From: Peribolospora baueri | Taxonomy: Eukaryota; Basidiomycota; Peribolosporomycetes; Peribolosporales; Peribolosporaceae | NCBI GenBank assembly: GCA_029717555.1 | Contig: JAMDHS010000040.1 | Span: forward strand, 124,001-188,000 | Direction: 5' to 3' | DNA length: 64,000 nt | Shown here: in pieces, positions 1 through 64,000 of the stretch | How positions within the stretch are numbered: position 1 is the stretch's first letter | Layout of the letters: each line of letters opens with the position of its first letter | Program-made: the position numbers and the translations under genes | Notes under the pieces: model-generated | Seen by the model: the letters and a program-made list of their open reading frames with translations, nothing else | What the model was told of the DNA's origin: nothing | Databases searched by the model: none

Positions 1-37
1 CCGTCTGTCTTCGGCTCCACAATGCGCCAATCCAAAG

Positions 38-2223
38 GCACGGCGTTCTCGACCTCGGTCGGCGCCCAAGCCGTCCATGACGCTAGCTTCCTGGCCCTGC
101 TGACAGAGTTCACGACGGCCATGGCTGTGGAGGCGCTCTGTGGTACAGATGGATCTTTCATCCCGTGAGCCGCCTTTGCGCTTTGATGACATTTTGCTCA
201 TTTGCCACAGGATCTGGGCCATGGTCTAGGGCGGTGCTGATGTGCATGCTCTCCTCAGCTTCATTCACGACGTCGCTCGGCCCCATCCTGGCCAAGTGGA
301 GAGCGCAGCGACTCTTATGAGCCTCCTGGACGGCTCATCGCTTGCAACGCATGTCGCCGACGAAAAGGCGACGCTACTCGGAGAGGACGATGGACACCTC
401 AGGCAGGACCGCTACTCTTTGCGTACGTTCTAGGCACGAGGTTGCCGAAGCCCGCTCATCGCTCATTGCAGGCATCTAAGCTGCTGTTGCCGCCACCGCT
501 CCCACCCCGTCTCTGCGACAAACTTGTAGGCACCGCTGCTCAGTGGATTGGCCCACAGATAGAGGACATCAGGGCGGCGCGTCGGGCCCTGGAGATTGAG
601 ATGAACAGCACGACGGACAATCCGCTCATTGATGCCGAGAGCAACCACTGCGCTCACGGCGGCAACTTTCAGGTAAGAGGAGCGAGGCCCCGGCGGAGGG
701 CGACCAAACTACGAAGTGGGATAGCGGAAGGATGTCAAAGAAAAGGAATCTGAAAATTCGGACGATCCGCTCGGCCGTGGTCCTACGCAGGCCATGTCCG
801 TGACCAACGCCATGGAAAAGGTCAGGTTGGCCCTAGTCCACCTAGGTAAGTCGCGACATAGAGGCGCTCCTTTCGATTCATCTAGCTAAGCCCCTCGCTC
901 CACCGCCGATGACTCGATAGGCAAGCTTACCTTTGCTCAGCTCACGGAACTGATCAATCCGAGCATGAATCGCGGGCTCGCCCCCAACGTGAGCACATGT
1001 CGAGTGGGGCTGACCACGGTTGTCCGGCTGACTCTGCGATGCTCCTGATCGACGGAAACCATCCCTCCTGCTATAGCTGGCTGCCACCGATCCGTCGCTC
1101 AACTATCATGGCAAGGGCGTGGACATTGCCATCGCCGCCGTGACTGCCGAGCGTGAGTGGACCAGTTGTCCGTCTTGGCTAGGAAGGGGGAGACCGCGGG
1201 CTGAACCGGCGGTCGTGTCACTTCGATGCTTTCAGTCGGCTTCCTCGGATCGCCTGTGTCCACTCACGTCCAGAGTGCCGAGATGCATAATCAGGCCGTC
1301 AACTCTCTGGCCCTTATCTCAGCCCGCAAGACAGTCGAAGCCGTCGAGGCGCTTTCAATGGTACGTTTCGCACTTTGAGGATGGCCTGGGTGCGTCTATG
1401 GTCCGCTGACTATCTGCCGACTTTCTCGCACCGTAGATGCTTTCCTGGGCGCTTTACCTGCTTTGCCAAGCCGTTGACCTGCGTGCGCTACAAAAAAGGG
1501 TCTCGACCCAGTTGGAGAGGTACGTGGTCGACTCGGTCAAAGCCCGCTTCGGCGACCTATGGGGCCCGGCCGAAGCCGCCATTGCGGCCGCGAAGGTTTA
1601 CCATCGCCTCGCGAAGCGTCTCGCGGAGACGACCACAATGGACCTCAAGGAGAGAATGGCAGACTCGTGCGCATTCGCGAGCTACGAGCTCTTGGAGAGG
1701 TGAGTTTGGAGCTCTGTCTAGCTGCATTTTCCCCATCGCGCAATGTCCGCTGAAGGTTTGGTCGTCGTGACAGGTGTGAGCAGGGTGCCAAGGCGGGCGC
1801 CAGCGACGCATGGGACGCTGTGACGGCCGCCTTTGCTTGCCGCGACGAGTGGGCCGCGTACGGGGAGCGACTCTTCCTGTCCGAGACAGAGGCTTTGCTC
1901 TCCTCCCCGTGCTCTTGTCACGCTGCGCCGCTGCTCGGCCGCACGCGCACAGTGTACGAGTACGTGCGCAAGGAGCTTGGCGTGCCCGTGCACGGCATGG
2001 AGAATTTCGTGCGCTTCGAGGGCGAGAAGGGGAAGATGCGCACGACGATCGGCGAGCACGTGTCCCGGATCTACGAGGCAAGTCTTTCCTCGACTATGGA
2101 GGGAGCCTTTGTTTTCAGATGTGGGTGACCCTCCACGAACTGATGCTCTGGTGCGTCTCCTTCCCGCAGGCCGTCCGCACAGGTGACCTCTACGGCGTTC
2201 TCGTGAACGTCCTCGCCGCGTAG
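38..2223 (+). CDS. PAL: Phenylalanine ammonia-lyase, 3' part (5' end outside window)
   Basis: Deaminates L-phenylalanine to trans-cinnamate and ammonia in the cytosol; the entry step of phenylpropanoid or phenylalanine-catabolic routes. Ten exons are visible: 38-164, 259-422, 530-672, 791-845, 921-988, 1077-1152, 1236-1360, 1437-1699, 1774-2077 and 2170-2223. The joined reading gives family hallmarks: [68 protein letters not shown] and a C-terminus ending [13 protein letters not shown]. The first visible exon probably starts at 38 after an AAAG acceptor, which would restore the Asn-Gly-Thr motif with the upstream exon. The MIO-forming Ala-Ser-Gly lies upstream of the window and cannot be checked. 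The last intron (2078-2169) has a GCAAGT donor. It could in principle be a histidine or tyrosine ammonia-lyase, but the fungal PAL pattern fits best. A fragment of exon 9 recurs at 21121-21210. Confidence 0.95.
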
Positions 2224-3606
2224 ACCTCTCGCGATCCATCGAGGCGATCGAGCACTTCTATAGCGACCTGGTTCCCTCTTGCGACGATTTAAAGCCGTTG
2301 TTCGCCTACCTTCAGCCCGGACGTTTGCTATTGAGAGGCCTGGTCCGTTCCTCTTTTATTTATTTTACCGGATCCAGGCTCCCTGGTTTCCCGACTGTAC
2401 CGGGATGACCGATTCACTTTATTCGATAAGGCTTCCCTGAGAAGCAGGGTCGTGCTTGAGCTATGATGATAGGCGCTCTAGCAAGGGCACGTTCTCTCTT
2501 GTGTTTATTAGGATGATGGTTGTAATAGCGGATTTGTAAACTCGCCCAGAGGCCTCCTTCTGTCTTAGCGTCGCCGGCGCGCTTTTCAGCCGAGGGTGAC
2601 GCGATGCGCTCCGTCGAGCTCGTTCTCAACGGCGTCGGGGCGCCGAGCCATGAGTGAGAAAGCGAGCGCCATGCCCGTCCAATCAACGACGATTGGAGCA
2701 TGGACGAACTCGGCGTCGGTGCACGAATGCGCCACCACGCTGTCGCTAGCCACATTCCTGCGTGCGTCACTGTGCGCGAGAGCACGGGCGGGCGCGGACG
2801 GACGCGGGCGGGAAAATTCCGCGGAGGAACTGGTGGAACGGGACGGGGAATGCTGCCGTTTGGCGAGCAGGTTCACGGCTTGGCGGGAGCATGTAGCTTA
2901 AAGCGTACCGTAGCGCACGGAGGAGCCGGCGTCGTCTTCGTTCGGCTGGAGTGATGCACGGACGTGACTAACTTAGTCCCTCTTCACGAGAGAACGTGTG
3001 GGCCCATACATAGCCCCGTCCGCCCCCCGGGTTGTCCGATGCCGCGGACGACGCCTTCACGCCACAATCGGAAAATCCGTTCCAAGACGCAGGACAGGCC
3101 GGCGCGCTTCCCCGCTCGGTAAGAGCGGGGGCTCAATGACACCGTTCCGATCGAGCGGCTCTTAGCGGAAAGGACCGCCCTACCCGTCGCCGCGTTTGCC
3201 GACGGTTTCGGCCCCAACGCAGTACGAGCTAGTGAAGCTCAGACGTTCAGGCCGAGGTCACAACACAGGAGATGCTCCAGGGCGACGGCACTCCATGAAG
3301 ATTCTCGGTGACGCATCCGGGCAGGCATAGATTACTGAAAGGGAGATACACAACTGAAAAGGGAGATACACAACCGGAAGACAAGCCATTGGCCGCAGCT
3401 CTGGCCCTTACAGGACACGAACATTACAGATGGCGCGAGGTCACTCGGGGTCGCGAGGACAAAAAGAGGAAGGAAAGGACGAGACGGAGGACGGCGACGA
3501 GGAGGGGAATCGAGGCTTCGAAACGCGAACGCCTTGCAAGTGTTCGTCTGTCCGAGGCCGTCTGAGAAGAAAGCGCAGAGTGGACGTTGGTGGTATGTGC
3601 CCGCTC
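2224..3606. other. Intergenic region, tail-to-tail between PAL and the membrane protein gene
   Basis: No supported gene. It holds the 3' flanks of both neighbours, which converge here. A hairpin at 3110-3130 has an 8-base perfect stem (CCCCGCTC/GAGCGGGG) and a 5-base loop. A short tandem duplication of a roughly 19-base unit (CTGAAAGGGAGATACACAA) lies near 3335-3373. Open frames here look compositional rather than coding. Confidence 0.5.
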
Positions 3607-5077
3607 CTACTTTTTCCCATTGTCATAGTGGTACTCGACGCTTTGGAAGACGACGGGTGCCCGTGTCGATGGACCAACGCGACCGGCTCCAGCGGCGGGC
3701 ATGGAGTGAGAATTGGCGAAAGGCGTCGGATCCAGAGGGCCTCTCGTCCTGCCATCCTCCAGGTATTCGCGCTCTTCGAATTCCTTTTTGGTTGAGAGCT
3801 CGTCGGCGGGACTATACAACGACCCCGAGGTGCTGTAGTTGTCGGGCAAGGCGACTCGCGCCTTGAGCTCGAGCTCCTCGTCGGGAATCCGCGCGCCGCG
3901 GGTGCCGTTGCCCTTGATGATCGCGGGCCGGTTGCTGTCGATGGAGTTGTGGAAAGGGCCCAGCTTGGACATCTGAAGTATCCCAGGGCTTAACGGCTGA
4001 CGAGGGCTGGAGCAGGAGCCACGTGGATACCCAGCAAATCCCCCAGCGCTTGCCGTCGCATGAGGGCTGGAGCCGGAGCCCTGTAGATGCCCGCCCTTTT
4101 GCGTGGGCAGCTTTGGCTGGTCGGCCGACAGCTTCAAACCGCGAAAAACACGGCCAGCCATGGACGCGGTGAGCGCCAGGTTTGGAATGGTGAACATGCT
4201 TCGTATGACTGGATTCAGGGACGTGCTGGCGATGAGGCTAAAGGTAATGACGTTGGAGGCAATGGTGGCAAAGTAGTACGCCATGCCGCCCTCCATGATC
4301 TCCCTGGTCATCGCCGGCATGTCTCTGCGGGTGGTGAGCTGGCGGATCCACCGGAACGGGTTCCAGGAGCCCGTCACGTTGTGGAATAGCTTGGCGGAGA
4401 CGGCGAGCCAGACGAACGTGTCGTTCAGGGCGGTCAAGCCTGGGGCAGCGGAGGCGTACCCTTTGGCCACGACGTTGACGCAGTGCCCCGTGTTGGCTAC
4501 GCTGCCGCCCTGGACAGCGAAAACGACGAGGAGGCCGCCGGCGAGAGTGCCGAGCCATAGAAGCCCGAAGACGATGATCACCCATTTTCGATGGCCGTAC
4601 ACCGCCACTGTGCGCAGGTAGAAAATGGCGGACGTGGACGGGGAAGCGAAAGCGTAAGCAATGGTGATCGCCCGCGACGCCGCCAAGCAGGAGCTGACGG
4701 CCGTGGCTTGGAAGACGAAGGACGTGATGATGTAGGCGAAGACGGATATCCTGCACGGAGAATGGATAGGTTTCGGTGAGCCCGCGGCCGAGACTGCAGA
4801 AGCTACCGCCTCGCAGTCAGAAGGCTTTTCCCCGCCCGTGCGCGCGGTCGATTTCCCACCTGGAAATGAAATAGGCCACGGTGGGGAGGCCAATGCGATG
4901 CTTGAACAGCAGTCGATAGTCTTCGTTGAGCGTCAGCAGGACGTCCCACGCATAGGCGCCCATAGTAGCGGCATAGAGCAGCTGGGAGACGACAAAAGTC
5001 TGGCCGATCTCCGGCGGGAGCCAGACCAGCGGGTCATAGTCGGGAATGAAAGGATAAGAAGGAGGCTCTTGGGACAT
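3607..5077 (-). CDS. Seven-helix membrane protein of the basidiomycete DUF6533-like family
   Basis: Predicted integral membrane protein of 453 residues; function unknown, possibly receptor-like. Two exons, 5077-4860 and 4750-3607, joined by a 109-base intron with AG|GTGGGA donor and GTGCAG acceptor. The N-terminal part resembles the DUF6533 entry segment (AYAWDVLLTLNEDYRLLFKH). Hydrophobic helices follow: FAYIITSFVFQA, a Ser/Ala-rich helix before FYLRTVAVYG, WVIIVFGLLWLGTLAGGLLV, FVWLAVSAKLF, and YYFATIASNVITFSLIAS with the RSMFTIPNLAL segment. The last ~170 residues are a polar, Pro/Ser/Gly-rich cytoplasmic-type tail, usual for this family. The start ATG at 5077 was chosen because the upstream extension in the same frame is low-complexity. 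It is divergent from the GMC oxidoreductase gene. A second member of the same broad family lies at 50.7-53.2 kb. Confidence 0.85.
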
Positions 5078-5760
5078 GATCCAAACGGGGTGGCGGGCAG
5101 TAACGAGCGGCGCTTTGAGGGAAAGAGAGGATGGTGGAAAGGGGGCGGGGGGGGCGAGGTTGAGACGTCCCAACCAGAGAAATCTTGTCCCTCTCCCGCT
5201 GCGCGCCTCGTCCTACGACAGACTATATACGGCAGGAGCAGCCTCGGACAACGTCCAGTCCTGGCGGCAGCGGGGACGGAGTTGCTTAGGCTGTGAAAGA
5301 AGTGTCCGTGCACAGACGTACGATTTCGAGGTCTCGCCTTTTCCGTGCGATGTCATTGCGCGATACGGTCCTGTCGGCTTTGTGGGACCTCACTCTGTCC
5401 TTTTGCTAGCGTCTTACGTTGGCCAATAGCGGCATTTCCATGCCGCCCTAACATAGTCACATTCTCAGACGAACGCCCCGCGACTTGCCGGCGGCCGAAG
5501 TGGAGCGACGCGTTTGTGGGATCCGCTCGGACGCTAACGGCCCCTTCAAGAGTCGGCGCACAGATACAGACGCATACTGTGCTGCGCATGCCTCCGAGAA
5601 CGCCGCCGGAGTCGGCCCCAGCGTCGCCGGCACTTTTATTAAAGACATTGGCGGCCCAGCCGTCGCCTGATACACGACGAGGTCGGCAGCTGGAAACGAC
5701 GCTCCACTTGAACCACACTCCGAACTCGATTCGCCTCATCCTTACCCGACAGCCACGACC
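5078..5760. promoter_or_regulatory. Shared divergent upstream region of the membrane protein and the GMC oxidoreductase
   Basis: 683 bases separate two start codons that point away from each other, so both promoters must lie here. A C/G-homopolymeric stretch near 5130-5155 is a likely core or UTR pyrimidine tract of the left gene. The 101-base inverted-repeat copy A lies at 5368-5468. No defined operator was recognised. Confidence 0.6.
5368..5468 (+). repeat. Inverted repeat copy A (partner at 12018-12117)
   Basis: Reads inward from GTCCTGTCGGCT to ACATTCTCAG. Its reverse complement recurs at 12018-12117 with about 86% identity, including a shared 26-base block around ACGTTGGCCAATAGCGGC and one single-base indel. 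The pair faces inward and brackets the GMC oxidoreductase and carboxylesterase genes. The core contains CCAAT read directly (GGCCAATAG). Confidence 0.85.
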
Positions 5761-8445
5761 ATGAACACGAGCGCTCTGACCAAGTTGGAGCAGTACGATG
5801 TGATCGTAGTGGGGGGTGGGTGGACTCGGACGTCTCATGGCGAAGGGCCGCTCGACCGCGGCTCCCCCGATGCAGGCGTTGGTCCCTTTTCTGATCTCTT
5901 CTCTCGTTCTTCTCGGAATGCCCAGGCGGTTCCGCGGGCTCCGTCGTCGCCGGACGCGTGAGCGAAGATCCAAACGTGAAGGTCCTCCTCATAGAGGCCG
6001 GCAAGGAGTCAGTCCAAGCTGAAACGTTGGGCGGGGCGGGCGAGATAGAGAGAAGCGAGGAAGGCTCGGCTCGGACGGCCATGAATAGCCTCTTTCATGA
6101 CGCGCTGAACTTCTGCCTTTCTGGCGTTCTCTCCCTTCTAGCAACGCTGGAGACCCTGCGGTTCGACACCCCATTCAATACCTCTCACTGCTCACGTCTG
6201 AAAAGGTCAAGTTTTACTTGTCCGAGCCGGCGCATGGAGCGAAGGGGAGGACGATCGCCATTCCTCAGGCCAACGTGCTCGGGGGAGGGTCGAGCGTGAA
6301 TTTTCAAATGTGAGCCGCACTCTCGTCAGTGTGACCCACGTCGCCGCCGCAGCAGCCCCATGGATCGGTCGCCCATACCTAGACCCACTTCCATCCTCGT
6401 ACAGGTTCTCTCACGGTTCAGCTTCCGACTATGATGCATGGGGCGCGCTCGGCAACGAGGGATGGTCATTCAAAGACCTGCATAAGTACCTGCTCAAGGT
6501 GAGTTGTTTGAAAATGAGGATGTCCTGCTTTGGGCCTGCGAATAATCACGTTGTCCCCACCTGTCGATCAGTGCGAGAACTACCAAGAAGAGGACACCGT
6601 CCCTGGCGCGCACGGCAAAGGCGGCCCGATCAACGTCTCATTCGGACGCCATTTCCTTCCTAAGGCCCGTCTCCAACCAGATGCCTTCCTCGAAGCCGCC
6701 GAAAAGGTCGGCATCCCCAAAGTGGCCGACCTGCATGATTTTCACACCGGCCACGGCGCTTCCAACTGGCCCAAGAGCGTCGACGGCATCAAGGGCACTC
6801 GCTCGGATGCTGCATCGGCATATCTCGGCAAGCGCGACAATCTCGAGGTGGTCACCGGCGTCAAAGTGACCAAGGTGAACATCGACCCTGTCACCAAGAC
6901 GGCGACGGGTGTGAATATCGCTCTGTCTACGGACCTCTCCCAGTCTCGCTCCGTCTCTGCACGCCAGGTCGTCCTCTCCGCCGGTGCTTTCGGCTCCGCA
7001 CAGCTTCTTCAGGTATCCGGCGTGGGCGACAAGTCCGTCCTCTCCGCCGCCGGGGTTGAGACCCTCGTCGATCTGCCCGGCGTTGGCAAAAACTACCAAG
7101 ACCACACCCTCCTCTGTCTGGTTTTCCGCGTCGAGCCGAGCGTCTACTATTCGCATGACGGAGTGGCCTTTGGCTTTGACGCCGATGCCATCAAAGCCGC
7201 CCAGGAGGAGTTTGAGCTCAAGGCGAGCGGGCCCCTTGCGACCAACTCGATCGATGTCGGCATCAAGCTGCGCCCGACGGAGGAGGAGGCCAGACAAATC
7301 CCCAATTTCTACGAGAACTGGAAACGGGACTTTTCGGAGAAGAAGGATAAACCGCTCCTCTTCCTCGGACATATGGTGAGCCCAAGTGTGGGGGACGGGA
7401 GTGCGCGCCGGAGGACCTTTCGCTCAGCACATCCATGCTCGTTCTGGCTCTAGTCTGGCTTCCTGGGCGATCCATCCATCTTTGCTCCTGGGCACTACAT
7501 GACCTTCGGCCTGGGTATTCAGTATCCCTACTCGCGCGGAAGAGTCCTCATCAAGTCCGGCGACGTTTCGGAACCTCCCGTCCTAAAGGATGGCTACGCC
7601 ACGGACGATGCCGACATTCGTCCTTACATCTGGGGATACAAGAAGGCGCGTGAGCTGGCGCGCAGGATGAGAGGCTACAGGGGAGAGTATGAAAAGTCTC
7701 ACCCAGCGCTCAGCGAGAGATCAGCGGCAAGGTTGACGCACCTTGACCAGAACATCGAGGTCTCCGAGGATCTAAAATACAGCCAAGAGGACGACAAGAC
7801 GATCGAAGTGCGTGAACTTGCGTGTAATTGTGTCGAGAAGCGACGACGAGAATGCCTCGCTCACTGCTGCCGTCTTTCGGCATTTGGTTGGTCAACGACG
7901 CGGTCCCTTGCTCTTCTTCGGCAGGAGTGGACACGCGCCAGCATTGGAACAGCCTGGCACCCCATGGGCACTGCGTCCATGAAGCCTCGCGAAGACGGCG
8001 GCGTCGTGGACTCGTCGCTCAGTGTGTACGGAGTGAAGAATCTCAAGGTTGTCGGTAAGTGATTGGTGATCGGTGAAGCTCCCGTAGACGTGGCTGGACT
8101 CTCAACATTTCTGTCTTTCCCGTCGAGTAGATCTGTCAATCGCGCCTCTGGTGAGCTCAGCGGCGCGCGGTCGAGTTGCGAACGGATCGACGATGGCTCA
8201 TGTGCTTCCTTTCGCTCGCGCAGATGGTCGGCGCCAACACCAATTCGACGGCCTTGGCGATGTGAGCTGTTTTTCGTTCTCGTTCACACGGCCTTCCGGT
8301 CGGCAGGATCGTCCGTCATCTTCCGTTTGTTCTTATCGCTTTATCGCTGACGCTACTTCCTATGGCGGGCTCGCAATTGCCGTCGGTTCGCTTGTCCAGC
8401 GGCGAGAAGGGCGCAGACCTCGTTCGCGCGGCTTTGGCATCTTGA
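5761..8445 (+). CDS. GMC-family FAD oxidoreductase (alcohol or aryl-alcohol oxidase/dehydrogenase-like)
   Basis: Flavoenzyme that would oxidise an alcohol to an aldehyde or ketone; the substrate is not predictable. Ten exons: 5761-5815, 5926-6007, 6142-6309, 6405-6498, 6572-7375, 7454-7807, 7925-8054, 8131-8150, 8224-8261 and 8400-8445. They give 596 residues, the usual GMC length. It opens with the dinucleotide-binding motif DVIVVGGGSAGSVVAGR and then LLIEAG. The first GMC signature region has VLGGGSSVNFQM, followed by GSASDYDAW. The second signature is SAGAFGSAQLLQVSGVG. The active-site histidine is in HPMGTASM (about residue 531) and the partner Asn in VGANTNSTALAIGE (about 574). There is no signal peptide, so it is probably intracellular or peroxisomal. 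The eighth exon has only 20 bases. It heads away from the membrane protein gene and is followed by the esterase on the same strand. Confidence 0.93.
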
Positions 8446-9530
8446 ACGGCGCCGGCGGAAAGGATCCCATGGAACTTTTAATCAGTCTACCAGCTCCTTT
8501 TTTTTTGCTCCTCGGAGGCCTTTTCCTGCGCCTCTTGTATGGCATTAATCTAGGCCCGCTTTGTCTTTATTGCGCGTGGAAAGTGTTGTCCAAGCTCCCG
8601 GCAGATTTGCGTCCGTGATGAGCATGAAAGACGCAGCGGGATGGCTGTCTGTCGGGCGAAAAGTTTGCAAATCTGGCTTGTGGATCAAAGACACTGTTCC
8701 TGTCGAGGACAACGATGAGTTGTGGGGAGGGTAATGAACGTGCGCAGCAGCCAGTCACAGAACGTGAGGAGGTTGCGAGACTACCTGCAAGTGCATCGAT
8801 GCGGCTTGGCGAAGCGCAGCGGATCCTGTCGCGAGCACGCACGGTGGGTGCAAGTCCGCGCGCTGGGAGACCTCTGACATGCCGCTCCATGGTCCGAGGC
8901 GGCACGCCGTCTGTGTCGTCGTTCTGCATCCCTGTACGACTGCCCGTTTGCGTTATCTGCGCCGGCTCGAGGAAAGGATGAAAATGACATGGAACCGTGT
9001 GACTAGTCGAACTAGCTGGATTCGCCATCCCGCGCCAGGCTCGGCCCGTGGTTCGCATCTAAACGGTGCGCCCACCCAACGGCCGACGCTAAAGAGCGCA
9101 CTGGCGACGATCTGCGCCGCTCGTCTAATCAGAATTAAAATTCAGATCAAAATTCAAATTATAAGAAAAAACTGAAGAAAACATGGGATATAATATTTGG
9201 TAGTTGTCCCGTCTCGGACGGACGGACGACGAACGCAGTGACTGACTTTGTTGCTTCCCCAGCGCCACCCGCCCAGCGTCGGTTAGGATGTGGCTGGATA
9301 GACTGACAAGGCTCTCTCCCTCTCTCTCTCTGTGTGTGTCTCATCTCTCTCGGTATTCAAATGCGGATCCGGCAAACGGCCCGCCATGCAATCATCCTGT
9401 TCGCCCTCCATTCTCTCACACATCACTCGTTCGAACCGTAAACCTTCGTTTGCACTCAGTCGCTCCTTTTTCTCCCTTGAACCACCGCATTGTACGCTGT
9501 CCGCATTCGATCACGGGCTGGCAGCCGAGC
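8446..9530. other. Intergenic region between GMC oxidoreductase and carboxylesterase
   Basis: No supported gene. It holds the 3' flank of the oxidoreductase (T-run near 8498-8507) and the promoter of the esterase. An AT-rich island at about 9127-9176 stands out in GC-rich surroundings, and a CT-dinucleotide tract lies at about 9308-9340, some 190 bases upstream of the esterase start. Confidence 0.5.
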
Positions 9531-11682
9531 ATGCGATGGTCGACGACCACCTCGACAGCGGTGGCTCTTGCCCTGGGCCTCCTTCAATCTACCCTGCCCT
9601 TCGTGGTCAGAGCGGCCGCACCGACCGTCTCGCTGAATTATACGACCGTCACTGGCGTCTACGGCGCCAGCTATGACCAGGATTGGTGTAAGCAATCGAG
9701 CGCACCGTCCCCAGCTCGCCCATGTACGTCGCGGGGTGCTCAACAACTGACTGATCGGATTTGCCTGTCGCCGAATACGCAGTCCTCGGCATTCCGTATG
9801 TCCATCCACCCGTCGGCCAACTTCGCTTCGCGGCGCCGTCGCCGATTGATGCCACCAGGGCGGGGCCGACCACAGCGACTGCCTATGGACCGGCTTGTCC
9901 TCAGAATTTCTTTCTGGGCGCGGAGCCCTCTCTGGTGCGGTGGCTTTTGCAGTCTCGCCCGCGTTATCCTGGCACGGCGGGCAGCAGGATGGACACATGG
10001 ATCGATGGGCTGACCTGTTGTTTCCTCTCGTTTCGTGTTTCCAGGACCTCAGCAACATGAGCGAGGACTGTCTCTACTTGAACATCCTCCGTCCGTCCAA
10101 CCTGAACAGCAGTAGCCTCCTCCCTGTCATGGTCTGGATTCACGGCGGATCGTTCCAAGAGGGCGGATCTCATGAGAGCAGTGCGTGTTCGCTCTCTAGA
10201 CTTGCGCTATTTCAAAGCACATCTGGCACCTGGCCTGACCGGTGACGCTTTCCATTCAGGGTTCAACGGCACTGACCTCGTCCATCGGTCCACGAGCTTT
10301 GGCACGCCCATGATCTTCGTCTCCTTCCAATACCGCCTTGGCGCGCTCGGGTTCGCCTCGTCGCCATTGTTCGCCCAGCAGGGCTTGCTCAACCTCGGCC
10401 TACGCGACCAGCGCGAGGCACTCTACTGGATCCAACGTCACATCAAGGCCTTTGGCGGGGACCCGAAGCGCATCACGCTCGCCGGCGAGAGCGCGGGTGC
10501 CATCTCCGTGCAGCACCATCAGGCGTGGTACGGGGGCAAGAACGAGAGCTTGTTCCAAGCGGCAATCCTCGAGAGCGGGACCGAGACGTTCTTCCAGGTC
10601 AAGCCTTACAACGACCAACAGGTCTACAACGCCACGCAGCAAATCGTCGATGACGTCGGCTGTGGGAACGCCAAGGACACGCTCTCCTGCCTACGCCAGG
10701 TGAACACGGCCACGCTGCAGAGTTACACGCTGCCTTACTCAGTGCCCAACCTGGACGCCGGCCTCAACAGTCAGTTTCCTTTCAAGCCCGTCATCGACGG
10801 AACTTTTCTGGTCAACTATCCTGTTGTGGCTGTCCTCGAGAACAAGCTCGTTGATGTTCCCACCATCGTAGGCCAAAACACTGACGAAGGCACCCTGTTC
10901 GTCAACCCCGCCGCGAACACTTCGGTCGAGTTTGTCAATTATGTCAAGTCCGTCGGCAACTTTACCGACCAAGAGATTTCGGACATTGAAAAATACTATC
11001 CAGATAACCCCGCTGATGGCTCTCCTTTTGGCACCGGCAACGACACATTTGGCCTCGGCTTTGAGTTTAAGCGGTGAGTGCTTATGATTGGCTTGAGCTT
11101 GCAAAGCAGTGCCGAGGTCGAGGGCGGCCCTGAAACGATACTGACGCACCGTCGCCTGTGCATTTCGACAAAACTCCTGGCGAGCCCAGTCTGGCCGCCT
11201 TTGCCACAGACATGTTCATCACGTCGCAGCGCCGGCTCCTACTCGAGTCCCAGTCGGCCGCGGGCAGGGCCAACATCTGGTCCTATCGCTTCGACCAACC
11301 CGAGCCCTGCGCCCCTCCTTACACCGGCGTCATGCACACGTACGAGCTTCCGTACGTCTTCGACCGTCCCTTCCAAGTCGACAGCCAGAGCGTCGCGATC
11401 CCGTGCACCGAGCCGGCGGCGCTGACACTGGCACAGCAGAACCTCTCCGACATTGCCAGCTTTTTCTGGGTTTCTTTCGTCGTGTCTCACAAGCCCCTGC
11501 CCTTCAACTGGACCTCAGGCGCCTGGCCCGCTTGGACGGCCAAGGCTCCGGTCAACTTTGTCTTCCAGGCGGTCAACGCGTCAGCCGGCCGGGGCCCCCA
11601 CGTCGAACAGGACAATTTCCGACAAGGACAGGTCAACTATTTGATGAACCTCACCGCGGTCGCAACCGGTGCTCCGAACTGA
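9531..11682 (+). CDS. Secreted type-B carboxylesterase/lipase
   Basis: Serine ester hydrolase, probably secreted. Five exons (9531-9687, 9783-9934, 10045-10180, 10260-11073, 11190-11682) give 583 residues, normal for the family. The first ~30 residues form a signal peptide with a hydrophobic core and an Ala-rich end. Family landmarks in order: [26 protein letters not shown], the oxyanion segment [20 protein letters not shown] and [18 protein letters not shown]. The nucleophile elbow is AGESAGA (Ser about 226), the acid is in NTDEGT (Glu about 358) and the histidine is in [10 protein letters not shown] (about 469), so the triad is complete. Several N-x-S/T sites fit secretion. It could release acyl groups from esters made by the nearby acyltransferase, or act on external lipids. 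It lies inside the inverted-repeat pair. Confidence 0.95.
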
Positions 11683-12017
11683 CAAAATAATGCTTCTTTG
11701 CCGTGTATATACTGGACTCCGACGGAGCCTGTTCATCCGTACCTCTGTCCCTATGAGGAAACGATGGGACGACCACGTTCGCTACCTTTTCAAAAGCCGC
11801 TGTTGTAGCCGTGACGATGACGTTGCGCTTGGAACGTTCGACGGCATTCCAGCCTAGGCAGTTGGCACAGGAGCGGAAACGACCTTGGAAATGCGGTCCA
11901 AAGTCGTCGCTGATTCAACGCTGCGCGAATGAGTGGAGGCCATTGGACGCTGAGCTACAGGGAGGGCGGGCGTACGACATACGCCCGCCGGCAAGTGACG
12001 AAGGCGTTAAGTAAATC

Positions 12018-12117
12018 CTGAGAATGTAACTATGTTAGGGCGGATGGAAATGCCGCTATTGGCCAACGTGAGACGCTGATAAAAGGCGAGCTCGAGATTC
12101 CACAGAGCCGACAGGAC
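12018..12117 (-). repeat. Inverted repeat copy B (partner at 5368-5468)
   Basis: On the minus strand this reads GTCCTGTCGGCT to ACATTCTCAG, matching copy A with about 86% identity. Together they form inward-facing ends of a 6.75-kb interval that contains the oxidoreductase and esterase genes. Confidence 0.85.
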
Positions 12118-12239
12118 GGTATTAACACGAGAAATGCGGCAGTGCGCCAGCGGCACTGAAGCTCCATGCTATGGGAACTGCATTGCTTCGACCTAGAGGC
12201 GACGAGCGCTCGGCCCGAGTTTCCACGATGCGCGTTTGG

Positions 12240-12283
12240 AAATGAAATGAAATAAAATAAAATAAAATAAAGTAAATAAAAAG
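12240..12283. repeat. AAAAT-type A-rich microsatellite
   Basis: Alternating GAAAT and AAAAT units followed by GTAAATAAAAAGC. It is an A-rich simple repeat in a GC-rich background, directly beside inverted-repeat copy B, as often seen at the tail of inserted sequence. No target-site duplication was recognised. Confidence 0.7.
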
Positions 12284-13378
12284 CAAAAGAATCCAGGGGA
12301 ATGTACATAGTGCCAGGATCCGTTCAGGGAAAAGTCTCTTAGCCCGGGCTCCACATTTCATTTACATGCAACTGCTCAACGAGCCTCGCTACGAGGACTA
12401 TGACATCGCCTACCTCGATGTATGGCAATTTCGTCTCTTCCTGTCCGCTCCTGACCGGGCAAGTTCACTGAATTGCCCATGCTCTTCGCATATTTAGAGG
12501 AATCGCTTTGCCTTTCTCGGTGATGGTTCACCAGGGCGGAGGTCGAAGGCGGCGACCTGAGTTATTTCCTTACCTGATGGTTCCATGCAGTGGGACGCTC
12601 GAGCAGCCTATTCGCTCTGCCATTGTATAGGAGATGACGCTCTCGAGGGGAACTACGGGGTTAAGATGTCAAAGCCAGCTTTTGCAATTCGAGAATTTAT
12701 GGGTCTCCCCGAATCCAGAGAGAAACAAGCTGAGCGCGCGGTTTCATATCTGCATCTGTGCGCCGTAGGGTCCCCCTTAACCGTGCGTGGACAGCCTCGC
12801 TTTTCGACAAAGCCGTGACGGGGCGAGTGTAGCCCTTATGTTCTTGATATCAACCTTACGCCGGGGCTTGACCTAAGACAAAACACTGATAGATGCATTT
12901 AAGGAAGACAAATGCGTCCCAGGAACGGGAGATGTGAACCGTCGCTTCAGGAACCTCGCCCTCTTTCTGTCCGCTTGTGTCTATGGTCTCTGCAGCCGTG
13001 ACATTTTCAGATTCGAACGCTCGCCCTCAGATGCCTTGCCCGCGTAGGGAGCGGGGACCAGGGGGAAGCTATTCCATCGTCGCTGTGCAATACTACGAGC
13101 CGTCGACTCTGCAGCCCTACTTGCGAAGTCTCGCCGCGTTAGGCGTATTCTCCGCATAGGACAAGGGCGATGGCAGCGTCAGATGGGAACCAGCTCGATC
13201 ATTTGTCCGGGCTCCGAGCAGTGGAACAGCTGGTCCCTGCCAGCTTCGTCTCTTGTTCCCCTTCTATGGTCACCAGGTAGTCAACAGCGAACGAGTCGTC
13301 CCGTCTCTTCAAGAGTCATGACCGCCCATCGGAGCCATGATGCAGAAAGCGTCTAATAGGCTTAAGCTTGTCTCATCA

Positions 13379-13402
13379 GGTCGGTCGGTCGGTCGGTCGG
13401 TC
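13379..13402. repeat. GGTC microsatellite, six units
   Basis: Six perfect tandem GGTC units in a gene-poor region. Confidence 0.9.
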
Positions 13403-13578
13403 GTGCAATTCTCTGGCCCGGTGAGAGACGGCCGTGGAGGGCAATGCGAGGGACCGAGCGTGTAGGGAACTCCTCATCCGCGGTCGGTAGGCGCATCCTT
13501 CATAGGTGGGTTCGCCTGATTTGATGAATTGGTCAGACTAGGCAGGCCATGGAACGGTCGAAAGGTGCCGAGGGCGTT

Positions 13579-13641
13579 GGGCTCAATGCCGGAGCAAGAT
13601 TCACACGGTCATGTCAATGAGGAATGCCGAGACGGCAGGCA
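13579..13641. repeat. Direct repeat copy 1 (partner at 14772-14832)
   Basis: Begins GGGCTCAATGCCGGAGCAAG and ends GAGACGGCAGGCA. It differs from copy 2 by one substitution and a 2-base indel only. The flanks are unrelated. The sequence has no coding sense that I recognise. Confidence 0.85.
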
Positions 13642-14771
13642 AGATCGGCCGTTCCTGTCACTACCATAGGAGTCCTAGTTATATAACGGAAGAAGTTTAC
13701 AGAGACCGTATAAGGGAACAACAAACAACGATGTGAACTCTACTGTACTTTACACTGGTACAATGGCAAGATACGAGCCGTTGAAGCATTCCGAAGGAGA
13801 CGAGGTCCACAAATCTTGTCTCTGGGAGACTGCGTCAAGAGCATGCCCTCAGTTACAGTGCATACTTCATTGTTCGAGGACGTGGGTCGCCTCGGGTGGC
13901 AGAACGTCCAAAGTCAGTGAGTCCATTAGTCGCTAGCCTCATGCCCAAGTTCGGACGACCGTGCACCGAGTTGACGAGCACGAGCGGTTCGATGGGAGGG
14001 CAAGCATAAGTGCCTGCTCGCGGGTAACTCTGCACTCTGGACGTTCGCAAATGTGATACACCAAGCAGAGCACGAGTCGAGCCAGTGGCCACCGTCGTTC
14101 CTTAGGGCGCAAAGACGAACACGGTGGCGCTGACATGCTGTTCGGGTCCATATCGGCACTGCAACTGCGCTAACCCAAACGGGGAAAACGGACGAGCGAC
14201 ATTGCTGGAGCGGCAGGAGACGCTACATTACTTAGCCAAAGGGAAGCCGGGGCTAAAATAGCGATCTCTGTGGCTGCAAACTTGGTAAGATGTCTTAACA
14301 GACGAACCCGCCGCCGTCGACCCTCCGGATGGCTCCCGGACCTGGACGGAGGTTTCTGCCCAGACGCCAAACGGATGGTGCTGCCGGTGCACGAACTTGA
14401 TGGTCCAAAACGCTTCCTTGGCCAGACTGGCCGATGTGGCGCAGACAGCCGACGACTGGAATGAAACGCACGTTCAACGGTGAGCTGACGGGGTTTGATT
14501 CACACGCCATCGCGGGTGAAGAGCGACGTGAGCCATGCTAAGGTCGAACCTCTACCACGCCTTTGGCAGAGAGAAGCCCATTCTATGCTGTTGTAACCCA
14601 GTCTCCCGCCGTCCGCTGAGAGCCTCCGTTGAGAGGACATTTCGCAGTGCGACCGGACCAGCTGCCTGTTCGACTCGTCGTTGTGCGCCAGCGGGAAACA
14701 TCCTGAGTCGGCGCGCTCTCGCATCGCGGGCGCATTCCTCGTCGGCCTAACGTGTCCGGAAAGTCTTCCCT

Positions 14772-14832
14772 GGGCTCAATGCCGGAGCAAGACTCACGGT
14801 CATGTCAATGAGGAATGCCGAGACGGCAGGCA
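14772..14832. repeat. Direct repeat copy 2 (partner at 13579-13641)
   Basis: Same orientation as copy 1, about 97% identical over its length. The near-identity points to a recent duplication or a recently inserted element with short terminal direct repeats. Confidence 0.85.
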
Positions 14833-15036
14833 CGCCCGGCGGTGCGGCTTGAGGCAAGTTGATGCGCTCGCAGTCTGTGCGCATTAAAAGGAATGCGTGC
14901 ACCTCTCGCACGGCAGCGGCCATCGTCTCCGGCTTTCAGTTCCTCGTTCCCTTTACGACGACGGCTCCATCCCACGTTGATACCCAGGCGACCTTATCTG
15001 ACCTGAATCCTGACCAAAGCCGTCTGTCGGCTCGCC

Positions 15037-18000
15037 ATGCTGTTCCATAGCCTTTACCCGCCTGTGCCCTCCATCGTGGACTCGATCGACACGTACTCCT
15101 TTCTGTTCCACCACTTCCCACCTGACCGTCCCGACCCGCGCGGAACTGGCGTGCCTCTGGTCATCGACGATGAGACTGGCCAGAGATGGACCTTCGAGGA
15201 GTTTCGGGAAAGAGTTGACGCGCTGGCCGTCGGATTGAGGGACGAGATGGGAGTAGGTGAGTGTATAAAGCAGAAAGGAACGGCGGGGGGTGATGGACGA
15301 AAGTTCACGTCCTCCGGCTTGCATGGTCCGTCGGCGTGCGCTCCATTTCCGCGGCCGTCGTCCTATTGGCAAAGGTTGGGACACCACAGTGGCTCTGTGC
15401 TGCCCCAACGCCGTCGACTTCCTCACCGCAGTCTGGGCCGTCCATCGTTGCGGGGGCATCGTTTCCACTGCCAACCCTTCTTACTGCGCGAACGAGCTCG
15501 GTGAGGGCAGTGTTCTCTGGCTGCATAGCGAGAGAGTTAAAATACGCTCGCTGATACATTCTCGCGCGGACGGGCCATGCGTATGCGCATCCGTGAATCA
15601 TTGCCCTTCGTACGACGCGCGCCCAGCTTATCAGCTCAAGGAAGCGAAGGCCGAACTTCTCATCGTCGGCGACGGCGAAAATCAACGTCGGGTCGGCCTC
15701 GAGGCGGCAGCTAGCGTCTCGCTCCCGTCTCATCGTGTTCTCGTGCTTCAACAGCCGCGATCCTTCCAATCCGCGACGTCAGTGAACGGAGCTTCCTCTC
15801 TCCCTGCCAACGGCGCGACGAACGGAGTTGGCAATTCAAAAGCAATTGGCCCACCGTGCAGCCAAGGCGACCAGTTAAGGACTTTGACAAGTCTGATCGA
15901 AGCTGGTCGCGCGAGTTTGGCGGAGGCTCAGACGAAGGGAGGTGACAAGGCTCGCACCCAGCTACTCGAGAAAGGGCGGGCCGAGTTGACATCGGGCCAA
16001 GCGAGGACCAAGCTAGCTTTCCTCAGCTTCAGCTCCGGCACCACCGGTCTTTCAAAGGCAAGTATGCAGTGGACGGCCTAATGCGCTCGGCGAAGTCTCT
16101 GAGACAGAATAAGACTGACCCTCTCCTTACTTGCGCGGCATACCTTTGGATCCTCTCGGCTGGGCGTGTGCCTGCACTAGGCTGTTGCAATCCCGCACTT
16201 TTCCCTGGTTGCCAACACGCTCCAGATGATGGTCTTTAACGGCGTCCGTAATACCACGAATCACTGCGACGCTCCAAAGGACAGCCGATTCTTGCCTGGA
16301 CAAGACGGTGAGTGCTCTGCAACTGTCCCGTCTGTGTGCGGGAGAGCGTGCGTCCCGACCAGAGCGCCACGAGCTGGCATATTGACGATGTGGGTCAAAC
16401 ATCCTCGGTCCTGGATATCATATGCAAAGTGTCTCTGGGAGCTCTGCCCTTCTACCGTGAGTCCATGGCCCAGTCTTCAAGGTCGCCGGCGCTGCGGTGG
16501 AGAAAGTGTCGGCAGTACCACAGATCACTCAGCACTTCTGACCGCCGTGTCCTCCGTTCCTCGCGCGACGTTTACAGATATCTACGGTCTCATTGTCGGC
16601 TGCCACTTTACCTTTTATGCTGCCGTCGCCAACGCCGTCATCCCACGCTACGCCTTCGAGCCAATGCTGGAAAGCATCATCCGCCATCGCATTTCGGTCC
16701 TGTGGCTTGTCCCCCCGCAGATCATCCATTTCTGTAAGAACCCGGCAACGGAACGTCTCCGCGACGAGCTCCGGCAAGTTATCCGCATTGTCACCGTTGG
16801 CGCAGCGCCTCTTACAGACGACCAAGCCAAGACGTTTGCAAATATCTTCCCAGAGGCGGAATTTGGCCAGGCGTACGGTGAGGTCGCAAAATAATTGATC
16901 CCTCGGTCAAGTACTCACAGCCACCCTTGCCTTCGTCTTTTGGGTCCGTGGCTCCCCACAGGCTTGACCGAAACTGCGACGTGTGCGCTCATGTTTCCGC
17001 ACGAAGTCCGTCCCTCGATCGCGGGCTCGGCTGGTCGCCTTATTTCGAGCTGTGTCGCTAAAGTGGTGCGCCGGGACGGCTCTCTCTGTGGCTTCGACGA
17101 GCCAGGAGAGCTCTGCGTGCGTAGCCCGAGCAACTCGCTCGGTTATCCATATAACGATCAGGCGTGAGTGCCTTCGCAATCCTTTCCTTTGCGCGTCCCG
17201 TTTTCCGCTTGTTCGACGGTATAGGCGAGCTCGGCGCTTAGCCGCGATGTCGTCCTGCGTTGATTGACTATGCCGGTATGCCCCGTGCCGTTGCGATTGC
17301 AGTACCAAAGACGCCTTTGACGAGGATGGCTTTGTTCATACCGGTGACGAGGTCGTCATCAACAAGGCCGGCGATGTCTTTGTCATCGTAAGATGCCAAT
17401 TTTATGAACCCGACGCTGGGGAAGCCTCGTGTAAGCCCGCTGGACAACGAGACTGCTTGTTCCTGACTCTGTCTCGCATATCTCCAGGACCGGCTCAAGG
17501 AGCTGATCAAAGTCAAAGGGTTCTCGGTCGCACCTGCTGAGCTCGAGGGCTTCCTGCTTGAGCACCCCGCCGTCGCCGATTCCGGCGTCGTCCCCGTCAA
17601 GGACGAGGCCAGAGGTGAGGCGCCCTTAGCTTTTGTCAAGCTCACGCCAGAATATGAAAAGCGGGTGCGGGAGGCCGGGCCTCAAGAGGCACAGTGTCTA
17701 GCGGACGACATCGTGGACTTCGTCGCTCAGAACAAGGTGAGCTTCTGGTGGATTGCGGGGGGAGGCCAACACCAAGGCGAGCGCCGAAGCATTCGACTTC
17801 GGTACAATCCTCCTTTCCTTCTCCCGCGGGACAATCCATTCTGGGCTCACGACCCTCCTTTGACTCCCCGCCTCCATTGCTTCCATCTCTCCTAGGTTCG
17901 CTACAAGCACCTCACGGGCGGCGTCGAGTTTGTTCAAGCGATTCCCAAGACGCCATCCGGGAAGATGTACGTATCTTCCAGCACAGTGACGTGGTTCACA

Positions 18001-18159
18001 GGCCTGCATGTCAATCGGTCCAATGGCGATGGTGCCCACGCTGACGCGTACAGACTTTCGTCTCGTGCTACGTTGTCTCGTCATTCATCGCATGGCAGTC
18101 TCCGAAGGTTGCTACGCGAAGAAGCGAAGCGAGTCGTGCAGAACCGGACCAAAGTTTAA
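15037..18159 (+). CDS. Adenylate-forming acyl-CoA ligase, 4-coumarate-CoA ligase-like
   Basis: Would activate a carboxylic acid, plausibly cinnamate or a relative given nearby PAL, to its AMP ester and then CoA thioester. Eleven exons: 15037-15256, 15375-15500, 15627-16057, 16181-16307, 16430-16455, 16577-16877, 16962-17163, 17303-17387, 17488-17736, 17896-17966 and 18099-18159; 632 residues. Motifs in order: CCPNAVDFLTAVWAVHRCGG, the phosphate-binding loop SFSSGTTGLSK, LPFYHIYGL, FGQAYGLTETA, PGELCVRSP, DEDGFVHTGDE, DRLKELIKVKGFSVAPAELE and the A10 lysine in PKTPSGKILRRLL. A 60-residue polar insert precedes the phosphate loop. The intron after the loop lysine (16058-16180) has a GCAAGT donor, and the fifth exon has 26 bases. 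There is no clear peroxisomal tripeptide at the C-terminus (RTKV). It is tail-to-tail with the acyltransferase. Substrate is inferred from context only. Confidence 0.93.
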
Positions 18160-18592
18160 AGAGGGGTGACAATCGTCACCATCTGCAGGTAGAGCGACGT
18201 CGGAACTGTTCAATTGGCGTCTTTCCTACGCCGATGACGGCGAAGCATTGAAGCGAGGTCGTGCGGTGGACCGCTCTCTTTCTTTCCCTTCCGACGCGAC
18301 ACATTTCTGTCTGGAAGAGAGAGGGCACTCTACATTCTTGTGCAAGTCAGGAAAGTCTATCTTTACGTTCAAGTCGAACTCTGCCTTGCTTGTCCCCCAG
18401 ACTTTGAAATTTGAGATTCGTGGAAAAATTCTCCTTCTCCGAGGGACATTTCTGTACATTAGAATCGAGAGGATGCGGACAACAATTAATATTAATTAAC
18501 ATACACATTCAGACGGGCCAAGACAATAGGACGAGGGGGGTTCACAAAAAAATACGGTCGAACACCTTAGAGGGCGAAGCAATCGAGAAAAC
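18160..18592. other. Convergent 3' flanks
   Basis: 433 bases between the stop codons of the CoA ligase and the acyltransferase. No gene seen. AT-rich stretches near 18480-18500 and 18545-18556 are plausible polyadenylation regions. Confidence 0.5.
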
Positions 18593-20445
18593 CTAATCTG
18601 ACTTGAAGTGACCTATGTTCGCCTTAATGCGCGCAGCCAGTTCGTGGACCATAGAAGGCTCGAGCCAGTGGTGATTAAACTGGAGCTGAAAGTTGAATTC
18701 GGAGTCAAACGTCCAGAGCATAAACCAGCTGTTGGGCAGGCGGCAAGAAGGTCAGCAAAGCGGGAACAGAAGCCGAAAGGAGACGAACGCAGCGCTGCTC
18801 ACGGGCTCGGCGTGTTGATGCGAGCGAAGAAGGACCAGTCGTCGATCTCGAGGCTCGAGCCGTCGTCGGGATTGCTTAGCCGAGGCGGAATACGCTGATC
18901 GATCACCCCAAGGGACGTCACGCCTGGAACGGGTTCGATGGGCCTGTAAGAGCAGGAAAGAACGCGGAACAAGCGGGATGGAGCCGAGGGTCAAGGAGCT
19001 GTCCCTCGCCGGGGAGTGTACTGGCATTTCTCCCGCTACTCACGGATTTGGCCCGGCGTTCTGCATCTGAGCGATCAGCGCCTCGCAGATGCCATCGCTG
19101 CACTGAGTGATGATTGGCGTCTGCATGCACTTCGCCAGCTCCGACGCCCACTTTTCAGCATAGGCATCCAACAACTTTCTCTTCTCGTCGGTCACGTCCT
19201 CCGGGTCGCTTGTCCTGACCACTTTGGCAAAGACGCGGCTGAAGAGGAAAGGCATGAAAGCGCAAAACCCGGGGGGGGCGAAAGGCAAAGACGGGTCGAG
19301 CCATCGTCGACTGTCGACGATGCAGGGCAAGGCGAAGCCTGAGGATGAATCCAAAGGGCACATTTCAATCATCCCCACGGCCAACGCAGCCACCAAAGCC
19401 GTGGTGACCGTGATCCCGCGGGACTTGCAGCCGTTGACCAGGCGGCGCGTGTCGGCTTTGGACAATGTGATCCGGGCGCGATCTGCGCGCCATGGACGAG
19501 ACGAGAGATCGCCGTCGGGGAGGGGCAGGACGATTCCGGGCTGTTTTCCCGGAAAGAAAGGTGAGACATCCCGTTTATTTCTGGGCCCGTCGGTACGTGT
19601 AGAAAGGGGGCGAGGACGAAGGATACGAGAGGAGAAAAGGGTCTCTCACCGCATTCTGCTGCAGCTCGGCAAGCTGCTCTGCCAAGAGGGCGTCCGCTTC
19701 TGCTGACGGCTTTTCCAAACCAAACGTCGCCAACACGGTGCAAGGCAAGCGCTTTATCTCGTTTCCCCAGGCCTCGTCGACAATGGAGCCGACGCCAAGG
19801 CCCAGGAGAGCCTTGACAAACGCAGCGATGATAATGTTGACTCCTCCGGCGTCTAGCATAGTGTGGTTGAAATGAAGCACCATCCCGACGCTCGTCCTCG
19901 ATCCATGTTGGGCGACTTGCGGCGCCGTCCAGTGCACGCATGCTGCAAAGCCATCGACGGAAACATGCCGAGACTGCATCAAGTCGTCATAGAGTTTGGC
20001 GTGTTCTGCGTGAGGGTGAAAGAACGTTGTCTTTTCCAGCCATTCCCGGGCCTCTTCTTCATTGCGGGGGACCTGATAGATGCACTTGCGGAACGGCGGC
20101 CTCGTTTCATCTTCCTCGAGCGTGCAGGCAATCTGCGGGTGAAGCTTTCGCAACGAGACCCATGCCTTTGGGATGCGCTCAACGAAACGGTCGGCGGGCA
20201 GGGACGTGACGACTTTGAAGGCGATCGCCAAGTTGAAGTGGCCCTCGACGAAGAGGTCGACGGCGTCGCAAAGCTTTTCGCCTCCCCATACGGGCCTGGA
20301 CGGACACCGAGGCGGTAAAGGTTGAGCAGCAGGAACGAAGCCCGAGTTCAAACTGGATGAAGATGCGTCAAGCGACTCACCTGGCCAGCTTCCCAGGTCC
20401 GACAGGCGTCCACGACTGGACTGGAGGTAGCGACAGCTCGGTCAT
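18593..20445 (-). CDS. HxxxD-type acyltransferase (alcohol acetyltransferase/condensation-like)
   Basis: Probably moves an acyl group from CoA to an alcohol or amine. Five exons, 20445-20381, 20295-19650, 19540-19044, 18943-18803 and 18728-18593, give 494 residues. The N-terminus reads MTELSLPPVQSWTPVGPGK, then VWGGEKLCDAVDLFVEGHFN. The catalytic HxxxDxG motif is HTMLDAGG (His about 166, Asp about 170). The second half contains ITLSKADTRRLVNGCKSRG and GITVTTALVAALAVGMIEM, the usual helix after the HxxxD half, and ends FMLWTFDSEFNFQLQFNHHW, resembling the closing strands of the fold. It fits the AATase/condensation superfamily better than plant BAHD enzymes, as no DFGWG was seen. It is convergent with the CoA ligase, so the pair could supply and use the same acyl-CoA. 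No carrier-protein or adenylation domain is present, so it is free-standing. Confidence 0.87.
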
Positions 20446-21549
20446 GATCGGATTTTGGAGCCCGGATCGAGGTAGCGACGGCAGATGTAACGAGGCGGAG
20501 AAGCGAAAGCTCGACGAGTACGTCTCTCCGGAGTATACCCTCGAAGACGCTGGATATCTGTCTCTCTTTTGGCTGGCCCGGGCGTGTCAGAGCTCGGGGG
20601 GCTTTGCGCATGCTCCGTTTCCCTTCGTAGGCAGCCTTGCTCAGTCGGTCCTCGCGATCCGAGAGACACACGGCTCCACATTTGCGCGAACGAACACCCA
20701 GTTCGGCTCAGGTGCTGCCGAGGGACGCCGCCCGAGGCGCGATGCTGTTGCCTGTTGCCGATGTCCGGCGGCCCGCGGATGAATGCGGATCGACACGACG
20801 TTCCGCTGAAGCTTGACGTCTCCAGCGTGGGAGCAAACCAGGGGGAGCGGGGAAGGCTACTTTAGCGCGCGAGCGGTTAGCGTTAGCGTCAGCGTTCGAA
20901 CCAGCAGAGCAATTTAGACCCGCCAGTTCACTAGTTCGGTTCGACTGATCACGAAAGCGACTACGCAAGTCCACCTAGCGACGCCCCATGGGATCGCCAT
21001 GCGGTGCGACGGAATTAAGTTGCGTCGGTAGTGGAGCCTGAGCGCCAACGGTGGTACAAACTAGATATCGGGAGCCACGTGCACGTGCCTGGTCACGTTC
21101 CAGTTACGTTGCACGTGTCATCCTTTCCGAGACGGAGGCTTTGCTCTCCACCGTGCCCTTGTCACGCTGCCCCGCTGCTCGGCCACACGCGCACAGTGTA
21201 GGAGTAACGTCGAGCCCGATCACTTCTGTCCGTCACATGTATGTTATGTCACCTAGAGAATGCAATTCTGTGCAACATCAAAATTTTTTCTCGCATCAAG
21301 CAAAGTCGTAGAGAATGCAGAAGTGCGCGACCTGTCAAAAAATGAGAGAAATCCAATCTGTGAGTGCTGAGATATGATGAAGGAAGTGTGGCGAACGGCG
21401 GCCAAGAAGCATTTCACACGTCACTGCCAAACCGCCGTTAAGCATTGTCCTTAAGTGAAGTCACTCAAATCTCAAGTGATTCTTGCAGTTTTTTATGTGA
21501 GCATATTCACCAAAGAGCGAGCTCTCTATTCATATAGAAATGGAGGCAT
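20446..21549. other. Intergenic region between acyltransferase and retroelement
   Basis: No host gene seen. It holds the acyltransferase promoter, a 90-base copy of PAL exon sequence (21121-21210) and, just before it at about 21072-21118, three CACGTG E-box palindromes, two of them overlapping in CACGTGCACGTG. The short motif TAGAGAATGCA occurs twice at about 21254 and 21312. Confidence 0.5.
21121..21210 (+). pseudogene. PAL exon fragment (copy of 1875-1965)
   Basis: About 90 bases align with PAL exon 9 at roughly nine identities in ten, starting TCCTTTCCGAGAC and including GCTTTGCTCTCC, CTTGTCACGCTGC and CGCGCACAGTGTA. The copy carries a 2-base deletion and a 1-base insertion relative to PAL, so its frame no longer follows PAL. 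The similarity stops sharply on both sides, with no other PAL sequence nearby. It is a host gene fragment, not a functional gene. Confidence 0.85.
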
Positions 21550-24500
21550 GAATTGATCATAATTGAGGAAATATGGGAGGGGGTTCGAGGCAGGGTCCGA
21601 CGCATGGATGTTGGTCGCTGTCGCGCACCGGTACTTGGTAACGACGAGATCGCCGGCCTCACAGCATTTACACTGATATCTACGAGGCCGTTGACCTGGG
21701 GTTGGGATGGACGTGGTACGCCATACTCGAGAGAACTCCGTTCGGATCAAGGTGTTCCAGTTACAACTATGAGACCAGCTGAGAGGAGATCCGCTCCTGT
21801 AAGTGGGCACGCCTCTAGGCGTGCATCCGGTATCGGCTCGCCCGGCCGCCGTCTACCCGGATACCAGTCACGTGCGGACCTGCGCGTGACCAGGCACGTG
21901 CGACTATCCCGCCAGGTGGGAATCCGCCACTGCGCCCACGCCGCCGCCGCCGGCCCCTCGTATGAGGCGCCGTCGCTGTGCCCCTATGTAGTTATACTCG
22001 ATCCATCACATATGTACCTGGTCGCACAAGTGTCTTAAAGTGCATGAAGCACGACATGGCTGAGATGATCATGAAGCTCGGTGCCCACCCTGACAAGACC
22101 TCATGGCAGGGCATCCTTGTCAAGGCCAAGGATTACGAGGAATCGATGCGGTTCACTCGTGCCTTTCTGCGTGACAGGAAGGCAGAGAAGACCCCCCTTG
22201 GCAGTTCGCCAGGAGGGGGCAACCCCTCTAGCTGCCCAGCTCAAGGCGCTGGATGACATAAAGGGTCAAGCCTTGGCACACCGGTCAAGGCTTCGAGCAT
22301 GCCACTGCGCGCTCTCGCTTGCAATACGAGCAGCGGGCCACCGCCGCTCGAGCTGCTGGTCGAGCAGCTCCTAAGTCAACCGACTTGAGTCGAGACCAAT
22401 GTGCTCGATGCAAGAAGGTCGGCCATTGGGCAAGCGAGTGCCCATTACGCCTGCGAGTCAACAAGGTGTATTGGGACACCAGTGACGAGCATGGCAGCCA
22501 TGGGGGAGATGACCCGCATGAGGACTCGGTACCCAGTCAGGGTGACGAGGAGACTGATGTCATGTTGCACGACATCGACGACCGCCTTGCCGAAGTGTTT
22601 GAGATGGCGGCGGCGGTCGATGAGGACCACCTCGATGATGAGTACGTTGTCGACGTGGACCCTCCTGACCTAGCGGCCAGCTAGGTCCATCGAGCCGGCT
22701 CTGCAGCAAAGCCCAGTTCGCTGGAGCCGGATCCCGTGCTTAGCAACGCTAAGCACAAGATGCCATTGGGGCAAGCGTCGCCAATGGCAGCGAAACGACT
22801 CCCCGGCGTTCCGCCCCTACTTGCCCCGGTGCAAGTAGATGGTCAAACAGCACTCGTGCTGTTTGACACGGGGTCAACTATCGACCTCATATCGTCTTCA
22901 TGGCTTGACGTACACCAGAAGAAGACATATGCCCTCCGCGAACAGGAGGTCATTCAGCAGGCCATGACTGGGTCTAAGGCCAAGCTGACTCGTGCGTACG
23001 AGGCGCACGTCACTTGCGGACCCATCGTCCGTGAGAAGACATACTTTGATATCGGTCCTCTTGACCGGCAGGAGGTCATCTTCGGCACTGCCTGGATGAA
23101 GAAGAACGATGTTCTTCCGGATCTTGTTAATAACAAGATCTTGTTCCGACATCACGGCGTCAAAATCCGCGGTTGGACACAAGCCCAAGCGCGACAGGGA
23201 GCACTGGCTTCCCTGACACGTAACGGTGAACTGTTACATACGGAGTCCGGACCTCAACCTGGAGATCCGGAATGCCCGGCGGAAGTCGTTCGACGCCGTG
23301 AGTGGTGGATCAAGCGCACCACCGATATCTGGGGTGAGATCCCTCTCATCCTGCTGCCCTGGTGAACGATCAATCATCGCTTAAAGCTGATTGACCCATC
23401 CTTTCGCTATGTGAAGAGATATCCGAAATGCCCAGAGGCATTCTGGCAGCAGCTCAGTGATAAAATTGAGCGCTATACCAAGGCGGGTTGGTGGGAAGAG
23501 GTCCACACTGACAACGCTGTACTGCTCTTGTGCATCCCAAAGAAGACCGGGAAGCTCCGTACTGTGGTAGACGCTCGTCAGCGCAATGACAATACAGTTA
23601 AGGACATGACGCTTTTTCCGGATCAGGATGTGATCCGGATGGCCGTGGCTCGTGCACGAGTGCGCGCGAAGCTCAACATGTTCGACGCGTACGAACAGAT
23701 CCGTGTCGTACGCGAGGATGTAGCGAACACAGTGTTCGTTATGATATATGGGACGTACGCTTCCCATGTGATACAGCAAGATGATTGCAACGCCGTTGTT
23801 ACATTTCAGCGTCTTATGACACATCTCTTCGCCGTACATCGGCAAGTTCGTCCATGTTTACCTAGACGATATCTTCGTGTTCTCTGACATACCCGAAGAG
23901 CATGAAGAGCACCTTCATATCGTCTTCGACGTTCTCCGGAACGCGAAGATGTACTTAGCCAAGGCTAAGGTGGACTTGTACTCCGAGTCCATGGATTGCC
24001 TAGGCTTCCACGTGGATGACAAAGGTCTCCACGCTGGCGACGATAAGCTCAGTGCGCTATCATCATGGCCACAGCCGAAGAAAGTGCATGAGATGCAGCG
24101 GTTCTTGGGTATGGTACAGTACCTCGTCCAGTTCCTTCTGGAACTGAGCCGGTATGCCGGCCCGCTCTCTATGCTCACACATAAAGGCTGGAAATATGAA
24201 TGGCAGCCCATTCATGCAGACGCCTTCCAGGCGATCAAGCGCCTGGTTGCCCATGCGCCTGTCTTGCGACCCATTGACCCGGGTCGCCGTGAACGGATAT
24301 TCGTTCACTGGGACGTAAATATCGCTGGCATCGTGGCAATGTATGGCCAAGGGCCTTCGTGGAAGCGAGTCCGCCCCGCCGGCTTCCATAGCCATACGTT
24401 CATGCCTGCGCAAGTGAACTATAGGACTCACGAGCAGGAACTGCTCGCGATCCTTGAAGCCCTAATGAAGTGGGTAGACCAGCTCCTTGGCCGCCACTTC

Positions 24501-26280
24501 ACGGTCATCGCCGACCATGATAGCCTCGAGGTGCTCAAGCAACAGAGCACGCTCTCGAGGCAACACGCGCGATGGCTTGAATACCTATCACGCTTCGATT
24601 TTAACATACAATATGTTGAAGGTGTAATGCACGTCGTCGCCGACGCGCTATCTCGCCTTCATGAGGCGAGCGAACCGTCCGCCGAGCTCCCAGCGTACGC
24701 CTGCATCGATGCAGATCGACGTTTAGACCTGGAGGCCGAGGATCTCCCACCTCCGGTTACGCCGCCGTCCACGTTGCTGAGCCCACTGCTCCTCAATGCC
24801 GTGCAGCGTGCCTTGCCCCCATCCGTGGGCGACGTTCCCCTTCCAGATGCCCCCGCGACCACGTTGTTCGACCTCAACGACATTAGCCCTCAGTTTCCTG
24901 AGGCGTACAAGACTCACCCAGTCTTGTCTAAAGCCATCGCGCGCCCGGATGACTTCATGACCTCACAGTCGGTGATGGTTTCCTATATACGAATAACCGT
25001 TGCGGCGACCGCTATCTTGTCGGGCCACCTCTTATTTTGAAGGGGCGGCGGGTGGCGGAATGCCTGATGGAACAGGCCCATGACAACATTGGGCACCTCG
25101 GTCGAGAGAAGACGCACAATCTTCTCCGCCACCAGAAATGGCTAAGGACGTAGAGTCCTACTGTCGCTTGTGCGCGGTCTGCGCAGCGATTGTCACGAAC
25201 CGGTGAACTGGCGGTACGAGGTAGCTAACCTCGGCCGGGGATTCCCAACGATCGGTCACTAGACAAGACTAAGAAGGCTATACGATGCACACTCTGATCA
25301 CGAAGACAGGGTTGGACTCTGATCCAAGCTGTGGTTTCCCTCATGATGCGACATAGATGGTCCTTATGTACACAGTGGTCTATAGTACGAAGTGCCCTCT
25401 TCGGTCGGGGGACTTCGGGCCGTGTCTGCACGTCCGCTGAAGCGTGCAGGAGGCCAGACTTGCCATCGGGTGCTGCCAGGAGGGGCGCTCCGGTCGCTCC
25501 CGTCATGCCTACGCCTTCGCCCATGGCTCACTCATGGCTTACCTGCAGGGGAGGGCTAGACGGCCATGTACTTCTGGCATGAATCAGGTGGTCGGGTATT
25601 AGGAGAAGAGCGAGCTTAAGCGGCTCGTGGGCACGTGACCGAAGTGCCTTCAGAGCTTCGGTCGGGGCATTGAAGCGACGAAGATGACCAACTGGTATCG
25701 GCCGGGGAAGCTATGCCCCTTGCCCATCCCGGCACGGCAGTGGTCATCGATCGCAATGGACTTTGTTGGTCCATTACCCCTCTCCGAGGGTTACGACATG
25801 GTCCTTGTCGTGATCGATCGACTGACGTCGATGGTCCACCTTCTCCAGACGACGGCGAAGGTCACAGTGGCCCAGGTGGCTTCGCTGTACTATGACCAAG
25901 TCTGCAGGCTCCACGGCCTACCAGAGACGATCGTATCCGATCGTGACGTGAGGTTCTTCCAAGTTCTGGCAAGAGCTCTACCTCCTTGTAGGCGTTTAAC
26001 TGTTGATGTCAACTGCCCACCATCCACAGATGGATGGTGTGACCGAGCGGGCCGACCGCACGGTCGTGCAGATCCTTAGGGCAATGATGTCGCCGGATCA
26101 ATCCGACTGGGCTCAGTTCATTCCAGCCGTCGAGTTCGCTATGGACTCGTGTGTAAGCTCGTCGACAGGGTGCACGCCCTTCGAGCTTAACTTTGGGTAT
26201 AACCCATCCTTATTCAAGACGATCTCGTACTTATCCGAGTACAAGAGCATCAAGGACTGGGCCGAAGCGGCTCGCTAACC
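21550..26280 (+). mobile_element. Decayed Ty3/gypsy-type LTR retrotransposon
   Basis: Parts follow the gypsy order on the plus strand: a nucleocapsid-type zinc knuckle (about 22.3-22.7 kb, CARCKKVGHWASEC), an aspartic protease (about 22.7-23.4 kb, LFDTGSTIDLIS), reverse transcriptase (about 23.4-23.9 kb), RNase H with its connection (about 23.9-25.0 kb), and integrase (about 25.0-26.3 kb), in which a roughly 0.5-kb stretch at 25.2-25.7 kb has no recognisable match. It is broken, with roughly half a dozen interruptions, and looks moderately old. I found no terminal repeats by eye, so both outer limits are approximate. No chromodomain was seen. It sits between the acyltransferase and the monooxygenase. 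Confidence 0.9.
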
Positions 26281-26742
26281 TCCAGCGAGCTCATGATGCG
26301 ATCGTTGCATCTAGAGTGTTCTTTTCTATTTTCAAACTCGGGGGTCTCTCTGCCTATGAAAGGCGAGCTCCATCATAGGCTTTCAGTGCAGTCCGACGAA
26401 GTGGTCCACACCGATGAGTGCCTGCTACGTCGGCCTCCGCAATGGTGGGGCCCCGCACGAGCCTCTCGCCGGGCGTTCACCTCCGTCCCACCTCCGTTGT
26501 TTCCGAGCCTAAGGGTGTCACCCAAAACATTTCGCCCGGAATGCTAACCCAGTCCTAGATACCATACAGCCCGAGGCTCACCATGTAAGCCGCTGCTCCT
26601 GCCTACCTTCATCTTCGCAATCACTCCCTCTCTTCCTTCCCCTCTTCCATCCTCTCTGGGCCAGCCCTCTTCTCCTAGGCGCAATCGTTCCCTCCGCGCG
26701 CGCTTCACCTCCCGTGCCCTCGTCATCGCATCTCAACTCACC
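26281..26742. other. Region between retroelement remains and monooxygenase start
   Basis: No gene. The left part may still be element sequence. A CT-rich tract from about 26590 to 26750 directly precedes the monooxygenase start codon and looks like a typical fungal core promoter or 5' UTR pyrimidine tract. Confidence 0.5.
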
Positions 26743-29700
26743 ATGTCTCTTGCCCCCCTCTCTTCAAACAACGTTACCTCCAACAACGCCGCCGCCTCGC
26801 CACAAGGATTTGCGGCTAATGGCTTCCGCTGCGAACCCCATTCCATCGACGCTGCTCGCCCTCTCAGGGTCGTGGTCATCGGCGCCGGTCTGAGCGGCAT
26901 CTATGGTCAGTCTCCAGTGCTCCCACTTGGCCGCCTCTTGAGGTCTTGAAGAGCCAGTCGTCATCGCCCTTCTCTGTTCCGTCTTCTTCTCCTCCCCGTT
27001 GACTCTCCCATCGAACTTCCGAATCCCATAATAGCCGGCATCCGCATCCCGCGCGCTCTTCAAAACGTCGACCTGCAGATCTATGAGAAGAACGCCGACG
27101 TCGCCGGTACCTGGTGGGAGAATCGGTACGCCGGCTGCGTGAGTTTGCCCACCCATTGATATTTTCAGACCAGAACCACCTCTCCCTGGGGATACTCGAG
27201 CAACCGTGCAGCGAGGGCGCCCACTCGTCTCTAACATCCTCCCTTCATTCCCTCTTCTGACCTGTGCGTCCTTTCCTTCAACCAGGCCTGTGATATCGTG
27301 AGCTTCCTCTCTTCTGTCACCGCCAAGCTCTACTTGTCGTAAGCGACGTGCTGAGCTCCAAGCTGATTTTCCCATGTCTCCCATATCCGTCTCATTCGCT
27401 TGTCGGCCGTCTCGTATGATGCTCACAGCCCGCAGTGAGCCATAGTCTCTTTTTAGAGGAGAAATGCGACCGATGCCCGACTATTGCTGCTGGCGGCTCC
27501 TCAAAGAAGCTTTTTGTGCTGACCCTTTCCCTTCGCGTGCGCCTTCGCACCGCCGCAGCACTGCTACTGCTACACCTTTGAGCCCAGCCCGAACTGGTCG
27601 AAATTCTATGCGTCGTCCAGCGAGCTGTTTCAATACTGGAAAGGTGCCCACCCTCCGCTACGCCAAAGGACCTTGTCGTTCTGCCTTCTTAACGTCTAGC
27701 TGACCGCCTTCACCTCGGCACCTCGTCTTCATGTCCTCGCCTTCCCCTGTCTCCCGATTTTGCAGGGGTCGCGGTCAAGTACGGCGTGCCGAAGTATGTC
27801 AAGCTCGAGCATGCCATAGTTGGTGCTCGTTGGGACGACGCTGCAGGCCTCTGGAAGCTCAAGGTCGAGGACCGTTCTGGTGGGAGGGGACAAGGACAGG
27901 GCCGGCGTTTCGATGATTATGCTGTGAGAGGGTGACGGTAGAAACCGACGGGACACGGCGCAGGTTCGGGCCGAGCCTTCCTGACCAAACTTCTGCACGA
28001 CTTCACAGCATGTCGTTGTGAACGCGACAGGAGCTTTAAACAATTGGAAGTGGCCGGACACGGTACGTGTCTGATATTGGAGCCCGAAGAGACCAATCAC
28101 ATACTGACGTTGGCGCTACCCTTGCTTCATGCGCACAGCCTGGCCTCGACTCCTTCCAAGGCCACAAGGTACACTCGGCCATATGGGACGATTCGTACGA
28201 CTACATGGACAAGCGCGTGGCCGTCATCGGCAGCGGCAGCACGTCCATCCAGATTGTACCCGCACTCCAGCCAATCGTCAAGCATTTGGGCTCCTTCGTT
28301 CGTGGTCGGACTTGGATCGGCTTTCCATTCTCAAGCGATCTGCTAGCAGAGAAAATGAAAAATGGCAACTGTGAGACCGGAAGCTTTGTGCTTTCTATCG
28401 CACCTCTTCTCCATATCTTTCTCTCTTAACTTTCCTTGTCCTCCCGTCGCCACCAGACGCCTACACGGAGGAAGAGAAGCGCGAGCTGGCGGATCCGGAA
28501 ACGCACCTCAAATACCGCAAGTTGCTCATGGACGATCTCAACAGCAGTCACGGTAATCTTCAGAAGGGCTCTGAAGGGCAAAAGATAGTCGTCAAGTTGT
28601 TCGGTGACAACATGAAGGAGAAGCTCAAGAAGAAGCCCGAGATCTTTGAGGCCATTCAGGTAGGTGGTGACTTGGTTGACACCGCCATGATGAACACGCT
28701 CGTCCACAATTGTGTCATCATTTTACACCGCTTCATCCCTTCCGACAGCCCGATTTCCCTGTCGGCTGCCGACGTGAGCTTTGGATCCTCCCCGAGCTAT
28801 TGCCAACGTGATGATCCTCCATGCTGACGGAAAATCCACTATGGATCCGGTCAGGACTGACGCCTGGCCCTGGTTTTCTGGAAGCGCTGGTCGAAGACAA
28901 TGTGGGGGGATCCCTTTTTCCCATCGTCTTTTCCTTCGGTCGCCGGTTGAAGCGTATTCCACTCCACGTCATCCTCAGGTCGAGTTTGTCAAGCAAGAGA
29001 TCGACAAATTCTCTCCTAAGGGCATCGTGACGAAGGACGGCAAGGAGCGCGAGTACGACGCCATTGTTTGCGCCACTGGCTTTGACACGGTGCGTTCCTC
29101 TCTCTCAAGACATTCCTCCATCGTATCCAAGCGCCGCTAACTTGGTCTTGTCCTACATCGTGAAACGCGTCTGCATTGAAGACGTACCGGCCCCGCTTCC
29201 CCATCATCGGCAGGAACGGCACCGACCTCGCCGACCGATGGGCCGACTTCCCGCACACGTATCTCTCCGTCGCCGTGGACGGTTTCCCAAACTGGTTTTT
29301 TGTGAGACTTCGGTGCCCAAGCGGTCCGGCGGGCAAGTTGCTCCCGCCCTTGCTGATCAGTTTGCTGACGGCGGGTACGAAATTTTTACACTGGCCGACA
29401 GGTCAACGGCCCAAACAGCGCTGTAGGAAGTGAGGCGTGTCCTTTTTGCAAGGTGAAAGCAACTGTTTCGCAAATCCCCGCTGACGACGCTATTGAATCT
29501 GCTATTCCCCCAGGTGGCGATCTCATCATCGTATTCGAGCACGAGATCGAGTACATCGTTTCCGTGATCAGGAAACTGCAGATGGAGCGTTACAAGTCCA
29601 TCGAGGTCAAGCCTGAGGCGGTCGCCGATTTCTACGAGTACTCCCAAACTTACTTTCAACAAACAGTTTACTCTACCAAGGTAAGCGCTCAGGCTCACAA

Positions 29701-30202
29701 CCACGCTCTTCGTCCTGCGTTTTCGAAGTTGCCAAGCTAAGGACCTTCCCCTGCCGTGCGCCACTTCCGTCTTTTTTCTTCATTTTTTGCATCATGGCGG
29801 ATAGTGCCGGACGTGGTACAAGGGCGGCAAGACGGAAGGTCCCATCACTGCCCTCTGGCCCGGCTCTTGTCTGCACGCTTGCAAGACGCTCCATCACCCG
29901 CGGTGGGAAGGTGAGCGATGACGAACGATACTGCATCATGTCGCCGTCGTGTGTCAAACGATATACAAAATGACCCATTTTCTGCCTCCCTTCAACGACT
30001 CCCCCCAATCATCCTCGACCGCGTTCCCTGTGCAGATTACAACTATGAGCGCCTGCCCAGCGCTGGACCCAACCGGCTCGGCTGGCTCGGTAACGGCTGG
30101 ACCGACGCGGAGCTCAACGGAGGAGACCGGCGTTGGTACCTCAAGCCGAACGAGGAGGCTCAGAAATCGCTTAACAGCGGCGCCATGCGCTTCTCGATGT
30201 GA
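26743..30202 (+). CDS. Baeyer-Villiger-type flavin monooxygenase, 17 exons
   Basis: FAD/NADPH enzyme expected to insert oxygen beside a carbonyl or hydroxylate a substrate. Exons: 26743-26905, 27035-27138, 27286-27297, 27429-27434, 27559-27643, 27766-27923, 28009-28062, 28139-28370, 28457-28659, 28749-28773, 28855-28901, 28979-29089, 29182-29301, 29402-29429, 29514-29680, 29805-29910 and 30036-30202, giving 595 residues. The first Rossmann motif is VVVIGAGLSGIYAG, then DVAGTWWENRYAG, CDIPAHCYCYTFEP and VVNATGALNNWKWP. The Baeyer-Villiger fingerprint FxGxxxHxxxW(P/D) is met by FQGHKVHSAIWDD, followed by the second Rossmann VAVIGSGSTSIQ and later IVCATGFDT and VNGPNSAVGSGDL. Two consecutive microexons of 12 and 6 bases supply ACDI and PA. 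It resembles fungal steroid/sterigmatocystin-type monooxygenases. It may belong to the aromatic gene group to its left. Confidence 0.93.
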
Positions 30203-31131
30203 TGTAGACCCACTTCGTCTCTCGGCCTCACAGTGTTGTCGGGCGCTCCGTCACGCCGCCGCACCGGCCGTGGTCACGGTTTCATCTCCCGGCGCTAGAT
30301 TCTCCTGCTGCCTCTCAGATACCTTTCGGAAGCTCCCTGAGAACTCTTTCACGTCGCTGGTCATGTTGTCTTCTTGGAATTAAAGAAAAGAAAAGAAAGG
30401 AAAATCAGATGAACTCGCGAGTGTCCTCGCCGTTCTGGTGCTCGTTGTCGGTCATGATGTTCCTCGCCTCCCCCGTGATCATATGAGCGATGGAGAGGAC
30501 AGTGACGAGCGCAGACCGGCCCTGGCGGCCCTTTTCCCTTGCATTGCAGCGTGACCTTGATCGTGCTGACGAAGGTGACAGAAGCCTCCAAGGAGTCCGG
30601 CTTCCACCATGCGCTCCTTCCTCTTCCTAGTTGTCTTCTTGAATGTAGTCGTGGCTCTGAAAGAGTGGGGAGGGTTAGGGCGTGAGGATGCCACCATTAC
30701 CAGACGGCCCAGGGTACCTGTGGGCTTAAAGAAGGAAGAGAACGGACGTCGGCATCGGCATCGGCATCGGATCGCACGCATTTCAGCCGCCTTGATGGGA
30801 ACGTGCACACATATGCAAAGCCCCGCCTCGACGGCGGGCTGCCTCTCCTCTTCGAAAACGGCTCTGCATATCTCAAAACCTGGGGCAAATCATGTCACGT
30901 GCAAAAACATGGCGGAGGGCAAGAACAAAACAAGGAAGGATGGGGGGCCGACGGGCGGAAAGCTGAGATGAGGTGACTGGGGCGACGTGCAATCATATAG
31001 TTACGGAGAGACGGACTCAAAGCGTGTATGAAGATGAGCGGGTAGGATGCTTACATCGCCCTGTCCCATCAGACACGCACACCCTGCTCGGCCGGGCTTC
31101 CAAACCTCCAGTGACTCCTTCCTCGAGTCGA
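30203..31131. other. Convergent intergenic region
   Basis: 929 bases between the 3' ends of the monooxygenase and the carrier-like gene. No supported gene. A short A-rich GAAAA/GAAAG run at 30383-30404 and AT-poor sequence elsewhere. A CATCGG tandem of three to four units lies near 30750-30768. Confidence 0.5.
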
Positions 31132-32494
31132 TCACGAGAAAGCGCTGGTCACCGTACCCAACAAGGTGACCCAAGCGCCCCTGTAGAGCGCCTCGATGCC
31201 CTCCTCATCCTTGATCTTCCTCGCCGCGTCAAGCATGCCCTCGTAACGCTCCACAGCCCCACCCTCTCCCTCTCCGGCGAGCGCAAGTGCTGGCGAGCTG
31301 GCACTCGGTCGAAGCTCGATGACCGGCTCCGAATAGTCGGCGTCCAAATCCGAGTGCGAATGGAAGGACGGGGAAGGGGTGGGGCCGCCCGCATCGCCAT
31401 TGGCACCTTGCTCCGCGGCAGCACTAGCCTGGTGCGAGTAGGAGGAGATGGAAGGCGAAGGTGGTCCAGACGGTCGCTGGACGGCCAGACGGATCATGAG
31501 AACCTCCAGAGGTGCGAGGATGCCGGTGGAGAGGATTTGGAACAGGAGGAAAAAGAACAGGCCAATGTAGGACACCTCCACCTTGCGGTCCGTCCCCGAC
31601 TCGTCCTCGAACGGCCGCGAAGCCGCGGCGGCGGCGAGACCAGGAACGGTTATGTTGCGAATAACGCGACCCACAAGACCGACCCAGCAGACGTGAGCTA
31701 GAGTGGCGGGCAAAAGACCCGGGAGGGTGTACAACGACCATGGGGCGTAAAACTCGGCAGGAGTGAGGAGAGCGCGAAGGTTGGCTCTGGGAGTGGTCCA
31801 CGGCAGCCTCGTTGGGTGAGTGATGGTCCTGAGGAGGTCATAAAAACCGTGGCAAGTGAGAAAGTCAGCTTCGTTGCAATATGCATGGTGGCCCTTGTCG
31901 ACCTCTGGCAACAGCGGCTTGATAGGCTGCTCACCTATACGTGATCACGCTGAGAGGGATGGCTACGACGGTAACAATGACCAGAAACAGCATGTTCTTC
32001 CAGAACGCGCCGGGGCTCGACGGCGTAGTGCGATAGGAGGTGTGCGGAGACATGGCCGAGGCATCCATCCATAGCATGCTAAAGGTTGAGATGACGAGCA
32101 TCTGTATGGCTGTCGGTGTGAAGCCTGGGGGGGAAGAGAGGTCAGCGGGCGAGCGGGCGTGTGATCGGTCTGAAAGCACGCCGGGCGGGATCGTAGCCAA
32201 GCGTGATGACGACTCACCCTTCCAAAGCCCTATCCATCCCTCAATCCTTCTCGTCCTCAACGCCATCTCCCACACTCCCCTGACGACCGGCCCGATCTTG
32301 GCATCGCCCTGAGCGAACGTGGCCGTTTGGCCATTTTCCTCGTCCAACTCGAGTCGGATGGCCTTGGGAAGATAGTTTGCGCGCAGGCGGACGAGGGAGG
32401 ACTGGAAGGGCTGGACTATGAGCAGCGTTATGAAGATGGAGGGAACGAGGAGGAGGAAGAAGAGGACAGGGAAAGAGAAGTCGGCGGAGGCCAT
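31132..32494 (-). CDS. Mitochondrial-carrier-fold membrane protein (Ugo1/Mrx20-like)
   Basis: Predicted mitochondrial membrane protein of 387 residues. Three exons, 32494-32218, 32124-31935 and 31828-31132, joined by introns of 93 and 106 bases. The start MASADFSFPVLFFLLLVPS opens with a hydrophobic helix. Carrier-like features are RRIEGWIGLWKGGFTPTAIQ in the middle and DEEGIEALYRGAWVTLLG at the C-terminus, both typical of the loop after odd helices in the carrier fold, plus a helix YIGLFFFLLFQILSTGILAPLEVL whose end resembles P-x-D/E. Complete triplicate PxD/ExxK/R signatures are absent, so a diverged, non-transporting carrier is likely. A Ser/Pro-rich low-complexity insert (about residues 280-345) interrupts the last third. 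It is divergent from the dienelactone hydrolase gene. Confidence 0.75.
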
Positions 32495-32928
32495 CGTCGT
32501 CCAAGGTCGCTCGCTGATCAGTGATCGGGGCGAGACTGATGCGGGTGCACAGAGAGTCGATCGGGCGTTCAGTGAGGCGCCGGCCGACAAAGAACAATGA
32601 GCGTTGGCGAAGACTGGAGATGTGTTGAGAAGAGTAGAGTAGTCAAGCAGCCAGATGAAATAGAAAGATAGATAGTTGGATGACACGGCAAGTCGGCAAC
32701 TCGCTGACGACGCCCAACGCTGGCACCGACAAGCGCAGCTGCGGGAGCGGCTCATCCACGTGCACTTGGTGGGCCCCATACTTAAGCAAGGCCTTAAGGA
32801 ATGTCGCTTTCTTGTCTCGCTTGGCCTTACGCTCCTTATCGCGCTCGTCTTCGGGCATCTGTCAGCACAAGCAGATCCGTCTATATACCCGCCAAGCCAT
32901 TCGCAAAGCACAGGCGATCCGAGCAATC
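32495..32928. promoter_or_regulatory. Divergent promoter region
   Basis: 434 bases between the start codons of the carrier-like gene (leftward) and the dienelactone hydrolase (rightward). A TATATA-like element (CTATATAC, 32881-32888) lies about 40 bases upstream of the hydrolase start and may serve it. Confidence 0.55.
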
Positions 32929-34651
32929 ATGGACATCAAAGGTGAGCGCTCGCGTGACCCGTGCGTGTCCGTTCCGGCCCGCGTCCACCTTGCTGTTTGA
33001 CAAAACGCTCGTCTCGCCCTGCTATCGCGGTGTGCTCGCTTGCAGAGTGTATCAACCTCCCTCCCGTGGAGCTGTCGTACGAGAATCCCAAGGGCTCGCA
33101 TGAGGAAATCGCAGGCCTCAAGACGTACGTCGTGGGCGACGCGAAGAGCAAGCGAGCCATCGTCGTCGTGTGAGTCGGCGAGGCCTCGGGATTGCGCGTA
33201 CTACAAGGTCGTGCGGCCATTGAGAGGATGTACGAGGGGAGAAGTGAACAGGAGCTGAACATGTATCTGTACTGTCGTCCGTTTGTGCCCAAAGCTACGA
33301 CATCCACGGCTTCTCTTCACAGGTGGGAACGACCCCCTTACGAGCTTCCCGACAGTCGCACGGCCCGAAAGGCTCACCCCCACTTCCCGTTCCTTTCATT
33401 CTGTCTGGATTGATTCAGATGGTGCAAACCGCAGACTTGCTTGCAGACGCTGTTGGTGCTCGCGTCGTGAGTGTATGCAGCCGATGGAGTGCGAGGCGCT
33501 GCTGTCCTGAATGCCTGCTTACTGTGCAGCTCTCGACCTCTTCTCAGTACATTCCTGACTTCTTCAAGGGACAGGAATTCCCAGGAGACAAGTACAAGGT
33601 GCAAGCACGAGGGTTCCGCCTCTGGACTTGATCTCTTCGCTTCGTACATACTAATTACAAAGTTTACTTTCTCTCGTCTCTTGCATCACTTTATATGTGA
33701 AGCCTAACAGCCCAGAGCGCGCGGAGGCCTTTGCCAAGTGTGAGAAGGACGTGCCAATGCATCCCCTTCTCAGCTCATTTGACTCGGCGTCTGACATCCC
33801 ATTTTTGTCCTCGCTCTCATCCCAGTCTTACAAACCGCTGCCGCGATCCGTCCTGCGCTCGAAGCTCTCTCCAAGATCGTTTCCGCGATCCGATCTACCG
33901 ACGTTGCCCCTCACGTGGGCGGCATAGGATTCTGCTGGGGAGGAAAGGTACTTGTCCTCGCCGGTGGGGAGGAAGATACCGCAAACAAAGACAAGGCCAG
34001 CGGTCTTGATGGGATTGTTATGGTACATCCGGGGTGTGTTGACGTGCCAGTCGTGTCGTTGTTTTGATATCTCGGGTCGCAACGGCCCTGTGGCAGGCTC
34101 TGTCTGCCCTCGGCGTCGTCTGGTGGAGGTGGCCACCCAAATGACCGTGCTGATAAGTACTCGCTCCCGTTTTCCCTTTTGCACCCTGCTTCTCCGCTGC
34201 ACAGCCGCCTCGACCCTGCAGACGCAGCCGCGTTGAAGATTCCCGTCGCCTTCTTCCCTAGCAAGGATGAGCCTTCCGAGGCTGTGAGTATGGACCGATC
34301 TTGGCCTGACTTTAGGAGATCCCTTTCTGGCCGTGACAGTGTCTGACTCTTCTTTCTTCTGTTCGGCCATTCTCCAGGTCGAAAAGTTTCAAGAAAACGT
34401 GACCAAGCTACCGTTTGCGGGGGAATGCGTGTCCAAGGTGTGTTTCTTTTTCTGATTCTCCCTCCTTCTCCTTGGGTACTGTCTGTTGTCAATTCAGTTT
34501 CCCTCACCGTCTCTTCTCGTGGTAACAGATCTACTCTAATATGTTCCACGGATGGGCCGGAGCTCGTGCCAATCTGAAGGACGAGGACAACCTGCGCGAG
34601 TACAAAGACGTTCTCAGCCGTGCCGCCGCTTTCTTGCAGGCCAGGGTGTGA
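32929..34651 (+). CDS. Dienelactone hydrolase family protein
   Basis: Alpha/beta hydrolase with a Cys-His-Asp triad; family members open dienelactones in ortho-cleavage of catechols or hydrolyse other lactones and esters. Ten exons: 32929-32941, 33046-33169, 33295-33322, 33419-33466, 33548-33598, 33703-33739, 33826-34033, 34205-34283, 34378-34437 and 34529-34651, giving 256 residues, normal for the family. The reading has YDIHGFSSQ, VQTADLLADAVGARV, IPDFFKGQEFPGDKY, the nucleophile motif GIGFCWGGK (Cys about 137), PVAFFPSKDEPSEA (Asp about 191) and NMFHGWAGARANL (His about 223). The first coding exon is only 13 bases (MDIK plus one base). Whether it acts on aromatic ring-cleavage products is unknown. 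It is the only gene right of the monooxygenase with a possible aromatic role. Confidence 0.92.
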
Positions 34652-35593
34652 GCCTTTTATTTGACGCGAGGTACGGGTGCCAGGCTTGTAAGGCAGAAGC
34701 GGCTTTCAACGTCTTCTTGGATTGGAACCGTCGCTGATGCACTTTTCGGGGTGGAATTCTGACTGACGAATGGATCATGATAATGGTAGCGGCAGCTTAT
34801 GTACGTGCAAGCTGGAAAGGAAACATAGAATTAGATCGCAAGCTGGGTGGAGGGGAGGTCGTTGAAGGTGATCCCTTGCGGTCAGGGGTACCCCTGACGC
34901 TGTAGATTGAGAGTGAGAGAAGGCGCGGGGATTGATTCCAACCCTTCTGAGGCTCCAAGATTCCATGTTCTCACCTGAAAAGGCGGGTCGCCGCACGGAC
35001 CATCGCCCTGATGATGGTCGACTGACGCGTCCTTTTTTGCATTGACGTGTCGGGCCGCTGTCCGTCGGTCGGCCTTGCTTTCTTTCGGTGGCCTCTTTCG
35101 AATCCTCGCGCCCTGCCAGACATTTAACGCATAGGGACTTTTGACGCTTTATCACAGCCGTCGAGGTGGTCTTCCCTTTGCCTGGCTTCGACGCAACGTC
35201 GGGCTTCGAGTGTCTTGTCCTGTGGAACACGGTCTGACATCGAAGCTTCTCCGTGCAAGTTTGAAACAGTTGAGAAAAAGAACGCGAAACAAATAGCTTC
35301 CACTCGTTCGGGTGAGATATGGTACCGGCACAGGCAGACGAGGAAAGCCCAGAGCCGACGATGCTGCGCGTATGCTGCACAAACCCTGGGCAAGACGATG
35401 GCCGTTTCGGACTAATCTTCCTAACTCCAGTTTACTTTTGGCGCAGACGTCAAGTAACGGCGGTGTGACCACCTATCCACCTATTACTGGTTCTCAGCAG
35501 AACGCTCTTGTTCCACACCACATATCAGTACTTGGGTCTCCCAGGACACGGAATGCAGACGTAAAAGGCGACTCATGCACGACACAGACGGCG
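34652..35593. other. Intergenic region with a perfect palindrome
   Basis: 942 bases between convergent genes. No recognised gene, although an open frame runs on the minus strand through 34775-35380 without recognisable domains. It contains the 18-base palindrome at 34881-34898. Confidence 0.5.
34881..34898. repeat. Perfect 18-base palindrome
   Basis: GTCAGGGGTACCCCTGAC equals its own reverse complement. AGGGG/CCCCT half sites of this kind resemble stress-response zinc-finger (STRE, AGGGG) sites placed back to back. It lies 230 bases past the hydrolase stop, so a regulatory role is uncertain. Confidence 0.8.
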
Positions 35594-36075
35594 CTATCGG
35601 CAGAGCCTATACGCCCCAGCAGCTAGGCAAGCTGGAAGCCAGACGACGGTTATTTGGAAACAAGAAAAGTAAATATCAGCCATTATTGTGCCTGAGCAGA
35701 GTACCACAACAGGGGAGGCCGAACCTGCTCCAAGGCGATGACAGGCCGGAAGATGGGCGAGCGCTCACCGACGCCAAAGGCGGCCATGCCGGCTGGGCCC
35801 ACCGAGAAAGGTTTCGCCTTGGAAAAGGCGCCTGCGCGACGTGCCTCGTACAGGGCGTAGATGCCGAGACCTGCGGACGAGGGACGATGTGGAAGGAGGG
35901 CAGCGTTGGTAACATGTACCGCCCGTCATAAAATCGGCGCTCCGTGTTCCTCACCGCCCATTCCAGCGGCGCCAGTGATTCGGCAAGAGAGGCAGTCCTG
36001 AAACTCGCCCTGCTGGCGAGCAATGTCTTCGTTCGGACTGGAGAAACGCACGCCCGAGACTTGTGCGGCCGACAT
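35594..36075 (-). CDS. Small DUF4536/DMAC1-type mitochondrial protein
   Basis: An 86-residue protein spread over three small exons: 36075-35955, 35870-35769 and 35631-35594. The total of 261 bases keeps the frame to a TAG stop. The reading contains the family core QDCLSCRITGAAGMGGLGIY followed by ALYEARRAGAFSK, then PFSVGPAGMAAFGV and a C-terminal LAAGAYRLCR. The DCLSCR-x-TG motif plus a small-residue helix ending in YALYEARR is typical of DUF4536 proteins. In animals a relative (DMAC1) helps assemble the distal membrane arm of respiratory complex I. Two glycine/alanine-rich transmembrane helices are expected, in the inner mitochondrial membrane. The start at 36075 gives a short N-terminus like that of relatives. 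It is divergent from the CBM48 protein gene. Confidence 0.88.
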
Positions 36076-36489
36076 GTAGGATTTCAAGAGATGGTCGTCG
36101 CCGTCGAAGCCATCGCAAGAGCGAGGCGCGTTCAGAAGAACATGCACATGTAGGGTTAAGGCGGAGTTGACTGATCGGCGGGGAAGAAAAGCCGAGCCGA
36201 GCGTGCTGACGATGGCGCCTTTCCTCTTCTTCTTCCACCTCGATTCGTCGTCAGAGACTACCCGCCGGCGCCCCAGTCGGTTAGATACCCCTAGGTGAGC
36301 GCCGCCTTGTTCTTTTCGGCAATATGAGGGCAAACGTACCAGTCAGCACGCAAAAGCACCGCTTCGCATGTGCTTACGGACGTCTGGCACGGCGGACGAT
36401 GTCTCATGGAGATTTCACTGTCGCGTGATTCAGTGCTTCTACCACCACCTCTGCCTCCTACCTACACCCGCCGATCAAGTCAGACTGCT
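36076..36489. promoter_or_regulatory. Divergent promoter region
   Basis: 414 bases between the start codons of the DUF4536 protein (leftward) and the CBM48 protein (rightward). No specific element identified. Confidence 0.5.
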
Positions 36490-38899
36490 ATGTCGCAAAC
36501 CCACCCCGTCGAGTTTAAGTGGTGAGCCCGGTTTCCTCGAAAGCACCAAGCCACTGCATTCTTACGGGAGCGAATCAGCCCGGCACTGAAGCGCACCTCG
36601 GCTGCCTTTCATGCATGACCAAACGATATGACGACGAGACAGGGACCATCCTTCAGCGAAGGACATCGTTGTGACGGGATCGTTTGACGACTGGAAGAGC
36701 ACGGTCCACTTGGAGAAGGGTGAAGACGGCGTCTTTCGCAAAACCGTGAGTGCTTTTTGCGAGCTTCTCCTGCTCACTAGCTCCTGTGGTTGTCTCTTCA
36801 TCTGAATTTAAGGAAACTATTAGCTCACCATATGTGGCGTGCTTTCGGCGTTCCCTTGCGCCTCCACCTCCATGGTATTTTTCTCAGGTTGAGCTTCCTC
36901 GAGGATCTCACGTCACTTTCAAATTCGTAGTCGACGGGGAGTGGACGACGAACGATGCCGAGCCCACCGAGAAGGATGACGCAGGCAACGTCAACAATGT
37001 CATAACGGTTCCTGATGAGGAACCCAAATCGGAGCAGCCGGCGGAGCAGCCCAAGAGCAGCGAAGCTAGCGATTTGGCAAACGGAGCTGACGCACAGGCG
37101 AAAGGTATGTTGTGAGGATTGAAACTGCTGTACCTCATGGCCTCTCCTGACTAACATTTAAGATTTCATTTCTCCTTTCCACCTCTTAAGAAACGGGGAG
37201 CATCGGGACATCGCAAACCGTTCCTGTCCTTGCGGCCACTGGGGCCGCCATCGCAACGGTTATCGGTACCGACCCCATCAACCCTCCACCACTCCCGGTG
37301 GCCAGTTCTTCCGAGGATACCACTCCCGCTGCCTACGACACCGCCGCGGAGACGACGCCGGCGGGCAACGCGAACGCCAAGGGGACTAACGTCTTGTCCA
37401 ACTCGAGCGAGTCGAAGACGGACAAAGTCCACGACGAAGAAAAGGTGCAACATTCCCTCAACACGGATAATGGCCCATCTACGGGAGATGATGCTACGCC
37501 CAAAGTGAGAGCCGAAACGGAAGAAGCGAAGGAGACGGCGAATGGTTCTGCCAAGTCTGACGCCGCGACGGCGGCGGCGCCCGAAGCGGAGAACCTGGAG
37601 CCCCCAGCCGCCACTCCGGACCAGGACGCATCCAAGACAGAAAACGCCAATGTTGGCGTTTCGGATGAAGCGCGAGCCGAGACAGTCAAGGAGGATTTGA
37701 AGCCGAACGGTGCACAACATGCCGAGGGCGACGCTGCGGATGCCGCGGTCAGCAGCCTTCTCGCCCCTGTCGACTCGCAGGACGTCAAGGCCGAGCCGGA
37801 TGTTAAGGAAGAGTCGAAAGTAGAGGCAGTCAAAGAGGCTTCCTTGGGAGCAGCAGCTGGCGCAGCTGGTATTGCTGCAGATGCCTCGGCCGGCAGCTCT
37901 GCCCCTCCTGTCGACTCGCAGGACGTCAAGGCTGAGCAGGACATCAAGGCTGAGCAGGATGTCAAAGCCGACCAGGACGTCAAGGCTGAGCAGGATGTCA
38001 AAGCTGAGCCGGATGTCAAGGCGGAGTCGAAAGTACAGGCAGTCGAAGAGGCCTCCTTGGGAGCAGCGGCTGGCGCGGCCGGCAGCTCTACCTCTCCTGT
38101 CGATTCTCAGGACGTCAAGGCTGAGCAGGATGTCAAGGCTGACCAGGACATTAAGCCTGAGCAGGATGTCAAGGCCGACCAGGACATCAAGGCTGAGCAG
38201 GATGTCAAAGCCGACCAGGACGTCAAGGCTGAGCAGGATGCCAAGGCTGAGCAGGATGTCAAGGAAGAATCAAAAGTAGACACAGTCAAAGAGGCTTCCT
38301 TGGGAGCAGCGGCTGGAGCGGCTGGCGTGGCTGGCATTGCTGCAGCTTCGGCCGCATCTCCAGCTGAGGAGCCAGTGGCACCTGCTCCTGTTACGGAGGC
38401 CAAGCCTGCCGGTGAGAAACCCGAGGAAGCCCCGTCCACCTCAAAGGAGGCGGCCCAGGAGGGGGAGCCCTTGTCGCAAGCGACGGTGCCAGAGCAAAAG
38501 GAGGTGGCGCAGGAAGTTACCGAGGGCGCTTCTCCCCAACAGCAACAGCAGCCAGAGCCGTTCCCCATCACCGATGCCACCGGCGCACCTCAACGACGTG
38601 AGCCGTCGAGTGGGAGCCAGGCGAAGCGCTCGGAGCGACGCAGGAGCCTTTTCGGCACCTTCGGCCGGAGCTCGAAGAACGAGCCTAGCGAGCCCGTTCC
38701 GGCGCTTCCCGGTTCTGCGGGCGCTGTGGCTGGGAACGCCGCTACGAACGGGGGCGATGCCGCGGGTGCTGCTCCCGCCGATGCTCCCCATGCCGAGCAG
38801 CAGCGGGACGAAGGGGGAGGAGGAGACGCGCGTCAGCTGAGGAAGAGGAAGAGCAGCTTCTTCCAGAAGGTGAAGAAGGTGTTCAGTCCTAACAAGTGA
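36490..38899 (+). CDS. CBM48 (AMPK-glycogen-binding-like) protein, Mdg1/Crp1-like, with repeat-rich tail
   Basis: Four exons (36490-36521, 36643-36745, 36888-37104, 37191-38899) give 686 residues. Residues ~1-85 form an early-set/CBM48 domain: HPVEFKWDHPSAKDIVVTGS, FDDWKSTVHLEKGEDGVFRK, TVELPRGSHVTFKFVVDGEW, and a closing NNVITV. The same layout starts yeast Mdg1 and Crp1, which are linked to pheromone signalling and cruciform-DNA binding. The remaining ~570 residues are acidic, Ala/Glu/Lys-rich and disordered, with three blocks of hexapeptide repeats of the type DVKAEQ separated by a conserved spacer with EASLGAAAGAAG. The C-terminus turns basic (RKRKSSFFQKVKKVFSPNK), perhaps a membrane-association or nuclear segment. 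The repeated blocks are probably length-variable between strains. Confidence 0.87.
37921..38268 (+). repeat. Coding minisatellite, 18-base units (DVKAEQ hexapeptides)
   Basis: Two dense arrays (about 37921-38026 and 38111-38268) plus a weaker first copy near 37780. Each unit encodes D-(V/I/A)-K-(A/P)-(E/D)-(Q/P). Units differ by few bases, and the intervening spacer encoding EASLGAAAGAAG is itself repeated three times, so larger segments have duplicated as well. Confidence 0.9.
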
Positions 38900-39568
38900 T
38901 GTTAACGTGGGAAGCCCGATCCCGTGTCCGTGCTCGTATCCCCACCGCCTCTTTCTTTCTTGCTTTCTTTCTTGCTTTTTGCTTTCTCTTGCGCCCTCTG
39001 TCTTTCGTCTTATAATCGCCCCTATATTTGCCCATCATTCTATCATTAGTCGGACTGGCCCGCTGCTCTGTGTACGTATTGATGCGGGCCTCGCGCTTTC
39101 CGTTGTCGCCATCTCAAAATTTGATTGATACGGTTCAGTTGCTAATAATGAACCCGACACCCTATCTTCTATCGCAAAGGCATCACGTGAAGAATATTTG
39201 CGAATTTTCGGCGGTGTCGATGGAAAAAGGTTTGACGCGAGTCACGTGCAGCGGTGTGCGCTGGCCGGCCTCGGTGGGCGTTGCCGGTCGTGCGCCCGCA
39301 GGAAAGGTGGCCTTAGTTAGGGGCGCGACGGGATTGCATTCTTCCCCTCTCCCACCAAGTCAGTCAGTCCATCTCAGTCCATCGCTGTCTTAGCCCACCG
39401 TCAATTCACCTTCCAAGGTCACCCCTACTCCAGTCCAACAGAGAGCCTGCCTCCAGCCTCGCAGTCAGCCAGAGCGAGCGATCCAATCCCCAGTCGTCGC
39501 ACTTCCGACAACCATCCTCGCACGACACCTCCCCGCTCAGTCAAGTTTAGCCCAGACCTAGTCCAATA
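38900..39568. other. Intergenic region between CBM48 protein and RRM protein
   Basis: 669 bases, no gene. A TTTCTTTC/TTGC pyrimidine tract at about 38948-38985 follows the upstream stop. CAGTC/CCATC-rich short repeats near 39355-39385 and a C-rich 5' UTR precede the RRM protein start. Confidence 0.5.
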
Positions 39569-41068
39569 ATGGCCGCTGAAACCGCCACCGCCACCGTCGA
39601 AACGGTCGTCGTCACGGAGACGGAGACGACGACGACCACCGTCGCTCCCGACGTCCCCGCACAGCCCGAGTACAAGGTCTTTGCTGGCAACCTCGCCTTC
39701 TCGACCACCGAGGACGACCTCAAGAAGATTTTCGCTGAGGTCGGCAACGTGTGAGTGCAGATACGTGGACGTTGAGAGAGGAATGTCGGGTGGATGTGCA
39801 CACCGCGGGTTCCTGCTCGCTTGCTGGGATGGCAGGCGCGGATGGAAGGGGATACGGGAGTGCTTGGAGAGTATATGCTGGCCCGCTTAGCGACTCTGGT
39901 CCATCCCCGCGGTCCGCGCACGACTGTGCCTTCGTCACTTGCCTTGAGGGCCGTCCGCGGGTGGTGCGAACCTTGTGTTTTGTGCGAGCCACACAAGTTC
40001 TGCTGCATGCACGAAGACGAGGCTTTAGCTCGTCCCCGTTCGAGCGTTCCGCCACCGCCACAAACGTCGTGCTGACCGAACGACCAATCTTGATCCCTCG
40101 GCATGCCCTCCTGCAGCACCAACGCCCAGATCATCATGCGCGGCACCCGCTCGCTCGGCTACGGCTTCGTGACGTTCACCACCGAGGCCGACGCCAACAA
40201 GGCCGTCGAGGCTCTCGACAAGAAGGAGATCGATGGCAGGCCAATCAATGTCGAGGTGGCCAAGCCTCAGGACGAGAAGCCGGCCAAGCAGCCCAAGGCC
40301 AAGTCCAAGAAGAAGAAGGCTGCCACGTCCGAGGACGCTGAGGGCAAGGAGGACACGGGTGAAGAGGGCGCAGAGGGAGAGAAGAAGAAGGCGTCCAAGG
40401 CCAAGGCCAAGGCTAAGGGGCGCGGCACAGTGAGCTGTCCATCTCGCTCCCACCCACATCGTTCGGACGCTTCCAGCTCATCCTCCATTTTTTACTCTTA
40501 ATTTCGTTTTTAGCGTGGCGGTCGGGCCTCTCGCCGCCCCCGCACGGACGCTGACGCCGAGGACGGCACCGGCGACGTGCCTTCCGACCAGGGCGCCGGT
40601 ACGGAGGGAGAGGAGGGTGCTCGCGGCAAGGGCGGCCGCCGCGGTCGCGGTGGCAAGGTCAAGACGGGCGAGCGCCCCAAGCGCCAGCCGAAGGGCGAGC
40701 CCGAGGGCGAGCCGTCGAAGACGCTCCTCTTCGTGGCCAACCTGCCTTTCAACACGACCGACGAGCAGCTCGCGGCCGCTTTCGAAGGCTTCAGCCTCAG
40801 CTCGGCCAAGGTTGTCAAGCGTCGCTTCGGCACTCGCTCCAAGGGCTTTGGCTTCGTCGACTTCAAGGACGAGGCGGAGCAGCAGCGTGCTCTCCAGGAG
40901 AAGCAAGGCGCACAGCTCGAGGGCCGGGAGCTCGCGCTGAAGATCGCGATTGGTCAGGCGCCCAAGCCGGCTGGCGAGGAGGGCGCCAACGGCACCGGGG
41001 CCGCCGAGGGAGAAGAGAAGGAGAAGGCCGCCCCCAACGGCGAGGCCAAGGAGGGGGCCTCGGCCTGA
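39569..41068 (+). CDS. Two-RRM RNA-binding protein with RGG-like linker (Sbp1-like)
   Basis: Binds single-stranded RNA. Three exons (39569-39750, 40117-40429, 40514-41068) give 349 residues. After a Thr/Val-rich N-terminus, RRM1 has RNP2 KVFAGNL and RNP1 LGYGFVTF (about residues 36-112). A Lys/Glu-rich and then Arg/Gly-rich linker (GRGTRGGRASRRPR, GGRRGRGGK) follows. RRM2 has RNP2 LLFVANL and RNP1 KGFGFVDF (about 218-300), and the end is acidic and Gly-rich. The RRM-RGG-RRM order matches yeast Sbp1, a translational repressor, though the sequence evidence does not fix orthology. The first intron is 366 bases, three to four times the usual length here, and splits RRM1 after the first helix. Confidence 0.9.
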
Positions 41069-41848
41069 GCCTCTTTGTCCATCAACAATAGCCTCGCTGA
41101 TTCGTAGGGGGAGGGGATCCGGTAGCCCGGCGAGGCAACCCGGCCGTTTGGGACGACGGGTGGTCGTAGTCTACATCCCATTCCGCCCGGTACCGTCTAC
41201 CGTCCCGTCCCGCGGCGATGAAAAAGCGAGGTCAAGGATAGGCGGCGATCAAGCCCACGTATGTTCATCCCCGTTTGCGGAAAACATGGTCACGAAGAAA
41301 AAAAGTGAAGAAAAAAAGAAAACAACCTTTGCAGAACCGCCATCCAACCATGTCCGCCGTCGTCGTGCCATGTTATGTCCATGTTCCCATCCAACCTCGA
41401 TCCTCGTCCCCCTTCCCTCCCCGCGCGTTTTCCTTACCCCCTTCCCTCCCATCGTCGTTCGTCAGCCTAACCCATCCATTCATCGGCCCAGAGTCCATGA
41501 CGTTGTTCTGTCCATTTTGCCGAGCGAACGTCGTCGTCCTCTGCGCTGACCACCGTTTGATAGTTTTATTAACGTCCACGGGGACCGGGGCGTCCACTTC
41601 CGGTTCCTTGATGATAATCTATGATTTTTCCCCCGATGAGACGCCGACGTTAGGCAAGAAGTCAGACAGACAGACAGACAGACGAGCATACGTCGCGTTA
41701 TGGCGCGTCAGCCTGGGGGAAGTCGGGAATCTTTTCGGATGTTCCATCTCGATCCATTCTTCACTTTGCCTTCTCATCCGAGGTCGTATTGTCGTCCGTC
41801 ACAGTCATAGTCAAAAATGGTCGTCACGAGCATATGGAAAGTTAGCAG
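41069..41848. other. Intergenic region before tRNA-like gene
   Basis: 780 bases with the 3' flank of the RRM protein. No gene recognised. A-rich run near 41298-41325 and a CAGA tandem (about 41664-41683). Confidence 0.5.
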
Positions 41849-41938
41849 GGAGTGATGGTGTATCTGGGGTCAGCGCCTCCGCTTGTCGAAATGCTTATCA
41901 ACATGGAGGAGGTGTCGGTTCGAATCCGACTCGCTCCA
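41849..41938 (+). tRNA. tRNA-like gene, probably intron-bearing; best reading Asp(GTC), isotype unsure
   Basis: Seven-pair acceptor stem GGAGTGA (41849-41855) with TCGCTCC (41931-41937), one G-T pair, then discriminator A. The T arm is perfect: GTCGG, loop TTCGAAT, CCGAC. The D arm GTGT/GCGC holds GG in its loop. The anticodon loop reads TTGTCG, giving GTC, with a short intron assumed after the base following the anticodon. The anticodon stem then has one mismatch and one wobble, and the variable loop is 6 bases. An alternative register gives a perfect stem but a poor loop. A T7 run 12 bases downstream fits a Pol III terminator. The isotype could be wrong. Confidence 0.65.
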
Positions 41939-42630
41939 TTCGTTTGAAACTTTTTTTCTTTCCTTTTTTTCTTTCCTTTTTTTCCTCTCTGCGTTTAGTT
42001 TAACAGTTTTCGTTTCAGTTCGGTCTGGCGTTGCCACTGCGGGGTTAAAGTGTGAATGACGACGACGATGGACGGGGCGCCGGAGCGTGGTCGCTTTTCG
42101 TCACAGCCGGCCAGAGCTAAGCGGGGATGGGCGGAGGAGAGCGGTGGGCCAAGATTGCCGACACGGCATTCTCGGCGATCGGAAGGAAGCAAAACGACGA
42201 TTCGGACGGATGATGATGATGTGCGAGGAGAGAGAGCGAGCGCCAGCGGGGGGGCTGACGAAGCAGGGCGGAGGCAGCGCAGGGACGCGCGAAGGAAGCG
42301 AGCCAGGGCCGAAGGTCGTCGGTTTGGTTTGGCCTGGCCTGGCCATCGCCGTCGCCGTCGCCGTCGCCGTCGAGCCGAAGAAGCGTCTCGAATCGCGCAA
42401 TCCGCCCTTAAAGGCCGGCCAGAGTCCGGAGAGCGCGCCCGCATTCTCGTCTTAACGCGCAACACCGTCGACGCCAGCGCACCTTCAAAAGGCAGACCTG
42501 ATCAGATCAGCCATACAATACACCAGATAGACAGACAGACGCTGTCAGCCACACCACTCCAACCAACACACCCGCCAAGCGCTCCGTCTCCACGCTTCCC
42601 TTCCCACCACCACCACCACCACTGACCACA
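41939..42630. other. Intergenic region before aldo-keto reductase
   Basis: No gene. It begins with the Pol III terminator and further T-rich runs to about 41992. A CCGTCG tandem lies near 42351-42373. A CCACCA tandem near 42605-42623 lies in the presumed 5' leader of the reductase. Confidence 0.5.
41951..41957 (+). terminator. Pol III T-run terminator of the tRNA-like gene
   Basis: Seven consecutive T residues 12 bases after the discriminator position, followed by two further long T runs. Confidence 0.7.
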
Positions 42631-44247
42631 ATGACAACCACCACAACGATTCCCGAACAAGGCAACGTCGCCGGTCCGCTCAACATCCCCACCGTCGAGC
42701 TCAAGCCCGACAACTGGGAGATGCCCCTCGTCGGCTTTGGCCTCTGGAAGGTCCCCCAGGAGAAGACGGCCGACACGGTCTATGGGGCCATCAAGATGGG
42801 CTACAGGTCCGTCCGTCTGTCTCCCAGACGCCTCTCTCTATCGCCGCTTGTCCTGACCTCCTCTTTCTCTTCCCTTCCATCAAAGGCTCTTCGACGGCGC
42901 CGCTGACTACGGCAACGAGAAGGAGGCCGGCGAAGGCATCCGCAGGGCTATCAAGGACGGCCTCGTCAAGAGGAACGACCTCTTCATCACCACCAAGATC
43001 TGGAACACGTGAGTTTTAAGGTTTCGTGCGTACGTAACGTACGTATGCATGTATGTATGCGATCCGCACAGACGTCTTCCCACTCGGACGCGTCCGGGTT
43101 CATGCTCACCTTTTTTCCCTCTTCTACCCCCTCCAAAGCTTCCACCACCCCGACGCCCTGAAGAACGCGGCCAAGATGCAGCTCGAGCACTGGGGCCTCG
43201 ACTACTTTGACCTCCTCTTGATCCAGTGAGCCCGACTCTCCCCCATTCTTTCCAATCGCGTTTGACGGTCGTTCTGGAATACAGAGAAGAAAGACAAGAA
43301 GCTCAATTTCCCTGTTCCCCCCAGCTTCCCCATCTCGCTCAAGTTCATCGACCCCAAGGTCAAGTACCCGCCCGAGTGGTGGGACGAGTCTGGCAAGGTC
43401 GTCCCCGGCAACATCTGCCTCGCCGATGCCTACCGCGCCCTCGAGGAGGTGCACGAGCAGAGGCTCGCCAAGAACATTGGCCTCTCCAACGTCCAGGGCT
43501 CCATGCTCATCGACATCACCATGGGCAGGGAGATCCACCCCGCCGTGCTCCAGATCGAGTGCGTCTCGCGTCCCTGCCAGTTCTGTCGAAGGGCGAATCC
43601 AACCATCTGACTCGGCGCTTGCCTATTCATTCTCTCCCTCATCTATCATCACCAGGCACCACCCCTACCTCGTTCAGGAGCCCCTGATCCGCCTCGCTAA
43701 ACGCCTCAACGTGGCCGTGACGGGGTACAGCAGCTTTGGCCCCGCGAGCTACCACGAGCTGGAGAACGTTGGCGCGCTCAGGACCAAGCTGCTCTTCGAC
43801 CAGGATGTGGTCAAGAAGGCTGCCGAGAAGCACAAAGTTTGTGAGTGTCGCCTTGGTCGTCGTCGTCTCCGTCTCCTTCCGCTCGTTCACCGATCCTTCC
43901 CCCCAAAACGCAACGCAGCCCCCGCTCAAGTCCTCCTCCGCTGGGCGACCCAGCGCGGTATCGCGGTGATCCCCAAGTCGTCCAACCCGCAGCGCGCCAA
44001 GGAGAACCTCGAGTGCTGCAAGTTTGACCTCGACCCGGAGGAGATTGACGCCATCACCAAGCTCGACATGGGATTGCGGTGAGCTTCCCGCGTCTCTTTC
44101 ACGCTTGTCGTCCTCCGTCGTCGGGCGAGAGGCGCGTGCGTGGGTTTTGGTGCCTCTTTTCTGATCACTCCTTTTTTTTTTGTTCTTTCGAAATCCAGCT
44201 TCAACGACCCTGCCGAGATTGACGACCGCCTGGCCATCTTCGCCTGA
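42631..44247 (+). CDS. Aldo-keto reductase, D-xylose reductase type
   Basis: NAD(P)H-dependent reduction of aldoses such as D-xylose to polyols in the cytosol. Seven exons (42631-42806, 42886-43008, 43139-43225, 43325-43558, 43656-43840, 43919-44078, 44199-44247) give 337 residues, close to yeast xylose reductases (~320). Landmarks: GFGLWKVPQ, the catalytic Asp-Tyr region [15 protein letters not shown] (Asp and Tyr of the tetrad), catalytic Lys in FITTKIWNT, catalytic His in [34 protein letters not shown], and the cofactor segment [17 protein letters not shown]. The strings [11 protein letters not shown] and [11 protein letters not shown] are typical of xylose reductases rather than generic AKRs. 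The native substrate could also be glycerol or another aldose. Confidence 0.93.
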
Positions 44248-44681
44248 GCGGAGCGGGCGTCCAGCAGACGCGATCGTTCCGAACCCTTTCTCCGTCTCAT
44301 TCCAATTCTCACTTCGTCTCATGTCTCTAACATACTTCCGAAAGTTGCCATCCCAAAGACGATGTGATGACATGACATGTGATGCGATGCGATGCGACCG
44401 CCGTGATTCCTGGGAGGCTTTCTTTCTGCCTTGGTAATGAAAGAACGAAAGCCTGAATGAATGAATGAACGAACAAACGAAACGAAACGAAGGAAGGAAG
44501 TACGGACGGATTGACGGACGAAAGGATACGTGAAGAAGAAAATCGGCTCGCTGGCTTGGCGGGCGGGAACTGGAGCTGGAAAGCGCAGCGCAGCGCTTCG
44601 CTTCGACAAGAGAGAAGGACAGGAAGCACGACGGCCACACTACACACACACACACATTTACGAATCCCTTTACGACCGAAT
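44248..44681. other. Convergent 3' flanks
   Basis: 434 bases between the stops of the reductase and the PPR protein. Short tandem tetranucleotides (GAAT/GAAC near 44452-44490, ACAC near 44641-44655) but no gene. Confidence 0.5.
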
Positions 44682-47234
44682 CTATCGCCCGCGGCCGTTG
44701 CCCCTCCCCGCAACCCGTCCCCTAGCGCCCACTTCGCCCCTCTTGGCCAGCTCCACCAAGCCCCTAAGGGCGCCTCCGAGGGGTACGAATCCGTGGCGGT
44801 CCATCTCCTCCACCACCCTCCTCGCGCCCTCGACGTCGCCCCTCCGCTTGAGAAGGCCTTCGAGGAGGAGGAACCAGGTGCTCTCGTTCGCTCGGATACC
44901 TCTCTCCGTGCGCATCTCTCGCAGCAGCGAGCCGGCGAGCCCCGGCGCAGAGCGAGACGGGTGGGCCAGGAGGGCCTTGATCAGGTAATGGTACGTCACC
45001 CGGTTGGGGAAGATGTTCGCAGAGCGCATCCGAGAGAGGAGCATGAGCGCCAGCGTAACCGTCGGGTCGTCATCGGCAGTGGCATATGCGTCACCGGACG
45101 ACGACGACGGCCCAGAGCCGGCGGCGACTAACGCTGCGACGGCGGCCGCCGCGTCGGCCGGATCCGATCGCAGCGCGCCGCCGATGAGGCTGGTGAAGGT
45201 GACCTCGTTGGCGCGGACGCCGTCAGCCTCCATCCGACCCAACAGCTCCACCGCCTGCGCCAACCTCGGCGGGCTCTCCTTGAGCAGCGCGTCGACCATG
45301 GCCGAGTAAGTGAACACGTTGGCGCGCACGCCCATCGCGTCCATGATCGCCAGCACTTTCTTCACCGCGTCTCGCTTGCCCGCTCTCGCCAAGGAGGAGA
45401 GCACGGTGGTAAAAGTCACCACGTCCGGCTCCGCGCCCGCGCTCTTGATCGCTCGCACCGTCGCCGCGAGCGCCGTCAGGTCGGCTCGGCGGCCATGGTA
45501 GCGCAGCAGGACGTTGTACGCCTCGATGGCCGGCTTGAGACCATACCGCTTTTCCATCTCCTCCATCGCCACCGTCGCCCGTTCCGCCACTCCGGTCGCG
45601 CATAGGCCGTAAATCAGAGCGTTCCACGCCGGCCTGCCCTTCTCCGTGCCCAACAGCGCCCCCGGCGCCTCAGCTCCTTCTCTCTTCCTCACGTCCCGCT
45701 TCATCTCCTCAAACGTCGCCTCGGCCTTTTCGGTTTGCTTCCCGCGGAAATAGGCGAGCATCATCGTGGTGTACGTCACCAGGTCCGGTTCCACGCCCTC
45801 GGACAGCATCCGCGACCAAGTAGACTCGGCCGCTCCGAGGTCGCCCGCCTTGCCATAGCCGTCCAAGAGGCCGTTGTAGATCACCGCGCTGGGCTTGACG
45901 CCTCGAGCGAGGAGGCCCTTCCACACCTCTTCGGCAAAGTCAAGCCGTTGGACGTGTACAGCGCCGGAGAGGAAGGACGACCAGACGCGGTCGTTGATGT
46001 CGTTCGCGGAGAGCCAGTTTGGCTCTCCCACTTGCCCTCCCCCTTCGCTCGCACTTATCATCGTTCGGAACAGAGCCCGCGCCTCCTCCGTGTCCCTCTG
46101 TCCGAACGTCTTGGTCAGAAGGTTCAGCAGCCTCCTCGGCTGCTCGACGCCCTGCGCCAGTTGCGCGTGTCGTGCAAGGTCCACCGCGCGCTCCACGACC
46201 TCCCGTCCGCGAGAAGAGAGGTGACGCTCGAATATCGTCCGCGCCCTTCGCGTTTGGATGTCCGCCGGCGTCTTGCGAGCGAGAGACAGCAGCGGCGTGA
46301 GTGCGGGATGGTCCCGAGCGGCGAAAGAGGCGATAACGATGCAGAACATATCCGTCTCCTGCGCTGAAAGTCGTGTGCGGCCATCTGCTGGCCGTCCGAT
46401 TTTATCATGATCTCCGGAGAGCATCCCGTCGTCCACCTTTCCGTCCGGAGATGAAGAGGTGTCTTCCAACAAAGCTTCGCTCAAAGAAGGAGCGAGGTCC
46501 ACTTCAGGTTCCGGCTCGACCCTGTCCTGCGCCGCCGTGGCAGCGTACGTGTCCCACATTTCGGCGACCCTCTCAAGCTGGCCGCCCGGGACGAGCTCAG
46601 CGACCATCCAATCCTGTACCCTGGCGGGGTCGCCCGTGCCAGCAGCCCACTGGGCCCAGCGCCCGTACCTCTCCTGCCACACGTGCGCCTCCTCGCCCCC
46701 ACGAAGCTTGCCTGCCTCTCTCCTAGCGACCCTGGCGAGATCTTGAGCATCGCTCCCACGCAGCATGCCCAGCTCCCCGGCCATTTCCAGCGCTTCCCAC
46801 CCTTGCCAAGCCTTGGCGAGGTCTCGCTCCAGCACTCCGGAGCGGAGGACGTGGAGCGCCGTGTTGACGCTCTGCAGCTGAGCGGGGGTCATGCGCGGCT
46901 TGTTCAGGACGCGGAGGAAGGACTCCACCTCTGCGGCATCGGAGGGGTCACCTCGCGGTCGTCGAGATGAACGGCGCTGGAGTGCCGCGCGGGATCCGGG
47001 GGGCGCCGATGCAGCAGAGGTGGCCCACGTCTCTCCTGAGGGGGATCGGTGAGAAAAGAGGGCGGCGGCGGAGGGTCGAGGCGGGCGAGAAGACGGCGTG
47101 GAGGAAGAGGCGCGTCTCCCATGACATGAGCCTGAACTTGGCGCGTGAGACACATGACGGAAGGCGGGATGAGAAGCCCATCTTGGGGCGAGGAACTCGA
47201 AAAGAGCGGCGGAGGAGACGGAGCGGCGAAGCAT
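44682..47234 (-). CDS. Pentatricopeptide repeat (PPR) protein, probably mitochondrial
   Basis: Single-exon gene of 850 residues; PPR proteins bind organellar RNA and act in processing, stability or translation. The N-terminus (MLRRSVSSAALFEFLAPRWA) is Arg/Ser/Ala-rich without acidic residues, fitting a mitochondrial presequence, and the start at 47234 was chosen for this reason. Canonical 35-residue repeats occur in the C-terminal half: VIYNGLLDGYGKAGDLGAAE, PDLVTYTTMMLAYFRGKQTE, PAWNALIYGLCATGVAERA, EAYNVLLRYHGRRADLTALA, PDVVTFTTVLSSLARAGKRD, NVFTYSAMVDALLKESPPR and NEVTFTSLIGGAL. The end is basic (GNGRGR). It is divergent from Sec66. I cannot tell which RNA it serves. Confidence 0.92.
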   Translation of the reverse strand: MLRRSVSSAALFEFLAPRWASHPAFRHVSHAPSSGSCHGRRASSSTPSSRPPRPSAAALFSHRSPSGETWATSAASAPPGSRAALQRRSSRRPRGDPSDAAEVESFLRVLNKPRMTPAQLQSVNTALHVLRSGVLERDLAKAWQGWEALEMAGELGMLRGSDAQDLARVARREAGKLRGGEEAHVWQERYGRWAQWAAGTGDPARVQDWMVAELVPGGQLERVAEMWDTYAATAAQDRVEPEPEVDLAPSLSEALLEDTSSSPDGKVDDGMLSGDHDKIGRPADGRTRLSAQETDMFCIVIASFAARDHPALTPLLSLARKTPADIQTRRARTIFERHLSSRGREVVERAVDLARHAQLAQGVEQPRRLLNLLTKTFGQRDTEEARALFRTMISASEGGGQVGEPNWLSANDINDRVWSSFLSGAVHVQRLDFAEEVWKGLLARGVKPSAVIYNGLLDGYGKAGDLGAAESTWSRMLSEGVEPDLVTYTTMMLAYFRGKQTEKAEATFEEMKRDVRKREGAEAPGALLGTEKGRPAWNALIYGLCATGVAERATVAMEEMEKRYGLKPAIEAYNVLLRYHGRRADLTALAATVRAIKSAGAEPDVVTFTTVLSSLARAGKRDAVKKVLAIMDAMGVRANVFTYSAMVDALLKESPPRLAQAVELLGRMEADGVRANEVTFTSLIGGALRSDPADAAAAVAALVAAGSGPSSSSGDAYATADDDPTVTLALMLLSRMRSANIFPNRVTYHYLIKALLAHPSRSAPGLAGSLLREMRTERGIRANESTWFLLLEGLLKRRGDVEGARRVVEEMDRHGFVPLGGALRGLVELAKRGEVGARGRVAGRGNGRGR

Positions 47235-47597
47235 GGACGCGAAGAGAGATGGGACACGAAAGCGTCGACGGTTGAAAAGAGAGAAAGAGAGAGAGTGGGA
47301 GAGGTAGAAGCGATGACCGGCGGCAATCTTCTTGCTGCGGCGACTCTGCGTCCGCCAACGTCCGCTTGTGTGCGCGGGCCGATTGAGCTGGCGCCTGAGG
47401 CGGTTCACACTTTGTTGGCTGGGCTTGCGAAGGTCTGGCGAGCATCGTCCAACCTTCGTCCTCATCCTTCAAGCTTCTTGGCCACTCGCCATCGCCCTAT
47501 CTTGCGTTTCTTCCCAGTCTGCGCCCGCCCTAGGCCCATTTGTTATCCCCTCGTCCTTTGCGAAGCGCCGCCCAACTCGACTCTCGCTCGGGCCGGC
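47235..47597. promoter_or_regulatory. Divergent promoter region
   Basis: 363 bases separate the PPR and Sec66 start codons, which point away from each other. A GAGA-rich run (about 47278-47303) reads as a CT-rich tract ahead of the PPR gene. Confidence 0.55.
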
Positions 47598-48288
47598 ATG
47601 GCGATGTCACTGCTGGTGCCCGTGGGGTACATCACCTTCCTCGTCGTCTCTCTCACCCTCTTCTCCCGGATCTATCGACACAGGCGCTCCTCCAAGCTCG
47701 CCTCGTCTCACAAGCCCTGGTTCCCAGAAGGCCATAAGCCGAGGGACACGTACATCACGCTTCTGTCCATCTCCGACCCGCCCACGCCAGACGTGGTGCT
47801 CAAGTCAGCGCTTCTCTGCCGCGCCATGGAGGACGTGCGACGGATCATGCGCCTCCGCGACGACAAGCAGGCGCTCTCCGTCCTCCTCCAGAAGGGTAGC
47901 ATCGGTGACGAGGCGCTGCAGCGCATCCAGGTCGCCGAGAAGGAGCTCGAGGCGGAGATCCTGGAGGTCATCGCCGAGGCCAACACGTTCCGCGAAGGGT
48001 GGGGACAGATCATCTTCCAGACGGCTGCCGAGATGGTGAACCACCTCAAGCACAAGGAGTTGTACTACAAGATCAAACAGGAGAGGGACGAGTATGGTGA
48101 GCGGGAGCGAACGGTTGCGTCTCGGCCTGTCCGAGCTGGATCGCTGGACCGCCTGCTGACAGCTTTGCGTCCTCTCTCTTCTCTTCGTCCCCTTGCCTGT
48201 CTATGTAGAGAAGCGCCTCATTGCCGCCGGCGTGTCCTATCCACCCCTCTTCCAGCTACCCCCCGGCCCTCTCCCGCTCTCCCGGTAG
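47598..48288 (+). CDS. SEC66: Sec66 (Sec71), subunit of the ER Sec62/Sec63 translocation complex
   Basis: Non-essential fungal subunit of the post-translational protein import complex at the ER membrane. Two exons (47598-48096, 48209-48288) give 192 residues. The N-terminus holds a single membrane span (SLLVPVGYITFLVVSLTLFS) followed by basic IYRHRRSSKLASS. Family landmarks are KPWFPEGHKPRDTYITLLS, VVLKSALLCRAMEDVRRIMR, KQALSVLLQKGSIGDEALQR, the helical EKELEAEILEVIAEANTFRE, GWGQIIFQTAAEM and the end EKRLIAAGVSYPP. Start ATG at 47598 gives the short lumenal N-terminus expected; a second ATG lies two codons on. Downstream on the opposite strand is tRNA-Ala. Confidence 0.9.
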
Positions 48289-48506
48289 AAAGCGACATAC
48301 GAACGTCCCGTCCAGTGGTTCAGAGGTTGCGAATGCGGCGAGGGTGTATGTAATGTAGATCTATGTAACGGATTCCCAAAACGCCCAGTGCCACGCAGGA
48401 CACATGTAGAAAAAAATGCGAGGGTCCATGTGCGGCATAGCTCCGGGATTTGCGTGGGCAAAAAAAGTGCGACAGGTAGCGCCGCCCACAGAAGGCGCAG
48501 TGCGAG

Positions 48507-48513
48507 AAAAAAA
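48507..48513 (-). terminator. Pol III T-run terminator of tRNA-Ala
   Basis: Seven A residues on the plus strand, that is T7 on the minus strand, three bases past the tRNA-Ala discriminator. Confidence 0.85.
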
Positions 48514-48516
48514 GAG

Positions 48517-48609
48517 TGGAGAAGCTGGAAGTCGAATCCAGGACCTCGTGCACACACCTTAGTAAGTTGCATGCTAAGCACGCGCTCTAACCAACTGAGC
48601 TACATCCCC
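48517..48609 (-). tRNA. tRNA-Ala(AGC) with a 19-base intron
   Basis: Minus strand starts GGGGATGTAGCTCAG with a standard D arm. Anticodon stem CGTGC/GCACG encloses loop TTAGCA, a 19-base intron beginning TGCAACTT, and then T. The variable loop is AGGTC. T arm is CTGGA, loop TTCGACT, TCCAG. The acceptor 3' strand is CTTCTCC with discriminator A. It pairs with GGGGATG except for one T-T mismatch at the sixth pair; most relatives have CATCTCC there. Followed by a T7 terminator. No CCA is encoded, as expected in eukaryotes. Confidence 0.95.
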
Positions 48610-50672
48610 ATAGAAGGACGAAAGACTCGCCGGCGGGCAGTACATAGGCCTCCTAAGCCTTGTTGCATTTTCGTATTCGTTTCGTTTTGGGAAGCGCTCG
48701 GCATGCCCTTGTTCGGCTGTTAGCTTTAACCGGCGGCCCGGAGTCCGGACGACCGACGTGAGACGGGAGGGGAGGCACATACGCCAACCATACGTTCGTC
48801 TGCACGTGTGTGTCGCGCGGTGTCTCGCTTAGCAGTGAAGGCGTGAGAGAGGGCTCGCTGGCCAACCTTGGTTCACGCTCCGAGCGGTGCTAGGTCGCAC
48901 AGCGGTCGTCGTCCCGGCTGCGCTTTCTCGTATTCGCCGATGCGGACGGACGAACGAACGAACGAACGAACGGGCCTGTGAACAGATCCGCCAGTACACA
49001 ACTACACATGCGCGAAGGAACCGACGGGGCAAAGGAAAGGAAAGAAAAGAAAGCGGCGAGGAAGGCGCATCCCCCTCAGCGCGGCTGGCCTTGCCTCGCT
49101 CAGACTCGGAAGGAAGAACGGTCGAGGCGAGGTGGGTTGGGGTGGGCACGTTGAGACGATCCGACCCGACGGAGGTTAGAAGACGATATCCCATCGACAA
49201 CCACAGCAATTAGCGGGCGGGAGGGCGGCGTTTTAAAAGAGTCCGTTCGTAGGATTAATGGTCATGACGCCCTCGAATCCTGCGAGTAGAGCGCCCTTGC
49301 GTAAAACGTCCGAAGCGATGCTCTGACGGACGGGACTGACGACGTCACAGATCGAACGAGCACATATACATCCTAACTTGGCCAACCGGAGACTGGATCG
49401 CTGAAGACATTGGCTTACCATGCTCCGGACATTGACTTAACCATTCTCCAGATATGACTTAGCTGGACGCACGCGCACCTCGACCGATCGACCACACGGC
49501 CGGTTCTCTTTCTCCTGCGTTCGCCACTCGCAGCCATTGCATCCGTCTCTGGCGCTGCTTTCACCGTCTCGCTGGCCCGTCTGCTCGCGCTCGCTGATCT
49601 CTGATCTACGTCCTATCATCGAGATCCCGGCTTGCGCTCACGCCACGCATGATTTGCACCGTCTAGGCCTCACTCGGCTCGGCTAGCAGCTTCGCCGGGC
49701 CAATTTGACCAGCGGCACACACCGCCCGCACGCGAGATCCATGCTAAGTGCCCGCTAACAGCCCGACTTGGTGGATGGATGGAAGGATGGATGGATAGCG
49801 AAAGGAGGGTGCTCAACGTACAGGGCGCTGATGGGATAGTTACCTACTTAATTTCTTTATGACTAGCTTCCTCGGGTAGCGACGCCTGGGAACGTCTCGC
49901 AAGCGAAGCGAGCCTGCACTGCCTGCTCGCTCGATTGCCCGCAAAGGGAAACCCGGCGGCGCTCGCTCATGTGCAAGTCGCACGTCTCTTCCCACCCAGA
50001 CAGAACCGGGGAGAGGGCGGGACAGAGAGGAGAGGGAGGCGCAGCGCAGAAACCAACACAAGGCGCCGCCCTGTGTCGAGGAGACCCCACAGACTGACCG
50101 CTATTCCTCGTCTTTCGTAACTCGCTGCCGGTCACTGCAGACCGGTCAGACCGAGGTGTCGGGTCCATGTTTGCGTAGACGCACATACGGTAGTGTAGTG
50201 TCATGTCTCAGCGCGCGTTTGGGATGGGACTGACTGCCCAGTCTAGAGTTGGCGGGGAAGGGAGACGGAACGTCGATGCTGCTTCCGCTTTCTTCTTCCT
50301 CTCCTTCCTTCTTTTCCAGACTCGAGATCGTCACTTGTCTAATTCCGAGTCGCCCGCCTCGCTGTCTCTCGTCCGGGCTCGTATATAGTCAACCACCCAG
50401 GCCATTCCATGCGCCTCGCACCCGGCCACCCGCTGACCGCCCGCAGATGCTTCCCAGGTCTCCTCCTCATCTTGCTTAGCTTCCTCAGTACCGCCTTTTT
50501 TTTTTGTCTTCTAACCCGCGGGTCGACGACCAGCGAGTGATCCACCACGTCGCTCCAGGTCGCCCGTCCAGCCGCTCTCCGTCCTTTTCCAAACGACGCA
50601 AGGGCAGCGCGGCCTCCTGGTCTTTCTTCGCCACGAAGCCTACATCGTTCAGGAGCGGCGCAGGGAGGCAAG
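48610..50672. other. Gene-poor region of 2.1 kb
   Basis: No supported gene. Simple tandems occur: ACGA near 48950-48972, GGATGGAT near 49772-49796, and AAAGG/AAAGA near 49032-49052. Open frames lack recognisable domains. The right end must contain the promoter of the membrane protein gene; a T9 run lies near 50496. Confidence 0.5.
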
Positions 50673-53218
50673 ATGGCAGCCAGCGTCGAGGAGTGGGCCG
50701 CGCCGAGGGACTTGCCCAGCAAGGGCACCCCGTTCTTGTACATTCCCTCTCCAGTCATGCAGCATGATCTTCTCGTGAGTATAGGATCTCGTTCGGAAAT
50801 GGGCCCGCACAGGCTTCCTTGTCGGCGCCCGACCGCCTTCGAAGCAAGCGCGGCGAAGGACGCGCACGGTTCTGACCAGATTCGCTCTCTCGCTTGGGCC
50901 GTGACCGCTTCGCTTTCTCTTTCTCGGGACCAGGCTAGGTGAGCCACGACGTTCTCGTCTTGCTTCCCCGCCGCCGCTGAGTGCGCCGATCGACCTTGGC
51001 TAAGGACGGTGCCGTCTTATCGTCGTCGTCCCCGGCCCCCAGCATGCTTGTTTACGCTGTGAGGATCCCACTGGCCCACACGTCCTCGGACCCCTTCCTC
51101 TCCTCCCGTGGTGCTGACATCAGCGCTTCTCTCTCCTCCTTCTTCCGTCACAACTCGGCGATCCTCGTACGTAGGCAGCGGCGGGCATGGTCGGCGTGGA
51201 GCTGCTGGGCAGCCTGCAATTCGACATCAAGCTCTTCCTAAGACCAGGCTGGCGCGTGCCCTCCAAGGTCGCCAGCCGGTCCGCCTACCTCATCTCTCGG
51301 TACGCCGCGTTCACGTTCGCCTTGCTCGTTGTCCTCTTTGAAAGTGAGCCGGTCGTCTCGACCTTCTCCCCCTTCTCCGCCTCAGGTTCGCTCGCACTCG
51401 TCGCTCATCGCCCGAACGGCATCGCTCTGCCCCTTTTCCTTTTCCCCACAGCCTATCCGGGCATCGACTGTGACGTCCTGCCCAAGGTTTTCGACGCCAT
51501 GGTGATCATAAGCCACATTTGCACCACCTTTGTCTTCGCCATCCGCTGCGTCGCCATCTGTCGGTCCTCGATGTGAGTGGGAGGAAGAGCAAAGCAGCGA
51601 CAGTGCCATTCCTCTGAACTGATGGAGGAAAACCCATCCGACTTGCTCTTCTTCGTCTACGTCCCCAGCTGGGTGCAATGCTTCGTCTTCTTCATGTTCC
51701 TCTACACCTCCGGCTGGGCCATCTCGTTGTGCCTCATCCCACGCGGCATCAACCTTCCCGGCTCGCCTTTCTGCCTCTACCTCACCAAAGGCCCGACCGT
51801 GGTCGTGCCGCTCGGCTGGCTCGTGCGTTCCACCATCCACCCATTTCTCGACTCCGTTCGTCGTGGTCCCTTATTCCTTCCGCGTTTCATCACTGACGTT
51901 ATGTTCGGCCGCCCGGCGTTCCGCCTCTCCCGCCTTCTTTTCTCCGATGCCGAAATCTGTTCTGACGCACCCAGTCGTCCACGATCGCCTTTGACACCAC
52001 CACCTTTGTGCTCACCGCCAACAAGCTCGGGGCGCTAAGGCTGGTCTGGCGCGATCGCCTGAACCAAGGTCCCATGCTCACCAAGATGCTCTTCGAACAG
52101 GGTGAGGGAGCGCTCCTGACAGTTTCCGTCGTTGTTCCCCGCGGGTGAGCGGGCGAAAGAAGGGCGTCTGCAGACTGATGCGACTTGCTCCCTTTGCTTC
52201 CCCCCTTCCTCCCTTCCCTTCATCCCGGCCAAAGGCTTGCTCTACTTCATCGCTTCGCTGTGTTTGACGATCGGGAGTATGCTCATCTATACCCTCGGCC
52301 CGGACGATAACATTAAGGTGAGTGAAGAGAAGAGGAGGAAGCGTGGGGGCCTGGACCACAGCTGATGACGTTACCGTCTGCTCGACCATACGGCCACGGC
52401 GAAGGCAGTTCCTTGAAACGCCAATCTTGATCGGCGCGCAGAGCATGCTCGCTGGACGAGTATTCCGACTGACGTGGAAGCTGGTGGGCGGGTCGGGGGA
52501 CGTATACGGGTCGAGCAAGAACAAGGTGTCGTCGCAGTCTCGCCTCCGCCTTCCCCATCATCACTCTTTCTCGGGCCTCGGAAGTCTGGGAAGCCCGACG
52601 TCGGGGATGATGTCTAGGAAACAGCAGGGCGCGTGGGGTCCGTTGGAGGGCGAAGGGAAGCAGGGCATGGACGACGTCGAGCTTGGGAACATGACGATGA
52701 CGGCGACCATCGACCCCGATCACGGCGGTCACGACGAAGGCGGGAGCAATGGCGGTGGTGTCGACGGCGGCGGCGTCTCGAACAGCACCTACGTCGCCGC
52801 GGTCGGCGACTACGGCGCGGACGCCGGGGTGACGTTCCCGCGTCGGGCGGCGTCTCGGGGCGGCGAGGAACGACGACGAAAGGGAGGAGGAGGAGGCGGG
52901 CGGCGGTCGACGCCGGGGGTGAGGGCGGAAGCGTCGAGCCCGGGACTGGTGATCATGTCGACGACGCAACGGGAGGTCACCGACGCCGAGGGGCGCCTTG
53001 TCACCTGGGGCGACGGGACGAGCGCGACGGAGGAGCCTCTGATCCGGTCGGACATGAGCGATGACGGCCATCGTCGCCACCTCACCGCCGACTTGCACGC
53101 GCATTACGCCGGCGGCGACGGGAACGGTGACGGCGACGGCGGCGGCAGCGGCGCAGAGAGTCGGTCGGTCCTCTCGTCGGTGCCGTCGATCCAGGACCAT
53201 CCCTTCCGGGGGCGATGA
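50673..53218 (+). CDS. Seven-helix membrane protein of a basidiomycete-type family, long disordered tail
   Basis: Predicted polytopic membrane protein of 521 residues, function unknown. Seven exons (50673-50774, 51175-51343, 51452-51572, 51669-51822, 51975-52101, 52235-52317, 52409-53218) keep the frame throughout. Helices include SAYLISRYAAFTFALLVVLF, FDAMVIISHICTTFVFAIRC, QCFVFFMFLYTSGWAISLCL, STIAFDTTTFVLTANKL and GLLYFIASLCLTIGSMLIYT. The spaced signals FDTTTFVLT, then GLLYF, then AQSMLAGRVFRL match the last helices of the family that includes DUF6533-type proteins. The last ~220 residues are Gly/Asp/Ser-rich and disordered, with poor conservation expected. The first intron (400 bases) is unusually long, so the first exon is the least certain part; an alternative start at 51187 is possible. 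Confidence 0.78.
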
Positions 53219-54809
53219 AATATCAACACGACACGCTCTGCTCTAGCCTTGCGGGCCTCTTCATTTCGTCTCTTTCCTTTTTTCCCTTACTATGCCTTGC
53301 TTTCATTTTCCTTTCCGTCCTGCCTTGCCTCGCTTGGGCGCATTTGGCGTTGTCTCGCGCCGCCGGCCGGCCGCCCACCCGCCGTTATTTATTACCTTGC
53401 CCATTTTACCCTACCCACCGGCCTTTTTCGCTCGGCCCATTCGTCAACGTACGCGCGTGCCGGCCTGTATCTTATCATAGAAAAACGGATAAAAGAAAAC
53501 CGATGTCGGATCCGATCGACCCAAGGGAAGGGACGGACGTGGCTGGTTGGCCACTTGGGACGACGGACGGATGGAGGATGGGATGGGGGTGAACCTGGGA
53601 AAACAAACGCTGGCCGGCGTTTTTCGAGGTCGGTCGGTTCCATGTGAATATGGATTGGGTTCGTCTTTGTCGTTTGTCCGATGCGTCGGCAGCATCATCA
53701 TCATCATCGTTGTCGTCACTGGACGCCCCAGCAGCGCCCGCCCAGCGCCATCGCATCGTAGCACCATCGATCAAAAACGAAAACGTGTGCGATCGAATTC
53801 GGAGTGTCGTCATCCCATCCATCCAACCATCTTATCATCCATCCATCCTCCGTCCTTCCTTTCTTTCGCTGTCCATTTTCACGCGACGCTTTTGCAACGC
53901 CGCAGTTTTTTATTATTTTTATTTTTATTTTGCGCTGTCGGCGGCAGGCGGCCTTCGGCTCCGACCGAGGCCGATCGGACGCTTGAGGGAGCGAGCGAGT
54001 GAGCGAGGACGGTGGGGACGGATGTGACGTAAACGGCGACGAGGGAAGAGGGCGACGGGCTCGCAGTTGGTCCGCCGGCCAGCCGCAGTGCCCCAAGCCA
54101 TCCATGTCATCCATGTCATCCACCCATCATCCATCCACCCAGCATCGAAATGAAGAACGCCACACGATGGGTGTCACCATCGCTCGCGGCCGTGATCGTG
54201 ATATGATCGGTCGGAGGACGTCGGTCGAGCTTGGGCCGGAACGACGGGTCGTGTGAGTGGCCGCAGCAGTTGCCGCAGCAGGGCGTGGCGAGCGAGAGCG
54301 ACTTGTTGGGGAAGTGACACCAGCGGCTTTGTTTTTGCTGCGTCGATACAACGACGTCCCGGTCGGGGCGATGAGACAGACGACGACGAGCGGCGGTCGG
54401 CGGGGCAGCGGATGGGGACGAATGCTGGGGCGTGCGTGGAAGAGACAGAAAGACAACCAGCTCGAGACATGATAAACGGAGGAGGGGCGAAAGCGAGAAC
54501 GAGAGTCGTCGTCGTCACTCACCGACCCATTTCTTCGTCTTCCTCCACCACCAACCACCGCTTCTTCTCGCCTTAGCCCGGCCTCACGTTCATCCCAGCC
54601 TTCTTCTTTCCACCACCCTCGTTTCGGCGCCCCCGGTCCGCCTCCCCACGTTCTCGCCGCACTTACTTATATCAACCCCAGCCCCTCCCCGCCGTCTTCC
54701 TTTCCTCCATCTCCGTTCGCCACTCACCTTCTCATTCCTCCTCCCTTCTTCTCTTCCCTTCTTCTCCCTCTCGAACGATCTTCCTTCCACATCTCCCCGT
54801 CGCCCGGCC
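53219..54809. other. Long intergenic region upstream of desaturase
   Basis: 1.6 kb without a supported gene. It contains TCATCATCATCATCG (about 53696-53710), repeated CATCCATCC-type tandems at 53815-53850 and 54100-54145, and a 250-base pyrimidine-rich leader directly before the desaturase start. A long regulated promoter is plausible for a desaturase gene. Confidence 0.5.
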
Positions 54810-56609
54810 ATGAGCCTCGACGCCGACGCCACCTTGCGCGGGCGTCTCCCGCACGCCTCTCTCGACGACTCGGACTCGGCCTCGCCCGTCGTCGTCGAGG
54901 CCAAGGGCCACCCGCTGGGCGCCGCCAAGGTCTCCGCCACCGCCACCGCCACCGCGCGCCCCTCCAAGCCCGCCCGCTTCGCCCAGGCCGAGCCCGTGGA
55001 CGCGGACATTGAGGACGACTACGTGACCCGCACGCTCGCCTCTCAGAAGGCGCTCCCGCCCGTGACGTGGAGCAACTTCCTGTCCGAGGTTAACTGGCTC
55101 TCCACCATCATCCTCACCGTCACCCCGCTCCTCTCCATCTACGGCCTCTTCACCACCAAGCTCCAGGCCAAGACGTTCTGGTTCGCCATCTTTTGGTACT
55201 ACGTCACCGGTCTCGGCATCACCGCCGGCTACCACCGTCTTTGGGCCCACCGTTCCTACACCGCCTCCAAGCCTCTCCAGTACGCCCTCGCTCTCGCCGG
55301 CGCTGGTGCCGTTCAGGGCTCCATCAGATGGTGGTCCCGCGGCCACCGCGCCCATCACCGCTACACCGACACCGACCTCGACCCCTACAGCGCCCACAGG
55401 GGTCTCGTCTGGTCCCACATCGGCTGGATGGTCATCAAGCCCCGCCGCAAGCCCGGCGTGGCCGACGTGTCGGACCTGACGAACAACGCCGTCGTCCGGT
55501 GGCAGCACGAGAACTACCTCGCCCTCCTCCTCCTCATGGGTCTCGCCGTGCCCACCCTCATCCCCGGCCTTTTCTGGGGTGACTGGACCGGCGGCTTCTT
55601 CTTCGCCGGCGCCGCCCGCCTCTGCTTCGTCCACCACTCTACTTTTTGCGTCAACTCGCTCGCCCACTGGCTCGGCGAGGCCAGCTTCGACAACAAGATC
55701 TCCCCGCGCGACCACGTCATCACCGCGCTCGTGACCATTGGCGAGGGCTACCACAACTTCCACCACCAGTTCCCAATGGACTACCGCAACGCCATCAAGT
55801 GGTTCCAGTACGACCCCACCAAGTGGTTCATCGCCACCATGAAATACCTCGGCCTTGCCTCCCACCTCAAGGTCTTCCCCGACAACGAGGTGAAGAAGGG
55901 ACAGCTGACGATGCAGCTCAAGAGGCTCCACGAGATGAAGCAGACCATCGAGTGGCCCAAGAGCTCGAACCACCTGCCCGTCGTCTCCTGGGACGACTTC
56001 CAGGAGGAGTCCAAGACCCGCCCCCTCATCGTCGTCCATGGCTTTGTGCACGACGTGAGCTCCTTCCTCGACGAGCACCCCGGCGGCCGCCACCTGCTCA
56101 TGAACAAGATCGGCAAAGACGCCACGACAGCCTTCCTCGGCGGCGTGTACGACCACTCCAACGCGGCCCACAACCTGCTCGCCATGATGCGCGTCGGCGT
56201 CCTCGACGGCGGCTACGAGCTCGAGGCCAACAAGCCCCAGTACCGCGCCGCCGCCGCCGCTGCGCACGCCGGCCGCTCCGGGTCGGCCTCGGACGCGACG
56301 AACCCGGGCGTGACGACGTCTTCGGACGAGAGCGACGACTTTACCTCGTCCGGCCCTCCGACTCCTCTCTCTTCTCGGTCCGAGGAGAACCTCGTCCTCC
56401 CCGCCGCCGTGTCCGCCAAGGCGCCCACCTCGTCGTCCTCCGACTCTGCCTCGGCCTCGGAAGATGTGGTCATCCTCACCGACGGACGACGGATCGCGCC
56501 GTCGGCGGCCAAGTACCTACCCCCGAGCCAGATCCTTGACATTGTTTCCCGCGGCGAGTTGACGGAGAACGCGAGGGCAAGGAGGGGCAAGCTTGGCAAG
56601 TTGCTCTGA
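54810..56609 (+). CDS. OLE1: Delta-9 acyl-CoA (stearoyl-CoA) desaturase with C-terminal cytochrome b5 domain
   Basis: Inserts the first double bond into palmitoyl- and stearoyl-CoA in the ER membrane. A single exon of 599 residues. The di-iron histidine boxes are HRLWAH (about residue 142), HRAHHR (about 178) and HNFHHQF (about 314), in the spacing of fungal Ole1 proteins; GSIRWWSRGHRAHHRYTDTD and LVTIGEGYHNFHHQFP are near-invariant family strings. Two hydrophobic pairs (WLSTIILTVTPLLSIYGL, FWYYVTGLGITAGY and later helices) anchor it. The C-terminal cytochrome b5 domain has the heme ligand in FLDEHPGGRHLL (about 423) and a second His in GVYDHSNAAHNLL. An extra Ser/Ala-rich tail of ~80 residues follows. 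The start at 54810 follows a pyrimidine-rich leader; the frame is open upstream but low-complexity. Codon use is very strongly C-ending, as in highly expressed genes. Confidence 0.97.
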   Translation: MSLDADATLRGRLPHASLDDSDSASPVVVEAKGHPLGAAKVSATATATARPSKPARFAQAEPVDADIEDDYVTRTLASQKALPPVTWSNFLSEVNWLSTIILTVTPLLSIYGLFTTKLQAKTFWFAIFWYYVTGLGITAGYHRLWAHRSYTASKPLQYALALAGAGAVQGSIRWWSRGHRAHHRYTDTDLDPYSAHRGLVWSHIGWMVIKPRRKPGVADVSDLTNNAVVRWQHENYLALLLLMGLAVPTLIPGLFWGDWTGGFFFAGAARLCFVHHSTFCVNSLAHWLGEASFDNKISPRDHVITALVTIGEGYHNFHHQFPMDYRNAIKWFQYDPTKWFIATMKYLGLASHLKVFPDNEVKKGQLTMQLKRLHEMKQTIEWPKSSNHLPVVSWDDFQEESKTRPLIVVHGFVHDVSSFLDEHPGGRHLLMNKIGKDATTAFLGGVYDHSNAAHNLLAMMRVGVLDGGYELEANKPQYRAAAAAAHAGRSGSASDATNPGVTTSSDESDDFTSSGPPTPLSSRSEENLVLPAAVSAKAPTSSSSDSASASEDVVILTDGRRIAPSAAKYLPPSQILDIVSRGELTENARARRGKLGKLL

Positions 56610-58060
56610 TCCGGACAGAGAGGACGGACAGACGGCTGACGGGGCACGGGGTACGGTCCGGTGCGAGCGAGCATCATGTGTGACGCCCTTGCAACGACCT
56701 CTTTCGTCTTCCTCTCCTTCCTCTCCAACCAACCACCACTTTCTCATGTCCATTCGACGCCCTCCTCCCACGCGCAAACGAACATTGTTCTTTCCCTCTC
56801 CTCTCCTCCCTCTCCTCCTCTCCGTTCTCTGATTGCATCTGTGATATTAGCTCGTCCTTTGACCGCCAAGGTGATGATTGTGAAAAACTGACGATCGATC
56901 ATAATTTGCGACGCGACGCGACGACGACGACGACGGGACGGGATGTGGGAAGCGTTGGCCGTGCGTGGCCCGTGCGTGCGCGTGCGGTCGGTCGGTCATT
57001 CGTTTCGGTCCGACGGGGAGTTAGTTGGGAGTGACTGAAAAGAAAAGACGAAAGCGTGTCGTCCCGCGAGGACGGAACGATGCCCAGGCAAGACACACCG
57101 ACACTACGGGATAGATTGAGCGATCCGTCCGTCCGGACGGTCTGGCTCTCGATCCTTGTATTCTCCTCCCTCTTTTACTTTTCTTTTGTTTTCTTTCCAC
57201 GGCCGTCCACGTCCATGCCCGTGTCCATGTCGATCTGGCTGGGACGGGTGGGGTGGGCTAGGTGGGGGCTGGCCGGCTAGCCGTGCCACATGTGGGCTCG
57301 AGTTTGGAAAACCCGATCGTCCGACCGACCGAACGGATGGACGGACGGACGGATGGGGGCGGACGGAATGAGCTCAGGTCGCCTCGCCTCGGACCCGATC
57401 GTGGGGAGGATCAGATGAGCTGGAGAAGGCTGTCTGTCTGTTCGTCTGATCTCATTCTCCTTCTCATCTTCACTAGCTTTCGCTCTCCCTGGTCGATATC
57501 AACCTAGCTGAGTTGAGTGGCCGGCTGTGGCATCACGTGACGACCCTCACCGCCCATTCCCATTCCCATTCACATCGCATTCCCAGTTGTATTTTGTCTC
57601 TCCTCCGTGTTCGTGTGGGCGGGTTCGTCGTCGTCTGGTCTCACTCAGCTTGCTTGCTGGCTCGCATATCCTCCAAAGACTCCCCCCATCCCACTCCGAC
57701 CAGCGCCAGCCACGACGGACGGCCGGCCGGCTGTAGATCACGCGAGCCCCTTGTTTCTCCTTTTCTCTCCACCCTCTTTCTCCTTTGCCTCCGCTCGCCC
57801 TCGCCTCGGCCCACAGACAGGCAGGCGCGCTTTCCTTCCGTCCCTCCCCCGGTCTTTCTTCCTCGACGTCCCACACATCGTCGTCGTCCACCACATCGGC
57901 GGCCGAGCGAAAAGGAAGAAAGAAAGACGGAAAGAGAGAGAGAAAGAAAGGGAGGGGTGCGAAGAGGCAAGCGAAGAGAGACAGCCCTCGCTCGTCGGTC
58001 GGTCGGGGCGAGACCAGGTTGTCTTGTCTGTCATTTGCAAACCCATTTCCTTCGTTTTGG

Positions 58061-58088
58061 CTTTCTTTCTTTCTTTCTTTCTTTCTTT
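58061..58088. repeat. CTTT microsatellite, seven units
   Basis: Seven perfect CTTT units in a pyrimidine-rich stretch. Confidence 0.9.
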
Positions 58089-58261
58089 GTCTTTCTCGCT
58101 GCCCCGCTCCGCTCCCACGGCCGCGCTTGCGTTAGCCCGAGATCGTCGTTGCAGCAACGCATCCCCGCCCGTCGACCACCGTTCGTCTCGTCTCTCTGCT
58201 CGCTCGTGCGACGCCGTCGTGTGGACGGACGGACGGATAGACAGGCAGACGGATAGACAGA

Positions 58262-58290
58262 CGAACGAACGAACGAACGAACGAACGAAC
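58262..58290. repeat. CGAA microsatellite, seven units
   Basis: Seven perfect CGAA units, preceded by GGAC and GATAGACAG units, so a compound tetranucleotide array. Confidence 0.9.
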
Positions 58291-58603
58291 AACGAACAAA
58301 CGGCCAAACGGACGAACGGCGGGCGCGGACGGACGAGAGGACCGGCTCATCTCCTTCGTCCACCTTCTCCCCCACGCCTTCGCTTCCGCCCTCCTTCCTC
58401 GGTTTCACCTTTGCCAGCAACCCGTTTCGCTTTCGGTCAACCCGCCCGACCACTTTACCCGCCGCCCCGCCGTCTATACGCATCCCACCACTCCGCCCCG
58501 AGCCCTTGCTTGCCATCGACGCCGAACAAAACCGGGTGCTCCCTGCCCCGGTCGTTCCCCCTCTTCCTCGACGACAACGCCACCACCACATCTGCAAGTC
58601 GCC

Positions 58604-60652
58604 ATGGCCCCCTCCACGGCCGCCTCCTCGCCGCCCCTCCAGCCCGCGCCAGGGCAGAAGCAAGCGTCCAAGCCCAAGTCCACGATGGCTGACGCTCCAC
58701 TTCCTCAAAGAAAACCGCTTTCTTCTCGACCCAACTCGGTCATCGGCCTCCTTCGCCTCCCCCTCCCCAAGCGCATTCGTTCCTTCTCCTCTTCCTCCTC
58801 CGTTCGCTCCGCCAGCCTTCGCGACTCGCCCTTCTCCCCCGCTCTCTCCGGGCCCCTCAGCGCACCGATCCTCGACAAGGAGGAGGACCCCATGCTTCGT
58901 CCCACCCCGCCGCCGCCGCCGCCCATCGCCCCATCACCAGACCAACGGCGGGCAACCGACGGCGCCAGAACGGCCGTCTCCTTTGTCGTGACCTCCAAGC
59001 GGTCTTCCTACCTCGGACCCGCCGCCCGCGCTCCTCCGGCTTGCGCTGATGGTAGCAAGGCCTCAGCGACCCCGCCCGTCGACATGGCCGCCGCCAAGTC
59101 CACGTTCGCCGACACGCTCTCCACTTCGCCCGACTCCTGCTCCCCCGTCCTCAGCGATCCCACCTGTGAGAGCCAGACGACCATCACCAAAACGCTCGTC
59201 GGTCAGCGCCACCGCGACCGCGGCCGAGACTCGGCTCTCTCCTCCTCCGCCGCCTCCTCCTCTTCCGCCTTTTCCCTCCCCCTCACCGACCGCTCCACTT
59301 CGCTCACCCGTTCCCGTTCCAACTCGCGTTCTTTGTCCGGCGCCGGAAGCACGATGAAAGGAACGCAGGAGAGCGACTGGACCGGCTCTTGGTCCAGCTT
59401 GGAGGAGGCCGCTGCGACGGCTACGGTGGCCATCGGCGCGGCGACGTCGCCGCTCAAGGGGCACGATGACGACGGCCCAGGTCACCTCGCCGGTGTCGTC
59501 CCGGCGAACGCCGCGGGGAAGGCGGCTTGGCGGCATGCGCCTTCTCCCTCGTCTGCGTCCACCTTATCCGCCGCCACCGTCGCAACGACAACAACAACAA
59601 CAACAACGACGACGATGACGATGCCGCCGCCGCTCCTCTCCGCCGCTTTCCTTACTCCCACGCCCTCCGCCGAACCGTCGCCTTCCCCTTTCTTTACCCC
59701 TCTACCCTCCGCCACGCCCTTGCTCGCTCCCTTTCCCCTATCCCAGCCTATCGATCCACATAACGATGGCGAGGCCGGTGGCGGTCACGCTCACCCGCCC
59801 GTCCTCGTCGATGGACGACAAGGGCGGTGTGCGCAAGAGCGAGAGGCGGCCGGCGACGATGACGTCGGCACGTCTCTTCCAGCTTCTCTTACCACCACCC
59901 ACTCCGCATCCCACCCTTCCTTTCCCTCCTCCTCGTCTACCTCCCATTCCTCTTCCGACCGCGCCCCCACCCTCCTCCGCACCGTCTCCCTCGACGCTGT
60001 CCTCCTTCCTCTCCCTCCAACAAGCAAGAACGAGATATTGGATCTTGCCGACCCACCGCCGCCGCCGCCGAATACGTCCTCTCCGTCGTCGTCGGCCGTG
60101 GCCGTGCCTCGCTTGGAGGAGGCTGACGGGAAGGGAAAGATGGAGATTGATGGTCGGATGAATGGGTCGGCGGCGAGGCCGGTTCTTGGCGTTGGAGTTG
60201 AAGAGACGATGGCGGCGGCGGCGGCGAAGCGGGTTCTGGGCGTCGGAGCTGAAGCGACGTCGACGACGACGACGACGACGGAGAAGGAAGCGGCCGCCGA
60301 CTCGGGCCCGCGAGACGACGCGCTCGGGCTCCTCGGTTCTCCTCTCCAACACCCTTTCGTCCTCGCCCCTTCCCGTCCCCCCGTCTCTCCTCCTCACCAC
60401 CTCTCCGCCGCTCGAACCTTGTCCTCCCTGACCCTCGCGTCCACCTCGCCAGACCACCCCGTCGCATCTCCGCCGGAACCTGCCGCCCACGACGCCGCCC
60501 TCTGCGACGCATCGTGCCTCTGTCTCGGTTGTTTGCGCACCAGCGTAGCTCCGCTCGAGGCTTTGGAGAGGTGGAGCGTAAAGGTCGTCGTCGACGCTGA
60601 GAGGGAGCGCCAGGTGGAGGTGGTCGCGGTCGCGGTGGCGGCGGACATCTGA
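58604..60652 (+). CDS. Serine/proline-rich disordered hypothetical protein
   Basis: A single open frame of 682 residues; no family recognised. The N-terminus (MAPSTAASSPPLQPAPGQKQ) is low-complexity. Near residues 40-75 lies a basic Ser-rich motif, LPQRKPLSSRPNSVIGLLRL then LPKRIRSFSSSSSVRSASL, that could be a phosphorylation or 14-3-3-type region. The middle has runs of Ser, Thr and Pro. The C-terminal ~60 residues are more ordered and carry a cysteine cluster, CDASCLCLGCL, followed by APLEALERWSVKVVVDAERE. The frame has strongly C/G-biased third positions and lies in a region of high GC, so length alone is weak evidence. The ordered basic and Cys-rich segments make a real gene likely, but missed introns or a different start are possible. 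Confidence 0.55.
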   Translation: MAPSTAASSPPLQPAPGQKQASKPKSTMADAPLPQRKPLSSRPNSVIGLLRLPLPKRIRSFSSSSSVRSASLRDSPFSPALSGPLSAPILDKEEDPMLRPTPPPPPPIAPSPDQRRATDGARTAVSFVVTSKRSSYLGPAARAPPACADGSKASATPPVDMAAAKSTFADTLSTSPDSCSPVLSDPTCESQTTITKTLVGQRHRDRGRDSALSSSAASSSSAFSLPLTDRSTSLTRSRSNSRSLSGAGSTMKGTQESDWTGSWSSLEEAAATATVAIGAATSPLKGHDDDGPGHLAGVVPANAAGKAAWRHAPSPSSASTLSAATVATTTTTTTTTTMTMPPPLLSAAFLTPTPSAEPSPSPFFTPLPSATPLLAPFPLSQPIDPHNDGEAGGGHAHPPVLVDGRQGRCAQEREAAGDDDVGTSLPASLTTTHSASHPSFPSSSSTSHSSSDRAPTLLRTVSLDAVLLPLPPTSKNEILDLADPPPPPPNTSSPSSSAVAVPRLEEADGKGKMEIDGRMNGSAARPVLGVGVEETMAAAAAKRVLGVGAEATSTTTTTTEKEAAADSGPRDDALGLLGSPLQHPFVLAPSRPPVSPPHHLSAARTLSSLTLASTSPDHPVASPPEPAAHDAALCDASCLCLGCLRTSVAPLEALERWSVKVVVDAERERQVEVVAVAVAADI

Positions 60653-61881
60653 ATGAATCCGACATGGACATTTTTTCTGCAGTCTCTCCTCCTACTTCTT
60701 CTTCTTGCTCCGCTCGCTTTCTCCCTTCCTTTCTCTCTCCGGTATCGACGTAACGGTGTATCACCACGGCTGGTTCGGTTCGGTTCGTCTCTCTTCGTCA
60801 CCGTCGTCTCTTTCTTTCTTCCTTTCTTCTTGTCTTCTCTTGTCCACCGCTTCACGCCATACTCGTCTTCGTCTTCGTCTTCCCGCCGCGTCTCCCCCCT
60901 TGTGTCCCCCCTTGGCCCTTGTGTTTGTCTGTCTGTCCACGTTGAAACTCTGCCCTAAGATGCGTTCGAGCCGGACAACGGCTCGCGTCCTTTTCTCCTT
61001 TCTTTCTTCTCTTTCCGGCCCGTCCGCCTGCTCTCGTCTACGTTGTTGCCCCTCCCCTCTCCCCTCTCTCTCTCGCTCTTTACCGTATCCACTCGTTCTC
61101 GCTCCCTTGCTCGCCGTATCAGATACGGATACCGCACACGAGAATCGGAATTCGTCTGATGAGCGTGCATTCCAGCACCTTATTTAACCTCGCGGTCGCG
61201 TTCGCATTCATACCGCATCGTCAGCCAGTTCTGCTTAACCGAAAATGGCCCCACTAGAAACTCTCATCACGTCCAATCAAGTGACAAGAGCTTCTTGCAC
61301 ACTTATAAACTTTGAAAATAGGTTAAGATTCGTTTCAACCCGAGGCTCGCTTTACCTCATAAATCTGATGCGAGTTTTCTGCTATCCTGGGGGAAAACTT
61401 TGCGCAGGAAACCAGCTACTAGATGATTCGATTAGTTCTTTTCGCCCCTATATACCCAAATTTTGACGATCGATTTGTACGTCAGATATCGCTACGAGGT
61501 CTCCACCAGAGTTTTCCTCTGGCCTTCGTTCGCCCTATTCAGGCATAGTTGGTGCACCATCTTTCGGGGGATTTTTTTTCCGAGCCGTCCTATTGTACAC
61601 CCCACCCGGTCGGGTCACGTCGGGTCGCGTGCGTGTCGGCGCTTACTTTATCGCTAAACAAACGTCAGGCCAGGCTGGCGGAGCGAAGAAGAAGCGCCGA
61701 CACCCACCCACGCCGCCCGACGGACGAATAGGGCATGGCGGACACGACACACCAGCACTCGATGGAAACCCAGTCTTGTACTAGAGCGTGTGTAGGCGGG
61801 CAGGCAAGCAAGAAAGGAAGGCAGTCGTCTCGTCTCGTACGTACGTGCCGACCACCCGCCCCGTCCCTCCGCCGCCGCCAT
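60653..61881. other. Convergent intergenic region
   Basis: 1.2 kb between the serine-rich protein and DBR1 stop codons. No supported gene. The left half is pyrimidine-rich (TTTCTTTCTTCC near 60810-60830). The AT-rich segment 61250-61560 differs in base composition from its surroundings and may be inserted sequence, but I recognise nothing in it. Confidence 0.5.
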
Positions 61882-63940
61882 TCAACCCGTACCCGCCGAC
61901 TCGGCACCGGCCTCCTCCACCCTCTGTTTCTCCTTCTTCGCCGCCGCCGCTGTTATCCGCTCGATCTCCGCTCTCTCCTCTTCCGCGCTCATTGCCGCAG
62001 GCCGAGGTCGGCTCTGCTGCTGCGCCGGTTTGGCATGCGCAGGCCGAGGCCGAGGCGGACGGTTATGCTGCTGCTGTTGCTGTTGTAGAGACGGGCGCTG
62101 CGGGACCGAGTGCCAAGGTTGGTAGGGCCGATACTGGTGTTCGTGTTCCCGTCCGGCCAAAGGTCGCGACTTGCCTGACCTTGACGACGAGCTCCGGTCG
62201 GTCGCTGGCGGCGGCCGAACATAGGACCGGGCGCCGAGGTCTGTACCGGTGAGGGAAGCACCGACGTCAGAGACGTCTGGAGGCGCCGGGTTGATCTTGT
62301 TAGGGATGTCGAGCAGCGCGCACAACGCTTCCGTCTGTGGGTTCGTGTACCATGGCGCTGGTGACCGTCGTGTGGGAAAGAAGAGAACGTGGCAACAAAG
62401 CACGTTGAGCAGCGGATCAGGTGGGACGGGAACAGATGGAAGCCAGGTAGGAGTCACTCACGCATCCTCGTTTCCCTTCCGCCCGGGTCGACCGGAGATG
62501 GCGCCGTCCTGTGAAACGTCTGCGTCCTCAGAACGTCGAGCGGGTGAGAGTGCGCGGTCGTCAAGCCTTCCCTCTCATCTCCACCGCTTTCGCCGCCACT
62601 TTGCTCCTTCGACAAACGCTCTTTGATCCATCCCATCTCCTTCTCCACCATTTTGCGCAACTCTGCAGAGTCCGGTTGAGGGAAAGGAACGGTTGGGCGG
62701 TGCGAGAGGGGCAGGTAGGGGTGAAGTGCGCGCGTGATGGCGAGCCATCGAGGCGAAAAGCGAAAAATGGGAGGAGAGCTAGATTCGGGTGCGGGTATGT
62801 CGACGATCTGTGGGCATGGAACAAGGAGTGAAACGCGCCTTTCAGCGGCCGCCGGAGTACGTAGGTGAACGAGGGAGGACCAAAAAGCACGAGTGCCGTT
62901 GCCCACCTCTAGGAAGCCACCTTTGGGGGTGCACTTGCTTAATGCCAGAAAACTTGTCGTCCTAGCAGAAGCCAAAGGGGCTTCTGCCGCCGGCTCGGCA
63001 GATGGACCCAAATCCACTTCTGTGGCAGCCGTCTCCTCCGTCATACGGCTTGTGTCATCCGCCGCCGCGGTCTCGTCATCCTCGTCCACATCAATGTCGA
63101 TCGCATCGGGATTCGTAGACGGGGCCATGTCGACCATCACGTCGTCGTCATCAATGACAATCTCTTCCGGGTTTGCAGACTGCGGCGCCTCCTCAGCTTG
63201 CGCAAACGGAATTCCTGACACTGATCCCCAATCGCCTGCCATCTTCGAAGAGCTATCGTGCCGATATAAGGCGGGGAATCTGACGTGCAGGTGCGCAGCG
63301 AACCAGTGCGAAGGCTTCAAGGTCTGGAGGAGGTCCAGAAGCGGAGGGGAGCCAAGGGTGCCTGTGTTGACCTGTTACGTACAGGGAATGAGCGGAAAGA
63401 AACATGAGATACTGCAGAGACAACTGAATGGCTCAATGGGAGCACACCTCCTCCGTAAAGAACCGCTTCTTGCTCAGAAGAGCTCGCAGGTCGCCGTGCT
63501 GCTCGATCGTGTTGGGCCAGTCGTGAGAGAGGAAGATGTCCGGGTTCTCGTCGAGCTAAGCATCGAAAAGGAAATATGGGAGATTGAACGGGTGTACCCT
63601 GTGAAAAGGAAAAGAAGCGTCTCCGGCTTACCATCATCAGCTTGAGAATATCATACCTTCGGACATGGTAGATGCTCCGCATGTCGCCAGCAGAATACGG
63701 CATCCTCTCGAAATGACCTGTCGTGGGCGGCGGGAAAACCAGGTCAGACAACCCAATCCCCCAACCTATCCGTGAGCTCTCTTTGGTTAAAATGGCGAAG
63801 GCGGATGAGTCATTCACCGAGATTGTAATCGTGGGATTTGTAGATGCCTGACGCCCCGGCAATGGTCAGGCCATTCACTTCGACCGCACCCGCAAAACCG
63901 AGAAAATAGATGTTCGGTGCTAGCCAACCTCCGTGATACC
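61882..63940 (-). CDS. DBR1: RNA lariat debranching enzyme, 3' part (5' end outside window)
   Basis: Cleaves the 2'-5' bond of excised intron lariats in the nucleus, a fitting housekeeping gene in so intron-rich a genome. Six exons are visible on the minus strand: 63940-63818, 63717-63632, 63555-63448, 63371-62907, 62807-62462 and 62357-61882. The metallophosphoesterase part reads [70 protein letters not shown] and [23 protein letters not shown] and AAHLHV carry metal-binding histidines. An acidic insert (DDDDV, DVDEDDE) separates this from [19 protein letters not shown]. The C-terminal DBR1 domain has [14 protein letters not shown] and [15 protein letters not shown] Gln-rich, then Glu/Lys-rich tail ends the protein. 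The N-terminal catalytic motifs lie beyond 64000. Confidence 0.93.
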
Positions 63941-64000
63941 TGAACAGAAAGGGATAGATGCGAAGCCTGATAAATGTTTGGTAAATCAAGCGCGAAAAGC

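Follow-up and report, generated by a model that had tools for sequence, protein, structure and literature searches.

The window examined here is the whole 64,000-nucleotide stretch of DNA, corresponding to bases 124001-188000 of contig C113 in an assembly of 22.1 Mb and 178 contigs. We also analyzed the 100 kb to its left, where positions carry negative numbers. Using a splice-aware gene finder that had been trained on this contig, we obtained 64 models, with exon borders that are approximate and predicted from sequence only; the median intron was 94 bases among the better-scored models. Pfam was run on ten proteins, of which nine come from the cluster. The initial annotation had named six enzyme families within about 30 kb, and Pfam confirmed every one between approximately -1.9 and 30.2 kb: a phenylalanine ammonia-lyase (PAL), a GMC oxidoreductase, a carboxylesterase, a 4-coumarate:CoA-ligase-like (4CL-like) ligase, an HxxxD acyltransferase, and a Baeyer-Villiger-type monooxygenase. 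Its gene set was thus upheld for the enzymes, although it had missed a retroelement remnant at about 22.6-26.3 kb. From left to right, the locus contains the following features:

-10317 to -3153 (C113:113683-120847), minus strand: hybrid synthase, a model of 2134 residues (gene finder, Pfam, PDB, NCBIfam)
1 to 2223, plus strand: the part inside the window of the phenylalanine ammonia-lyase PAL1, which starts at -1898 or -1820 (Pfam, reading frames, alignment to its paralogue PAL2)
3607 to 5077, minus strand: membrane protein of 453 amino acids (DUF6533 below threshold, 21.9 bits against a cut-off of 24.1)
5761 to 8445, 3' end approximate, plus strand: GMC oxidoreductase of the alcohol-oxidase type (Pfam, PDB)
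9531 to 11682, plus strand: carboxylesterase with a signal-like N-terminus by eye (gene model, Pfam 1e-96)
15037 to 18150, 3' end approximate, plus strand: 4-coumarate:CoA-ligase-like acyl-CoA ligase (Pfam, PDB, paralogue alignment)
18593 to 20445, minus strand: free-standing HxxxD acyltransferase, PapA/Tri3-like (Pfam, PDB)
22562 to 26278, plus strand: retroelement remnant, outside the pathway (Pfam as far as 25040, the rest by eye)
26743 to 30202, some inner exon borders uncertain, plus strand: Baeyer-Villiger-type flavin monooxygenase (Pfam, PDB)

The left border is marked by Ras-, ubiquitin-conjugating-, proteasome-, and CLPTM1-family genes. To the right of the set, the first scored gene is mitochondrial-carrier-like (31132-32494, Pfam), and a dienelactone-hydrolase-family gene lies on the same side. 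Given these flanking families, we place the cluster between approximately -10.3 and 30.2 kb, an extent of about 40 kb. The initial annotation had seen no housekeeping gene in its 30 kb, and Pfam likewise found no housekeeping family among the proteins scanned in between. It had also suggested that a polyketide synthase (PKS), P450, transporter, or regulator might lie leftward. The synthase was indeed found there, while the nine cluster proteins scanned matched no family of regulators, P450s, methyltransferases, or transporters.

Within these borders the set is not uniformly dense. Approximately 3 kb inside the cluster carries no scored gene, and positions 22562-25040 encode reverse transcriptase, RNase H, and aspartyl protease domains according to Pfam. 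A 1,194-base piece of this remnant had only itself as a match in the genome, in a search that ignores very frequent words. Between 11700 and 31000 we found no terminal repeats of at least 60 bases belonging to the remnant or the gap. At 30 bases, a single 49-base direct pair was present at 13604 and 14795, and none fell within 20446-26742. Promoter sequences were compared for k-mers of 7 to 10 bases shared among six cluster promoter regions. For each k, 100 random sets were taken from 30 control promoters limited to 900 bases, a length that some of the cluster regions exceed. Maximum sharing of k-mers was no higher than is usual in the random sets. The remnant and gap, the lack of promoter k-mer sharing beyond the random sets, and the relatives of the GMC enzyme on other contigs are observations that speak against a single pathway, and not every right-hand gene need belong to the cluster.

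The hybrid synthase and PAL1 form a divergent pair separated by a promoter region of approximately 1.25-1.33 kb. In its single gene model, the synthase has the Pfam domain order adenylation, carrier, ketosynthase, acyltransferase, carrier, reductase, with these matches by residue:

60-424: AMP-binding
467-585: AMP-binding_C_3
721-1088: ketoacyl synthase
1238-1551: acyltransferase
1650-1715: the better of two carrier stretches
1766-2013: NAD_binding_4, over its cut-off

An adenylation domain (A) and carrier (T) thus precede a module of ketosynthase (KS), acyltransferase (AT), and carrier in one protein, which is the A-T-KS-AT-T layout of an NRPS-PKS hybrid. Pfam matched no ketoreductase (KR) or dehydratase (DH) family in the synthase, and the approximately 100 residues between the acyltransferase and the second carrier (1552-1649) leave no room for either. 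By eye we identified carrier serines, the ketosynthase cysteine and histidines, GHSLG in the acyltransferase, and GATGFVG and YGMSK in the reductase, all of which we take to be functional motifs of their domains. Among the best 60 of 88 PDB matches, the KS-AT portion was closest to the putative PKS 7zma and to CurL, followed by CTB1, norsolorinic acid synthase, and LovB. The first two are presumably of bacterial and the last three of fungal lineage. By this ranking, the KS-AT has more in common with modular PKSs of the bacterial kind than with the classic fungal enzymes. The terminal reductase had three PDB matches, of which 8aep (an 'acetyl-CoA synthetase-like protein') and MxaA were nearest and the third was a type I PKS. 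It matched the thioester reductase model TIGR01746 at 2.9e-35, yet under that model's cut-off.

At 1e-8 the adenylation domain has ten PDB matches (best 1e-12): a luciferase ancestor and CoA ligases for 4-chlorobenzoate, 4-coumarate, feruloyl, and fatty acyl substrates. The 4-chlorobenzoate ligases ranked best, and no amino-acid-activating domain was among the ten. With NCBIfam, the long-chain fatty-acid-CoA ligase model (90.7 bits) scored above o-succinylbenzoate-CoA ligase (78.7 bits), both far under their cut-offs. The amino-acid adenylation model TIGR01733 gave 63.9 bits against a cut-off of 317.4, and it gives a plain CoA ligase 144.3 bits, more than the synthase domain. Hence, by sequence comparison the adenylation domain is more like a CoA ligase than like a domain that activates amino acids. 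These matches would speak against an amino-acid starter without singling out aryl acids. Because the matches are weak and a fatty-acid-CoA ligase model ranks first in NCBIfam, a preference for aryl acids is only one possible reading.

We searched the genome for other proteins with this combination of domains. AMP-binding_C_3 and reductase matches shared one set of six contigs (C113, C10, C11, C90, C115, and C121), and ketosynthase matches fell on nine contigs, with only C113 in common. The locus on C113 was therefore the only one found in which matches to all three domains (adenylation, ketosynthase, and reductase) coincide. The other five loci are of the A-T-R kind, where R is the reductase, and we take them to be carboxylic acid reductases or NRPS-like enzymes. 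They share with the synthase the C-terminal family of the adenylation domain and the reductase, but their contigs have no ketosynthase match. Moreover, AMP-binding_C_3 lies only about 0.8-1.0 kb from the reductase in these loci, which is too close to accommodate a KS-AT. The genome searches read exons singly and score only the best candidates, so diverged copies may be missed; within that reach, the hybrid synthase appears to be unique in the genome.

The initial annotation correctly recognized PAL1 as a PAL gene but not its start, which lies left of the window. The window edge falls inside the gene, and the gene-finder model begins only at -656; we assembled the 5' exons by eye, using reading frames and an alignment to PAL2. 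Without its first exons, the model matched Lyase_aromatic at 2.6e-110. PAL1 carries an ASG motif, an HQ pair, and a tyrosine loop; the first two presumably have their usual functional roles. PAL2, a second PAL, resides on C116, a contig without a ketosynthase match, and is 70% identical to the partial PAL1 model over 502 aligned residues. The presence of this second PAL on another contig may have left the PAL1 copy free to specialize.

The 4CL-like ligase, in a partial model of 312 residues, matched AMP-binding at 3.1e-22, and each of its five best solved relatives is a 4-coumarate:CoA ligase, in one case as part of a fusion protein. Its closest paralogue, on C112, aligned over nearly the full length with 63-67% identity in two main pieces. 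This paralogue has another PKS gene at a distance of about 11.5 kb, a point in favor of the biosynthetic reading. For both PAL1 and the ligase, exons aligned to the genomic paralogue and stops occurred only in inserted stretches, which we read as introns. Based on partial models, dN/dS was 0.15 for PAL1 and PAL2 over 479 kept codons and 0.11 for the ligase and its paralogue over 295 kept codons, and both pairs look constrained. The free-standing acyltransferase matched PapA_C (8.3e-08) and Tri3 (2.4e-06), with HTMLD as its HxxxD motif by eye. It is far from solved proteins, with only two PDB matches at 0.01 (7e-9 and 2e-7), and a genome search in which four candidates were scored returned no match outside the locus.

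Two oxidative enzymes complete the right-hand set. The GMC oxidoreductase (Pfam, 4.1e-37) is nearest to alcohol oxidase 1 among solved proteins (5hsa, 6e-118). Being of this general alcohol-oxidase type, it may not be a member of the cluster. The monooxygenase matched the FMO-like family at 2.7e-06, and its PDB matches included cyclohexanone, steroid, and phenylacetone monooxygenases. By eye it contains two Rossmann motifs, GAGLSG and GSGSTS, and the stretch FQGHKVHSAIWD, corresponding to FxGxxxHxxxW[PD], which we take to be the Baeyer-Villiger monooxygenase fingerprint. Its nearest relative in the genome, on C120, is 33-37% identical.

Having a synthase beside PAL greatly strengthens the idea of a phenylpropanoid-type cluster put forward in the initial annotation, and it points to biosynthesis rather than catabolism. 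The initial annotation had left open whether the cluster was biosynthetic or catabolic; we retain the former, and the purely catabolic reading was dropped. We favor, with moderate confidence, one biosynthetic cluster of about 40 kb in which PAL1 would feed an aryl acid to a synthase that loads, extends, and reductively releases it for tailoring by neighboring enzymes. PAL1 would convert phenylalanine, and perhaps also tyrosine, to cinnamate or p-coumarate. The adenylation domain would then activate this acid and place it on the first carrier. Extension by the ketosynthase and acyltransferase would follow, with at least one malonyl unit and no keto reduction. Release by the terminal reductase would yield a beta-keto aldehyde or alcohol. 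Finally, the Baeyer-Villiger-type oxygenase, GMC oxidase, esterase, and acyltransferase, the latter fed by the 4CL-like ligase, could decorate the released chain. We infer the starter acid, extension number, product, and each tailoring role from families, domain order, motifs, and flanks read in the sequence.

The ligase seems redundant with the adenylation domain of the synthase, an observation against a single pathway. Since the synthase has its own activating domain, a role for the ligase in supplying the acyltransferase or some other step is more likely. The main line drawn in the initial annotation, from PAL through 4CL to the acyltransferase, is for the same reason probably wrong.

A competing explanation, which we consider rather unlikely, is that the cluster is real but the synthase takes another acid (fatty, benzoic, or other), with PAL1 being a neighbor or serving only a ligase-acyltransferase branch. 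This would agree with adenylation-domain matches that span aryl and fatty acyl-CoA ligases, with the fatty-acid ligase leading in NCBIfam, and with the presence of a separate 4CL-like ligase. However, PAL1 is the immediate divergent neighbor of the synthase, and 4-chlorobenzoate ligases are the domain's best PDB matches. It is less probable still that the locus comprises two units, with PAL and the synthase in one pathway and the GMC enzyme, esterase, ligase, acyltransferase, and oxygenase in another or in ester or aromatic catabolism. The gaps and retroelement remnant between genes, the alcohol-oxidase type of the GMC enzyme, and promoter words shared no more than in random sets all fit such a division, whereas no housekeeping family occurs among the proteins scanned in between and the acyltransferase has no other genome match. 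A chance neighborhood without common function in a gene-poor stretch, to which the retroelement remnant might lend itself, is one we consider very improbable given PAL divergent from an acid-loading synthase, five more metabolic enzymes, and sequence constraint on PAL and the ligase.

The reading we favor, of PAL1 supplying the synthase, can be placed in context of known systems. HispS of fungal bioluminescence converts caffeic acid to hispidin with the order A-ACP-KS-AT-ACP and no KR or DH, and its orthologues in non-luminous fungi generally have both, according to the available text of PMC9866795. The synthase here shares the HispS order and the lack of KR and DH, a likeness read from domain order, but it ends in a reductase (NAD_binding_4, 1766-2013) that HispS, as described there, does not have. 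In the naringenin synthase FnsA of Pestalotiopsis fici (A-T-KS-AT-DH-KR-ACP-TE), loading of p-coumarate or p-hydroxybenzoate by an adenylation domain supplies a type I PKS, and its authors judge the neighboring genes unrelated (PMC9606254, in the part available). This precedent shows that such a domain can take p-coumarate directly. FnsA has a DH, KR, and thioesterase, whereas the synthase here has a reductase and neither KR nor DH. The PKS part of FnsA reportedly gave no naringenin from p-coumaroyl-CoA in vitro (PMC9606254), a result that hints at a different use for the 4CL-like ligase here, perhaps in supplying the acyltransferase.

Two further systems share other elements of the locus. The swainsonine synthase SwnK (A-T-KS-AT-...-ACP-R) has a terminal thioester reductase, has a KR, and activates the amino acid pipecolate, according to the portions available of PMC8403587 and PMC5473758. 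The synthase here also ends in a putative thioester reductase (NAD_binding_4 over and TIGR01746 under cut-off) but, according to Pfam, does not have the KR that SwnK carries between the acyltransferase and last carrier. The strobilurin cluster, as far as the accessible text describes it, places PAL, a CoA ligase, a GMC oxidoreductase, and an FAD oxygenase beside a PKS, as does the locus here, and it includes a highly reducing PKS, a non-haem iron oxygenase, and two methyltransferases (PMC6158276). None of these last three types was found among the nine cluster proteins, a set that leaves out small low-score models. Judged by predicted domains and gene content, the locus fits none of hispidin synthase, FnsA, SwnK, or the strobilurin cluster in full. 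No A-T-KS-AT-T-R synthase or cluster of PAL with a hybrid synthase appeared among the published matches listed, including PMC8582187 and PMC6854747 in the text available, a statement about those matches and not about the literature as a whole. Only five of 502 fungal NRPS-PKS hybrids had a known product before FnsA, according to the survey in the available part of PMC9606254.

These comparisons lead us to propose, tentatively and at somewhat worse than even odds, a new subtype of acid-primed fungal synthase. It would be a carboxylic-acid-reductase-like A-T-R enzyme with KS-AT-T in mid-protein, fed by a divergently transcribed PAL and making non-reduced styryl beta-keto aldehydes. If so, its products would be hispidin-like chains caught as aldehydes, from which neighboring enzymes would make a new class of metabolite. 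Starter and product are directly testable because a likely starter-making enzyme lies alongside and a reductase sits at the synthase's end. If correct, the proposal would link fungal phenylpropanoid supply to aldehyde polyketides and make the synthase a candidate enzyme for producing styryl aldehydes in yeast. A further question is whether hispidin-type and carboxylic-acid-reductase-type enzymes are related.

The closest paralogue of the window's 4-coumarate:CoA-ligase-like gene lies on contig C112, where a further polyketide synthase gene is found at a distance of about 11.5 kb. Pfam matches to KS, AT and PS-DH were found in the part of this synthase gene that was scanned, and genes for a FAD-binding protein, a GPR1/FUN34 family protein and a pyridoxal-dependent decarboxylase lie near the pair. 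The locus is a second ligase-PKS neighbourhood of this genome. A second PAL gene was located on contig C116, beside genes for a 2006-residue protein and a lipase-like protein and about 11 kb from a cyclin-like gene (names by eye). The KS search of the genome returned no match on C116.

C112:9378-29971, ligase-PKS neighbourhood (L043-L045)
C116:21073-25045, second PAL gene, PAL2 (L020)

Within the window, further features were recorded.

3607-5077, multi-span membrane protein, weak DUF6533 match
13604-13652 and 14795-14843, 49-base direct repeat, 92% identical
22562-26278, retroelement remnant between the HxxxD acyltransferase and the Baeyer-Villiger-type monooxygenase
51187-53218, multi-span membrane protein, by eye

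The direct repeat precedes the ligase in a stretch without scored genes. The tested piece of the retroelement remnant matched only itself in a genome search that skipped very common words. By eye, the two membrane proteins look alike.

Besides C113, the contig of the window and the hybrid synthase, KS matches fell on eight contigs (C19, C106, C112, C178, C55, C37, C123 and C135), among which gene content was read for C112. For a genome of 22 Mb, we judge eight further contigs with KS matches to be rather many.
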